Below, one piece after another: positions 1-48,299 of a DNA stretch of 48,299 nucleotides (position 1 is its first letter; the number at the start of each line of letters is the position of its first letter). The DNA lies in contig PKUD01000217.1 of the NCBI GenBank assembly GCA_002869695.1, forward strand, positions 1 through 48,299, read 5' to 3'. The position numbers and the translations under genes were made by a program. Below the pieces are notes generated by a model, which saw only the letters and a list, made by a program, of their open reading frames with translations, was not told the origin of the DNA and did no database searches. The stretch comes from Desulfuromonas sp. (GTDB lineage Bacteria; Desulfobacterota; Desulfuromonadia; Desulfuromonadales; Geopsychrobacteraceae).

Positions 1-535
1 ACGTTAGGGGTTTATGCTGCTAAAAAATGCGATTCAAGAGGGGAGAATATCCTCTTTGCGCAATAAGCAGATATCCGGATGTTCAAAGAAATGCATTCAA
101 AAACTGGGCCCTTGAGACAAGCAACAATGGCCGACAGGTCCTTCATTATTGGCCCCAGGATGGGACATCGTTTCGAGACACCGAGCAACAGCATACCCTT
201 AAAGATGTCATCAATGGGGTTGACGCCATATCAGAAGTGTACAAAAGAAATTATTCCCGAATGGATTACTGGTGCCAATTGGTGGACAGACACAAGGAAG
301 GAACGTAGATGGCACTAAAGTGTTACATCTTTATTGTCATGGAGGAGGGTGTCAGCAGTTATCTTGCAAAATCGTCACACGCCTAATGTCGTCGTACAGC
401 AATTTCTAAAAAGAAAAAATCAAAAGAAGGGTCAAACTTTAAGGGAGGGACGTGGGTTGGTTTACCATAACGAGCTACACGTTACGTCGCATAACATATA
501 TTATGTAAACTTTGGTATTGAGATCCTGTTCCACA
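1..535. other. Left-edge stretch without a convincing gene
   Basis: This 535-base stretch lies downstream of the quinone oxidoreductase gene. Short open frames exist on both strands (for example plus 27-308 and 79-318, minus 12-194). They overlap each other, lack clear ribosome binding sites and show no recognisable motif. It could hold a decayed gene or the end of a feature beyond the left edge. No terminator hairpin was found after the oxidoreductase stop. Confidence 0.4.
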
Positions 536-1507
536 TCACACGACTCTTAAAACGACCTTGCCATAAGCCCCCTGTTGTAAAACATATTGATGGGCCTCTG
601 CTGCCTCATCCAGAGAAAATTCCTTCCCTACGACGGGTTTCAGTGTTCCGTTGTTGAGGCCGGCACAGATCGCAGCATAAATCTGAGATTTCTGTCTGTC
701 GCTTGCATTGAACAGTGACATGCCAAGAACAGCGGCATCACGTCCCATAATGTCCCGCGGGTTTATGCATACTTCTCCGCGGCAGCCGATCACGACGACA
801 CGCCCATGCTTGGAAAGTATTTTCAGGTCCTTGGCTAAATTGACGTTCGCAAGCATCTCGAGGATGACGTTGGTTCCTTCATGGTTTGTCAGTTCCATGA
901 CCTCGTCAAGATAATCAGGAATGCTGTGATCAAGGACGTGCTCAGCGCCAGTCTCTTGAATGAGGGTCTTGCCGGCGTCACTGCCTGCGGTTCCGATCAC
1001 CCGAATACCGGCAGCACGGGCCAGCTGGATTGCCGCAACTCCAACGGCACCGCTTGCCCCGTGAATCATCAGTGTCTCTCCCGGCATGGTATGGGCGCGA
1101 TACATCAATGCGTAATATGCAGTCGCATACGGGATGCCGATTGCGGCACCCTGGCTGAAGGTTATCGTGTCTGGTAGCGGATAGACTTGCCCAGTGTTGC
1201 ACAGGGCATATTCGGCATAGACTCCGGTTATGCTACCAGTGAGGAAAACTCTCTGCCCTTCCTGCAGATTTTTAACGCCGGGACCAGCGGCCTGTACAAT
1301 TCCGGCCGCGTCAAAGCCTGGTGTGTAAGGCAGGACCGGTTTGACCGCATGGGTTCCGGAGCGTATATAGGTGTCAACCGGGTTGACTCCGATCGACTTG
1401 ATTTTAACGAGAACCTGATCAGCTGCCGGCTGCAGCCGGGCGATTGTTTCAAGTTGAATGACTTCCGGACCGCCAAACGTGTGAACGCGCATCGCTTTCA
1501 TGGTCAT
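536..1507 (-). CDS. NADPH:quinone oxidoreductase, zinc-independent MDR family
   Basis: A 323-residue medium-chain dehydrogenase/reductase of the quinone oxidoreductase (zeta-crystallin) type, expected to use NADPH to reduce quinones or enones in the cytoplasm. The N-terminal GroES-like part carries GVNPVDTYIR and PYTPGFDAAG. The Rossmann part has the nucleotide-binding run IHGASGAVGVAAIQLA, where zinc-free family members have AxxGxxG. The cysteine and histidine zinc ligands of alcohol dehydrogenases are absent. The start chosen is the ATG at 1507, which has GGAGA five bases upstream; an in-frame ATG at 1519 has no such site. It follows recG on the same strand after a 40-base gap and may be read with it. 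The exact substrate cannot be told from sequence. Confidence 0.85.
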   Translation of the reverse strand: MTMKAMRVHTFGGPEVIQLETIARLQPAADQVLVKIKSIGVNPVDTYIRSGTHAVKPVLPYTPGFDAAGIVQAAGPGVKNLQEGQRVFLTGSITGVYAEYALCNTGQVYPLPDTITFSQGAAIGIPYATAYYALMYRAHTMPGETLMIHGASGAVGVAAIQLARAAGIRVIGTAGSDAGKTLIQETGAEHVLDHSIPDYLDEVMELTNHEGTNVILEMLANVNLAKDLKILSKHGRVVVIGCRGEVCINPRDIMGRDAAVLGMSLFNASDRQKSQIYAAICAGLNNGTLKPVVGKEFSLDEAAEAHQYVLQQGAYGKVVLRVV

Positions 1508-1547
1508 ATGCTTCTCCATTTCTGAGGGGCCTTATTCGTGACGCAGG

Positions 1548-3698
1548 TCAGCCGATTGCGGCCAGCTCCAGCCGGCCTCCCCAGCGCGCCAATAGCTCTT
1601 CCCTGACTTCACGACTTTTGTTATCCGTCAGATAGTCGGTTTGCCGGGCATAGTTAAACGCTTCCTGGCGGGCAACCTCGAGCAATCGGACATCACGCAA
1701 AAGATTGGCGACCCGGAAATCTGGCAGTCCAGCCTGCCTGGTCCCGAGAAATTCCCCGGGTCCACGTATCTCCAGGTCTGCCTCGGCGATGCGAAAGCCG
1801 TCATTGGTCGAAACCATGACCTGCAGCCGCTTGCCGGCATCTTCGCTGTACTGTTGCGAAGGAATCAGCAGGCAGTAACTTTGCTCTGCGCCTCGGCCAA
1901 CGCGACCGCGCAGTTGGTGCAACTGGGCCAGGCCAAACCGGTCGGCATGCTCAATCAGCATAACAGATGCGTTCGGTACGTCGACCCCGACCTCGATAAC
2001 TGTCGTCGCAACAAGGATGTCAATCTGTCCGTCGCGAAATGCTGACATTATCTGTTCCTTTTCCACGGATTTCATCCGGCCGTGCAGCAGCCCGACTGTG
2101 TTACGCGGGAAAACCTCGGCGGCAAGCTGCTTGGCCGCGGCGGTGGCGGCCTGTAGATCGCTTTTTTCAGAGTCTTCGACCAATGGGTAAACTACGTAGG
2201 CCTGTCTCCCCTTTTTAAGTTCATCCTTAATCAAGCTGTAGGCATCTAAGCGTCTGTTTTCTCTGAATAACTTTGTCTCTATGGCTTTTCGTCCAGGCGG
2301 CATCTGGTCGATGACCGAGACAGAGAGGTCACCGTAGAGAGTCAACGAGAGAGTGCGCGGAATCGGTGTGGCAGTCATCACCAAAATATCGGGGTTCTGT
2401 CCTTTATGCTTGAGCGTGCCCCGCTGACGGACGCCGAAACGGTGCTGCTCATCAATGATCCCCAGGCCCAGTCGATGGAATTTAACACCTTCCTGTAGAA
2501 CAGCATGGGTGCCGATTATCAGGTGGATTTCCCCCGCAGCGATGCTCAGCAGAGCTTCTTTGCGGGCCTTTGCGGTCATGCTGCCCTGCAGCAGGGCTGT
2601 CTTCAGACCAAGTTTTTCCATCCAGAGCTCAAAGGTCAGAAAATGTTGTTCAGCTAGGATCTCGGTAGGTGCGACGAGCGCAACCTGATAGCCGTTCTCA
2701 ATCGCTATCAGGGAGGCCATCAGGGCGACCAGGGTTTTGCCGCTGCCGACATCTCCCTGCAGCAGACGGTTCATCGGGTGCGGCTGCATCATGTCCTGCT
2801 TGATGTCGCCCAGCACCCGGCGCTGCGCATCAGTCAAGCGAAATGGCAACATCTTGTTCAGGGGGATCGTATAGCGGTGTTCAACGTTGAAGGAGATACC
2901 CTGCTCCAGTTGAACGCCCTGCCGTTTCAGTGCCAGGCCCAGTTCGAGAAAAAAGAATTCGTCAAAAACCAGCGACTGGCGCCAGTGGTCCCTCCCCTGC
3001 TCCAGTTCTGTCAAAGATGCGTTGTTTGGCGGCCAGTGACTGGCCTGTATTGCGGTTGCAAGGGGCACAAGATTGTGACGCGAAAGGATCTCCCGGGGAA
3101 GGATCGACGGCAATGGTGGCGCATTTTGCTCAACAAGTTGGTACCAGATTTTGCGGAATTGTTTCTGCGAGAGTCCTTCGGTCAGAGGATAGACAGGCAG
3201 AATACGGCCGAAATTCAACGGATCAGACTTAAACAGCTGCTCCATGGTACTGTCGGCACTGAGGAGTTCGGCATCAGGATGATGTACCTCGCGCAACGCG
3301 CCGTAACTTTTGACTTCGCCGATGAATACCGCTTTCTGTCCCACCGGAAAGCGTTTCTGCAGCCAGTCCTTGCGATAGCGAAACCATTTGAGGGAAATCT
3401 GCGCGCTCCGGTCACCGACAATGACCTCGTAGAGCCTGCGTCTTTTGCGACTGGTGTGGGTTTCACCGGCGGCGAGAACCTCACCGTAAAAGACCTCCTG
3501 ACGGCCGGGCCGGAGTCGGGCGATCGGCTGCAGTTGACGACGGTCTTCGTAGCGATGTGGGAGGTGGTAGAGGGCATCTTCAACGGTGTTCAGGCCTAGC
3601 TTCTGCAGCTTGGCCTGAACATGCGGTCCGATACCGCGAACCGTTTCAAGGGACTCATCCAGTCTGGATGGCGCTCTTCTGCTGGTCAGCGGGGGCAT
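1548..3698 (-). CDS. recG: ATP-dependent DNA helicase RecG
   Basis: A 716-residue helicase that remodels stalled replication forks and Holliday junctions. The N-terminus has the helix-hairpin-like segment VRGIGPHVQAKLQKLG and then the OB-fold wedge domain (about residues 60-150). The superfamily 2 motor follows, with Walker A GDVGSGKT near residue 315, the RecG form of motif II (DEQHRFG) near 412, motif III TATPIPRT, and motif VI QLRGRVGRG. Length and motif order are those of a complete RecG. A purine-rich AGGGGAG directly precedes the ATG at 3698, so the start is plausible but closely spaced. It begins 14 bases after the DUF1858 gene and was probably co-transcribed with it. Confidence 0.97.
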   Translation of the reverse strand: MPPLTSRRAPSRLDESLETVRGIGPHVQAKLQKLGLNTVEDALYHLPHRYEDRRQLQPIARLRPGRQEVFYGEVLAAGETHTSRKRRRLYEVIVGDRSAQISLKWFRYRKDWLQKRFPVGQKAVFIGEVKSYGALREVHHPDAELLSADSTMEQLFKSDPLNFGRILPVYPLTEGLSQKQFRKIWYQLVEQNAPPLPSILPREILSRHNLVPLATAIQASHWPPNNASLTELEQGRDHWRQSLVFDEFFFLELGLALKRQGVQLEQGISFNVEHRYTIPLNKMLPFRLTDAQRRVLGDIKQDMMQPHPMNRLLQGDVGSGKTLVALMASLIAIENGYQVALVAPTEILAEQHFLTFELWMEKLGLKTALLQGSMTAKARKEALLSIAAGEIHLIIGTHAVLQEGVKFHRLGLGIIDEQHRFGVRQRGTLKHKGQNPDILVMTATPIPRTLSLTLYGDLSVSVIDQMPPGRKAIETKLFRENRRLDAYSLIKDELKKGRQAYVVYPLVEDSEKSDLQAATAAAKQLAAEVFPRNTVGLLHGRMKSVEKEQIMSAFRDGQIDILVATTVIEVGVDVPNASVMLIEHADRFGLAQLHQLRGRVGRGAEQSYCLLIPSQQYSEDAGKRLQVMVSTNDGFRIAEADLEIRGPGEFLGTRQAGLPDFRVANLLRDVRLLEVARQEAFNYARQTDYLTDNKSREVREELLARWGGRLELAAIG

Positions 3699-3712
3699 CT
3701 CCCCTGCTCTTT

Positions 3713-3916
3713 CTAGGCCGATGGGATGGCGTTGAGGGCCGCGAGCAGTTTCTCGACATCAAGGCCGTGGGCTGAAGCGCCTTGGGCCAGGGTTTCATTG
3801 GCAGCCCCCATGCAGCCGATACAGCCAAGGTTGAAACTGTTGAGCACGTTGGCCACCTCGGGAGAGAGCTGCAGCGCCTGCTGGAAGGTCATGTCGCTGG
3901 TGAATTTATTACCCAT
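3713..3916 (-). CDS. DUF1858 domain protein with CxxC redox motif
   Basis: A 67-residue cytoplasmic protein of the DUF1858 family (hybrid-cluster-protein-associated redox disulfide domain). Visible features are MTFQQALQLSPEVANVLNSF followed by NLGCIGCMGA, with the CxxC pair typical of the family, and a helical C-terminus. The open frame extends further upstream, but the ATG at 3916 has GGAGA at the right distance and gives the usual family length. It sits 14 bases upstream of recG. Family members are thought to act in redox or metal chemistry, but no reaction is established. Confidence 0.85.
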   Translation of the reverse strand: MGNKFTSDMTFQQALQLSPEVANVLNSFNLGCIGCMGAANETLAQGASAHGLDVEKLLAALNAIPSA

Positions 3917-3999
3917 GTCATTTCTCCGGACGTTGATTGAAAGCACGTTGTTGCCTGTTGAATTTTCACAAAATGGAGGGCAAAAAGCAAGCGTCAAAC

Positions 4000-4031
4000 A
4001 GAAAACGGGATGATGCAGAACATCATCCCGT
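4000..4031 (-). terminator. Intrinsic terminator after greA
   Basis: A perfect 11-base-pair stem (4005-4015 with 4021-4031, five-base loop) lies 25 bases beyond the greA stop. On the minus strand it is followed by a short T-rich run (TTTCTGTTTG). It would end greA transcription before the DUF1858 gene. Confidence 0.8.
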
Positions 4032-4056
4032 CTAGATCTGTCTGAAGAGGAACAGG

Positions 4057-4533
4057 TTATTTGTATTCAACCTTGGTTATTTCGTAGACCTTGACCCCGG
4101 AAGGAACCCGGATCTGGACTTCTTCGTCACATTCATGGCCAATCATCGCCCGACCCACCGGTGAGGTAATGGAAATCTTACCCTGCTTGACATCCGCCTC
4201 ATCTTCGCCAACGATTTTGTAGGTCACTTCAATGTCGGTATCGACATCAACCAAGGTCACCGTCGCACCGAAAACGATTTTTTCACTGTTGATGGTCGCC
4301 GGGTTGATCACCTGGGCCCGGGCTACTTTATCGTTCAGTTCCTGGATCCGACCTTCGATAAAGCCCTGCCGGTCCTTGGCCGCATCGTACTCGGCATTTT
4401 CCGAAAGGTCACCATGGCTTCTGGCTTCGGCGATGTCCTGAACAACCTTGGGCCGCTCAACCCGGATCAGTGTTTTCAGCTCGTCCTGGAGCCGCCGATA
4501 ACCTTCTTCGGTCATCGGAATCGAGTCGCTCAT
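4057..4533 (-). CDS. greA: Transcription elongation factor GreA
   Basis: A 158-residue GreA, the normal length. It binds in the secondary channel of RNA polymerase and stimulates cleavage of backtracked transcripts. The N-terminal coiled coil has the family start MTEEGYRRLQDEL, the HGDLSENAEYDAAKDRQ loop that carries the acidic tip residues, and a C-terminal FKBP-like domain with SPVGRAMIGHECDEEVQ. The ATG at 4533 is preceded by AGGAGA. It lies downstream of carB, separated from it by an intrinsic terminator, so it probably has its own promoter in the 80-base gap or depends on readthrough. Confidence 0.97.
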   Translation of the reverse strand: MSDSIPMTEEGYRRLQDELKTLIRVERPKVVQDIAEARSHGDLSENAEYDAAKDRQGFIEGRIQELNDKVARAQVINPATINSEKIVFGATVTLVDVDTDIEVTYKIVGEDEADVKQGKISITSPVGRAMIGHECDEEVQIRVPSGVKVYEITKVEYK

Positions 4534-4551
4534 CGGTTCTTTTCTCCTGAC

Positions 4552-4581
4552 AAAAAAAACAGCGGGCGGAAAATCCGCCCG
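4552..4581 (-). terminator. Intrinsic terminator after carB (end of pyr operon)
   Basis: An eight-base-pair GC stem (4563-4570 with 4574-4581, AAA loop) is followed on the minus strand by eight consecutive T (4552-4559). It starts about 35 bases after the carB stop and marks the end of the pyrimidine operon. Confidence 0.88.
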
Positions 4582-4614
4582 ACTGTGGTTAGCTGTAAGT
4601 TGTGCAACCTTTAG

Positions 4615-7600
4615 TTACGAAACAGAATAATACTCTTGCAGTGGCGTGACGTCAAGGTTTTCTCGTTTCATCGCCAGAATCCCGTCGGTGACAGCGTGGA
4701 TTCCCGCGACTGTTGTATAGTATGCCACTTCCTGCATCAACGTCGAGCGCCGGATCGAGTAGGAGTCGGCGACCGACTGGGCCCCCAGAGTGGTATTGAA
4801 GACCATGGCGATTTCACGACTTTTGATTGCGTCAACAATATGCGGTCGACCCTCCTGGACCTTGTTGACCGGGGTTGTCAATACCCCGTTTTTATTTAGG
4901 AAATCGGCGGTCCCGCGGGTGGCGATGATTTTGAAGCCGGCGGCCACAAGCCTGCTGACCGGTTCGACGATCAGGCGTTTGTCGGAATCCTTGACGCTGA
5001 CAAAAATGTTACCGGAGAGGGGCAATTTGACCCCCGCCCCCAGTTGGGCCTTGGCAAACGCCTTGCCGAATTCCCGATCGATTCCCATCACCTCCCCTGT
5101 CGATTTCATCTCCGGACCGAGCAGGGTATCGACGCCGGGGAACTTGACAAAGGGGAATACCGCTTCTTTGACAGAGACATGTTCCGGAACAATATCTCCC
5201 TCCACGCCGAGTTCCTGCAGACTCTGGCCGGCCATGACCAGCGCAGCGATCTTGGCCAGCGGGCGATTGGTCGCCTTGGAGACAAACGGCACGGTCCGGC
5301 TGGCTCTGGGATTGACCTCAATCAGGTAGATCGTTGTCCCCTTGACCGCAAACTGGATGTTCATCAAGCCAACAACCCCAAGTTCCAGCGCCAGTTCCCG
5401 GGTCTGCTGCCTGATGGCGCTGACGATCTCTTCGGAAAGCGAATAGGGGGGGAGCGCACAGGCCGAATCGCCGGAATGGATGCCCGCTTCCTCGATGTGC
5501 TGCATGACGCCGCCGATGACGACATTTTCACCATCAGCCAGCGCATCGACATCGATCTCGATGGCGTCCTGCAGGAACTTGTCGATCAGCACCGGATGCT
5601 CCTGCGAAGCCTCGACCGCGTATTTCATATAATTGCGCAACCGTTCAACATCGTAGACGATTTCCATGGCGCGTCCGCCGAGCACGTAGGATGGACGGAC
5701 CACCACCGGATAGCCGATCCGCTCAGCTATTTTTACCGCCTCATCGTAGGAGCGGGCAATCCCGTTTTCCGGCTGCCGGAGACTCAGCTTGTGCAGCAAC
5801 GCCTGGAAGCGTTCTCGATCTTCGGCCCGGTCGATGGCATCCGGAGTCGTGCCGATAATCGGCACGCCGGCCTTTTCCAGGTCCACGGCCAGTTTTAACG
5901 GGGTCTGGCCGCCGAACTGGACGATGACGCCGACCGGCTTCTCCTTGGCGACTATTTCAAGGACGTCCTCGCGGGTCAAAGGCTCGAAATAGAGGCGATC
6001 AGACGTGTCGTAGTCCGTCGAGACGGTCTCCGGGTTACAGTTGACCATGATTGTCTCGTAGCCTGCTTCGGAGAGGGCAAAAGCGCCATGGACACAGCAG
6101 TAGTCAAACTCGATGCCCTGTCCGATCCGGTTGGGCCCACCACCAAGGATGATGATTTTCCGGCTTTCGGTCGGCTCCGCTTCGCATTCCGTTTCATAGC
6201 AGGAGTAGAGATACGGGGTGTGCGCCTCGAATTCTGCACCGCAGGTATCGACCCGCTTATAGACCGGGTGGATGCCGAATTTGTGGCGCAGTTGACGGAC
6301 GTCATTTTCGGTGACCTCCCAGAGGGTCGCCAGTCGCCGATCGGAAAAGCCATACTGCTTTGCACTCCGCAGCATGCCGATAAAGACTGCGTCGCCGGAC
6401 GCCAGGGTGTCCTTACGTGCAACCAGTAACGATTCCATTTCGATAATCTGCTCAATATTGCACAGGAACCAGGGGTCGACTCCGGAAAGTTGGTAGATAT
6501 TTTCAACGCTGAAACCGGCGCGAATCGCATCTGCGAGGTACCAGAGACGCTCGCAGTTGGGGACCCGCAGCTTGTCGCGCAGATCATCGACTTCCTGCTG
6601 CGACAGGGAGCGACGATATTCACCGGGGACCTCGAACAGTTTGCTTTCAAAGCCGTAAGACCCGATCTCAAGGGATCGGAGGGCTTTCTGGAGACTTTCC
6701 TTGAAGGTCCGGCCGATCGCCATGACCTCGCCGACCGATTTCATCTGGGTGGTCAGGACCGCGTCCGCCTGGGGAAACTTTTCGAAGGTGAAACGGGGGA
6801 TCTTGGTGACCACGTAATCGATGGTCGGTTCGAAGGAGGCCAGGGTTTCTCGGGTGATGTCGTTGGGAATTTCATCCAGGCGGTAGCCGACCGAGAGCTT
6901 GGCGGCGATCTTGGCAATCGGGAACCCGGTGGCCTTGGAGGCCAGCGCCGAGGAACGAGAGACCCGCGGGTTCATTTCGATGACCACCAGCCGTCCGTCT
7001 TTCGGGTTGACGCCGAACTGGATATTGGATCCCCCGGTGTCGACGCCGATCTCGCGAATGATTTTCAGCGAAGCATCGCGCAGGATCTGGTACTCCTTGT
7101 CGGTCAGGGTCTGGGCCGGGGCCACGGTGATCGAATCGCCGGTATGTACGCCCATGGCATCAAAATTCTCTATGGAGCAGATTATGACGACGTTGTCCGC
7201 CATGTCGCGCATGACTTCCAGTTCGTATTCCTTCCAGCCGATGATCGATTCCTCGACCAGGATCTCATTGGTCGGCGAGGCCTCGATTCCCGCCAGCGCC
7301 ATGGTCTCGTATTCCTCGCGGTTGTAGGCAATGCCACCGCCGGTGCCGCCCAGGGTGAACGACGGACGGATGATCGCCGGATAACCGACATACTTGATGA
7401 CCTCCATCGCCTCCTTATGGTTATGGGCCAGCCCCGAGCGAGGCACCTCGACGCCGATTTTTTCCATCGCCTGCTTGAACAGGGTGCGGTCTTCCGCTTT
7501 TTTGATCGGACCGAGTCTGGCACCGATCAGCTCGACGCCGAATTTTTCCAGGATTCCAGCTTCTGCCACTGATACCGCAGTGTTGAGCGCAGTCTGTCCG

Positions 7601-7872
7601 CCGAGCGTCGGCAGCAGCGCATCCGGTCGTTCCTGTTCGATAATCCGGGCGAGAACCAGCGGAGTAACCGGTTCAACGTAGGTTCGATCGGCAAAATCGG
7701 GGTCGGTCATGATGGTGGCAGGGTTCGAGTTGAGCAGGATGACCTCGTAGCCCTCCTCTTTCAGGGCTTTGCAGGCCTGGGTCCCGGAATAATCGAACTC
7801 GCAGGCCTGGCCAATGACGATGGGGCCGGCCCCGATGATCAGGATTTTGTGAATATCAGTACGCTTGGGCAT
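4615..7872 (-). CDS. carB: Carbamoyl-phosphate synthase large subunit
   Basis: A 1085-residue complete large subunit. It makes carbamoyl phosphate from bicarbonate, ammonia delivered by CarA, and two ATP, feeding pyrimidine and arginine synthesis. It has the duplicated ATP-grasp halves, each beginning with a nucleotide-fold signature ([20 protein letters not shown] near residue 10 and [20 protein letters not shown] near 570). It also has ATP-grasp motifs such as [18 protein letters not shown] and [18 protein letters not shown], and a C-terminal MGS-like regulatory domain. AAGGA precedes the ATG. It is the last gene of pyrR-pyrB-pyrC-carA-carB, 22 bases after carA. Confidence 0.98.
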
Positions 7873-7894
7873 TAAATTGTCCTTCGAAAAAATG

Positions 7895-9016
7895 CTATTT
7901 ATGCTTGGCCATCATCTCGACAAAACGGTCGAACAGGTAGTTGGCATCGTGCGGTCCGGGTGACGCCTCGGGGTGGTACTGGACCGAGAAGGCCTCATAG
8001 CCGTCATGCTGAATCCCTTCGACGGTATTGTCGTTGAGGTTGATATGGGTGACCCGGACCTCGCCCGGGAGAGATTCTGTCGCAACGGCAAAGCCATGAT
8101 TCTGCGAGGTGATCTCGACCTGCTGGCGCTGATGATCGAGAACCGGCTGGTTGCCGCCGCGGTGACCAAATTTCAGTTTGTAGGTCTGGCCGCCGAGGGC
8201 GATGGAGAGCAGTTGATGCCCCAGGCAGATGCCGAAAATAGGGACCTTGCCGAGAAGCTTGCGGATGTTTTCCTGAGCGTAACTGATCGGCTCCGGATCT
8301 CCCGGGCCGTTGCTGAGGAAAACCCCGTCAGGATTCATTTTTAAAACCTCTTCGGCGGTGGTGTGGGCCGGAACGACGTGGACCTCGCAGCCATGAGAGA
8401 CCAGGTTACGCAGGATGTTGTACTTGATGCCGAAATCGTAGGCGACAACCCGGTAGGGCAATGCGGTTTCGCTCTCGTCCGGGTAGCCATTTCCGAGCTC
8501 CCAGACACCCTGTGACCACTGATATGGTTCAGTGCAACTGACCTCCTTGACCAGATCGCGACCGACCAGTCCAGGTGCCTGCTGTGCCTTGGCGATCAGG
8601 CTCTGCGGGTCACTGTCGCTGGTTGAGATGACGCCGACCTGGGCACCGACGGTCCGGATATGGCGAACCAGCGCGCGGGTATCTATCCCCTCAAGACCGA
8701 TGACGTTATGTTCTTTGAGGTACGCATCGAGGGACATCTCCGAGCGGAAATTGCTGGGAAATGAACAGGCTTCTTTGACCACAAACGCAGACAGAAACGG
8801 CTGACGGGATTCAACATCTTCGGCATTGATGCCGTAATTTCCGATCTGCGGATACGTCATGGTAACGATCTCACCACAGTAGGAGGGATCGGTAAGAATC
8901 TCCTGGTATCCGGTCATGCTGGTGTTGAAGACCACTTCGCCGGTAACCTCGCCGGTTGCGCCGAACGATTTTCCTTCGAACACCTTGCCATCGGCAAGGG
9001 CCAGAATTGCTTTCAT
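7895..9016 (-). CDS. carA: Carbamoyl-phosphate synthase small subunit (glutaminase)
   Basis: A 373-residue glutamine amidotransferase subunit that releases ammonia from glutamine and channels it to CarB. The N-terminal CPSase small domain begins [20 protein letters not shown]. The class I glutaminase domain has the nucleophile cysteine in [15 protein letters not shown] (near residue 262) and the histidine-glutamate pair in YHPEASPGP. The ATG at 9016 has GAGG at a good distance; the codon before it is TTG and less likely to be used. It is placed between pyrC and carB in the pyrimidine operon. Confidence 0.97.
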
Positions 9017-9076
9017 CAAAACCTCTTTATCTAGAAGTGACTTGAAGTATTAATCCTTAACTGTCAGTCTTTTAGC

Positions 9077-10348
9077 TTATCTCTCAAATACTGTTTGTCC
9101 GGCCAACAGGGTACGGACCGCATAACCCTTCATCTTCTGACCGTCAAAGGAGGTGTTTTTGCTTTTTGATTGAAGCTGTTGAGCATCAACGGTCCATTCC
9201 TTATTCGGGTTGACCAGGGCGATATCTGCAACCGCACCGACCGAGAGCGTACCACGCTCTAGCCCGAGCACACCGGCGGGTCGACACGTGACCAGGGCAA
9301 TTGCCTGCTCAAGGGTGAGAACCTTTTCTCCAACCAGTTGCAGGGTTAAGGGCAGCAGGGTTTCCAGCCCGACGACGCCATTCATGGCGATGGCGAACTC
9401 GACATTTTTTTCGTCAATATGATGCGGTGCGTGATCGGTGGCGATCGCGTCGATGGTTCCGTCAGCCAGTCCGGCACGCACTGCTGCGACGTCATCCGCG
9501 GAACGCAGCGGCGGGTTCATCTTGAAGTTGGTGTCGTAGTTGCGGACCGCTTCATCGGTCAGCATAAAGTGGTGTGGAGTCGCCTCGCAGGTCACCCGGA
9601 CCCCGCGGGTCTTGGCCTGACGGACCAGTTCAACACTGCCCCTGGTCGAGACATGGGCGACATGCAGATGTGCGCCGGTCAACTCTGCGAGCATGATATC
9701 CCTGGCGGTCATGGCATCTTCAGCGGCCCAGGGAATCCCTTTTAAGCCCAACTCGGTGGAGACCGGTCCTTCGTTCATGCAGCCTCCGGCCACCAGGGTC
9801 AGATCCTCTGCGTGGGAGATAATCGGTGCATCGAAGGTGTTGGCATATTCAAGGGCGCGGCGCATCATCTCGCCATCCTTGACCGGCAGGCCGTCATCGG
9901 AGAAACCGACGCAACCGCCCTCCTTCAGTTCGCCCATCTCGGCGAGAACTTCACCTTTAAGCCCCTTGGTGATACAGCCGACCGGGAACACATTGGCGCT
10001 GCCTTCTTCTTTGGCTTTACTGGTGATGTATCTGGTGATGGCCAGGTTGTCGTTGACCGGGCTGGTGTTCGGCATGCACACGACCGAAGTGACCCCGCCG
10101 GCTGCAGCGGCGCGGGTGCCGGAGACGATATCCTCTTTGTACTCAAGGCCGGGATCGCGCAGGTGAACGTGCATATCGATCAGCCCCGGGGTCACAATCA
10201 GCCCCGCAGCATTGATCACTTCAGCATCTCCGGCATCAATATTCGAAGCCAGTTCGGCAATCTTGCCGTCAACGATCAGGACGTCGAGCTTTTCATCAAT
10301 TTTGTTGACGGGGTCTACGACCCGACCTGATTTGATCAGTAGTTTCAT
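9077..10348 (-). CDS. pyrC: Dihydroorotase
   Basis: A 423-residue class I dihydroorotase, which cyclises carbamoyl aspartate to dihydroorotate. Amidohydrolase metal ligands are visible in [10 protein letters not shown] (near residue 60), SHAED and VAHVSTRGS. The catalytic aspartate lies in [11 protein letters not shown]. The chosen start is the ATG at 10348 with GAGG seven bases upstream. A GTG at 10357 in the same frame overlaps that ribosome binding site and is less likely. It begins 23 bases after the pyrB stop and is followed by carA after 60 bases. Confidence 0.96.
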
Positions 10349-10371
10349 TCTCTTCACCTCGTACTTGAGAT

Positions 10372-11307
10372 TTAGTCGTTCTGGAGTTGTTCACCGCCGG
10401 CCACCAGATAGAGCAATGCCATGCGTACCGCGACGCCGTTTTCGACCTGGTCAAGAATGACATTCTGCGGTCCATCGGCAACCGCGGTGGACAATTCAAC
10501 GCCACGATTGATCGGGCCCGGGTGCATGACGATGGCATCCTTTTTGGCCAACTTCAGCTTGTCCTCATTGAGGCCAAAATAGCGAGAATATTCGCGGACT
10601 GAAGGGATCAGCGGTGCTCCCTGCCGCTCGCGCTGGATCCGCAGCATCATCACTACGTCGGCGTCGCGAATGGCGTCTTCAAGATTCCGGTGAACCTCGC
10701 AACCCAGTTTTTCGATGCCCGGTGGCAGCATGGTGCCGGGACCGGCAAGGCGGACCTTCGCACCCAGTCTGCTCAGACAATAGATATTCGATCGAACCAC
10801 CCGGCTATGGGTGATATCGCCGACGATCGCAACGGTCAGGCCGGCAATTTTGCCCTTGTGCTGACGAATGGTAAAAGCGTCCAGCAGGGCCTGGCTCGGA
10901 TGTTCGTGCATACCGTCGCCGGCATTGACCACCGAGCAGTCCAGCCTTTCGGCCAGGTAGCGACAGGCACCCGATGCGTTATGGCGCATGACGATGATAT
11001 CAGGATGCATGGCTTCGATGTTCTTCGCAGTATCTTCCAGGGTCTCCCCTTTGACCACCGAAGACCCAGAAGCGCTGATGTTGATGGTGTCCGCGGAGAG
11101 TCGTTTGCCGGCGACCTCGAAGGAGGTCCGGGTCCGGGTGCTGGCCTCGAAGAACAGGTTGACAATCGTTTTGCCGCGCAAGGTAGGAACCTTCTTGATG
11201 TCGCGGGTGTTGATCTCCTTGAAGCTGTCGGCCGTATCAAGGATGAAGGTGAGCTCCTCGGCACTCAGGTGTTCGATGCCGAGAATATGTTTGTGCTGGA
11301 AATTCAT
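10372..11307 (-). CDS. pyrB: Aspartate carbamoyltransferase catalytic subunit
   Basis: A 311-residue aspartate transcarbamoylase. It condenses carbamoyl phosphate and aspartate in the first committed step of UMP synthesis. The carbamoyl-phosphate-binding motif [15 protein letters not shown] is near residue 55. [12 protein letters not shown] and the aspartate-loop region [10 protein letters not shown] are also present. No pyrI regulatory subunit gene is nearby, as expected in operons controlled by PyrR attenuation. CGGAGGAGAG directly precedes the ATG. Twelve bases separate it from pyrR upstream. Confidence 0.97.
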
Positions 11308-11319
11308 CTCTCTCCTCCG

Positions 11320-11853
11320 TTATTTAATCAGACTGACTGATTGGGGAACATCATGTTCGTCAAATTCCACTTCGATCTGCTCACCGCGGGATGTGGGGAG
11401 ATTTCTGCCGATATAGTCGGGTCGGATCGGCAGCTCACGGTGACCACGATCGATCAGGATCGCCAGCTGAATCGTGCGGGGGCGACCGAGATCAACCAGG
11501 GCATCCATCGCGGCGCGGATCGTGCGGCCGGTGAAAAGGACATCATCCACCAGCACCACCTGCTTCTCACCGAGTGGGAAACGGATATCGGTCTTGCCGA
11601 CCGTAAGGTTGCCGCGCGTACCGAGATCGTCGCGGTACATGGTGATATCGATTGTCCCCAGCGGCACCATGACCCCCTCGATTTCGGCGATCTTTTTCTG
11701 CAGCTCCGCTGCCAGGTAATCGCCCCCGGTGCGGATTCCGACAAGGACCAGATCTTCGGTGCCCCGATTGCGTTCAAGAATCTCATGGGCGATCCGGGTC
11801 AGTGCTCGCTTGATTCCAGTAGAGTCAAGAATTTCAATGGGTTGGCCTGACAT
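11320..11853 (-). CDS. pyrR: PyrR, pyr operon attenuation regulator / uracil phosphoribosyltransferase
   Basis: A 177-residue PyrR. In this family the protein binds the pyr leader RNA when UMP or UTP is high and promotes termination; many members also have uracil phosphoribosyltransferase activity. The PRPP-binding loop [20 protein letters not shown] (near residues 97-116) and [12 protein letters not shown] are visible. TTGGAGG precedes the ATG. It is the first gene of the operon, and a PyrR-binding element and terminator lie in its own leader (11882-11993), so it probably autoregulates the pathway. Confidence 0.96.
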
Positions 11854-11881
11854 CTGTTTACCTCCAACAGTTTCCGGGCAT

Positions 11882-11908
11882 AAAAAAAAGCACCTGATAC
11901 GCCGGTGC
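11882..11908 (-). terminator. pyr attenuator terminator
   Basis: On the minus strand GCACC (11904-11908) pairs with GGTGC (11890-11894) across a nine-base loop and is followed by eight T (11882-11889). It ends just before the pyrR ribosome binding site. It is the intrinsic terminator that the upstream PyrR-binding element would control. Confidence 0.82.
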
Positions 11909-11956
11909 GTACAGATACTTTTGGATTTTTTTTTGGTTTTGTCGTGCCATCGGTTA

Positions 11957-11993
11957 TGCCCTTGTTAACCTCTCGGGTTAAATTAAAGGGGTG
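11957..11993 (-). promoter_or_regulatory. PyrR-binding anti-antiterminator element
   Basis: The minus-strand leader contains CCCCTTTAATTTAACC, then the loop CGAGAGG, then TTAACAAGGGC. This forms a stem-loop with the GAGAGG-type loop and flanking UUUAA/AAGGG segments known from Bacillus pyr leaders as the PyrR site. It lies between the promoter and the T-run terminator of the pyr operon. PyrR bound to UMP should stabilise it and let the terminator form. The match is by eye. Confidence 0.82.
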
Positions 11994-12019
11994 GACGAAG
12001 CATCAAATTTGTTCTGCGG

Positions 12020-12049
12020 AACTTAGCAGTTGCCGCCCGGGAAAGTCAA
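12020..12049 (-). promoter_or_regulatory. Sigma-70-type promoter of the pyr operon
   Basis: The minus strand has a -35 box TTGACT (12044-12049) and a -10-like box TAAGTT (12020-12025) with an 18-base spacer. It sits upstream of the PyrR site and attenuator and downstream of lepB, the position expected for the operon promoter. Confidence 0.65.
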
Positions 12050-12089
12050 CCGTCTTTTCACCTCAACCGGGCAGTAAGTATCAGTTGCT

Positions 12090-12716
12090 TTAATCTATCA
12101 AGCGTCCGATCCGTTCAAAACGCGGAAAATTACGCTGTGAATCCCAGGACCAGTACTTGATGAACGCCAGCCCTTTGATTTTGGAGCGTTGGACGAACCC
12201 CCAGAAACGACTGTCGTAGGAGAAATCACGGTTATCACCCATGACGAAGTAGTTCCCTTCCGGGACCTTGAGGGGACCGGTAAAATCGCGGGGACCGGCA
12301 ACGGCCGGAACGGTCTCGGGATCTTTGTGAACTTCCTGCTCCAGCAGAAACGGTTGGCCATTGACGAAAACCTGCTTGTTCTTGACCTCGACCACATCGC
12401 CCGGGATACCAACCACCCGCTTGATAAAATCGCGTCGCTGAAAATAGGACTTGCCCTCATCCTCAGGGAATTCAAAGACGATAACGTCTCCCCGTTCCGG
12501 CTGGCGCAGGGCCAGGAAGCGGCTATCGGTGAAAGGGATGTGGGTTCCGTAAATAAACTTGTTGACCAGCAGATGGTCGCCGATCAACAGGGTGTCAAGC
12601 ATCGAACCGGAAGGTATTTTGAACGCCTGAAACAAAAAGGTACGGATGATCAGTGCCAGAATAACCGCAACGATCAGCGCCTCCGACCATTCGCGATACC
12701 AGGGTTTTTTAGCCAT
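12090..12716 (-). CDS. lepB: Signal peptidase I
   Basis: A 208-residue membrane-bound leader peptidase that cleaves Sec and Tat signal peptides on the outer face of the inner membrane. One N-terminal transmembrane helix (about residues 12-30) is followed by box B IPSGSMLDTL, with the catalytic serine at 38. Box D RDFIKRVVGIPGD carries the general-base lysine at 99, and box E MGDNRDFSYDSRFWG follows. It lies eight bases downstream of lepA, a common pairing, and is followed by the pyr promoter. Confidence 0.97.
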   Translation of the reverse strand: MAKKPWYREWSEALIVAVILALIIRTFLFQAFKIPSGSMLDTLLIGDHLLVNKFIYGTHIPFTDSRFLALRQPERGDVIVFEFPEDEGKSYFQRRDFIKRVVGIPGDVVEVKNKQVFVNGQPFLLEQEVHKDPETVPAVAGPRDFTGPLKVPEGNYFVMGDNRDFSYDSRFWGFVQRSKIKGLAFIKYWSWDSQRNFPRFERIGRLID

Positions 12717-12724
12717 GACAGTCC

Positions 12725-14524
<1,800 letters not shown>

Positions 14525-14706
14525 TTAGACCTGTACGGAAAAATTGATCGGCAATAATACGCCGGCAGTTAAAAACTGCTGATTTTAGCTCGGCGACGCG
14601 CTTATTGTAAAGCACAAAGGACTTAGCCTCCCGTAAAAGTCATAAGGACCTATTTCAGACCAGGGAATTGCTGTCGCATATTTACGAAAAGCAAATGATA
14701 ATCGCT

Positions 14707-14735
14707 TGTTTGCCCGATTGGGACTGTGTTATATA
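14707..14735 (+). promoter_or_regulatory. Possible promoter before the zinc-ribbon gene and ABC operon
   Basis: TTGTTT (14707-14712), a 17-base spacer and TATATA (14730-14735) resemble a sigma-70 promoter upstream of the small zinc-ribbon gene. The -35 box is weak. The remaining sequence between lepA and this site is unassigned. Confidence 0.35.
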
Positions 14736-14794
14736 AGAAACTTCGGTCAACTCAAATATTTATTTGGTGGTTTTGCACTGCACGGAGCATCACA

Positions 14795-14950
14795 ATGAAA
14801 CGCGGCAAAAACGAGCCAATTGAACTCATCTGTCTGAAATGCCGTTATACCGAAATTGTTTATCTGCCTATCGATGACCTTCCGCGGTGTCCCAAGTGTA
14901 ATACACCGATGTCGATTTCCGAACTGCTCGATGAAGGTAAATCCTACTGA
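14795..14950 (+). CDS. Small zinc-ribbon protein
   Basis: A 51-residue protein with two CxxC knuckles (cysteines at 13, 16, 32 and 35 in LICLKCRY and LPRCPKCNTPM), as in a rubredoxin-like or treble-clef zinc ribbon. The ATG at 14795 is preceded by CGGAG and gives a compact protein; the open frame extends upstream without a ribosome binding site. It precedes the amino-acid binding protein gene by 59 bases on the same strand. I do not recognise a named family. A structural or nucleic-acid-binding role is possible. Confidence 0.7.
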   Translation: MKRGKNEPIELICLKCRYTEIVYLPIDDLPRCPKCNTPMSISELLDEGKSY

Positions 14951-15009
14951 ATCTCGTTGTCGGCAGCTTGCCGATGCCACTACTATCCCATTTTATAAGG
15001 AGGTTAACC

Positions 15010-15810
15010 ATGAAGAAGCTTACTCTGTTGATCGGCTGCCTGATGGCACTGATGTTCACTCTGCCCGGTTTTGCCGTTTCGGGCACCCTGGAAGAAATAA
15101 TGGATCGCGGCACTCTGCGGGTCGGCATGGAGCCTGGCTACATGCCTTTTGAGCTGACCAACAAAAAAGGTGAAATAATCGGCTTCGATGTTGATGTGGC
15201 AAAACGTATGGCCAAAGCCATGGGCGTCAAGCTGGAGCTGGTCAGTACTGCCTGGGATGGTATCATTCCTGCCCTGCTCACCAAGAAATTTGACATTCTG
15301 ATGTCCGGTATGACCCTGACTCAGGAACGCAACATGAAAATCAACTTTGCGGATCCCTACATCGTTATCGGTCAGTCTATCCTGCTGAAGAAAAGCCTGG
15401 AAGGCAAAGTCAACTCCTACAAGGATCTGAACGATCCTAAATACACTGTTGCCTCAAAACTCGGTACCACCGGGGAGCAGGCGACCAAGCGGATGATCCC
15501 CAGGGCCAAGTACATCTCCTACGAGACTGAGCAGGAAGGCGTTCTTGAGTTGTCCAACGGCAAAATCGATGCATTTGTTTACGATGTTCCCTTTAATGTG
15601 GTTGCCTTCGCCCAGCATGGTAAAGGCAAGATGGTTCACCTGGACCAGTCTTTTACTTATGAGCCCCTGGCTTGGGCAGTCCGCAAAGGCGACTATGATT
15701 TCATTAACTGGCTCAATAACTTCTCGAACCAGATCAAGAATGACGGCACCTACGACAAGATCTACGCCAAATGGTTCAAGGACGACGCCTGGCAGAAAGA
15801 CCTGCAATAA
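15010..15810 (+). CDS. Polar amino acid ABC transporter, periplasmic binding protein
   Basis: A 266-residue family 3 extracellular solute-binding protein (PBPb fold). The start is fixed by AAGGAGG before the ATG at 15010. A Sec signal peptide covers about residues 1-23 (MKKLTLLIGCLMALMFTLPG). The mature part opens with LEEIMDRGTLRVGMEPGYMP, the usual first strand and ligand loop, and later has GFDVDVAKRMAKAMGVKLEL and KFDILMSGMTLTQER. It heads an operon with a permease and an ATPase, so it delivers a polar amino acid to them. The specific substrate cannot be read from the sequence. Confidence 0.93.
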   Translation: MKKLTLLIGCLMALMFTLPGFAVSGTLEEIMDRGTLRVGMEPGYMPFELTNKKGEIIGFDVDVAKRMAKAMGVKLELVSTAWDGIIPALLTKKFDILMSGMTLTQERNMKINFADPYIVIGQSILLKKSLEGKVNSYKDLNDPKYTVASKLGTTGEQATKRMIPRAKYISYETEQEGVLELSNGKIDAFVYDVPFNVVAFAQHGKGKMVHLDQSFTYEPLAWAVRKGDYDFINWLNNFSNQIKNDGTYDKIYAKWFKDDAWQKDLQ

Positions 15811-15832
15811 CCTATTCGGAAGGATCTGACGA

Positions 15833-16792
15833 TTGTTAGCCACACAACGACTGTGGCCCTGGAAGCTTTTGCTTGCGGTCATCCTGATCGGGATGGCCGC
15901 AGGCATCTGGGGGGCCGTTAATCGCATCGATTATACTTGGCGCTGGAACCGGGTTCCGGACTATTTTTTCTATATCGATGAAGAGTCCCGCCAGATTCCC
16001 TTCGACGGCCGGGTCAAAAGTATCATCGAGAATGGGGATGTTACCACCGTCGCCCTGCTCTCAGAAACCGGAGAGACCGTCCAGGTAGCAATCGAAACTG
16101 AAACATTGCGGGTCACCGAAGGGGAAGAGCTCTTCGAAGGAGACATCGTCGGCTTTGCCAGCGAATGGAGCCTCGGCCCATTAATGACCGGCCTGTGGAC
16201 CACCCTGTGGCTTTCCGGCGGTGCCAGTGTCCTTGCGCTTATCATCGGAATGCTCACCGGTTTGGCCCGGATTTCGCGCAACTATACTTTGCGGGGCCTG
16301 TCGGCCCTCTATGTGGAGTTCATCCGCGGAACCCCCTTGCTGGTTCAGATTTTCATTGCTTACTTCTTTATCGGCACCGTTTTCGATCTGAGCCGGAATG
16401 TCGCCGGTATGGGCGCCCTGGCTATTTTTGCCGGTGCCTATGTCGCGGAAATCGTCCGGGCAGGCATTCAGTCGATCTCAAAGGGTCAGATGGAGGCCGC
16501 GCGTTCCCTGGGTATGAACCTGATTCAGGCGATGGTCTATATCGTCCTGCCGCAAGCCTTCAAGCGGATACTACCGCCCCTTTCAGGGCAGTTTATCAGT
16601 CTGATCAAGGACTCGTCACTGGTCTCGGTCATCGCCATAACCGACCTGACCAAATCGGGTCGTGAGATTATTACCAGCACCTTTGCCACCTTCGAGATCT
16701 GGCTGACGGTTGCGGCCATGTACCTGATCGTCACTTCGGTTCTGTCGCAACTGGTGTTCTACATGGAACGGAGGCTCGCTGTCAGTGATTAA
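15833..16792 (+). CDS. Polar amino acid ABC transporter permease with soluble N-terminal insert
   Basis: A 319-residue HisM/GltK-type permease. Typical family members are about 220-250 residues. The extra length is a segment of roughly 75 residues after the first hydrophobic helix, rich in beta-strand-like sequence ([19 protein letters not shown]), placed before [20 protein letters not shown]. The EAA loop is clear: [20 protein letters not shown]. The start is probably the TTG at 15833 with AAGGA upstream; no ATG lies near. The stop overlaps the ATPase start by eight bases. The insert could sit in the periplasm and touch the binding protein, but that is a guess. Confidence 0.92.
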
Positions 16793-17519
16793 AGCAACCA
16801 ATGTGACCAAGATATTTACCGGCCGTGGACAGACCGTCCGAGCTGTAGATGGCGTCTGTGCTGAGGTTGCCCAGGGAGAAGTTGTTGTCGTCATCGGCCC
16901 CTCCGGTTCGGGAAAATCGACATTTCTGCGCTGCATCAACGGCCTGGAGCAGTTTAATGCGGGCAGCATCGTTATTGACGGCGTCGACCTGGCAAACAAA
17001 AAGACCGACATCAACAAGGTCCGTGCTGAAGTCGGCATGGTGTTTCAGCAGTTCAATCTTTTTCCTCACAAGACCGTTCTGGAAAACATCACCCTGGCGC
17101 AAAAAATCGTCCGCAAGCGTGACCGGGCCGCCGCTGAGGCCAAAGCCCGCCAGCTGTTGGTCAAGGTCGGCATCGCTGAAAAAGAGATGGAATATCCGTC
17201 CCGGCTGTCCGGCGGGCAACAGCAACGGGTCGCTATCGCCCGTGCCCTGGCGATGGATCCGAAAATCATGCTGTTTGATGAGCCGACCAGCGCTCTTGAC
17301 CCTGAAATGGTCGGCGAAGTCCTCGACGTCATGAAGCAACTGGCCCGAGAAGGGATGACGATGGTCGTCGTGACCCACGAAATGGGTTTTGCCCGCGAAG
17401 TGGCCGATCGGGTCATCTTCATGGATGAAGGGAAGCTGGTCGAAGAAGGTACGCCGGAGCATTTCTTCACCGAACCTCGGGAAGAGCGTGCGAAACTGTT
17501 CCTCAAGCAGGTTCTCTAA
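16785..17519 (+). CDS. Polar amino acid ABC transporter ATP-binding protein
   Basis: A 244-residue GlnQ/HisP-type ATPase that powers the adjacent permease. Walker A is GPSGSGKST (about residues 38-46), the Q-loop is [15 protein letters not shown], the signature is [16 protein letters not shown], Walker B is [12 protein letters not shown], and the switch histidine is in VTHEMGF. It starts with a GTG at 16785, overlapping the permease stop by eight bases, with GGAGG upstream. It is the last gene of the operon and is followed by a strong terminator. Confidence 0.97.
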
Positions 17520-17542
17520 ACTTACAATCGATATGATTCCAG

Positions 17543-17566
17543 GGGCGCCTGTCGGCGCCCTTTTTT
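17543..17566 (+). terminator. Intrinsic terminator of the amino acid ABC operon
   Basis: A seven-base-pair GC stem GGGCGCC/GGCGCCC (17543-17549 with 17554-17560, loop TGTC) is followed by six T, about 25 bases after the ATPase stop. Confidence 0.92.
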
Positions 17567-17604
17567 ATGTATGGATCACAATTTAATAGAGACTTTTCCA
17601 TGAT

Positions 17605-18351
17605 ATGGGCCTTGTTTTAACCACCCCATCATCTATCTTTGCGCCAATGACTAGAGATCACACAACCCGAAAACAGAATCTCCGCCGAGGGGCCGCTGCT
17701 GCATGGCCGATCTGCCTCGGTTATCTCCCTATCGGCCTGGCTCTTGGCATGCTGGCGCAACAGGCCGGTCTCCCCTGGTGGGCGGTGGCGATGATGTCGG
17801 TAATGGTGTTCGCCGGCAGCGCCCAGTTTATCTGTGTTGCTATGCTGGCTGCCAACGCTTCATTGCCTGCAATCATCCTGACAACATTCGTTGTCAACCT
17901 TCGCCATACCCTGATGAGCTCGGCTCTGGCCGTCTACCTTGCCGGTGTGAGCCGGCGTTTTCTCGTCTTTTATTCCTATGGGATTACCGATGAGAGTTTC
18001 GCCGTCAATATGACCCGCTTTCGCTCTGGCGACTGGAACCGCTGGCAGGCACTGACCGTTAACCAGTTGGCCAATTCAGTCTGGATCCTGGCGACAATTA
18101 CTGGAGCTCTGGTTGGCCAATTGGTCCCCAAAGGAGCCTTCGGAATCGATTACGCGCTCACCGGCATGTTTATCTGTCTGTTGGTTTTTCAGCTCCAGGG
18201 GCGCATCTATGTCGTGACGGGATTGATCTCTGCGGCGATAGCCGTCGCGTGGTACCTGCTGGTTCCCGGTGATTCCTATATCGTCGGTGCCTCGATCTGC
18301 GCTGCGACCCTTGGATACCTGCTCAAGCGGCGCTACCGGAGGCAGAAATGA
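17605..18351 (+). CDS. azlC: AzlC family branched-chain amino acid exporter, large subunit
   Basis: A 248-residue inner-membrane protein of the AzlC family. With AzlD it exports branched-chain amino acids and their analogues. The family opening is visible in AAWPICLGYLPIGLALGMLA, followed by further hydrophobic segments and FVVNLRHTLMSSALA, a conserved family region. Two starts are possible: the ATG at 17605 and one at 17647. Neither has a strong ribosome binding site. The stop overlaps the azlD start by four bases. Confidence 0.9.
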   Translation: MGLVLTTPSSIFAPMTRDHTTRKQNLRRGAAAAWPICLGYLPIGLALGMLAQQAGLPWWAVAMMSVMVFAGSAQFICVAMLAANASLPAIILTTFVVNLRHTLMSSALAVYLAGVSRRFLVFYSYGITDESFAVNMTRFRSGDWNRWQALTVNQLANSVWILATITGALVGQLVPKGAFGIDYALTGMFICLLVFQLQGRIYVVTGLISAAIAVAWYLLVPGDSYIVGASICAATLGYLLKRRYRRQK

Positions 18352-18671
18352 CTTTTAGCGACTATCTGTTTTTGTTTGGTGGCATGGGATTGGTGACATA
18401 CCTCCCGCGTAGCCTGCCCCTGCTCTACCTCGCCCACAAAAAGATGCCGCAGTGGCTGATCGACTGGCTCGGTCTGATTCCGGTGGCAATCTTGAGTGCG
18501 CTGCTGGCCCCCACGCTTTTGACTGACGCGGCAAGTCGCAGTTTTGTTTTCGGGAAGCCGGAACTGCTGGTGGCAATTCCGACATTGATCTTTGCCTTGA
18601 AAACCCGTAGTCTCGGCTGCACTGTTCTCATCGGCATGGCGCTCTACTGGCTGGCCGGTGTCTTGATCTGA
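18348..18671 (+). CDS. azlD: AzlD family branched-chain amino acid exporter, small subunit
   Basis: A 107-residue membrane protein with three to four hydrophobic segments. It has the AzlD pattern GLVTYLPRSLPLLYL near the N-terminus and LIPVAILSALLAP in the middle. It is translationally coupled to azlC through an ATGA overlap. The pair forms an export system of the branched-chain amino acid type. Confidence 0.88.
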   Translation: MTFSDYLFLFGGMGLVTYLPRSLPLLYLAHKKMPQWLIDWLGLIPVAILSALLAPTLLTDAASRSFVFGKPELLVAIPTLIFALKTRSLGCTVLIGMALYWLAGVLI

Positions 18672-18683
18672 CGGAGCGTAGAG

Positions 18684-18980
18684 ATGAAAAAACTAACTGG
18701 AAAGCAGGCCCGATACTTGCGCGGTCTCGGACATCACTTGAACCCGGTGGTCATGATTGGCAAGGAAGAGGTCAGTGCCGCAGTCCTGGCCGCGACGGAA
18801 GAAGCTCTTGTCGCACACGAGCTGATCAAGGTCAGGCTTCAGGAAGGTTGCCTGTCCGAGCGTAAAAATGTCGCCGAAGAACTGGCCGCGGCAACCGGTG
18901 CGGCGGTCGCCCAGATTCTCGGCAGTACGATTCTTCTTTACCGCCCGACTGAAGAGAAAAAGATCAATCTGCCTGGTTAA
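18684..18980 (+). CDS. yhbY: YhbY family RNA-binding protein
   Basis: A 98-residue CRS1/YhbY (CRM) domain protein. It binds RNA and is associated with pre-50S ribosomal subunits in Escherichia coli. Visible features are LTGKQARYLRGLGHHLNPVV, the GxxG-type loop in VMIGKEEVS, and ELIKVRLQEGC. A purine-rich ACGGAGCG precedes the ATG, 12 bases after azlD. Its last four bases overlap the convergently transcribed diguanylate cyclase gene, so no terminator fits between them. Confidence 0.92.
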   Translation: MKKLTGKQARYLRGLGHHLNPVVMIGKEEVSAAVLAATEEALVAHELIKVRLQEGCLSERKNVAEELAAATGAAVAQILGSTILLYRPTEEKKINLPG

Positions 18981-20632
18981 TCCTGCCGAGAGTCAGCCAT
19001 ACACTCCCCAGAAAAGCTACAAATCCGGTTTTTTCCGCGTTGTTTGGCCCGGTACATGGCGATATCCGCCTGCTTCCAGAGAATATCCGCGTCCTGCTCC
19101 TCATCTGTGGAGACACTGAACCCGATACTCGCGCCGATATGACATTGTCGTCCGCTGATCTGAAATGGCAGCTGCAGGCTTTTGAGTATTTTTTCGGCAA
19201 GATGGTTCGCAACGTCCGCGTGTTCGACCCGGGACAGGATGATACTGAACTCGTCACCACCGGTCCGAGCCACGGTATCAGTGGAACGGACACTATGCTG
19301 CAGTCGTTCAGCGACCATGCAGAGCAGTTTGTCTCCCCCCTGGTGGCCGAAGGTGTCGTTGATCTGCTTGAAACCATCCAGGTCTACCACCATCAGCGCA
19401 AAGTGATCCCCTTCGCGGCGGGAGAGATGCAGCAAATCATTGAGCTGGTCTACAAACAGCGCTCGACTGGTCAAGCCCGTCAGATTGTCGAAAAAGGCCA
19501 TCTTCTCTAGCTCATCCTGGTGGCTCTGCTGACGGTTGCGGTTGCGATAGAACAGGAAGGAAATAAGCAGAGAGGCGAAAAAGGCAAGACCGAGAAAGAT
19601 CCATTTGAACTTTTCCAATCCGGAAAACCTGGCCGAAAGACGTTCAGCGGGGACATGCGAGATGATTTTCCACTGAACGTCGGGTGCCACCACCTGAGGA
19701 GGGGCTAAGTCCCTGGCTCTGGTTTTCTGGTAAGAGTTGCTGAAAACAGATTGCAGGTCGATTGTCGAAAATGTGAACAGACCATCCTCGGTGATGAGTT
19801 GCCCTTTCCGGGTCGGTTGCATCTGCACCCAACTCTCCGGATAGTCCCTGTAGAACAGCCTCTCCCTCCGCTCTTCAATCATGGACCCCCACTCGTCGTC
19901 GGGGTTCTCCGCAACAAGCCAGTAACCGGCCTTGTTGACCAGCATCAGCGAGCCGGATACTTTGTCGGACATTCGCCGCAGAACATCAGTAATTTCGCTG
20001 GCAAGATAGCTGATCACCAGTGATCCGCGCCAACGCTCATGGATATCATAGACAGGGGTGATGAACCTGATGATCGGACGGTAGGGAACTTCGATCTGAC
20101 CCTGATCGATATTAAGTTCCATCGGCGAGATGTAAACAGTCCCCCGCTCAAGAGGGTAGATTCCCTTCAGGTCATTGCGCTTGTCCTTGTCCTGCTCCTG
20201 CAGGAAGGCAACCGGAATGTCTCCATCCCAGCCGATCCGAAATGCCTCATGCCCGGTCTCATCCAGCAGGCGCAGATAATAATAAGCCGGTCGTACAGAG
20301 AGTAAACCGGCATATTCCCTGATCAGTTCCTGCAACTCGTCCGGCTGGTCGGTTTCCAGCCAGGCGGCCAAAGCGTTCTGTTGCGAAAACCATTGCAGAT
20401 CATAAAAAATGTGATCCATGCTGTCTGAAATCTTTGACTGATACAGTTCGACAAAGCGCTGTTCGTCATCTTCGATATGCGAAATCAACGTTGCATATTC
20501 ATTTTGAGACCAGAGATAGATGATTGTGACTGAGAAGAGATACAGAATTAACAGGGGGAACCAGAACCAGCGCCAGGCAGGACTTAAGGTGAGATATAGA
20601 TTCTTTCCACCGGACTTTTGGTCGCTGATCAT
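18977..20632 (-). CDS. Membrane diguanylate cyclase with periplasmic sensor domain
   Basis: A 551-residue signalling protein that should make c-di-GMP from two GTP. One transmembrane helix near residues 21-41 (FWFPLLILYLFSVTIIYLW) and a second (WIFLGLAFFASLLISFLFY) enclose a periplasmic region of about 290 residues, probably a Cache-type sensor. The C-terminal GGDEF domain has the intact active site TGGDEF and DLDGFKQINDTFGH. An inhibitory I-site RSTD lies five residues before GGDEF, so product inhibition is likely. No EAL domain follows. The start is uncertain: a GTG at 20713 would add 27 residues, and neither start has a strong ribosome binding site. Confidence 0.93.
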   Translation of the reverse strand: MISDQKSGGKNLYLTLSPAWRWFWFPLLILYLFSVTIIYLWSQNEYATLISHIEDDEQRFVELYQSKISDSMDHIFYDLQWFSQQNALAAWLETDQPDELQELIREYAGLLSVRPAYYYLRLLDETGHEAFRIGWDGDIPVAFLQEQDKDKRNDLKGIYPLERGTVYISPMELNIDQGQIEVPYRPIIRFITPVYDIHERWRGSLVISYLASEITDVLRRMSDKVSGSLMLVNKAGYWLVAENPDDEWGSMIEERRERLFYRDYPESWVQMQPTRKGQLITEDGLFTFSTIDLQSVFSNSYQKTRARDLAPPQVVAPDVQWKIISHVPAERLSARFSGLEKFKWIFLGLAFFASLLISFLFYRNRNRQQSHQDELEKMAFFDNLTGLTSRALFVDQLNDLLHLSRREGDHFALMVVDLDGFKQINDTFGHQGGDKLLCMVAERLQHSVRSTDTVARTGGDEFSIILSRVEHADVANHLAEKILKSLQLPFQISGRQCHIGASIGFSVSTDEEQDADILWKQADIAMYRAKQRGKNRICSFSGECMADSRQD

Positions 20633-20758
20633 TTCTGAAAATATCCCCCGGGGGAGAGGGTTTAGTAAAGATTTGTCCCTTATAAGAATAACTGAAAAAG
20701 GAAATATTACCACTTAGCCGGAGAATTAGGAGTTCCCCAGGGGGGCGCGATTATAGGT

Positions 20759-20795
20759 CGAAAAAACCGGGCGGACAGTCAAATTGTCCGCCCGG
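20759..20795 (-). terminator. Intrinsic terminator after cheW
   Basis: An 11-base-pair stem (20767-20777 with 20785-20795) is followed on the minus strand by six T (20761-20766). It begins five bases after the cheW stop and ends the chemoreceptor-cheW unit. Confidence 0.92.
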
Positions 20796-20799
20796 CGAA

Positions 20800-21264
20800 T
20801 CATGATGCTGATGAGATCTGCTGTACGACTGATATTTCATCGGTCGAAAAGACCCGGTCAATATCAAGAATGATCAGGAACTGGTCGTCCTGTTTACCCA
20901 TACCGCGGATAAATTCACTATTGAGGCGGGTGCCGATGCGCGGGGCCGGCTCGATCTGGCTGTCATCAAGTTCCAGCACCTCTTCCACCGAATCGACCAT
21001 GGCACCGACGATAATGTTTTCTTCGTTGAGCAGGACATCCATCACGACAATACAGGTCGTTTGACTGGATTCAGCTTTATCCATGCCGAATTTCAGACGC
21101 AAGTCGATGACCGGGACCACGCTGCCGCGCAGATTAATGACCCCGAGCATGAACTCCGGGCACTGCGGCACCTTGGTAACTGCGCGCAGGTCGACAATCT
21201 CCCGGGTCTTCAGGACATCAACGGCAAACTTGTCGCCGTCCAGTTTGAACGTCAAATATTCCAT
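20800..21264 (-). CDS. cheW: Chemotaxis coupling protein CheW
   Basis: A 154-residue CheW, which couples chemoreceptors to the kinase CheA in the cytoplasm. Family features are YLTFKLDGDKFAVDVLKTRE, the conserved patch FMLGVINLRGSVVPVIDLRL, and a C-terminal strand pair with FLIILDIDRVF. The ATG at 21264 has GGAGG at the right distance; the GTG just before it is too close. It lies 24 bases after the chemoreceptor gene and precedes a terminator. The two probably form a dedicated pair in one transcript. Confidence 0.94.
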   Translation of the reverse strand: MEYLTFKLDGDKFAVDVLKTREIVDLRAVTKVPQCPEFMLGVINLRGSVVPVIDLRLKFGMDKAESSQTTCIVVMDVLLNEENIIVGAMVDSVEEVLELDDSQIEPAPRIGTRLNSEFIRGMGKQDDQFLIILDIDRVFSTDEISVVQQISSAS

Positions 21265-21288
21265 CACATCCTCCCGAGCTTAGAAGCG

Positions 21289-23091
21289 CTAAAACTCGTT
21301 GTCCAGGGTGTCGGTGCTGTTCTCAAGTGAGATCTCTGCACCGGCCGAGCCAGTTTCGGCTTTGCTGGCAAGCCGCTTCTGCTGCGTCTCATCATCGACA
21401 TCCTGCTGCGGAAAAGGGACTGAACGGGCCAGCCCGACAATATTTGCAGCAGGCTCTTTGACGAGTTTCTTCTGTTGCTCGTTAAGTTTGAAAAAAGAGA
21501 TGATCTCTTCCAGGCTTTCCGCCTGGCTCGACAGTTCTTCAGCCGTGGACGCCATCTCTTCAGAGGAGGAAGCATTCTGCTGGATGACCATGTCGAGCTG
21601 TTGAATTGATTTGCCGATCTGGTCAGCGCCGGAATCCTGTTCTTTGCTTGCGGCGCTGATCTCCTGAACCAGCTCTGCGGTCTTGCGAATGTTCGTGACA
21701 ATGACTTCAAGTAGCTTCCCGGCTTTTTCCGCGACATCGACGCTGGAAACGGACAGCGTGCTGATTTCACCGGCAGCAATCTGGCTGCGCTCAGCTAATT
21801 TGCGGACTTCGGCCGCGACCACGGCGAAGCCTTTGCCGTGTTCGCCGGCACGGGCAGCCTCGATGGCAGCGTTGAGCGCAAGCAGATTGGTCTGGCGGGA
21901 AATCTCTTCAACGATCGTGATCTTGTTGGCAATTTCGCGCATCGCCGCCAGGGTGTCTTCCACTGCCTTGCCCCCCTCTTCCGCATCCTGCGCAGTCTTG
22001 TTGGCGATGCCTTCGGTCTGCTCCGCATTGTCCGCATTCTGGCGGATGTTTGCCGTCATCTCTTCAATGGAGGCCGAGGCTTCTTCTGCGGAGGCTGCCT
22101 GTTCGGTGGCGCCCTGAGACATCTCCTGGGATGCACTGCTCATCGCCAGGCTGCCGGAAGAGACGTTTCCAGAAGCCAGCTTCACATTACTGATAACGTC
22201 GGTGAGCCGTTCCAGCATCTCTTTTAATGACAGGCTCAGGATGTCTTCGGATGAGCGTTCCCTGATTTTCACTTTCAGGTTGCCCGCCGCTATTTCGCCG
22301 GCAACCGCAGCAACCTCGCGGTTGGAGACAGCAATCTCCTTCATCGCGCCGAGTAACAAGCCCATTTCGTCTTGGCGTGAATCATCGATCTGCATATCAA
22401 GTTTGCCAACGGCCAGGTCCCGGGCGATCTTTACCGAACTGTCGAGTGGACCAACGATGCTCCGGGTGATGAACCAGGTAATCAGGATTCCGATCAACAG
22501 GGCGGCCGCCCCGAGGACAATCTGCAGGTTCTTGACATTCTTGGACGCACTCATGATCGCGTTGCTGCTGCTGGTAATTTCATCCACCTGTTGCTGGACG
22601 AAATAGTCCATCTGTTCCTTCAGCTTGAGGGCGTCGGCATCAAAAGTAACCATAATCCGGTTGCCGGCTTCCGTCCCCTCTTCAATGTAGGCATTTGCCA
22701 TCCGTTCGCCGTCCTCGACGAACGTATTAAAGTCGGATTCGATGCCAGCGAGGGTCTGCAGCGAAGCCTGATCGTTCTCCACGCCATACATCGCCTTGAA
22801 CTTATCCAGGCCGGTCCGAAAGGCTTCTTCATTGGCAACCGCCTCAGAGATCGGTTCATGTGTTCTGGTGGCTGAGGCGTCGGTCAGGAACTGCTGAACC
22901 TGGATGACGTTGTAGGACATCTGTTCGGCGAGCAGCGTAAATGGCAGACTTTCACTGGTGACGTGCTCGGTCTTCTGTTCCACCGTGTTCAGTGAAATAA
23001 ACGTGCTGATGACGGCAACCAGCATCAGGGTCAGAATCAGGCCAAAGCCAAATCCCAAGCGACTTCCGACTTTCATGTTTTGTAATGACAT
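21289..23091 (-). CDS. Methyl-accepting chemotaxis protein
   Basis: A 600-residue transmembrane chemoreceptor. TM1 is near residues 13-33 ([20 protein letters not shown]). A helical periplasmic domain of about 155 residues follows, then TM2 near 191-213 ([17 protein letters not shown]), then a HAMP domain and a second HAMP-like stretch. The signalling domain has the highly conserved hairpin tip [20 protein letters not shown] followed by [19 protein letters not shown]. No CheR-binding pentapeptide is seen at the C-terminus (TDTLDNEF). A sigma-54-like promoter lies upstream, and cheW follows. The ligand is unknown. Confidence 0.95.
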
Positions 23092-23159
23092 AGAACCAAT
23101 CCCCTGTTGAAATTGTCCGGTAGAGACAAAAGGCGTTTAACTTTAAATAATAAAAATTA

Positions 23160-23175
23160 AGCAAATCTCATTCCA
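23160..23175 (-). promoter_or_regulatory. Sigma-54-type promoter of the chemoreceptor gene
   Basis: The minus strand reads TGGAATGAGATTTGCT, matching the RpoN consensus TGGCACG-N4-TTGCW except at two positions, with GG and GC at the required spacing. It lies about 70 bases upstream of the chemoreceptor ATG. No enhancer-binding site was identified. Confidence 0.6.
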
Positions 23176-23283
23176 CGTCCAGGGGGATATTATAAAATTT
23201 TAAAATAAAAAACAACCAATTTAAAAAGCAACTTCACAATCTGTTGTGATAATTCAGATCATGAGCGTCGAGAGGTCACCTGG

Positions 23284-24417
23284 TCATACACGTTCAAACG
23301 GCTCATAAAGCCGCTTATATTCATCTTGGGCGTACCTGTCGGTCATGCTGGCTATGTAGTCACAGATGACCCGCTCGATGCCGAAACGCTCGAAACGCTG
23401 CTGATGTCGCTCAGGCAGAAGACTCGGGTTATCCAGATAATTTTCAAATAACAGGGTCAGAAAACGCTCTGCCTTGACCCGCATCCGCTCAACCTTGTGG
23501 TGCCGATAGAGTTTTTCCAACAGAAACTGCTTCAATTCACCATTAAGTTCGGTCATTTCACGACTTAAACTGACTGTGCTGGTCTGCTGCGTACGGACAT
23601 CCTCCAGGGTTCTGATGCCGCTGTCTGCTATGCGTGACTGGGTTGTTTCGACCAGGTCATGTATCAGCCGGCCGATCAGGTGGCTGATGGTCTGCAACAC
23701 ATGTCGTTTCTGGTCAATCCCGGGGTAGGTCTCAGCTATCATCCGGTACGTCTGCTGCCAGAAGTCAACTCCGGAAAGCTCATCCAGGCGGATATAGCCT
23801 GCCTTGAGCCCATCATCTATATCGTGATTGTTGTAGGCAATTTCGTCCGCAAGGTCGATGATCTGCGCTTCCAGGGTCGGTTGCAGCTCCGGACCAAACC
23901 GCTTGATGGCGCAATCGTCGGCCTTGTCGTAGTCGGTGGAGTGCTTGATGATCCCTTCGCGGGTTTCCCAGCTGAGATTCAGCCCGTCAAATCCGGGGTA
24001 GCGCTGCTCAAGGGTTTCCACGATGCGTAAGGATTGGCGGTTATGCTCAAATCCGCCGTAGGATCCCATCAGCAGGTCAAGAACGTGTTCCCCGGTATGG
24101 CCGAAAGGGGTATGGCCGAGATCATGCGCCAGCGCCAGCGCTTCAACCAGGTCTTCGTTAAGTCCGAGAGCCCGGGCAATGCCACGGGCAATCTGAGCCA
24201 CTTCCAGAGAATGAGTCAGCCGGGTCCGGTAATAATCCCCCTCATGGTTAACGAAGACCTGGGTTTTATATTCGAGCCGGCGAAAGGCTGCGCAGTGGAT
24301 GATCCTGTCGCGGTCCCGTTCATACATCAGCCGATCATCCTTGTACGGCTCGTAAAATTCACGCCCCCTGCTCGCTTCGCTCTTGGCCGCGTACCCGGCA
24401 AGTTCTGTCCGTCTCAT
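23284..24417 (-). CDS. dgt: dGTPase-like HD-domain dNTP triphosphohydrolase
   Basis: A 377-residue member of the Dgt family, which hydrolyses dNTPs to the nucleoside and triphosphate. The family opening GREFYEPYKDDRLMYERDRD is followed by IIHCAAFRRLEYKTQVF. Metal ligands are RLTHSLEVAQIARGIA, the HD pair in ALAHDLGHTPFGHTGE near residue 97, and the later DEIAYNNHDIDDGL. The length fits the shorter bacterial dGTPase-like class rather than the 505-residue E. coli enzyme. AGGAGA precedes the ATG. It is divergent from rsmD. Confidence 0.93.
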   Translation of the reverse strand: MRRTELAGYAAKSEASRGREFYEPYKDDRLMYERDRDRIIHCAAFRRLEYKTQVFVNHEGDYYRTRLTHSLEVAQIARGIARALGLNEDLVEALALAHDLGHTPFGHTGEHVLDLLMGSYGGFEHNRQSLRIVETLEQRYPGFDGLNLSWETREGIIKHSTDYDKADDCAIKRFGPELQPTLEAQIIDLADEIAYNNHDIDDGLKAGYIRLDELSGVDFWQQTYRMIAETYPGIDQKRHVLQTISHLIGRLIHDLVETTQSRIADSGIRTLEDVRTQQTSTVSLSREMTELNGELKQFLLEKLYRHHKVERMRVKAERFLTLLFENYLDNPSLLPERHQQRFERFGIERVICDYIASMTDRYAQDEYKRLYEPFERV

Positions 24418-24544
24418 ACCGTCTCCTGATTCTCCGGGAAATCCGTCCTCTCCCCTTTTTAGCCAGCCGCCAATATGTTATAGATACCACTTATTTGCAG
24501 GTTAGACCCCAATAGTGACAGAATAAGGCACTCCAAGGAAGCAG

Positions 24545-25120
24545 ATGCGCATAATCAGTGGCAGCGCCCGAGGGCGCAGATTGGCAGAATTCACCGGGAC
24601 CCAGGTCAGGCCGACCTCTGATCGGGCCCGTGAGGCCCTGTTCAGCCTCCTGTTCAGTCGCCTGGGAAACTTTTCCGGCCTGTCTGTGCTGGAGCTTTTC
24701 GCCGGAAGTGGCGCCATGTCCCTCGAAGCGATCAGTCGCCACGCACTGTCTGCCGTCCTGGTCGACTCAAGCCCCGATGCGATCAAGCTGATTGAAGAGA
24801 ACGTCCGGCGCTGCAAATTTCAAGATCAGGTCACCGTTCTCCGCCTGGATGCCCGCAAAGGACTGTCCGGAGTCGTTCACCAGGGTCCCTACGATCTGAT
24901 TTTCATGGATCCGCCTTATGGAAAAAACCTGATTCCCCAGGTCCTGAATGAAATTGATTGCTTGAATCTGCTGAGTGTTGGTGGAATAATCTGCGCCGAA
25001 AGTGAAACGGAGTTCAGTCCCGCCGATACCGGCAGCCTGGAATGCTTTGACTCACGGCGCTACGGCGGCAGTGCCATCCACCTGTTCCGCACCCGTGAAA
25101 CGATTGAGGATCAGTCATGA
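24545..25120 (+). CDS. rsmD: 16S rRNA (guanine(966)-N(2))-methyltransferase RsmD
   Basis: A 191-residue SAM-dependent methyltransferase acting on G966 of 16S rRNA. The start MRIISGSARGRRL and PTSDRAREALFS are characteristic of the family. SAM motif I is LELFAGSGAMSLEA and the catalytic motif IV is FMDPPYGKN. AAGGAAG precedes the ATG. It overlaps coaD by four bases, a very common pairing. Confidence 0.96.
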   Translation: MRIISGSARGRRLAEFTGTQVRPTSDRAREALFSLLFSRLGNFSGLSVLELFAGSGAMSLEAISRHALSAVLVDSSPDAIKLIEENVRRCKFQDQVTVLRLDARKGLSGVVHQGPYDLIFMDPPYGKNLIPQVLNEIDCLNLLSVGGIICAESETEFSPADTGSLECFDSRRYGGSAIHLFRTRETIEDQS

Positions 25121-25608
25121 ATCGACATATCGCCATCTATCCCGGTTCCTTCGACCCGTTCACCAATGGTCATATGGATATCGTAAAGCGTGGGCTTGAA
25201 ATATTTGATACCGTGGTGATTGCTGTCGCCAGAAATTCCGAAAAGGATAGTCTGTTCAGTGTCAATGAACGGACCGAGATGATCACCGAACTGGTCAATA
25301 ATAATCCGCGGGTTCAGGTTGAGTCGTTTGACGGGTTGTTGGTCGATTATGTTACCGCCAAGGAGGCCCGGGTGATTCTGCGGGGGCTGCGCGCAGTCAC
25401 CGACTTTGAATTCGAATTTCAACTGGCACAGATGAACCACACAGTCTGCGAGCAGGTTGAAACCCTCTTCATGATGACGTCACCAGCATGTGCCTATCTG
25501 AGTTCTTCGATCGTCAAAGAGGTCGGCAGGCTGGGTGGCGATATCAGCAGCTTTGTGCCGAAGCTGGTTGCGGAAAAGCTCCTTGAGAAGTTCAACCAGG
25601 CGGACTGA
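25117..25608 (+). CDS. coaD: Phosphopantetheine adenylyltransferase
   Basis: A 163-residue CoaD of standard length, making dephospho-CoA from 4'-phosphopantetheine and ATP. The nucleotidyltransferase motif is YPGSFDPFTNGHMDIVKRG (TxGH form of the HIGH motif). RGLRAVTDFEFEFQLAQMN and the second motif YLSSSIVKEVGRLGGD are present. It is translationally coupled to rsmD through ATGA. It ends directly against the convergent creatininase-like gene. Confidence 0.97.
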   Translation: MNRHIAIYPGSFDPFTNGHMDIVKRGLEIFDTVVIAVARNSEKDSLFSVNERTEMITELVNNNPRVQVESFDGLLVDYVTAKEARVILRGLRAVTDFEFEFQLAQMNHTVCEQVETLFMMTSPACAYLSSSIVKEVGRLGGDISSFVPKLVAEKLLEKFNQAD

Positions 25609-26340
25609 TCATCTGACCGGGTCTTCGTTCCACCCTTCAAGCTGGTCGACCAGATGATCGAGTGCTCTGAGCACGACCGCTTCGAGCTGCGCACCTTTTT
25701 CGGCCGTGGCTTTGGAGGGATCACCCCAGACTCCGCCCGGCCAGAACTTTCTTTTATTGCGGACCAGAATTCCGGTAGGGAATGTCGGAAATTCTCGCGG
25801 CGCTGTTCCCTTGACCAGATGTGGATGCGAATGCAGCATCCGCGAGGTTTCAATCTCCCCCGCATGTGAATCCCCTTCCGTTTCGATCAGGTGTGCCCCT
25901 TCCCGCGATGCCAGCATGTATTCGGTCAGAACCGCGATCCGGATTCCCGGAAGCATCTCCAGCAACCTCTCCCCCGCGTCGGTCAGGGCAGCCATATGGG
26001 TGCCGCCTGCATGGCCGCTGAGAAGAACGAAGTTCATCAGTCCCTGCTGATGCAGCGACTTGACGATATCGGTGGTCAGCCGCTTTAGCGTCCCGGTGGT
26101 GATGGTAACGGTTCCCGGATGTTGTGACGAGGAGCGGCAGACGCCGTAGTGTACCGGCGGAGCGATAAAGATGGAACGCTGCTGAGACAGCTGCCGTCCA
26201 ACTTCCATGGCGTGCAGAGTGTCGGTATCGAGGGGCAGGTGGGATCCATGTTCTTCGGTGGATCCGAACGGAATCAGAACCGTTCGGGTCTGCTCCAGAC
26301 CGGCGACAAATTCCGCCATGGTCATATCGGCGATGATCAT
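25609..26340 (-). CDS. Creatininase family amidohydrolase
   Basis: A 243-residue member of the creatininase fold family, which includes creatininase, MftE and the archaeal FAPy deformylase ArfB. Metal-binding residues are seen in FGSTEEHGSHLPLDTDTLH, SGHAGGTHM and EGDSHAGEIETSRML. The ATG has AGGAG upstream and lies eight bases after queE. The gene is the last of yacG-queD-queE, which suggests a link to pterin or deazaguanine chemistry, where ring-opening and deformylation steps occur. The substrate is unknown. True creatinine hydrolysis seems unlikely in this context. Confidence 0.85.
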   Translation of the reverse strand: MIIADMTMAEFVAGLEQTRTVLIPFGSTEEHGSHLPLDTDTLHAMEVGRQLSQQRSIFIAPPVHYGVCRSSSQHPGTVTITTGTLKRLTTDIVKSLHQQGLMNFVLLSGHAGGTHMAALTDAGERLLEMLPGIRIAVLTEYMLASREGAHLIETEGDSHAGEIETSRMLHSHPHLVKGTAPREFPTFPTGILVRNKRKFWPGGVWGDPSKATAEKGAQLEAVVLRALDHLVDQLEGWNEDPVR

Positions 26341-26348
26341 GGGCGCTC

Positions 26349-27104
26349 CTAGAGGACAGAGAGAAAATGGTGGGTCTGTGGGATGATTCGCACCGCTGGA
26401 TGAATAGCAGCAACCTGAGCCTGCATCTCCAGTAGCTGAGCAGCAGACAGCTTGATTCCTGCAGTCGTTGTGACCGGCTGCAGGATCAACGGGACCTCGG
26501 GCGCTGTTTCGCTTAACAGCCGGGCGGTCGTTCGCAGTTCTTCGTCGGGGGTCTTCTCACTGACCACAGCTTTGACAAAACAGTTCCGGGTCCTGGCCAA
26601 TCGTAGAAACTCGTTGTGATTGTCCCACAGCGGGAGGGCACCGGTGACCGAGGGCAGTTTGATGTCCATCGAGATCCAGTCAAGGTGCGAAAGCACGCGT
26701 TGCAGTTCGGCGACCATGGTGCCGTTGGTCTCAAGGTAGATCGGCAGATAGCGGCGCAGGACCGGCAGCCATTCTTCAAGCACATCGACCTGAACCAGAG
26801 GTTCTCCCCCGGTCATGCTGAGGGAGTGATGGGCTCCGGGCAACCGCTCGAGCCACGATTTCAAGCGCTCGAGCAGCAGTTCCAGGGAGACGGGGTTCGT
26901 CACCGCCTCAAATGCGGCGCAGCCGGGCCGGGTCTCAATGAGACACTGGTCCTGCTTGGCAAAGGGCGTGTCACAGTAAGCACAGTCCAGGTTGCACCAG
27001 GCCAGTCGCACAAAAACCTGCCGGTGGCCGACCAGAACCCCCTCCCCCTGTATCGAGGAAAAAACTTCAATCAGTTCAGCTTTGGGTGTAGCTGGCGCAG
27101 GCAT
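26349..27104 (-). CDS. queE: 7-carboxy-7-deazaguanine synthase
   Basis: A 251-residue radical SAM enzyme. It converts 6-carboxytetrahydropterin to 7-carboxy-7-deazaguanine in queuosine synthesis. The family start VFSSIQGEGVLVGHRQVFVR precedes the iron-sulfur cluster motif CNLDCAYC (CxxxCxxC), and SMTGGEPLVQ follows. The ATG at 27104, with GGGA upstream, is preferred over an upstream TTG/ATG that would add a non-family N-terminus. It overlaps the end of queD by 29 bases. Confidence 0.93.
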   Translation of the reverse strand: MPAPATPKAELIEVFSSIQGEGVLVGHRQVFVRLAWCNLDCAYCDTPFAKQDQCLIETRPGCAAFEAVTNPVSLELLLERLKSWLERLPGAHHSLSMTGGEPLVQVDVLEEWLPVLRRYLPIYLETNGTMVAELQRVLSHLDWISMDIKLPSVTGALPLWDNHNEFLRLARTRNCFVKAVVSEKTPDEELRTTARLLSETAPEVPLILQPVTTTAGIKLSAAQLLEMQAQVAAIHPAVRIIPQTHHFLSVL

Positions 27105-27447
27105 TATCCGATTCCCAGACGGTGATCCGCTCAACGATGACATCAATTCCAGTCAGTTCTTCGGACAGAGCTTCGAAAATATAGCGGGCAATATGCTCGG
27201 AAGACGGGCTGACCCCCTTGAACATGTCGAGATCATTGAGATACTTGTGATCGAGTCGATCCATGATTTCATTGGTTTTTTTCTTCAGCAGCTTGAAATC
27301 AATACCAAGCCCGGCATTGTCCAGTTGGTCGGTCTGGACAGTCACTTCGATCTTCCAGTTGTGGCCGTGCAGGTTTTCGCAGTCACCCTGATAGTTCAGC
27401 AGGTTATGAGCGGCGGCAAAGTGCGTTTGTATGGTCAGGTGATACAT
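27076..27447 (-). CDS. queD: 6-carboxy-5,6,7,8-tetrahydropterin synthase
   Basis: A 123-residue QueD/PTPS family enzyme. It converts dihydroneopterin triphosphate to 6-carboxytetrahydropterin for queuosine synthesis. The zinc-binding histidines are in THFAAAHNL and ENLHGHNWKIEV. The catalytic cysteine lies in GDCENLHGH. The C-terminal pterin-anchoring glutamate is in ITVWESDNACASY. CGGAGG precedes the ATG. It sits between yacG and queE. Confidence 0.95.
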   Translation of the reverse strand: MYHLTIQTHFAAAHNLLNYQGDCENLHGHNWKIEVTVQTDQLDNAGLGIDFKLLKKKTNEIMDRLDHKYLNDLDMFKGVSPSSEHIARYIFEALSEELTGIDVIVERITVWESDNACASYTQS

Positions 27448-27464
27448 GTAACGGTTCCTCCGGT

Positions 27465-27647
27465 TCAGTAATTCTGGGTATCATCCTCATGCTGCGGGGC
27501 CTTGTTGCCGGCAACAGAGTATTCTTCATTGGCCCAGCGGCCCAGATCGACCAGCCGACATTTTTCGGAACAAAAAGGACGCGATGGGTTTTCCTGCCAG
27601 AAGGTTTTCTGGCCGCAACGCGGGCACTTGATCTCTGTTCTCTTCAT
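27465..27647 (-). CDS. yacG: DNA gyrase inhibitor YacG, zinc-ribbon protein
   Basis: A 60-residue YacG. The E. coli homologue binds zinc and inhibits DNA gyrase. The four cysteines are in KCPRCGQKTFW and FCSEKCRLVDLGRW, and the family NEEYSV segment follows. The ATG at 27647 gives the normal length. The frame extends upstream, but no start there has a clear ribosome binding site. It is 17 bases upstream of queD. Confidence 0.9.
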   Translation of the reverse strand: MKRTEIKCPRCGQKTFWQENPSRPFCSEKCRLVDLGRWANEEYSVAGNKAPQHEDDTQNY

Positions 27648-27786
27648 AAGAAGCATCATAACCGAAACACAGGCCCAGTGAAACATCTAGCCTGCGGCAG
27701 GAGAATATATTTGCCCAATCGGGAGAAGCAAACTATCGCCTGTCTGGAAAAAAGTACAGTAAAGAATTAAACCGCGTTGGGAAGAA

Positions 27787-29085
27787 TCAATGATACCAGT
27801 CCTTGCGGGTCAAGGGCTGCCTGCTCCCCTGACGACCTGATTTTACCAGCAGTGTCTGGTACAGCCCTAATCTCCTGGTTTCGAATCCATAGGCTGACCC
27901 CGCCATATAAATCCGCCAGATGCGATAGATGACCGGCGACGTCAGCCTGATGGCCTCTTCCTGGTGGGACTCCAGCCGCCGGTACCAGTGACGCAGGGTC
28001 AGAGCATAGTGTTCACGCAGGCTTTCCACGTCACGTGTTTCGAAGCCGATCTCCTCCGCGACCCGCAGCGAGGTACTGATCGGTAAGAGTTCCCCGTCAG
28101 GAAACACATACTTGTCGATGAACGAGGCTCCCGTCTGGTGGGCCCTCCTGATCGTTTCGGTAATGCCATGATTGAGGAACACTCCGAACGGTTTTAGCAA
28201 CTGATACGCCCGGTGGAAATACTCAGGCAGTTTCGTTTCACCGACATGTTCGAACATGCCGACACTGACAATTTTGTCGAACTGTCGTCCGAGTGGCACA
28301 TCCCGGTAGTCGAGCACGTCGACCCGGCACCGTTCAGTCAATCCGGCTGCCCGGATACGCTCATTCGCAAGTTCAGCCTGAGGCGGGCTGAGGGTGATTC
28401 CGTATGCGTCAACTCCGTAGTTTTTTGCCGCATGGAGGATCAGCCCTCCCCAGCCGCAGCCGATATCGAGCAGTGTTTCGCCCTGCCGTAGGCGCAACTT
28501 GCGACAGAGGTAATCCAGTTTGTCAACTTGCGCCTGATCGAGACTGGTATCGGTTTCCTGGAAATAGGCACAGGAATACACCATGTTGCGATCGAGCCAC
28601 AATTGGTAAAATTTGTTGGACACATTGTAATGGTACTGAACGGCCTGGGCATCGCGCTGTTTGCTGTGAGACCTCCCCCGGAGCTGAGGAGCTGCTTCTT
28701 TTTTCGTCAGGGCAAACCCTGGTAGCCGCAGCAGTTCGGAGACCAGCCGAAGTTTTTCCGCCATCTGCCACCTGCGGCCGAGCAGGAAGCCGGCCAGTTC
28801 AAAACAGCCTTCAAGTTCACCGTCAATATCGATATCGCCGTAAATAAAGGCTTCGCCCAACGAAAGTTCAGAAGGACGCCAGAACATGGTGCGCAACGCT
28901 CCGGGGGTGTTGATCCTGAGGGTAAAAACAGGCGAACCTTTACCATGTTGCCATTCGGCATCGTTCCACAGTCGAATCGCAAACGGGCGGCAGGGAATAT
29001 CAGTAAATACCCGATCAAAAAAATCCAGACATTTCTGTGCCACAGGATCTGAGACTGATGATTGTTTGACAGGGAGTCCGTTCAT
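27787..29085 (-). CDS. cfa: Cyclopropane-fatty-acyl-phospholipid synthase
   Basis: A 432-residue SAM-dependent enzyme. It adds a methylene bridge to unsaturated acyl chains of membrane phospholipids. The N-terminal lipid-binding part is followed by YHYNVSNKFYQLWLDRNMVY, the SAM motif LLDIGCGWGGLILHAAKNYG (about residues 197-216), SVGMFEHVGETKLPEYF and the C-terminal VESLREHYALTLRHWYRRLE. A strong AAAGGAGG precedes the ATG. Its leader of about 195 bases upstream contains stable hairpins (see the leader entry). Confidence 0.95.
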   Translation of the reverse strand: MNGLPVKQSSVSDPVAQKCLDFFDRVFTDIPCRPFAIRLWNDAEWQHGKGSPVFTLRINTPGALRTMFWRPSELSLGEAFIYGDIDIDGELEGCFELAGFLLGRRWQMAEKLRLVSELLRLPGFALTKKEAAPQLRGRSHSKQRDAQAVQYHYNVSNKFYQLWLDRNMVYSCAYFQETDTSLDQAQVDKLDYLCRKLRLRQGETLLDIGCGWGGLILHAAKNYGVDAYGITLSPPQAELANERIRAAGLTERCRVDVLDYRDVPLGRQFDKIVSVGMFEHVGETKLPEYFHRAYQLLKPFGVFLNHGITETIRRAHQTGASFIDKYVFPDGELLPISTSLRVAEEIGFETRDVESLREHYALTLRHWYRRLESHQEEAIRLTSPVIYRIWRIYMAGSAYGFETRRLGLYQTLLVKSGRQGSRQPLTRKDWYH

Positions 29086-29179
29086 TTAGCCACCTCCTTT
29101 AAGCATCAATTTCATAATAAATAGTCCAAAATCAGCAGATTTCAAGTCACAAAGCGGCCAAAAATCTGTTCCTGGACTG

Positions 29180-29280
29180 TTGTATCGTTAATGAGTAGAA
29201 GCATCTTCCGCCATCAGCTCACGGGAGAGCCGCCCGTGCGACCAAGCCTTGGCAGACCCCTGAGCTGTCGTTTGCCGACC
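29180..29280 (-). other. Structured leader upstream of cfa
   Basis: The minus strand between the Pal terminator and cfa can fold as a three-way junction. CAGCT pairs with AGCTG and encloses a CCAAG/CTTGG hairpin and a CACGGG/CCCGTG hairpin. No known riboswitch consensus was recognised, and no T-run follows. It may be an untranslated regulatory leader, a small RNA or the remnant of a mobile element. Confidence 0.3.
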
Positions 29281-29317
29281 AAAAAACAAGAGCCGCGCCC
29301 GTTTCAGGGCGCGGCTC
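29281..29317 (-). terminator. Intrinsic terminator downstream of the Pal-like gene
   Basis: A perfect 11-base-pair GC-rich stem (29290-29300 with 29307-29317, six-base loop) is followed on the minus strand by TTGTTTTTT. It lies about 120 bases after the Pal-like gene stop. The intervening 29318-29436 holds no gene I can support. Confidence 0.9.
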
Positions 29318-29436
29318 AAGAGCAAATGAGATGCGGATCAGTTTAAACCAGAGGTGAGCGGCTAGTTGCAGGAGTCGCTCTGAGCTATTAATCACATCTA
29401 CACAAGCGAACACTAATGGGAACGTTGAGGGTTGGC

Positions 29437-29979
29437 CTAGTTGAATTCAACCCTTCTGTTTTTAGCCCAAGCGATTTCATTTCTGTCGTTGGCAACCGGC
29501 ATCTCTTCTCCATAGCTGATAATAGTAAGGCGTGATTTATCGATGCCCAGTGAAGCAAGGTAGTTCATTACGGTCATTGCCCGATTCTCTCCCAGTGACA
29601 TGTTGTATTCATCCGAACCGCGATCATCGCAATGTCCTTCAATGCGAAGAGAATAGGTCGGATCTGACTTGAGCAATTTCGCATTTTTTTCAATCGAATC
29701 GATCGCAACAGGCGACAACTCATAAGAATCATAGGAAAAATAAACAGTCTCAAAGTCAATTCTTTCCAGCGTGAAGAGACCTGCCTCTTCCAGAGAAGCC
29801 TTTTCTTCAACGTTTACGGGAGGTGGCGAAGGTTCAACCTTGATCGGCTCATTGACCTCAACGGGTGTACTTACAGCGACATTCTCTGTCGGTACGTTTT
29901 TCTTCGCACAGCCCGTAAAGAGAACCAGGATGAGCAGCGTAGACATCACGTACAATAATCGTGGGACTTGTGGAATCAT
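29437..29979 (-). CDS. Pal-like OmpA-family peptidoglycan-associated lipoprotein
   Basis: A 180-residue outer-membrane lipoprotein. A signal peptide ends in the lipobox LFTGC, so the mature protein starts CAKKN. A proline-rich linker precedes an OmpA domain (about residues 75-180). It has the Pal pattern VYFSYDSYELSPVAIDSI, IEGHCDDRGSDEYNMSLGE, NRAM and NRRVEF, with the peptidoglycan-binding aspartate and arginine residues present. GAGGAGG fixes the ATG at 29979. It is preceded by a c-di-GMP riboswitch and a terminator, so its expression should respond to c-di-GMP. It follows the TolQR-type cluster, but no TolA or TolB is present. Confidence 0.93.
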   Translation of the reverse strand: MIPQVPRLLYVMSTLLILVLFTGCAKKNVPTENVAVSTPVEVNEPIKVEPSPPPVNVEEKASLEEAGLFTLERIDFETVYFSYDSYELSPVAIDSIEKNAKLLKSDPTYSLRIEGHCDDRGSDEYNMSLGENRAMTVMNYLASLGIDKSRLTIISYGEEMPVANDRNEIAWAKNRRVEFN

Positions 29980-30008
29980 AAATGCCTCCTCTGATAGTTT
30001 TTTATCTC

Positions 30009-30033
30009 CCAGGCATGCCTTATTGATGCCTGG
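30009..30033 (-). other. Hairpin in the Pal leader
   Basis: A perfect eight-base-pair stem CCAGGCAT/ATGCCTGG with a nine-base loop lies between the riboswitch terminator and the Pal ribosome binding site. It has no T-run, so it is not a terminator. It could stabilise the processed mRNA. Confidence 0.45.
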
Positions 30034-30050
30034 AATAGCGGTTCGAACGG

Positions 30051-30091
30051 AAAAACAAAAAACGCTCATCTGAATAACCGAAGATGAACGT
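30051..30091 (-). terminator. Riboswitch-associated intrinsic terminator
   Basis: On the minus strand ACGTTCATCT (30082-30091) pairs with AGATGAGCGT (30062-30071) with one G-U pair, followed by a T-run (TTTTTTGTTTTT). It lies about 45 bases downstream of the GEMM-I aptamer and 80 bases before the Pal start. This is the probable expression platform. Confidence 0.85.
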
Positions 30092-30134
30092 TTAATAAGG
30101 GCATTGACGCGCCTGATGCCTTTATGAGACGACC

Positions 30135-30220
30135 TATCACTTCGGCAACCCGGCTGTCCTTTATTCAGGACCCGTGGCTTTGCGTCACCAGATTTCTCTG
30201 GTTTTGCCCTTATCGGAATT
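30135..30220 (-). ncRNA. GEMM-I cyclic di-GMP riboswitch
   Basis: The minus strand carries the class I c-di-GMP aptamer core: AAGGGCAAAACC, a hairpin ACCAGA-GAAA-TCTGGT with a GNRA tetraloop, GACGCAAAGCCACGGG, a GTCCT/AGGAC stem, and AGCCGGGTTGCCGAAG. The base in the AGGG segment that distinguishes c-di-GMP from cGAMP binders appears to be G, favouring c-di-GMP. An intrinsic terminator follows. A nine-base segment inside the aptamer (30205-30213) is perfectly complementary to 30095-30103 downstream, offering an alternative fold. It should control the Pal-like gene. Confidence 0.88.
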
Positions 30221-30240
30221 AGTAACTCTTAATTTGCGAC

Positions 30241-30309
30241 TTATTCATCCGGTGCACGGATAGGATTAAAGGTTAACCGCCGCGCATTTATGCGTATTCT
30301 GAAAAACAT
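30241..30309 (-). CDS. Possible 22-residue peptide upstream of the riboswitch
   Basis: An ATG at 30309 has AAAGGAG six to seven bases upstream and opens a 22-codon frame ending in TAA at 30241. The peptide starts MFFRIRINARRL and ends IRAPDE, and is rich in arginine. It lies 50 bases after the polytopic membrane protein gene and about 20 bases before the aptamer. It could be a leader peptide or a small protein. Support is only the strong ribosome binding site and position. Confidence 0.45.
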   Translation of the reverse strand: MFFRIRINARRLTFNPIRAPDE

Positions 30310-30361
30310 GGGTATTCTCCTTTCTGAAGGTACAAATTTGTTAGCACGCAACCTGGAAAGA

Positions 30362-31291
30362 CTAACGCAGCAGTCTTAACACAGCCCCGAAGACTTCAGG
30401 TAGAACGGTCATGTGATATTGCATCATTTCCTGTCTGGCAGACTCCAAATGGTGCAGGTAATACTGATCAGGGATCAACTGCATCCCCAACGAGATGGCC
30501 AGCAGAAGAGCAAAAACTGCAGATGATCTCGGCAGTGGTGTCGTTAAGCTGCTGCCAATCCGGGTTCTAAAGATGTCGTAGATGGAGATAATCCACACGA
30601 GAAGAGCAGCGGGAAAGAAGATGAGTGTGGCCAGAAGGATCAACTCAAATGCCCTGCTCACCGGGCTGAAGACAATGATTTCCCAGAATGGCCGTGCTGC
30701 AAGGAGGACAAAAAGCGAAAAAAGTCCAACTACCCCGATAAACAGATAAAGACTTCCTTTCCTGGGCTGGCCATTAAGAAACTGTCCCCATCCAGGGAAA
30801 ATCAGGTTCGCCAACAGGGGGAGAATGTCGCGGTTAACACCGTTATCAGACTCATTGATAATCTTAATTGCCCTGTGGTAGGCATCGATTGCTCCGCCAA
30901 GCCAGAGGACAAGTCCGGTCAAAACGAAAACCATAACGGCAAAAATAAACAGCGGCATTTCAGCATAATATTGAACTGAGAGGCTTCGAACGGAATTCCA
31001 CTGTAAAAAAATTGAAACCAGGAGCAATACAACAAGAATCTTGAACAGAGCAAGGACGATACCCAGCCGGTGGAGACCAAGATAAATATGGCCTCCACCA
31101 CACACGATCATTGCAAGGCTGAATGAAAGAGCCGGGTTCTTCTGCGGCGGTTCAACAATCTCCGGTTGCCTCTCATCCAGGCGACTTTTCGATCTCCCCA
31201 GCTGTGAATTTGCCGTATGGTCTTTAAATGCTGGCTTGCGCCCTTTTGAGCAAATATCCTCATCATTAATGATCCAGACTTTTTCACTCAT
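30362..31291 (-). CDS. Polytopic inner-membrane protein of the TolQR-TPR cluster
   Basis: A 309-residue protein with a hydrophilic, charged N-terminal tail of about 50 residues, then about seven hydrophobic segments. Two related units are visible, each opening with a small-residue-rich helix: NPALSFSLAMIVCGGGHIYL with GLHRLGI, and LLANLIFPGWGQFLNG with QPRKGSL. This resembles duplicated TM2/DUF5683-like hairpins. AAGGAT precedes the ATG. It is the last large gene of the cluster, 72 bases after the TonB-like gene. It may anchor or assemble the motor complex; no function is known to me. Confidence 0.75.
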   Translation of the reverse strand: MSEKVWIINDEDICSKGRKPAFKDHTANSQLGRSKSRLDERQPEIVEPPQKNPALSFSLAMIVCGGGHIYLGLHRLGIVLALFKILVVLLLVSIFLQWNSVRSLSVQYYAEMPLFIFAVMVFVLTGLVLWLGGAIDAYHRAIKIINESDNGVNRDILPLLANLIFPGWGQFLNGQPRKGSLYLFIGVVGLFSLFVLLAARPFWEIIVFSPVSRAFELILLATLIFFPAALLVWIISIYDIFRTRIGSSLTTPLPRSSAVFALLLAISLGMQLIPDQYYLHHLESARQEMMQYHMTVLPEVFGAVLRLLR

Positions 31292-31363
31292 TCATTTTAT
31301 CCTTACAGGTCATAATACCGAACAAGCATGCAGGGAATAAACGATGCTACTACAAACAACATG

Positions 31364-32812
31364 TTACCCCGCCGGAAGGAAATCAATCGGATAAAGTATC
31401 GTTATCTTGGGAACTTCATCCTTCTTGCCGAAGTTAAACCTCTTGACCCGCGCAACAATTTTTTCGACCAATTCAGGTGATGCGAGATCGGTTGTCTCTA
31501 CCATACAGAGCGAGACCTCTCCCCCCGGTTCGATCGCCAGGCGCAGCAGCAGTTTGCCTCGCAGGGTCGGATCCTTGCGAAGTTCCTTGTTATATATTCG
31601 GTAGAGGGTCGCCTTGTAGCGATCGAAGACGATCTGGATTTCTTCGTCGGTCCGCGCCGGACCGGGGCCATCGCTGAGCGGACGTCCCTCCTCCTCTGTC
31701 AACCCGGCGACAGTGCTCTCAACGCGTGCAAAGGCTACACCTCCGATACGGTCGCCGTTGCCTCCGCTGCCTCCGAGTCCGAGGTTCCGGCTGACCGTGG
31801 CATTACTGATCCCTCCACTTGAACCGTTGGCCTGCATCGCCACCAATGAGCGTTGGGGTCGAGCGTGCCCGGCAGCCAGCGGAGCTTTGTTGCTAACCCG
31901 CGCTTCGGTTCCGAGTTTGGTGACAGGGGCTTCTTCCATCAGGTCCTTGAACGTATCCTTGAACGCCAGAACTCCGCTACTTTCAACCTTTTTACGTGCC
32001 GTTTTTTTGGCACCACTTGCGGTGGCTACTTTCGTCTCTTTTTCTACCTGCTTCTGCTTTGTCTTTTCAGGTTTTTTCGCTTCAGTTTTTTTCTTCTCAG
32101 GGTCGGGTGTCTTTTCCTTCTTGACCGGCTCGGGCAATGGAACCGGTTCCGGCGGTGGCGGTTCGTTCCTGACCAGCATCGCCAGTCGTTCTGGAATCTC
32201 GACCACGGTCTGCGATCGATCCGGGAGAGGAACGCTAATCATCGGCACAACGATGCCGAAAAAGAAGCTGAGCAGAAGTGCCACGAGAACTGAACGACGA
32301 AAATATTGCTCGGACTCCCCTTCTTTCGACCAGGGCATGATGATCGCGCGATAAGGAATGATTGAAACTTCGCGTTCGATGGCGAATTCATCCCTGCGCC
32401 GCTCTTCCCTGGCATAGGCGTCCATGACCTCGGCGTTTAATATGTCCAGTTGTTCAAAGCAAAGTTCGAGTTGTTCCCTGCAGGTCTGCTGCTTCTTCAG
32501 CTCATCGCTGATCTCCACCTCAAACCGATCCACCTGCGCGCGCAGGCGGTTGATATGCTCGGCAGGGTCATCAGCCGGGTTCAGTTCATCCCAAAAGAGG
32601 TTTTCAGCCTTCAACTCCGCTAACGCATCGAGGGCACTGCAGACATTCTGCAATGCATCGTAACGTTTTCTCTCTGCGGAAAAGACCTCCAGCTCTGCCT
32701 CAGCAACGCGTAGCTCACCCTCGAGAATCCCGATCCGACCTGATATCAGCTCGATCTGCGCGTTCAGAGGCTCCAATTCCTGCGCCAGTATGGATACTTT
32801 GTCAGAATTCAT
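31364..32812 (-). CDS. TonB-like AgmX/PglI-type energy transducer with N-terminal coiled coil
   Basis: A 482-residue protein in four parts. Residues 1-150 are cytoplasmic and predicted coiled coil, rich in glutamate and leucine heptads. One transmembrane helix lies at about 173-195 (SVLVALLLSFFFGIVVPMIS). A proline/lysine-rich periplasmic linker (EPPPPEPVPLPEPVKKEK) covers about 210-265. A glycine-rich stretch and a C-terminal TonB-like domain (about 390-482) follow, with YRIYNKELRKDPTLRGKLLL and IEPGGEVSLCMVE, as in Myxococcus AgmX/PglI (GltJ/GltG). It starts one base after the first TolR gene and probably couples the TolQ/TolR motor to outer-envelope partners. Confidence 0.87.
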   Translation of the reverse strand: MNSDKVSILAQELEPLNAQIELISGRIGILEGELRVAEAELEVFSAERKRYDALQNVCSALDALAELKAENLFWDELNPADDPAEHINRLRAQVDRFEVEISDELKKQQTCREQLELCFEQLDILNAEVMDAYAREERRRDEFAIEREVSIIPYRAIIMPWSKEGESEQYFRRSVLVALLLSFFFGIVVPMISVPLPDRSQTVVEIPERLAMLVRNEPPPPEPVPLPEPVKKEKTPDPEKKKTEAKKPEKTKQKQVEKETKVATASGAKKTARKKVESSGVLAFKDTFKDLMEEAPVTKLGTEARVSNKAPLAAGHARPQRSLVAMQANGSSGGISNATVSRNLGLGGSGGNGDRIGGVAFARVESTVAGLTEEEGRPLSDGPGPARTDEEIQIVFDRYKATLYRIYNKELRKDPTLRGKLLLRLAIEPGGEVSLCMVETTDLASPELVEKIVARVKRFNFGKKDEVPKITILYPIDFLPAG

Positions 32813-32813
32813 A

Positions 32814-33308
32814 CTAGCTCTGTGCGGCTTTCTGGATGACAGCCAGTGAGATCTTTCCGTAGCCCGAAAGGGTACAGGTTGACATGATCTTCTTCAGTAC
32901 GTTGAACGGAATCGTCTTATCAGCAAGGATGGTGATCTCCTTGCTGTCAGCGATCGTCCTGGTACTGATGCCGATGATATTCTGTTCCAGCAGGGCGAGT
33001 TTGTCTGAAATCGCATCCACCCTGTTACCCTTTGCTTTGCTGAGCTCCGCTGTTCCGACGACCGATTCTCCCTGAATCAGGACCGCTTCGGGGTTGACCA
33101 TGATGACCACCGTCTCGCGTGGCTTTGACTCTACGACCGAATCCGGCAGCTTGATTTGTTTGGGGGGCGAGAGGACTTCATTCGATCCCGAATTGGCCAG
33201 CAGGAAAAAGACCAGAATCGTGAATACGTCCATCAGGGATGTCAGGTTGAGGCCGGTAATTTTTTTTCTGTTACGCCCCATTCGTCTCATGCGTCGGGTA
33301 TCTCTCAT
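32814..33308 (-). CDS. TolR/ExbD-family motor protein (with transmembrane aspartate)
   Basis: A 164-residue stator-type protein with one N-terminal transmembrane helix and a periplasmic domain. The helix region GLNLTSLMDVFTILVFFLLA contains the conserved proton-path aspartate (residue 27). The periplasmic part ends with the ExbD/TolR-like VLKKIMSTCTLSGYGKISLA. GGAGA precedes the ATG, which overlaps the stop of the second TolR gene by four bases. With the TolQ-like protein it should form a proton-driven motor in the inner membrane. Confidence 0.92.
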   Translation of the reverse strand: MRDTRRMRRMGRNRKKITGLNLTSLMDVFTILVFFLLANSGSNEVLSPPKQIKLPDSVVESKPRETVVIMVNPEAVLIQGESVVGTAELSKAKGNRVDAISDKLALLEQNIIGISTRTIADSKEITILADKTIPFNVLKKIMSTCTLSGYGKISLAVIQKAAQS

Positions 33309-33799
33309 GGCGCGTCTCCAATCGATATATTGGGAAAGAGCAGCGCCTGCTGAACCTCGTCAGACCCCTCATCCCGAACGTCCCGTCCACGGACCGTGTC
33401 CATAACCTGAATGAGGTAGTCGTACTCGATATTCGGTTCCATCAGGACCGTTGCATCTTCCTTCTGCGGATATTTTTCTTTGACCCGAACGAGCAAGTCG
33501 GAGAGCTTCTGCAGATTGTAGCTCCCTTCTTCTTTGGGCAGTTTGGCGACCACTCGCGTCCCGTTGGCAAACTCCAGGCCATCACCTCGAACGATGATTT
33601 CGATGCTGAAGTTCGGTTTGTTCGCAACCGCCGCTGCAGAGGCCTCGGTCGGGACACTCAATTCGAGAATAGTCACGCGCGAGAACACCGCACTGATCAA
33701 GAGAAATGGCACCAGTACGACCATCAGGTTGAGAAAGGTCGTAATGTCAAGTTCGGGGACCTCTTTCGACCGCCGTCTGCTATGTCGTCGCCTGGCCAT
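33305..33799 (-). CDS. TolR/ExbD-family protein lacking the transmembrane aspartate
   Basis: A 164-residue protein with an arginine-rich cytoplasmic start and one transmembrane helix, ELDITTFLNLMVVLVPFLLI. Aligned with the neighbouring TolR, the proton-path aspartate is replaced by asparagine (residue 24). The rest of the pattern is kept, including a periplasmic domain of about 120 residues. It starts two bases after the TolQ gene and overlaps the next TolR by four bases. Two unequal TolR subunits beside one TolQ recall AglQ and AglS beside AglR in Myxococcus. It may be a structural partner rather than a proton carrier. Confidence 0.9.
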   Translation of the reverse strand: MARRRHSRRRSKEVPELDITTFLNLMVVLVPFLLISAVFSRVTILELSVPTEASAAAVANKPNFSIEIIVRGDGLEFANGTRVVAKLPKEEGSYNLQKLSDLLVRVKEKYPQKEDATVLMEPNIEYDYLIQVMDTVRGRDVRDEGSDEVQQALLFPNISIGDAP

Positions 33800-33801
33800 G
33801 A

Positions 33802-34455
33802 TCAGTTCGCCGGAAACTGGCGTTTGGCAGTATTGGAGATACTGTTCAGAGCCTTGACCGACGCCATCTCAAGGCTGTCCACAATCTGTCCGGTGGTCGA
33901 GGTCAGCTTTGCGTGGATGATCAGCAGGGGGATCGCCGCCATCAATCCGAAGGCCGTGGTATTCATCGCCACCGAGATGCTGGCTGAAAGCAGGTCAGCT
34001 TTCTCTGCCGGGTTGGCGTTGGCCACAGCGGTAAAGGCTTCGATCAGGCCCATGATGGTGCCCAGCAGGCCAAGCAATGTGGCAATATTGGATAACAGGG
34101 CGACATAGGGCGTACGTCGTTCTAGCTGCGGAATGATTTCCATCATGCTTTCTTCCATCGCAATTTCGATATCTTCACGACGTCTTACCGCTCCCTGACG
34201 TGCCAATCCCATGCCGAGCATCTGCGCGATGGTTGATTTGTCCTCGTTCACCACTTCGCGAGCCGTGTCAAAATCCCCTTCGCTTAAGAGCGGATGGATT
34301 TCTCCCCACATTCTGCGGTTTTCATTCCGGATACGCCCGAGCTGAACCCAGCGTTCCACGGCGATGGCCATGCCGAAAGCAAACACCAACAGGATGGGGT
34401 ACATGAACAGGCCACCCTTTTGAAAAAAACCGACCAGTGAATAGATGATTCCCAT
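33802..34455 (-). CDS. MotA/TolQ/ExbB-family proton channel protein
   Basis: A 217-residue inner-membrane protein with three hydrophobic segments: one near residues 15-35 (LFMYPILLVFAFGMAIAVER) and two after residue 110 (YVALLSNIATLLGLLGTIMG and TTAFGLMAAIPLLII). The pattern LLGTIMGLIEAF and SVAMNTTAFGLMAAIP is that of TolQ/ExbB/AglR. GGAGG lies upstream of the ATG, whose first base overlaps the preceding gene. It forms a motor with the two TolR proteins encoded directly downstream. Confidence 0.94.
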   Translation of the reverse strand: MGIIYSLVGFFQKGGLFMYPILLVFAFGMAIAVERWVQLGRIRNENRRMWGEIHPLLSEGDFDTAREVVNEDKSTIAQMLGMGLARQGAVRRREDIEIAMEESMMEIIPQLERRTPYVALLSNIATLLGLLGTIMGLIEAFTAVANANPAEKADLLSASISVAMNTTAFGLMAAIPLLIIHAKLTSTTGQIVDSLEMASVKALNSISNTAKRQFPAN

Positions 34456-34769
34456 TAGTTTATCCTCCCAGGCTTGTTAGTTGTGCTGACTTCGTAGAAG
34501 TCGAGCTGTCTTTTGAAAACGTCCCGATCCACAGGAACGTCATCTGCGTTCACTACAATATTCAGGCTGTTTTCCACCCCGATCTCTGAACTTTTCCAGG
34601 GAACGATGTAGAGCGATTTCGGTGCCTCATCGTTGCCGACAATGGACATTCCCGACAGCTCTTTGACTGACGGATCCGACCCGGGGTTGTCGTGCCGTTC
34701 GGTTTGTCCTGCCATCGCGACAAAGGGCAACAGCATAAAACAGACTGTCATCGCCAATTTGCTCATCAT
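34455..34769 (-). CDS. Small exported protein of unknown function
   Basis: A 104-residue protein with a clear Sec signal peptide ending AMA-G near residue 20. The mature part of about 84 residues is acidic and has no cysteine. It contains SGMSIVGNDEAPKSLYIVPW and a C-terminal DVFKRQLDFYEV segment. The ATG at 34769 has GGAGAG upstream; a start at 34799 overlaps the previous stop but lacks a ribosome binding site. It is locked between a TPR lipoprotein gene and tolQ. I recognise no family. Confidence 0.75.
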   Translation of the reverse strand: MMSKLAMTVCFMLLPFVAMAGQTERHDNPGSDPSVKELSGMSIVGNDEAPKSLYIVPWKSSEIGVENSLNIVVNADDVPVDRDVFKRQLDFYEVSTTNKPGRIN

Positions 34770-34795
34770 TTGCTCTCCGATCTTAATCGTCCGCT

Positions 34796-35485
34796 TCATT
34801 GGCCGAGGCGTAACTGCAGCTCGGAAATCCAGAGCTGTACATATTCATCCTCGGGGTTGAACTTTGCGTAGACAAGGTACTGTTCCAGGGCACATTCCAG
34901 ATCCCGCAGATAGAGATCGCAGAGGATGCCGAGATTTTTACGGAGCGGCAGGTATTCGGGAAAAACTTCAAGTGATTGTTCGTAAATATCCCGCGCTTGC
35001 AAAAAGCGCCCTGCTCCGCTGAGCAGCAAACCGTATTCCTGGCTGGCCACGGGATGGCCGGGAACCAGCTGCAGAGCGGCATTCAGATGGTCCTCTGCAA
35101 GCTCCGGGCGGTCGATGTTGCGATAAGCCATCGCAATATCGACATGGGGGGCAGAAATGTCGGGGGCTTGTTCAATCACATCGTCAAACTGCTCAATCGA
35201 TGCGTCGTAGTCTTTCGCAAGAAACAGATTCACCCCGTCGTTGAACTGTTTTTGCAGTTCTTCACTCAACATTTCCGCCTCATTGAGTGCAAAACCCAGT
35301 CGCCCGTCTGTAAAACGGTTCACCGTTGTGCCCTGTTGCATAACCGGCTCTTCTTTGACGATGTCGGGTTTTGTCGCAACTCCCGTCGCGCACCCGCCCA
35401 GTACCAGCAACAAGGCAGTTACGAGAGCTCTCTCGCTGCACCATCGGCAGGGTTTTCGCAGTTTTTCTCTACCTGTCATGTTCAT
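34796..35485 (-). CDS. TPR lipoprotein of the motor cluster
   Basis: A 229-residue lipoprotein. The lipobox LGGC lies near residue 32 after a hydrophobic stretch. From about residue 75 there are four to five tetratricopeptide-type repeats, for example APHVDIAMAYRNIDRPELAE and YGLLLSGAGRFLQARDIYEQ. It resembles the Myxococcus TPR protein AglT (GltE) in size and position. GGAG precedes the ATG, which overlaps the large TPR gene by four bases. It probably serves as an outer- or inner-membrane-anchored scaffold in the periplasm. Confidence 0.88.
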   Translation of the reverse strand: MNMTGREKLRKPCRWCSERALVTALLLVLGGCATGVATKPDIVKEEPVMQQGTTVNRFTDGRLGFALNEAEMLSEELQKQFNDGVNLFLAKDYDASIEQFDDVIEQAPDISAPHVDIAMAYRNIDRPELAEDHLNAALQLVPGHPVASQEYGLLLSGAGRFLQARDIYEQSLEVFPEYLPLRKNLGILCDLYLRDLECALEQYLVYAKFNPEDEYVQLWISELQLRLGQ

Positions 35486-38400
35486 CTTTCGCTCCGTATC
35501 TCGTGACTCAAACGTGTGTCTGAATCCGAAAAATCTGTGCTATTGGCGTCGAGATGCATCCGGTCGGCCCGCGACAAGACTTCGGTTACAGGTTGCGTCT
35601 GTTCGCGCGGAGAGTCCGGCACCAGCTGATTTTCCGCCTCAGTCCCGATTTTATCTTCCGGCATGATCGGTTCGGTGGGCCTCCCGGAAGTATGGTCCTG
35701 CATGTCAGGGAGGGTGCTGTAATCCGTTTCAGGGGAATCAGCATTCTGCGATGCCTCGTTCAGCGGTTCTGCTGATGTCGAACCATCTACGTTTCCCGGG
35801 AACGACGTCTGGCGGCCGGTAGGTGTTGCCGCAACTACTCCGTCAAGCTGCGTCCAACCCTCATCGGCCGTCAGCTCGAGAGCAGGGACCATGTTTCCGG
35901 TCGGCGTTACCGGCGACGTGCCTGCGATAAGGTAACTGAAGGTTTTCAACGAAGCGATAATGGCTGGTTGTTCCACAGGCCTTGCGTAGCGAGCCGGGAT
36001 AAACAGGGCCAGGCGTGCCAGACTTTTTTCGACCCACCGGTTGTAGACTCCGATAGCGATCAGTTCAAGGTTGCTCTGATGGACGGCAATGGCTTTCTCC
36101 TCGAAGGGGTATGCCTGTTCCTCTATCGCCAGTTCGTATTCTTCGCTCTCCAGAGGACTCAGCCCTTCAGGCCGCTCGGACTCCGTCAGTGATTTGCTGA
36201 AGTGGGCATAAATTTCTGCAAGATAGTAGGTAGCGGCGGCAGTGACTTCGCCGATTTCATAATCGATGAGCGTCGTGAACTTCTGCGTTGCCGTCTTCAT
36301 CAGCTTCTGTTTCTTGCGTAAATTCACCTCGAACGGTTTGACGAGACCGACGGCTACGAAACTGAGATAGGACTTCTCGGCGAGAACCAATGCGGCAAAA
36401 CCTGCAAGGTAGCGGGTTCTGTCGGTGCGAGAAGGCCCGGCATCGGCGTCAAGCTCTACGATCCGGCCCAGCTCCGCCAGGTATTCTTTGTCTCGCTTTT
36501 GCCCCTTGAGGAGTTCGGCTATTTTGCTACGTGTTTCGATGTTGGGTTCAAGCGGTTGTGGGAAATAGGTGACAAAACGGCGATAAACCACCAGTGCCTG
36601 GTCCGTATTTGCACACTTCTCATAGAGTTCCGCGGCAATCATCAGCGCGTCACGGCGGAGGTCGTCGTTATCCGACTCGGCTTCTACACGCCCGAACTCA
36701 CCGGCCGCCAGTTCATACTGAGCAGCCTCACGGTAGACAAATGCGATCTTTTTGGTCACGTCTTGCTGTAATTCGTGTCCCGGGAAGTTTGTACGGAAGC
36801 CAGTTAAAACCGTAGCCGCTTTCTTCCAGGCCTTGATTTGTATCAACGCCGCAGCCGCATCGTAGTCCGCCGTCGGCCTGATTTTTGATGTTGGCGCCAT
36901 ACTCGCTACCCGGAGAAAGTGTTCAGCCGCGGTAGAGAAGTCTTCGATAGTTCTGGCCTGCTCACCCTGCCGATAGATCGATGCCGCGAGGTTGTCATTC
37001 AGCGTTTGCCGAGATGGGTCCTCATCCGGAAGCAGCTCCAGAACTTTGATGTACGCTGCTTCCGCCTCATCAAAAACCTCGAGCTCATAGCAGGAGTGAG
37101 CAACGACCAGCCATGCGGACCGCGTGACATCGGATTCAGCGTCAGGGAACATGTCGAGCAGTGTCTGACCTGCGTCGACCGCATGTTCGAATTCTTCAAG
37201 GGCATAAAGATCATCCGTTGCTGCTCCGAGGACGATCGCCGCCTTATTATGTTCAGGGAAGGTCTCAGCGAAGCTGAGCGACGACCGGACCACCTCGCGT
37301 TTGACGGATTCCTGCTGCTGTTCCGGGACCAGGGAAAGATGCTGCCGATAGGCGAAAACCGCTGCATATCCGGCCTTGGGCGACAGACCGTGGGTGGGGT
37401 AATGGTAGGCGGTTTTTTCATACTCTACCGCTGCTGTACCGAAATCGCGATGTTCCAGCAACAGGTCTGCCAGCTGGTAATTGATGGTTGGCGACTCTTG
37501 ATCCTGCGGAAAGGAAATCAGGAACTGGCGGTACCAGTGCTGCGCCTCGTTGAAATTCACCCGTTTCCCGTCCTTGCGCTTTGGGTTCTGGTAAAGCGCG
37601 TGATAATGATTCGCCAGGTCTGTCAGGTTGGTTTTCAGGTGGATGAGGACTTCAGGGCGCTCCAGAGGTTCGAAATGCTGCCAGTATTCCGCCGTCAGAC
37701 CGTACCTGTTTGCATAGGTTTTCTTCGCCTCGATAACCAGGCTGGGGAAGCCTCCGGCCGTGTTTATCTCGACGATACGCATCTGGAACAGAGGTGCCTT
37801 CTTGTGGAACGGGTTCCGGTTTAGGAACGCATGGTAGGTCTCGACGGCGTCACTGTAGCGACGCTTGGTAAAGAAATATTCACTCAGGTTGGCGTAGACA
37901 TTGCTCTCGTAGCTGCGCTCGCCGTAACGGTCGAAGTAATCGACCACCGCAACGGCACCACCTAAATAGGAAAAGCTCAGACTGATCACGCGAAACGTAT
38001 CATCCATCCGTTTCCGTTCCTGTTCGTCTTCAATCTGGTCGAAGTCATAGCCGACGGAAAGTTTATAATCAAGCAGGCCGATATAGCGATGGATCGCGTC
38101 TTCGTACAGTTCCTGTTTGTAGAACGTCCAGCCCAGCTTGTAGAGGGCCAGCGGAAAGAATGAGGAACCGACACCCAGGTCGACAATGTCCGTATAGGCT
38201 TCTTCCGCATCGAGGTAGCGCCTGTGGGTGAAGAAATATTCACCGCGCCTGAACTGAACTTCGTCGAGATAGCGCGATTGCGGATATTCCCGGACCAACC
38301 GGTTCATAACCTGCATCGCCTCTTCAGTGCGACCCAGTTCTTCATAGGCACGACACATCTGGTAGAGGACCTGGTCGTTGCGTTGGTAAAGCGGATATTC

Positions 38401-38916
38401 GTCCAGCAGCTTCTGGTAAAGCGCGATCGCCTCGCGGGGCCCCGCTTTTTCAAGATCATCCAGAGCCGCATCACGTGAGCTATTCAATGGGTCTTCATTT
38501 AGCGGTTCTTGATCTAACCTGTTTTGCTCAAAATCGCTAAGTGACTCAGCCACTAAAGGTGCAATCGACTCAGATCCGACCGGATCCGTAGCCGGCACGA
38601 CCTCCGGTAACGGCGTGGACTCTGCCCTGTCAGGTGTCTCGGCGACTCCTGCGGATCCGGTGATCAGCCCGTACTCCTTTTCGACCTTCAGGTCGGCAAG
38701 GCGACGAATCGCCTCCGGGATAAGAGCAACGTTCCTCGACTCCTCAATGAATTTCTGATAACTGGCAATGGCCTTGTCCAGGCCGTTCTCAATCTGTTCT
38801 TCGGCGATTTCGATCTTCAGCGTGCGCAGTTCGGCGATCGTCCCTTGCGTATTGATTCCGCTGCAGCCGGTCAGGATCAGCATCAGTAAGGCTATGCAAA
38901 CCAGGCCCCTATTCAT
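35482..38916 (-). CDS. Large TPR lipoprotein
   Basis: A 1144-residue lipoprotein with lipobox LTGC near residue 18. The region to about 850 is filled with TPR-type helical repeats, such as VLYQMCRAYEELGRTEEAMQ and YANLSEYFFTKRRYSDAVET. The C-terminal 120 residues are low-complexity, acidic and rich in proline, serine and threonine. In size and composition it resembles AgmU (GltD) of Myxococcus. The ATG at 38916, preceded by a GGGGGA run, gives the signal peptide; the frame extends upstream without one. It overlaps the end of the upstream TPR gene by eight bases. Confidence 0.88.
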   Translation of the reverse strand: MNRGLVCIALLMLILTGCSGINTQGTIAELRTLKIEIAEEQIENGLDKAIASYQKFIEESRNVALIPEAIRRLADLKVEKEYGLITGSAGVAETPDRAESTPLPEVVPATDPVGSESIAPLVAESLSDFEQNRLDQEPLNEDPLNSSRDAALDDLEKAGPREAIALYQKLLDEYPLYQRNDQVLYQMCRAYEELGRTEEAMQVMNRLVREYPQSRYLDEVQFRRGEYFFTHRRYLDAEEAYTDIVDLGVGSSFFPLALYKLGWTFYKQELYEDAIHRYIGLLDYKLSVGYDFDQIEDEQERKRMDDTFRVISLSFSYLGGAVAVVDYFDRYGERSYESNVYANLSEYFFTKRRYSDAVETYHAFLNRNPFHKKAPLFQMRIVEINTAGGFPSLVIEAKKTYANRYGLTAEYWQHFEPLERPEVLIHLKTNLTDLANHYHALYQNPKRKDGKRVNFNEAQHWYRQFLISFPQDQESPTINYQLADLLLEHRDFGTAAVEYEKTAYHYPTHGLSPKAGYAAVFAYRQHLSLVPEQQQESVKREVVRSSLSFAETFPEHNKAAIVLGAATDDLYALEEFEHAVDAGQTLLDMFPDAESDVTRSAWLVVAHSCYELEVFDEAEAAYIKVLELLPDEDPSRQTLNDNLAASIYRQGEQARTIEDFSTAAEHFLRVASMAPTSKIRPTADYDAAAALIQIKAWKKAATVLTGFRTNFPGHELQQDVTKKIAFVYREAAQYELAAGEFGRVEAESDNDDLRRDALMIAAELYEKCANTDQALVVYRRFVTYFPQPLEPNIETRSKIAELLKGQKRDKEYLAELGRIVELDADAGPSRTDRTRYLAGFAALVLAEKSYLSFVAVGLVKPFEVNLRKKQKLMKTATQKFTTLIDYEIGEVTAAATYYLAEIYAHFSKSLTESERPEGLSPLESEEYELAIEEQAYPFEEKAIAVHQSNLELIAIGVYNRWVEKSLARLALFIPARYARPVEQPAIIASLKTFSYLIAGTSPVTPTGNMVPALELTADEGWTQLDGVVAATPTGRQTSFPGNVDGSTSAEPLNEASQNADSPETDYSTLPDMQDHTSGRPTEPIMPEDKIGTEAENQLVPDSPREQTQPVTEVLSRADRMHLDANSTDFSDSDTRLSHEIRSER

Positions 38917-40801
38917 CACTTTCCCCCTTCTCGGCCTCTGCTCTGACAGCGCGGTCATAACTGTCCGCCATGGCAAAGCGTGCCTTGACCTGAAGCTCCA
39001 GGAGATGTTCACGTCGGCTCGTTAATTCATCAACCGCCATGTCCTCCAAAACCCGGCCCTGCCTGGTCTGGATATGCTGTGCCCTGGTCAGGGCCGCTGC
39101 GATCCGCATGCGCTGAAGACGGATTGTTTCGTTGTACCCCTGGAAGCTTTGCGTCGCTGCCTGACGGACGCGGACAAAGTCGTTGTAACGATTCCTCAGT
39201 TCTTCAATATCCTGGTCCAGGGCATGCAGGTTGCTGTATGTTTCTGTTAGTCGCGTGTCGTAATCGGTCCGGATTTTCCATAACAGGAGTCCTCTGAGCC
39301 GTCGGACCCGTGCCTGGGCGTCAACGGGGGGGCTGCCGCCCACTGCGTTGAACGTCTCTTCGAGGCGATCGATCCTGTCTGCAACGATCCTTTCTTCGGC
39401 CGTGGCGAGGTAATCGGGCCTGGGTGCCACCAGCATGGACTGCAAACGTTGCGCGATCCGTTCCCGTTGTTCCAGGCGGAGTCTCATCAGTGAATCGAGC
39501 TGTCGAAAACGGTTGTCGATAGCAGGAATCAGGGGTTGGTAGTAGGCCTTCCGTTGTTCGATGAGTTCCTCGTAAGCATCCAGATCGAGCTGCCATCGCT
39601 CGAGTTTGTCCAGCAGTCGCTCGAGATCTAGATAGTTGTGCAGCGATTGCTGAAATTCGTGAGATGCCAGCAACTCAAGCAGATAATAGGTCTCAGGTGT
39701 TTCAGGCAACTCCCGCAGGCGGATGGCCCAATTGGCATCACTCTTTACCTCATCGCGGACCAGGGCTTCGAGGAAGTGCCCTTCCCGGATCAATTCGATC
39801 GATTCATCAAGTCTGTCGATTTCAGCGCCGAAAGAGTCCAGTGCCGATCCGTAAAGCAAGGCGGCTTTGCTGAATATGCCGAGCTTGCCGTATGCGTAAG
39901 GGGCTGCAAGCAGGGCCTCCTGTACTGCGCTGTCGGTTACCTGTCGCTCAAGCATCAGATTCCAGGGGACCAGCGCCCTGTCAAAAAGTTGAAGAGAGGC
40001 ATCAGCCCAGCCGGACTTCAGTAAGGCCTGACTGGAAAACGGGCCGTCTATGCGGACCCGATCGAGTACCCTTTTGGCTGCGTTGAAATCGCCCTCTTCC
40101 AGTAATTTTTCGCCGAGGAACAGGTTCGCCTTGTCCTTCAGTGCCTTCACGACCGGATCATCACTATTTATCTGGCCAACCAGATCAAGCTGATAACGCC
40201 CCTCCTGCTGTTGACCGTCTCTCATCAGGGCGATTCCCAGGTTGTAGCCGACAAACCCTTTCAGGGATGCTTTCTCCTGAATGCCCATCAGAACATCCAC
40301 AGCGTCTGTATAACGGCCATTCGCCATCAATACCTGGGCGATAAGAAAGTCCAGGTCCGCGCGAATTTTTTCTGCCACTGGTGGGCTGATGCGCTCCAAG
40401 GCATGCAGCGCGTTAACCGGTTGGTCCTTCTGGAAATAGATCTTTGCCAGGCGGTAGATAGCTTCGTTGCGCACATCGTGTTCAACGTCGCCGTTAATCA
40501 CCTCGGTAATTGCGCGGCCGGCCCGTCGATGCATGCGATAGGCCAGTTCGAAGTCACCCACCGCGAACTCTGCCAGACTGAAGTGATGGAAGAGAGAATC
40601 TAACTCCGGTTGATCAAGGCTGTGATGCTGACCCAGTTCGGTGTCCAGGCGTGAGATGGCATCAAACCATTCCTCTTGAAACGCAGAGTAGAGGGCCTCT
40701 CCGAAGTACAGATCCTTCAGCTCGTCTGGCGCACTCGTGCTGGCTGCCTGCGCAGAGTAGGCGGTCAATAGAATTAATATGAATACCAGATACTTAGTCA
40801 T
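38909..40801 (-). CDS. Exported TPR and coiled-coil protein
   Basis: A 630-residue periplasmic protein. A signal peptide (MTKYLVFILILLTAYSAQAA) precedes TPR-like repeats through about residue 330 (VRNEAIYRLAKIYFQKDQPV, VGYNLGIALMRDGQQQEGRY). A long predicted coiled coil follows to the C-terminus, rich in arginine, glutamate and leucine. The ATG at 40801, with GAGAAAG upstream, is chosen because it yields the signal peptide; the frame begins earlier at a TTG. It overlaps the large TPR gene. A periplasmic scaffold role is likely; no named family was recognised. Confidence 0.82.
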   Translation of the reverse strand: MTKYLVFILILLTAYSAQAASTSAPDELKDLYFGEALYSAFQEEWFDAISRLDTELGQHHSLDQPELDSLFHHFSLAEFAVGDFELAYRMHRRAGRAITEVINGDVEHDVRNEAIYRLAKIYFQKDQPVNALHALERISPPVAEKIRADLDFLIAQVLMANGRYTDAVDVLMGIQEKASLKGFVGYNLGIALMRDGQQQEGRYQLDLVGQINSDDPVVKALKDKANLFLGEKLLEEGDFNAAKRVLDRVRIDGPFSSQALLKSGWADASLQLFDRALVPWNLMLERQVTDSAVQEALLAAPYAYGKLGIFSKAALLYGSALDSFGAEIDRLDESIELIREGHFLEALVRDEVKSDANWAIRLRELPETPETYYLLELLASHEFQQSLHNYLDLERLLDKLERWQLDLDAYEELIEQRKAYYQPLIPAIDNRFRQLDSLMRLRLEQRERIAQRLQSMLVAPRPDYLATAEERIVADRIDRLEETFNAVGGSPPVDAQARVRRLRGLLLWKIRTDYDTRLTETYSNLHALDQDIEELRNRYNDFVRVRQAATQSFQGYNETIRLQRMRIAAALTRAQHIQTRQGRVLEDMAVDELTSRREHLLELQVKARFAMADSYDRAVRAEAEKGESDE

Positions 40802-40906
40802 AGCTTTCTCGAACCTGTCTTCACTCTCCAGGGGGCACGGCTGGCCTGCGCGGCATGCCGTTCTGCGGTAACGGGCCGCCAATCTTTGCGGCAAATCCAG
40901 TCATAC

Positions 40907-41428
40907 CTACCAGTCCTGGACGCTGATCGCCTGTTGCGCCAGGGTGATATTGAAGATGCCAGGCCGCTCATCCTTGGACACTGAGAAAGTCTGTGATTTG
41001 TGTAACTCTTTTCCCTCACGGGACTGGCCGCGATAGGTGACTTCCACGCTATGTTCACCGACTTTCACATTCCCGGTGTAGATACGTTGAACCCCACCCA
41101 TCCTTAGTGCTTCCAGTTCTTTGAATGTATAAAGATGGTGGGTTACCGATTTCCCATCCAACTTGATATCGACCGAATCAAGACGCAGTTGCTCTCCGTC
41201 GGCCAGAGCCAGGAAGATCGAGATCTGCGTATGGGATGGGTAAAGCAGCTTCTCTTCAAGCTCGTTGAGTTCCGCCGAAATGGCGAGGACATCACTCTTG
41301 ATCTCCTGAACCTGTTCGTCCAGCCCTTTGATCTGGCGATCGGTGGCTTGCTTGCCCTGAGCAGTACCGGTAATAAGCAGCAGCCATACCGACATACCGA
41401 GAATGATCATTCCTGGGGTATTGAACAT
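40907..41428 (-). CDS. Exported coiled-coil/beta protein of unknown function
   Basis: A 173-residue protein with an N-terminal hydrophobic signal sequence. A short coiled coil follows (LDEQVQEIKSDVLAISAELN). The C-terminal region is beta-rich (ISIFLALADGEQLRLDSVDI, VKVGEHSVEVTYRGQSREG). The ATG at 41428, with AGGTGA upstream, is preferred to one at 41455. It lies 29 bases after the giant OmpA-barrel gene, so it may be a periplasmic partner of that protein. No helix-turn-helix is visible, so any transcription-factor label would be wrong. Confidence 0.75.
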   Translation of the reverse strand: MFNTPGMIILGMSVWLLLITGTAQGKQATDRQIKGLDEQVQEIKSDVLAISAELNELEEKLLYPSHTQISIFLALADGEQLRLDSVDIKLDGKSVTHHLYTFKELEALRMGGVQRIYTGNVKVGEHSVEVTYRGQSREGKELHKSQTFSVSKDERPGIFNITLAQQAISVQDW

Positions 41429-41457
41429 GATTTTCACCTGTCTGAATGCGTACATAG

Positions 41458-44400
41458 TTAATATTTCCCGATCAGATTGACGAACAGCCCCTGGTGGTCA
41501 TAATCAAGGTCGGTCAGGTCGTCCGAAAAGTCGCTGAAGTTATAACCAAGTCCCAATTTGACGTGATTCCCGAAATGTCGATACAGGCCAGCCAGGATGC
41601 CGCTCCGATGATCTTGCGCATCAGGGAGTTCTAGCATCCTCCCTTCGATCAGAGCGTCCCAGCGGTGCACGAAATGCCAGTCCGCCCGAACAATGTACAG
41701 ATGTGCTCTGCTGGTGAAAAAGTCACGATCAGCCCGGTCCAGGCTGACCTCACTTCGGCGGTAAGCATATTTGCCACCCAGTGCCCAGCGTGCCGTCAGT
41801 TCATACATGACATCGATAGCGGCGATATGGCTTTTCTGGATAGCCGAGGACATCGTATCCGTGCCGGAGGATTGATCGGCGGACGGAACATTGTAGAAAA
41901 AGGTGTACTTGAGCAGTGTGTTGATGCGGTCGTTGTCAACCGGGCGATAGGCATAGCCGATAACTGCCTCGGTATAATCCCCGTCATAGAACTGACCAAG
42001 GGAGCTATCACTGTGTGAAAAGTTGACCTTGCCAATCAGGTTCCAGTCGGGGGTCAACTTGTACTTAATGCTGTTTTTTACCAACCAGGTCGTGCGCTTT
42101 TCTGTGCTGGTGTCCGGCTGCTCGGTCTTGTCCCTCCGGTATTCCAGGGCGCTGGCGAGCTTGAGTCTCTTAAATCCGTACCCGGCGCTTATCCCGGCGG
42201 CGGTCCTTTCCAGTTCGGCGGCGGTCTGGTGATCCACCAGGGTTCCGAAGTCGAGACTGGCTCCGCAATTGAGCCGATCTGTAGGAGACAGATCGACCCC
42301 GGTGGAATGCATCAGCCCGGTCGGCACGTCACCGTGAGTGTAGCGCTCTTCGAGGTAAACACTGGCGCTGTCGGAGTAGCGGGTGCGGAACCCGGAGGCA
42401 ACTGCCCCTTTTCTGGATCGCAGACCGTTGTCGCTACGGTCATTCTCGAGGGCGTAATTCAGATAAAGCGTGGTCCGGTCACTATAGAGATACTCAGTTC
42501 CGACCTCGGCACCCGTGCCGAGGTCGCCGCCGGACACTTCACCATTCACCCTGAAGCGGTCATTGACACGGTAGCCGCCCCCTGCCCCCAGTCGGCCGTT
42601 GTCATCTCGATTACCGGAGGTCTCGAGGGAGTCCTGGGCAAACCCGTATCCTGTCCAGCGCCCAAGGGAATCGTAGCTCAGGCGGAGGACTGCGTCAGTC
42701 CGTTTGCCCTCCACCTGGGTAAGTGGCACCTGCAGCGAGCGATCCTCGCGGGTGTCGTGCCGCAGACCCGACCCGATCACCCAGTGCTCACTGGCCTGAT
42801 AATCGACGTTCAATTCACCGGCTTCGGTATCAAGACCCTGCCGCTGCTCGCGCTTGTCGACCTTGACGTTCACTGCCAGCTGTTCGGTGATCGGCATCTC
42901 CAGCATACCGCCAACCAGCGAGGTGTCCTTCTCTGTGAGCAGCCCCGGAGCGGAATAACCGGCTTCGAGGTCCTGATTGTACAGTGTCAGGCGGCCGCGT
43001 CCCTCCCTGAAAAGGTCGCTGAACGACAAACTGGCATCGGCACGCCACGCATCAGCCATGACATCCGATCCACCAAGGTCCGCTGACGGGTTGAAGTTGA
43101 ATCCACCGTCGAGTGAGTCGGTTTCAAGCTGACCCGGTCCATCGCTGCGACCGGTTTCAAGCTTGATCCACGATTGTGTCGATACCCTCAGGGTCACATC
43201 CGCCCCATGCAGGCTGTTTTCACTTCCTGACTCATCTTCTTCACTGGCGGTGGCTCCCACCCTGATGTAATCATTGAGCCAGTACTGAGCTCGGCCACCG
43301 GCCGTCAGCGTATCCGGTTCATCGAACCCCGGGGTGAACTCATAACGGGCCACCAGGTACACGGGATTCCCGCCGGTCGCCTCGCTTTTCACCAGCAGAC
43401 CGTCGGCCTCCGTAGATTTAAGTGGTTCAGTGAGCAGAATGCGTCCCTGCAGGTAATCGATATCGTAATCGAGGGCAGCGATCAGATTCTTCACGCCCAG
43501 TACCATGCCTGAATCCTTGTCGCGCATCTCGATGCGCAAGCGCTCGGAGCCTTCGAGAATATCCTGACGGCGAAGATAGTAGAGCGACCCGCCGGTTCCG
43601 CGGAAGTCATCGCGACCGGCTACGGTTCCAGGTTCTGCGGCGAAGCCGTCAAACTCCAGGCGCTGTTCTCCGAATCGGGTAGTGGTCAACGTCTGATAAT
43701 GCAGGTTTGCGCCATAGAGTCCGCGGTCCACGTGCACCAGGGAATTATCGGTATAACCGACCTTGAAGTTGCCCCAGAGACCATAGTTCCGGTCTTTTTT
43801 CAGCTTGACGTAGAACTTGCCCAGGGTCGGTGCGTCCTCCTCGACGCTGCTGTCGTCGCCAAAGGTCGGAAACTGGTGGTCTGGATCGATCCGACGGAAC
43901 AACGCCTCTGGTGACTTGTCCAGGAAGTTGCTGAAAATCTCGTCAAACGGCCCTTCCCGCGTGTCGGCGCTGGCCGTCAAACTCCAACCGGAACCGAACT
44001 TGCCCCTGGTGTAAAACGCCAGGCGTCCCTGAACATCAACATCATCGCTATACTGCGGTTTGTCCGGGGAGAGCAGTTCGGCCGGGCCGTTGGTTTCATT
44101 GGCGGAAAGGGTGAGATCGGCGATACCGACGGTAAACCAGTCATTCCTGTCAATGGCAAGGTCGCGCAGGTAGAGCTCGCCATTTCCCGCGTCATCGAGG
44201 ACAGCGAGTTCGACGGTATGTAAACCGTTCGGCAGGATTTCTTCGGCGGCAAACCGACCCTTGGCATCCACCGGTACCGGGTGTCCGGCGAGCCAGACGT
44301 CGTGTCCTGCAGGTATTGCATTTCCGGTCGCTTTGATGAGACCTCCCTGCAGCGGTATATTGCGCCGGGCAATTCGGCTTTCACCGTATCCGGCCAACAG

Positions 44401-46557
44401 TTCCGACCGGCTATTTTGCAGTTCGTATCGCGTATCGAGTTGCCCGACGATCCACAGCGGCTGGGGTATCGTTTCATCGAAGTGCCCCTGTTTGCCGTAG
44501 ACGCGAACCAGGTATTTCAGGTCCAGACCCGGCGTCGGGACGGAGGTGAGTGCGGGAGTCCATTCCGCACGTCCCAGGGCGTCCATTTCGATTACCTCGA
44601 AAGGCAAATCGCGCACCGACTGCTCAGCTGTGTAGATTCTGACTTCGGCCCGGTTGATGAAGCTCCGATAGTTGCTGTAAAGGGAAAACTGCACCCGGTT
44701 CTCTGCAAAATCTGTTTCCGGCAGGTCCTGTGTACTGATCGTGCGCGGCCACGCAGTGACATTGAGGCGCGGTTCGAAGCTCAGGCTGTCATGCTTGAAC
44801 GACACCTGCGCCTGATTTAGGGCCAGATCGGTACAGCGCTGCACATCCCTGACTCCCTTGTTCGGGTCATCGAGTGGTTGACCGTCAATACTGATGCGCA
44901 TCTGGTTTAAAGAGAAAGGATCCGCCGTCAGGATCTCGCGGCTGAGGCGGCTGACTTCAACACCCTCATAGTCATCGAGGGTCAAGAGTTCATCATAGAC
45001 AACCTGGATTTCCACCCGCGAAATATCGGACTCAATGAACCCGGCGTTCACGACATCGTCGGACTGGACGAAGCCGCGTCCCTCAAATTCGACCTGAGAA
45101 TCCGACAAATCCATCAGGTCACGGACGACAGTCATTGCTCTGTGTGCCCGGGCCGTCGACCAGCCGATATCGTCACCGTAGATCGCAGCAGTCCGGCGAT
45201 TGAGTCGCTCATTACTGGTATAGCCGACAAACCTCAGGCGGACATTGTCTTTATCACTGAGTTCGGCCATGACCCGGTGCATATGGGTAACATCTTCGGC
45301 TTTAACCTGCGGATCTCCCTGTTCGAACAGAATCGGAGGGATCTCGCCCGACGGCGAGTGATAGACCCTGCTCACCGTTTCAGCGCCGGCTGATTCAGGG
45401 CAGATCTGCGGCTCATCAGGAAGGTCCTGCAGGGGATCGTCGTGCCAGAATTCAATCTCGATACGGCGATTCAAAGATCGTCCTTTAGGAGTGTCGTTGG
45501 TCGCTACCGGGTGCGTCGCCCCCCTCCCCTCGCTGGCAAGGGCGGCGTTGGGTAATCCCAGAGCATCCTGAACGGCAAGAGCGGCACGCCGAGCGACGGC
45601 CTTCGACAGACCGAGATGATTGCCATAGATGCGCTGCTGCCGGCCTGCCAGGGGGGTATTGTCGGTATAGGCGATAAACTTGATCTGGACGTCGTCGTTC
45701 CCACGAAGATTCGTGCGGGCCTGCCTGACCTGTTCCAGGAATGACTCCGGAACATCCAGCAACCCTTCATCGTAGTGCAGTGGAGCCAGCAGGTTTTTAA
45801 TCCGGGCCCGATGGGAGTGACCGTCCTTATAACGCAATTTACAAACAGTTTCAGTCCTGCACACTTTGACGCGATTAACGACACGGGGGATAACGACTTC
45901 TTTTTCAACCAGTTTTTCGCCTATCAGGTCGTACCAGACCTCGACTTCGACGCGCCTGTTGAGCGCACGCCCCTGTTCAGTTGTATTGCTGTCCAGCGGT
46001 TGACTGTCCCCCAGCCCTTCATAGGAGATCGCTTCCGGGGGGAGATGGAGGGCGGCCTGGCAGTATTCAGCTGTCGTTCCGGCCCGCTCCCGGGACAGGC
46101 CGACATTATCTCCATAGACTGCTGCGAGGTCGTCACTGAGTTGCTGGGAGTCGGCGTGACCAATAAAGTGCAAACGTACGTTGGCTCGATCGCGCATACT
46201 GTCGAGAACGTCACGCAGCTTCACCAGGTACTCGTCAGGGATCTGCGCGTCCCCTTCACGGAAATGTACCGGTGGCACCAGGTTCGCAAGTTTGACAGTT
46301 TCAATATCCGGTTCAACAACCTGACGTCGTTCCACGGTGTCGCCCTGGTCTTCATCGAACAAGGAAGAGTCCAGTATCCATGGCGTGAAGGTCCGATCGA
46401 CGGGCAGGTGTGCTTCGGTCGCTTCACCGCGTACGGCAGCATCCCTGGCTCCCGGACCGGACTGCCCCTGAGACAAGACATCAACGGCTGCAGAGGCTGC
46501 CGTTCCGGGCAGCAGCAGAAGAGAAAGACTCATTATGATGATGCAGCGTTTGATCAT
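41458..46557 (-). CDS. Giant outer-membrane protein with three OmpA domains and a C-terminal beta-barrel
   Basis: A 1699-residue exported protein. The signal peptide ends AASA near residue 23. Three tandem OmpA-like domains lie at about 92-210, 257-374 and 405-523, each with a pattern like GLSRERA..ALNRRVEVEVW. The third is degenerate, lacking the terminal NRR. A middle region of beta-sandwich-like sequence follows. From about residue 850 a long series of alternating aromatic and polar strands suggests an outer-membrane barrel, ending LIGKY with a terminal aromatic. The start is uncertain: a TTG at 46611 and a GTG at 46599 are also in frame. The peptidoglycan-binding domains and barrel would bridge wall and outer membrane. 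Confidence 0.82.
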   Translation of the reverse strand: MIKRCIIIMSLSLLLLPGTAASAAVDVLSQGQSGPGARDAAVRGEATEAHLPVDRTFTPWILDSSLFDEDQGDTVERRQVVEPDIETVKLANLVPPVHFREGDAQIPDEYLVKLRDVLDSMRDRANVRLHFIGHADSQQLSDDLAAVYGDNVGLSRERAGTTAEYCQAALHLPPEAISYEGLGDSQPLDSNTTEQGRALNRRVEVEVWYDLIGEKLVEKEVVIPRVVNRVKVCRTETVCKLRYKDGHSHRARIKNLLAPLHYDEGLLDVPESFLEQVRQARTNLRGNDDVQIKFIAYTDNTPLAGRQQRIYGNHLGLSKAVARRAALAVQDALGLPNAALASEGRGATHPVATNDTPKGRSLNRRIEIEFWHDDPLQDLPDEPQICPESAGAETVSRVYHSPSGEIPPILFEQGDPQVKAEDVTHMHRVMAELSDKDNVRLRFVGYTSNERLNRRTAAIYGDDIGWSTARAHRAMTVVRDLMDLSDSQVEFEGRGFVQSDDVVNAGFIESDISRVEIQVVYDELLTLDDYEGVEVSRLSREILTADPFSLNQMRISIDGQPLDDPNKGVRDVQRCTDLALNQAQVSFKHDSLSFEPRLNVTAWPRTISTQDLPETDFAENRVQFSLYSNYRSFINRAEVRIYTAEQSVRDLPFEVIEMDALGRAEWTPALTSVPTPGLDLKYLVRVYGKQGHFDETIPQPLWIVGQLDTRYELQNSRSELLAGYGESRIARRNIPLQGGLIKATGNAIPAGHDVWLAGHPVPVDAKGRFAAEEILPNGLHTVELAVLDDAGNGELYLRDLAIDRNDWFTVGIADLTLSANETNGPAELLSPDKPQYSDDVDVQGRLAFYTRGKFGSGWSLTASADTREGPFDEIFSNFLDKSPEALFRRIDPDHQFPTFGDDSSVEEDAPTLGKFYVKLKKDRNYGLWGNFKVGYTDNSLVHVDRGLYGANLHYQTLTTTRFGEQRLEFDGFAAEPGTVAGRDDFRGTGGSLYYLRRQDILEGSERLRIEMRDKDSGMVLGVKNLIAALDYDIDYLQGRILLTEPLKSTEADGLLVKSEATGGNPVYLVARYEFTPGFDEPDTLTAGGRAQYWLNDYIRVGATASEEDESGSENSLHGADVTLRVSTQSWIKLETGRSDGPGQLETDSLDGGFNFNPSADLGGSDVMADAWRADASLSFSDLFREGRGRLTLYNQDLEAGYSAPGLLTEKDTSLVGGMLEMPITEQLAVNVKVDKREQRQGLDTEAGELNVDYQASEHWVIGSGLRHDTREDRSLQVPLTQVEGKRTDAVLRLSYDSLGRWTGYGFAQDSLETSGNRDDNGRLGAGGGYRVNDRFRVNGEVSGGDLGTGAEVGTEYLYSDRTTLYLNYALENDRSDNGLRSRKGAVASGFRTRYSDSASVYLEERYTHGDVPTGLMHSTGVDLSPTDRLNCGASLDFGTLVDHQTAAELERTAAGISAGYGFKRLKLASALEYRRDKTEQPDTSTEKRTTWLVKNSIKYKLTPDWNLIGKVNFSHSDSSLGQFYDGDYTEAVIGYAYRPVDNDRINTLLKYTFFYNVPSADQSSGTDTMSSAIQKSHIAAIDVMYELTARWALGGKYAYRRSEVSLDRADRDFFTSRAHLYIVRADWHFVHRWDALIEGRMLELPDAQDHRSGILAGLYRHFGNHVKLGLGYNFSDFSDDLTDLDYDHQGLFVNLIGKY

Positions 46558-46607
46558 CGATTCCATCGATTCAAAAAAGGTAGCAACCCTATGGTCCACG
46601 TCAGTCC

Positions 46608-48299
46608 TCAACGCGGGCCGCCCCGGCGCCAGTAGATTTCACTTTCTATGTCGAGCCGATACGTCCGGGCCGACTGCTCCCAGCGACCGGCAATCTCATT
46701 TTTCAGAGACTTGAGACGCTTGTTGACCAGCTGTTCTTTCTCAATATCCACCAGATATGACAGGCGCAGAACGGCCGGCGCGTCATCCAGTACCTCGAGC
46801 AGCCGGTCAAGTTTCGACCTCCACTGCAGACGGAGTGTCGTCGAGTCAGGTTCGAAGACGCCATCAGACAGGTCGAGGCTCACCACGCGGTGGATTGTCG
46901 TGGCGAAATTGAAGCGCATCATCTTGCCGCGTGTCGCACGTTGCACCCGGGGATTTTCGCTAATAATCCGATAACCGCTCGGCAGGCTGCGTTCGTCCAG
47001 TTTCAGGATAAAGTTGCTGCCCCGGTCCTCGTCTGGGACGACAGCACAGGCGATGTGGAAGCGTCCGTATGGATCGGTCGTTGCGATCAGTCCGCGTGCC
47101 GTTACCAGGCGTGCTCCTGACAGGCCGAACTCGTTCCCGTCCTGACGACCGTTCAGATTATGGTCAACAAATACTTTGCCGACCACATCGGTACAGTCAA
47201 AGACCGAATCCGGGGCGACCCTCACGGTTGCGGTCGCCTCTCCGGATGCAGCACCTCCGGTAATCATGCTGATGACCTGAGCCCGGTTGACATAATCGCC
47301 CTCGGCTACCCCGGAACCAACCACCAGCAGCAATTGCAGCGTGTGCTCGGAATTAACCTGCAGGTCCAGGTTGTCCCAAACAAGGTCACGGCCGTTGACG
47401 AGCGGCTCCAGGGCGACCCCATCCAGGCGGGCCGAACCCTCTACGTATTTGAAGCCGGCCGGGAAACGATCCAGGATGGCAATATCGAAGAGCGGTGCGG
47501 CAAACAGGTTCCTGACTTTGATCGTATAGGGGACCAGTTCTCCCCTCCGGACATTGATCAGCGATGAGGTTTTGCTGATCGCCACCGCGCCGTCCAGCAC
47601 CGGATCGATAGGGATATGGTTGTTGAAGATCTGGCTCTGACCGGGCAACAACGCGTCGCTCAACGTCAGGTTCAGGTGATAGCGTGTGCCGTCCGACCGA
47701 GCCATGACAGGCATCGGAGGGATTGATGCGGAAGCACTCACCTCGCAATAGTCCGTGGTGGCCGGGATCGCGTCATCGACACTGCCAAGGCAGTCGGGAA
47801 CAGAGAATGGATCTGAAGGATCACTGCTGGGCGGAATGATCTGCGAGGGCATCGCGACGTATCCGCTTGCGGGGGGCGTAACTTCGATGGCATAGCTGTC
47901 TCCCGCAACACAGGATGTTTCACCGAAGCTCAGATCGAACTTGTAGAAGCCATCCTGGGCAGTGACCTGGTTCTGTTGTGTCGGGGCATCGAAACAGTCT
48001 CCCGGCAGCAGATCCCCTGTTGTTACATTCACCAGCGCCAGGCTGGCCCCGGCGACAGGGGTGCGTAAGACCGAATCGTAAACAGCACCGTTAGGCGTGA
48101 TCGGCAGGTTCAAACCCTCCTCATGGACGCCCGAGCCCACGCTGATTCCGCTGATCTGTTGGGGACCATCGATAAAGGGGGAATCGGCCGTTCCGAGCGA
48201 GGGCGTGTTCAGGCCGGCACCTGGAGCCCTGAAGTGCAGCTCGTAAAGCTGAGGGCTCCCTGTATTGGGGACCAGGCCACCGAGTCGATAACTGCCATC
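46608..48299 (-). CDS. Giant DUF11/SdrD-repeat surface protein, C-terminal part (5' end off window)
   Basis: The last 563 residues of a larger protein; the frame is open to the window edge without a stop. In order it shows part of an SdrD B-like domain (DGSYRLGGLVPN), a carboxypeptidase-regulatory-like beta domain, and a DUF11 domain (VAISKTSSLINVRRGELVPY) with TIKVRN. A further SdrD B-like domain (VVGKVFVDHNLNGRQDGNEF) follows. The last 110 residues look like a divergent OmpA fold. Such repeats form rods on surface proteins. It stops three bases inside the possible TTG start of the OmpA-barrel gene, so the two are likely coupled. Confidence 0.85.
   Translation of the reverse strand, partial: DGSYRLGGLVPNTGSPQLYELHFRAPGAGLNTPSLGTADSPFIDGPQQISGISVGSGVHEEGLNLPITPNGAVYDSVLRTPVAGASLALVNVTTGDLLPGDCFDAPTQQNQVTAQDGFYKFDLSFGETSCVAGDSYAIEVTPPASGYVAMPSQIIPPSSDPSDPFSVPDCLGSVDDAIPATTDYCEVSASASIPPMPVMARSDGTRYHLNLTLSDALLPGQSQIFNNHIPIDPVLDGAVAISKTSSLINVRRGELVPYTIKVRNLFAAPLFDIAILDRFPAGFKYVEGSARLDGVALEPLVNGRDLVWDNLDLQVNSEHTLQLLLVVGSGVAEGDYVNRAQVISMITGGAASGEATATVRVAPDSVFDCTDVVGKVFVDHNLNGRQDGNEFGLSGARLVTARGLIATTDPYGRFHIACAVVPDEDRGSNFILKLDERSLPSGYRIISENPRVQRATRGKMMRFNFATTIHRVVSLDLSDGVFEPDSTTLRLQWRSKLDRLLEVLDDAPAVLRLSYLVDIEKEQLVNKRLKSLKNEIAGRWEQSARTYRLDIESEIYWRRGGPR

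Follow-up and report, generated by a model that had tools for sequence, protein, structure and literature searches.

The window, that is, the whole 48,299-nucleotide stretch of DNA analysed here, is the entire contig C139 of a 3.3 Mb Desulfuromonadia genome, and the eleven closely spaced genes running from 48299 to 31364 on its minus strand form one conserved unit, as judged by sequence comparison. There is about an even chance that their products are the eleven parts of a proton-driven trans-envelope machine, which would act on a giant adhesin displayed at the cell surface. Outside myxobacteria and Bdellovibrio, no function has been known since 2011 for the ancestral core of the motor that drives gliding in Myxococcus, and one large branch of this core is encoded with an adhesin and a barrel, which would give it a specific role, that of exerting force on a surface adhesin. 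If this is true, gliding, secretion-linked motors and the control of adhesins (SiiAB) would be joined under one principle.

Organisation of the locus

The first-pass annotation of this DNA had claimed a packed set of minus-strand genes, and every gene named in it was found, with the close spacing verified. The protein families that it proposed are supported by Pfam and NCBIfam, namely MotA/TolQ, ExbD/TolR in two copies, an AgmX/PglI C-terminal domain, TPR, OmpA with a barrel, and DUF11. Several open reading frames are over-long as called, as they include start codons upstream of the probable true starts. The block begins with the gene of a DUF11/CLIPPER fibrillar adhesin (46608..48299, minus strand, as are all features given below). 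The giant DUF11 protein is then present as claimed, but its gene is truncated at the contig end, 48299, leaving the C-terminal 563 aa visible. It is followed by the gene of an OmpA-barrel outer-membrane protein of 1717 aa (41458..46611, probable start at about 46557) and by the nine genes of the core, of which the first encodes a small exported protein of 182 aa with a conserved coiled coil and beta domain (40907..41455).

Two more genes had been counted in the cluster, a polytopic membrane protein (30362-31291) and a Pal-like OmpA lipoprotein (29437..30069). Both are present, but as neighbours outside the conserved set: none of 40 relative stretches matches the former, two of them match the latter weakly (36%), and because of this absence or near-absence they were excluded from the system. 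The Pal-like gene has its own c-di-GMP-I (GGC) riboswitch aptamer, found with Rfam at 30140..30217 and followed by a hairpin and a T run at about 30093-30065; the first-pass annotation had overlooked it. This riboswitch with its terminator-like hairpin (30065-30217) is an unusual regulator for a Pal-type protein.

Conservation of the core and its linkage to the giant proteins

When genome contigs were searched with aligned sequences of the 661-aa TPR protein, 80 core loci were obtained. The core runs as a small exported protein, the GltC-, GltD- and GltE-like TPR proteins, a second small exported protein, TolQ, TolR, TolR and the GltG-like transducer, and this nine-gene order and strand are constant in 80/80 loci, wherever the retrieved sequence spans them. 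The loci come from Desulfuromonadia, other Desulfobacterota, Gammaproteobacteria (Woeseiaceae, Microbulbifer, Thiohalomonas) and Betaproteobacteria (Sideroxyarcus, Nitrosomonadales), besides a few metagenome bins labelled as other phyla, whose labels are not to be relied on. When looked for in this core subfamily, neither an unconserved gene order nor unrelated neighbours of the motor genes were found. A second copy of TolQ lies 3' of the transducer gene in several loci (L055:12940-14188, L061:12871-14190, and also L089, L091, L096, L103, L105 and L120), and shares about 73-75% identity with the window TolQ in the loci where this was measured; in L055 and L061 the next gene is that of a Pal-like lipoprotein.

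Regarding the two giant proteins, the OmpA-barrel gene is immediately upstream of the core in 36 of the 80 loci, with the DUF11 giant ahead of the barrel where the sequence extends. It is not upstream in the other 44, from which 20 gamma- and betaproteobacterial genomes were followed: 18 have the core, then the DUF11 giant (1,627-4,859 aa), then the barrel gene, directly adjoining, while one of the remaining two has the giants on another contig and the other a contig end just past the core. There are thus two block orders, the giants preceding the core in Desulfobacterota and following it in Gamma- and Betaproteobacteria, and the recurrence of the same eleven parts in permuted order argues against mere operon inertia.

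The same association is seen genome by genome. Among 146 Desulfuromonadia genomes, the 26 with a high-identity core TPR protein (the source genome counted) are the same 26 with a barrel more than 60% identical; the sole other strong core match among the 146 (G043, 47%) comes with no orthologous barrel and no giant adjoining the core. Likewise, among 274 Gammaproteobacteria, the 8 with core matches above 600 bits are the same 8 with a barrel protein of about 1,720-1,820 aa, one of these barrels sitting inside a longer open reading frame. Pairwise distances of the barrel and the transducer correlate with a rho of 0.91 (delta) and 0.89 (gamma/beta), which matches the values between motor genes, and joint inheritance or shared ancestry contributes to this correlation. 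In Microbulbifer sp. YPW16 (L207, L195) the adhesin-barrel pair is tandemly duplicated after one core, with adhesins of 4,367 and 3,495 aa and barrels that score equally.

The pair and the core also occur apart. Barrels about 37-45% identical to that of the window are found in seven Desulfuromonadia genomes without the core, in which no AgmX/PglI protein was found above the cut-off; in four of the seven (the four that were read) the DUF11 and barrel genes are adjacent, and these four barrels align to one OmpA domain, versus three in the window protein. Conversely, about 50 further Gammaproteobacteria have weaker relatives of the core TPR protein, and in the three such divergent cores that were read (L211:9461-18449, L212:3613-12553 and L213:9230-14743) the gene order is kept with other neighbours, L213 having a recognisable start of the nine-gene set, and no giants were found beside them. 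Since these divergent forms lack the giants, the core is not specific to adhesins; as far as sequences tell, it is a reusable chassis, of which the adhesin-barrel pair marks one branch. Such cores amount to a second type; among the genes next to the one in L211 are those of an SH3-like protein, a thioredoxin-like protein and a small exported protein.

Motor, transducer and periplasmic proteins

TolQ, a TolQ/AglR-like proton-channel subunit (33802..34455), and the two TolR/AglQ/S-like axle subunits all score over the Pfam cut-off, and they are separate from the Tol-Pal proteins (contig C48) and an ExbBD-like pair (C83) of the same genome. Alignment of the two TolR proteins gives a fixed difference between them: the second (32814..33308) has the channel aspartate, Asp27, as do 64/64 homologues, and the first (33305..33799) has Asn24 at the aligned position, as do 66/66. 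This Asp/Asn pattern is also present in the divergent cores, and the Tol and Exb proteins of the source genome have Asp. In Myxococcus, AglQ and AglS are both described with the channel Asp (PMC9389320), and the D28N substitution in AglQ abolishes proton conductance (PMC3858216). An obligate TolR(Asp)/TolR(Asn) heterodimer is then favoured, because two Asn subunits paired with each other would hardly conduct protons. The invariant pair bears on the question of a TolR-like heterodimer, which is listed as open for AglQ/AglS (PMC9389320).

The GltG-like transducer (31364..32812) has a cytoplasmic coiled coil, one TM helix, a periplasmic linker and an AgmX/PglI C-terminal domain, the last matching NF033768 (AgmX/PglI tail) with 55 bits against a cut-off of 40. 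It matches the GltG model with an E of 1.8e-12, below the equivalog cut-off, and GltJ more weakly than GltG. No Pfam match to an FHA domain was found in it at E<=0.05, and the conserved His in the TM region (SHLS motif of TonB/TolA) is absent from 62 transducers.

The three TPR proteins match the GltC/D/E set in size, signals and order. The GltC-like protein (38909..40894, probable start 40801) and the large GltD-like lipoprotein (35482..39012, probable start 38916, lipobox LTGC) are assigned by size and position, and the GltE-like lipoprotein (34796..35485) matches the NCBIfam GltE model weakly (E 1.7e-6). That two of them are lipoproteins, as had been predicted, agrees with the lipobox-like signals of their homologues (59/65 for the small TPR protein and 69/79 for the large one). 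Looking for counterparts of Group A (GltA, B, F, H, I, J, K), we found the weak GltJ tail match and a small exported protein in the gltF position (34455..34799), which has the conserved motif SGMSIxGNxEAPKSLxIVPWKSSExG. The proposal of an Agl/Glt-like motor and TPR set with different outer partners is upheld overall, except that the likeness to GltJ is weaker than that to GltG.

The giant adhesin

The surface protein is built like a fibrillar adhesin, as read from its complete relatives of about 1,630-4,860 aa. These comprise a signal peptide, an N-terminal region that is unique, DUF11, DUF7507 and DUF7619 domains in varying number, which form a probable CLIPPER stalk, and about 560 conserved residues at the C-terminal end. 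The fragment in the window covers one conserved CLIPPER domain (residues ~235-363), an SdrD-like stretch and a C-terminal domain modelled as beta-alpha-beta-alpha-beta. DUF11 now bears the name CLIPPER; it is the domain that builds the stalks of fibrillar adhesins and has a Lys-Asp-Asn isopeptide bond within the molecule (PMC12617251). The modelled last CLIPPER domain superposes on 9ifr with a Z of 12.5 and an rmsd of 2.7 over 117 aligned residues, a match tied with those to many Ig-like adhesin and integrin domains. Its putative isopeptide triad, K243-D277-N338, is invariant in 20/20 sequences and has a spacing close to that of Lys715-Asp748-Asn806 in the solved CLIPPER domain; formation of the bond is a prediction. 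The C-terminal 110 residues of the adhesin showed no clear relation to OmpA domains in a profile comparison (probability 1.2%, E 0.045). There is also a faint similarity in sequence (E 0.2) between residues ~238-310 and GhpA (9flp), the giant grappling-hook protein of Aureispira.

The OmpA-barrel protein

The 1717-aa protein has three OmpA-like domains, of the peptidoglycan-binding type, at about residues 110-225, 280-392 and 428-545, followed by an Ig-like region and a C-terminal barrel. Residues 571-1717, modelled from 27 sequences, have about 40 predicted strands in the C-terminal part, the confidence of the model being middling (pLDDT 68.8, pTM 0.46). The fold matches obtained with Foldseek and VIA-align are outer-membrane barrels in general, with SprA being one among many and in the Foldseek list only. 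No specific relationship to SprA, considered on account of the motif 'DYDIDYLQGRILL', is claimed, with no Pfam SprA match, no PDB sequence match and generic fold matches. A third group of proteins, of about 1,900-3,300 aa and about 25-31% identical over part of the barrel, is present in many Desulfuromonadia (L081, L082, L083, L072 and others), including the source genome, on C201. In a gammaproteobacterium (G277:C2:460726-463992), a barrel of the family lies within an open frame of 11,777 aa.

c-di-GMP riboswitches

Of the 14 Desulfuromonadia loci with a readable adhesin leader, 13 have one to four c-di-GMP-I aptamers, above the Rfam gathering score, ahead of the adhesin gene (in L045 this gene is split by a frameshift), and such a riboswitch was found in one of the ten gamma- and betaproteobacterial loci searched. 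Membership in the Rfam family is compatible with either c-di-GMP or cGAMP as the ligand. L062:9894-10397 has three tandem aptamer-hairpin units that are nearly identical to one another and may act as a steep or multi-step switch, L068:9989-11034 has four tandem riboswitches, and in L047 the aptamer is followed by a terminator-like hairpin of 18 pairs. The window has the single riboswitch ahead of the Pal-like gene, and its adhesin leader lies beyond the contig end.

Proposed function and alternative explanations

In the preferred reading, TolQ and the TolR(Asp)/TolR(Asn) axle would form a 5:2-type motor, whose force would reach the OmpA-domain barrel through the periplasm by way of the GltG-like transducer and the TPR lipoproteins. 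The adhesin would point outward with its N terminus, be held by its C-terminal domain at or beneath the barrel, and be pulled, moved or tensioned after its display. High c-di-GMP would then result in a controlled, energised attachment, and possibly in slow surface movement. The proposed analogues are AglRQS-Glt acting on CglB in Myxococcus and the SiiAB motor acting on the giant adhesin SiiE. Gene content and conserved linkage support the proton-driven envelope machine with a surface protein that the first-pass annotation had envisaged; the linkage is read directly from the loci, and from it we infer the mechanism. A more detailed form is put forward tentatively, as a possibility somewhat against the odds: an asymmetric-axle, c-di-GMP-gated proton motor would tension or move an isopeptide-strengthened fibre by way of a peptidoglycan-anchored barrel, and this would be the task of one branch of the core complex that gave rise to Myxococcus gliding.

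The motor could instead serve export, with the adhesin threaded N terminus first through the OmpA barrel and the motor and TPR chain powering its passage, in a manner similar to the T9SS. The unit does encode a motor and TPR lipoproteins along with a very large barrel and a giant surface protein, the approximately 40 modelled strands are of the order of the 36 in SprA, and the T9SS offers the precedent of a 5:2 motor that works for secretion and for surface adhesins alike (PMC13104615). However, the barrel has no sequence relation to SprA in Pfam or the PDB and generic fold matches, and related adhesin-barrel pairs occur without the core, making export unlikely. Such a pair seems to manage without this motor, but might use another one (Tol or Ton), which would be compatible with motor-driven export. 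Tension, retraction or movement of the adhesin is the more likely of the two, since related pairs occur without the motor and since AglRQS-Glt-CglB and SiiAB-SiiE are precedents of action on a displayed adhesin.

It is improbable that the unit drives true gliding through focal adhesions, as in Myxococcus, with the CLIPPER adhesin in the place of CglB. The motor and the GltG-like transducer are relatives of those of gliding, the TPR set and its order are as in the 2011 core complex, and a surface adhesin belongs to the conserved unit; nevertheless, the FHA domain is missing from the transducer in the Pfam search, and control by c-di-GMP riboswitches suggests a sessile programme. Stabilisation of the envelope as in Tol-Pal, where the OmpA domains would tether the outer membrane to peptidoglycan with the adhesin as a passenger, would account for the TolQR-like motor, the OmpA domains and the adjoining Pal-like gene, but is still more doubtful, as the genome has a separate Tol-Pal locus with TolB (the only TolB_N match, on C48), the cluster has no TolB, and its patchy presence (27 of 146 genomes) is unlike that of a housekeeping system. 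The movement or assembly of a polysaccharide coat is the least probable, for, although Nfs, which acts with AglRQS on Myxococcus spores, is the best-studied non-motility relative of the Glt set (PMC3169522, PMC3858216), the conserved unit has no gene for polysaccharide synthesis or export and its constant partner is a protein adhesin.

Comparison with known systems

The preferred reading, a motor acting on a displayed adhesin, touches several described systems. No published account of the whole eleven-gene unit was found in the open-access literature searched. As described by Luciano et al. in 2011, an AglRQS/GltDEGC 'core complex' of unknown function is clustered in Geobacter and Gammaproteobacteria (PMC3169522). 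The suspicion of an undescribed relative of gliding or Tol machinery is then half correct: TolQ, two TolR, the GltC/D/E-like TPR proteins and the GltG-like transducer, clustered in relatives of Geobacter and in Gammaproteobacteria, are the motor and TPR half known since that work, whereas the linked adhesin and OmpA3-barrel, the c-di-GMP riboswitches and the Asp/Asn axle go beyond its main text, which gives seven genes plus one compared to the nine constant here (PMC3169522).

The Agl-Glt machinery of Myxococcus xanthus with CglB has in common with the unit a proton motor, a TonB-like transducer, TPR periplasmic proteins, an outer-membrane platform and a surface adhesin. Besides the FHA domain, which was not found in the transducer here, and GltA/B/H/I/J/K, whose counterparts were not recognised in the unit, the two differ in the adhesin, a giant CLIPPER fibre here and a vWA protein in CglB, and in the channel Asp, present in both AglQ and AglS (PMC9389320) but in one TolR here. 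The unit is not classed as a Myxococcus gliding machine because the FHA domain and the second channel Asp were looked for and not found.

In Salmonella, the SiiAB motor is needed for adhesion rather than secretion. SiiAB-SiiE is similar to the unit in having a 5:2-class proton motor (grouped with type I secretion in PMC12204202) that works for one giant adhesin of Ig-like repeats; however, SiiE exits by type 1 secretion and SiiAB has no TPR set or OmpA-barrel partner, so the analogy is functional only. The same holds for the type 9 secretion and gliding system of Bacteroidota (GldLM, SprA, SprB), which also combines a proton motor, lipoproteins, a very large barrel and a surface adhesin, but with a barrel for which no sequence relation was found and a motor of a different family. 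Finally, the adhesin shares with the CLIPPER fibrillar adhesins (PMC12617251) the signal peptide and the stalk repeats with the isopeptide triad, differing from them in having its own conserved C-terminal domain and in being encoded with its own motor and OmpA-barrel partner.
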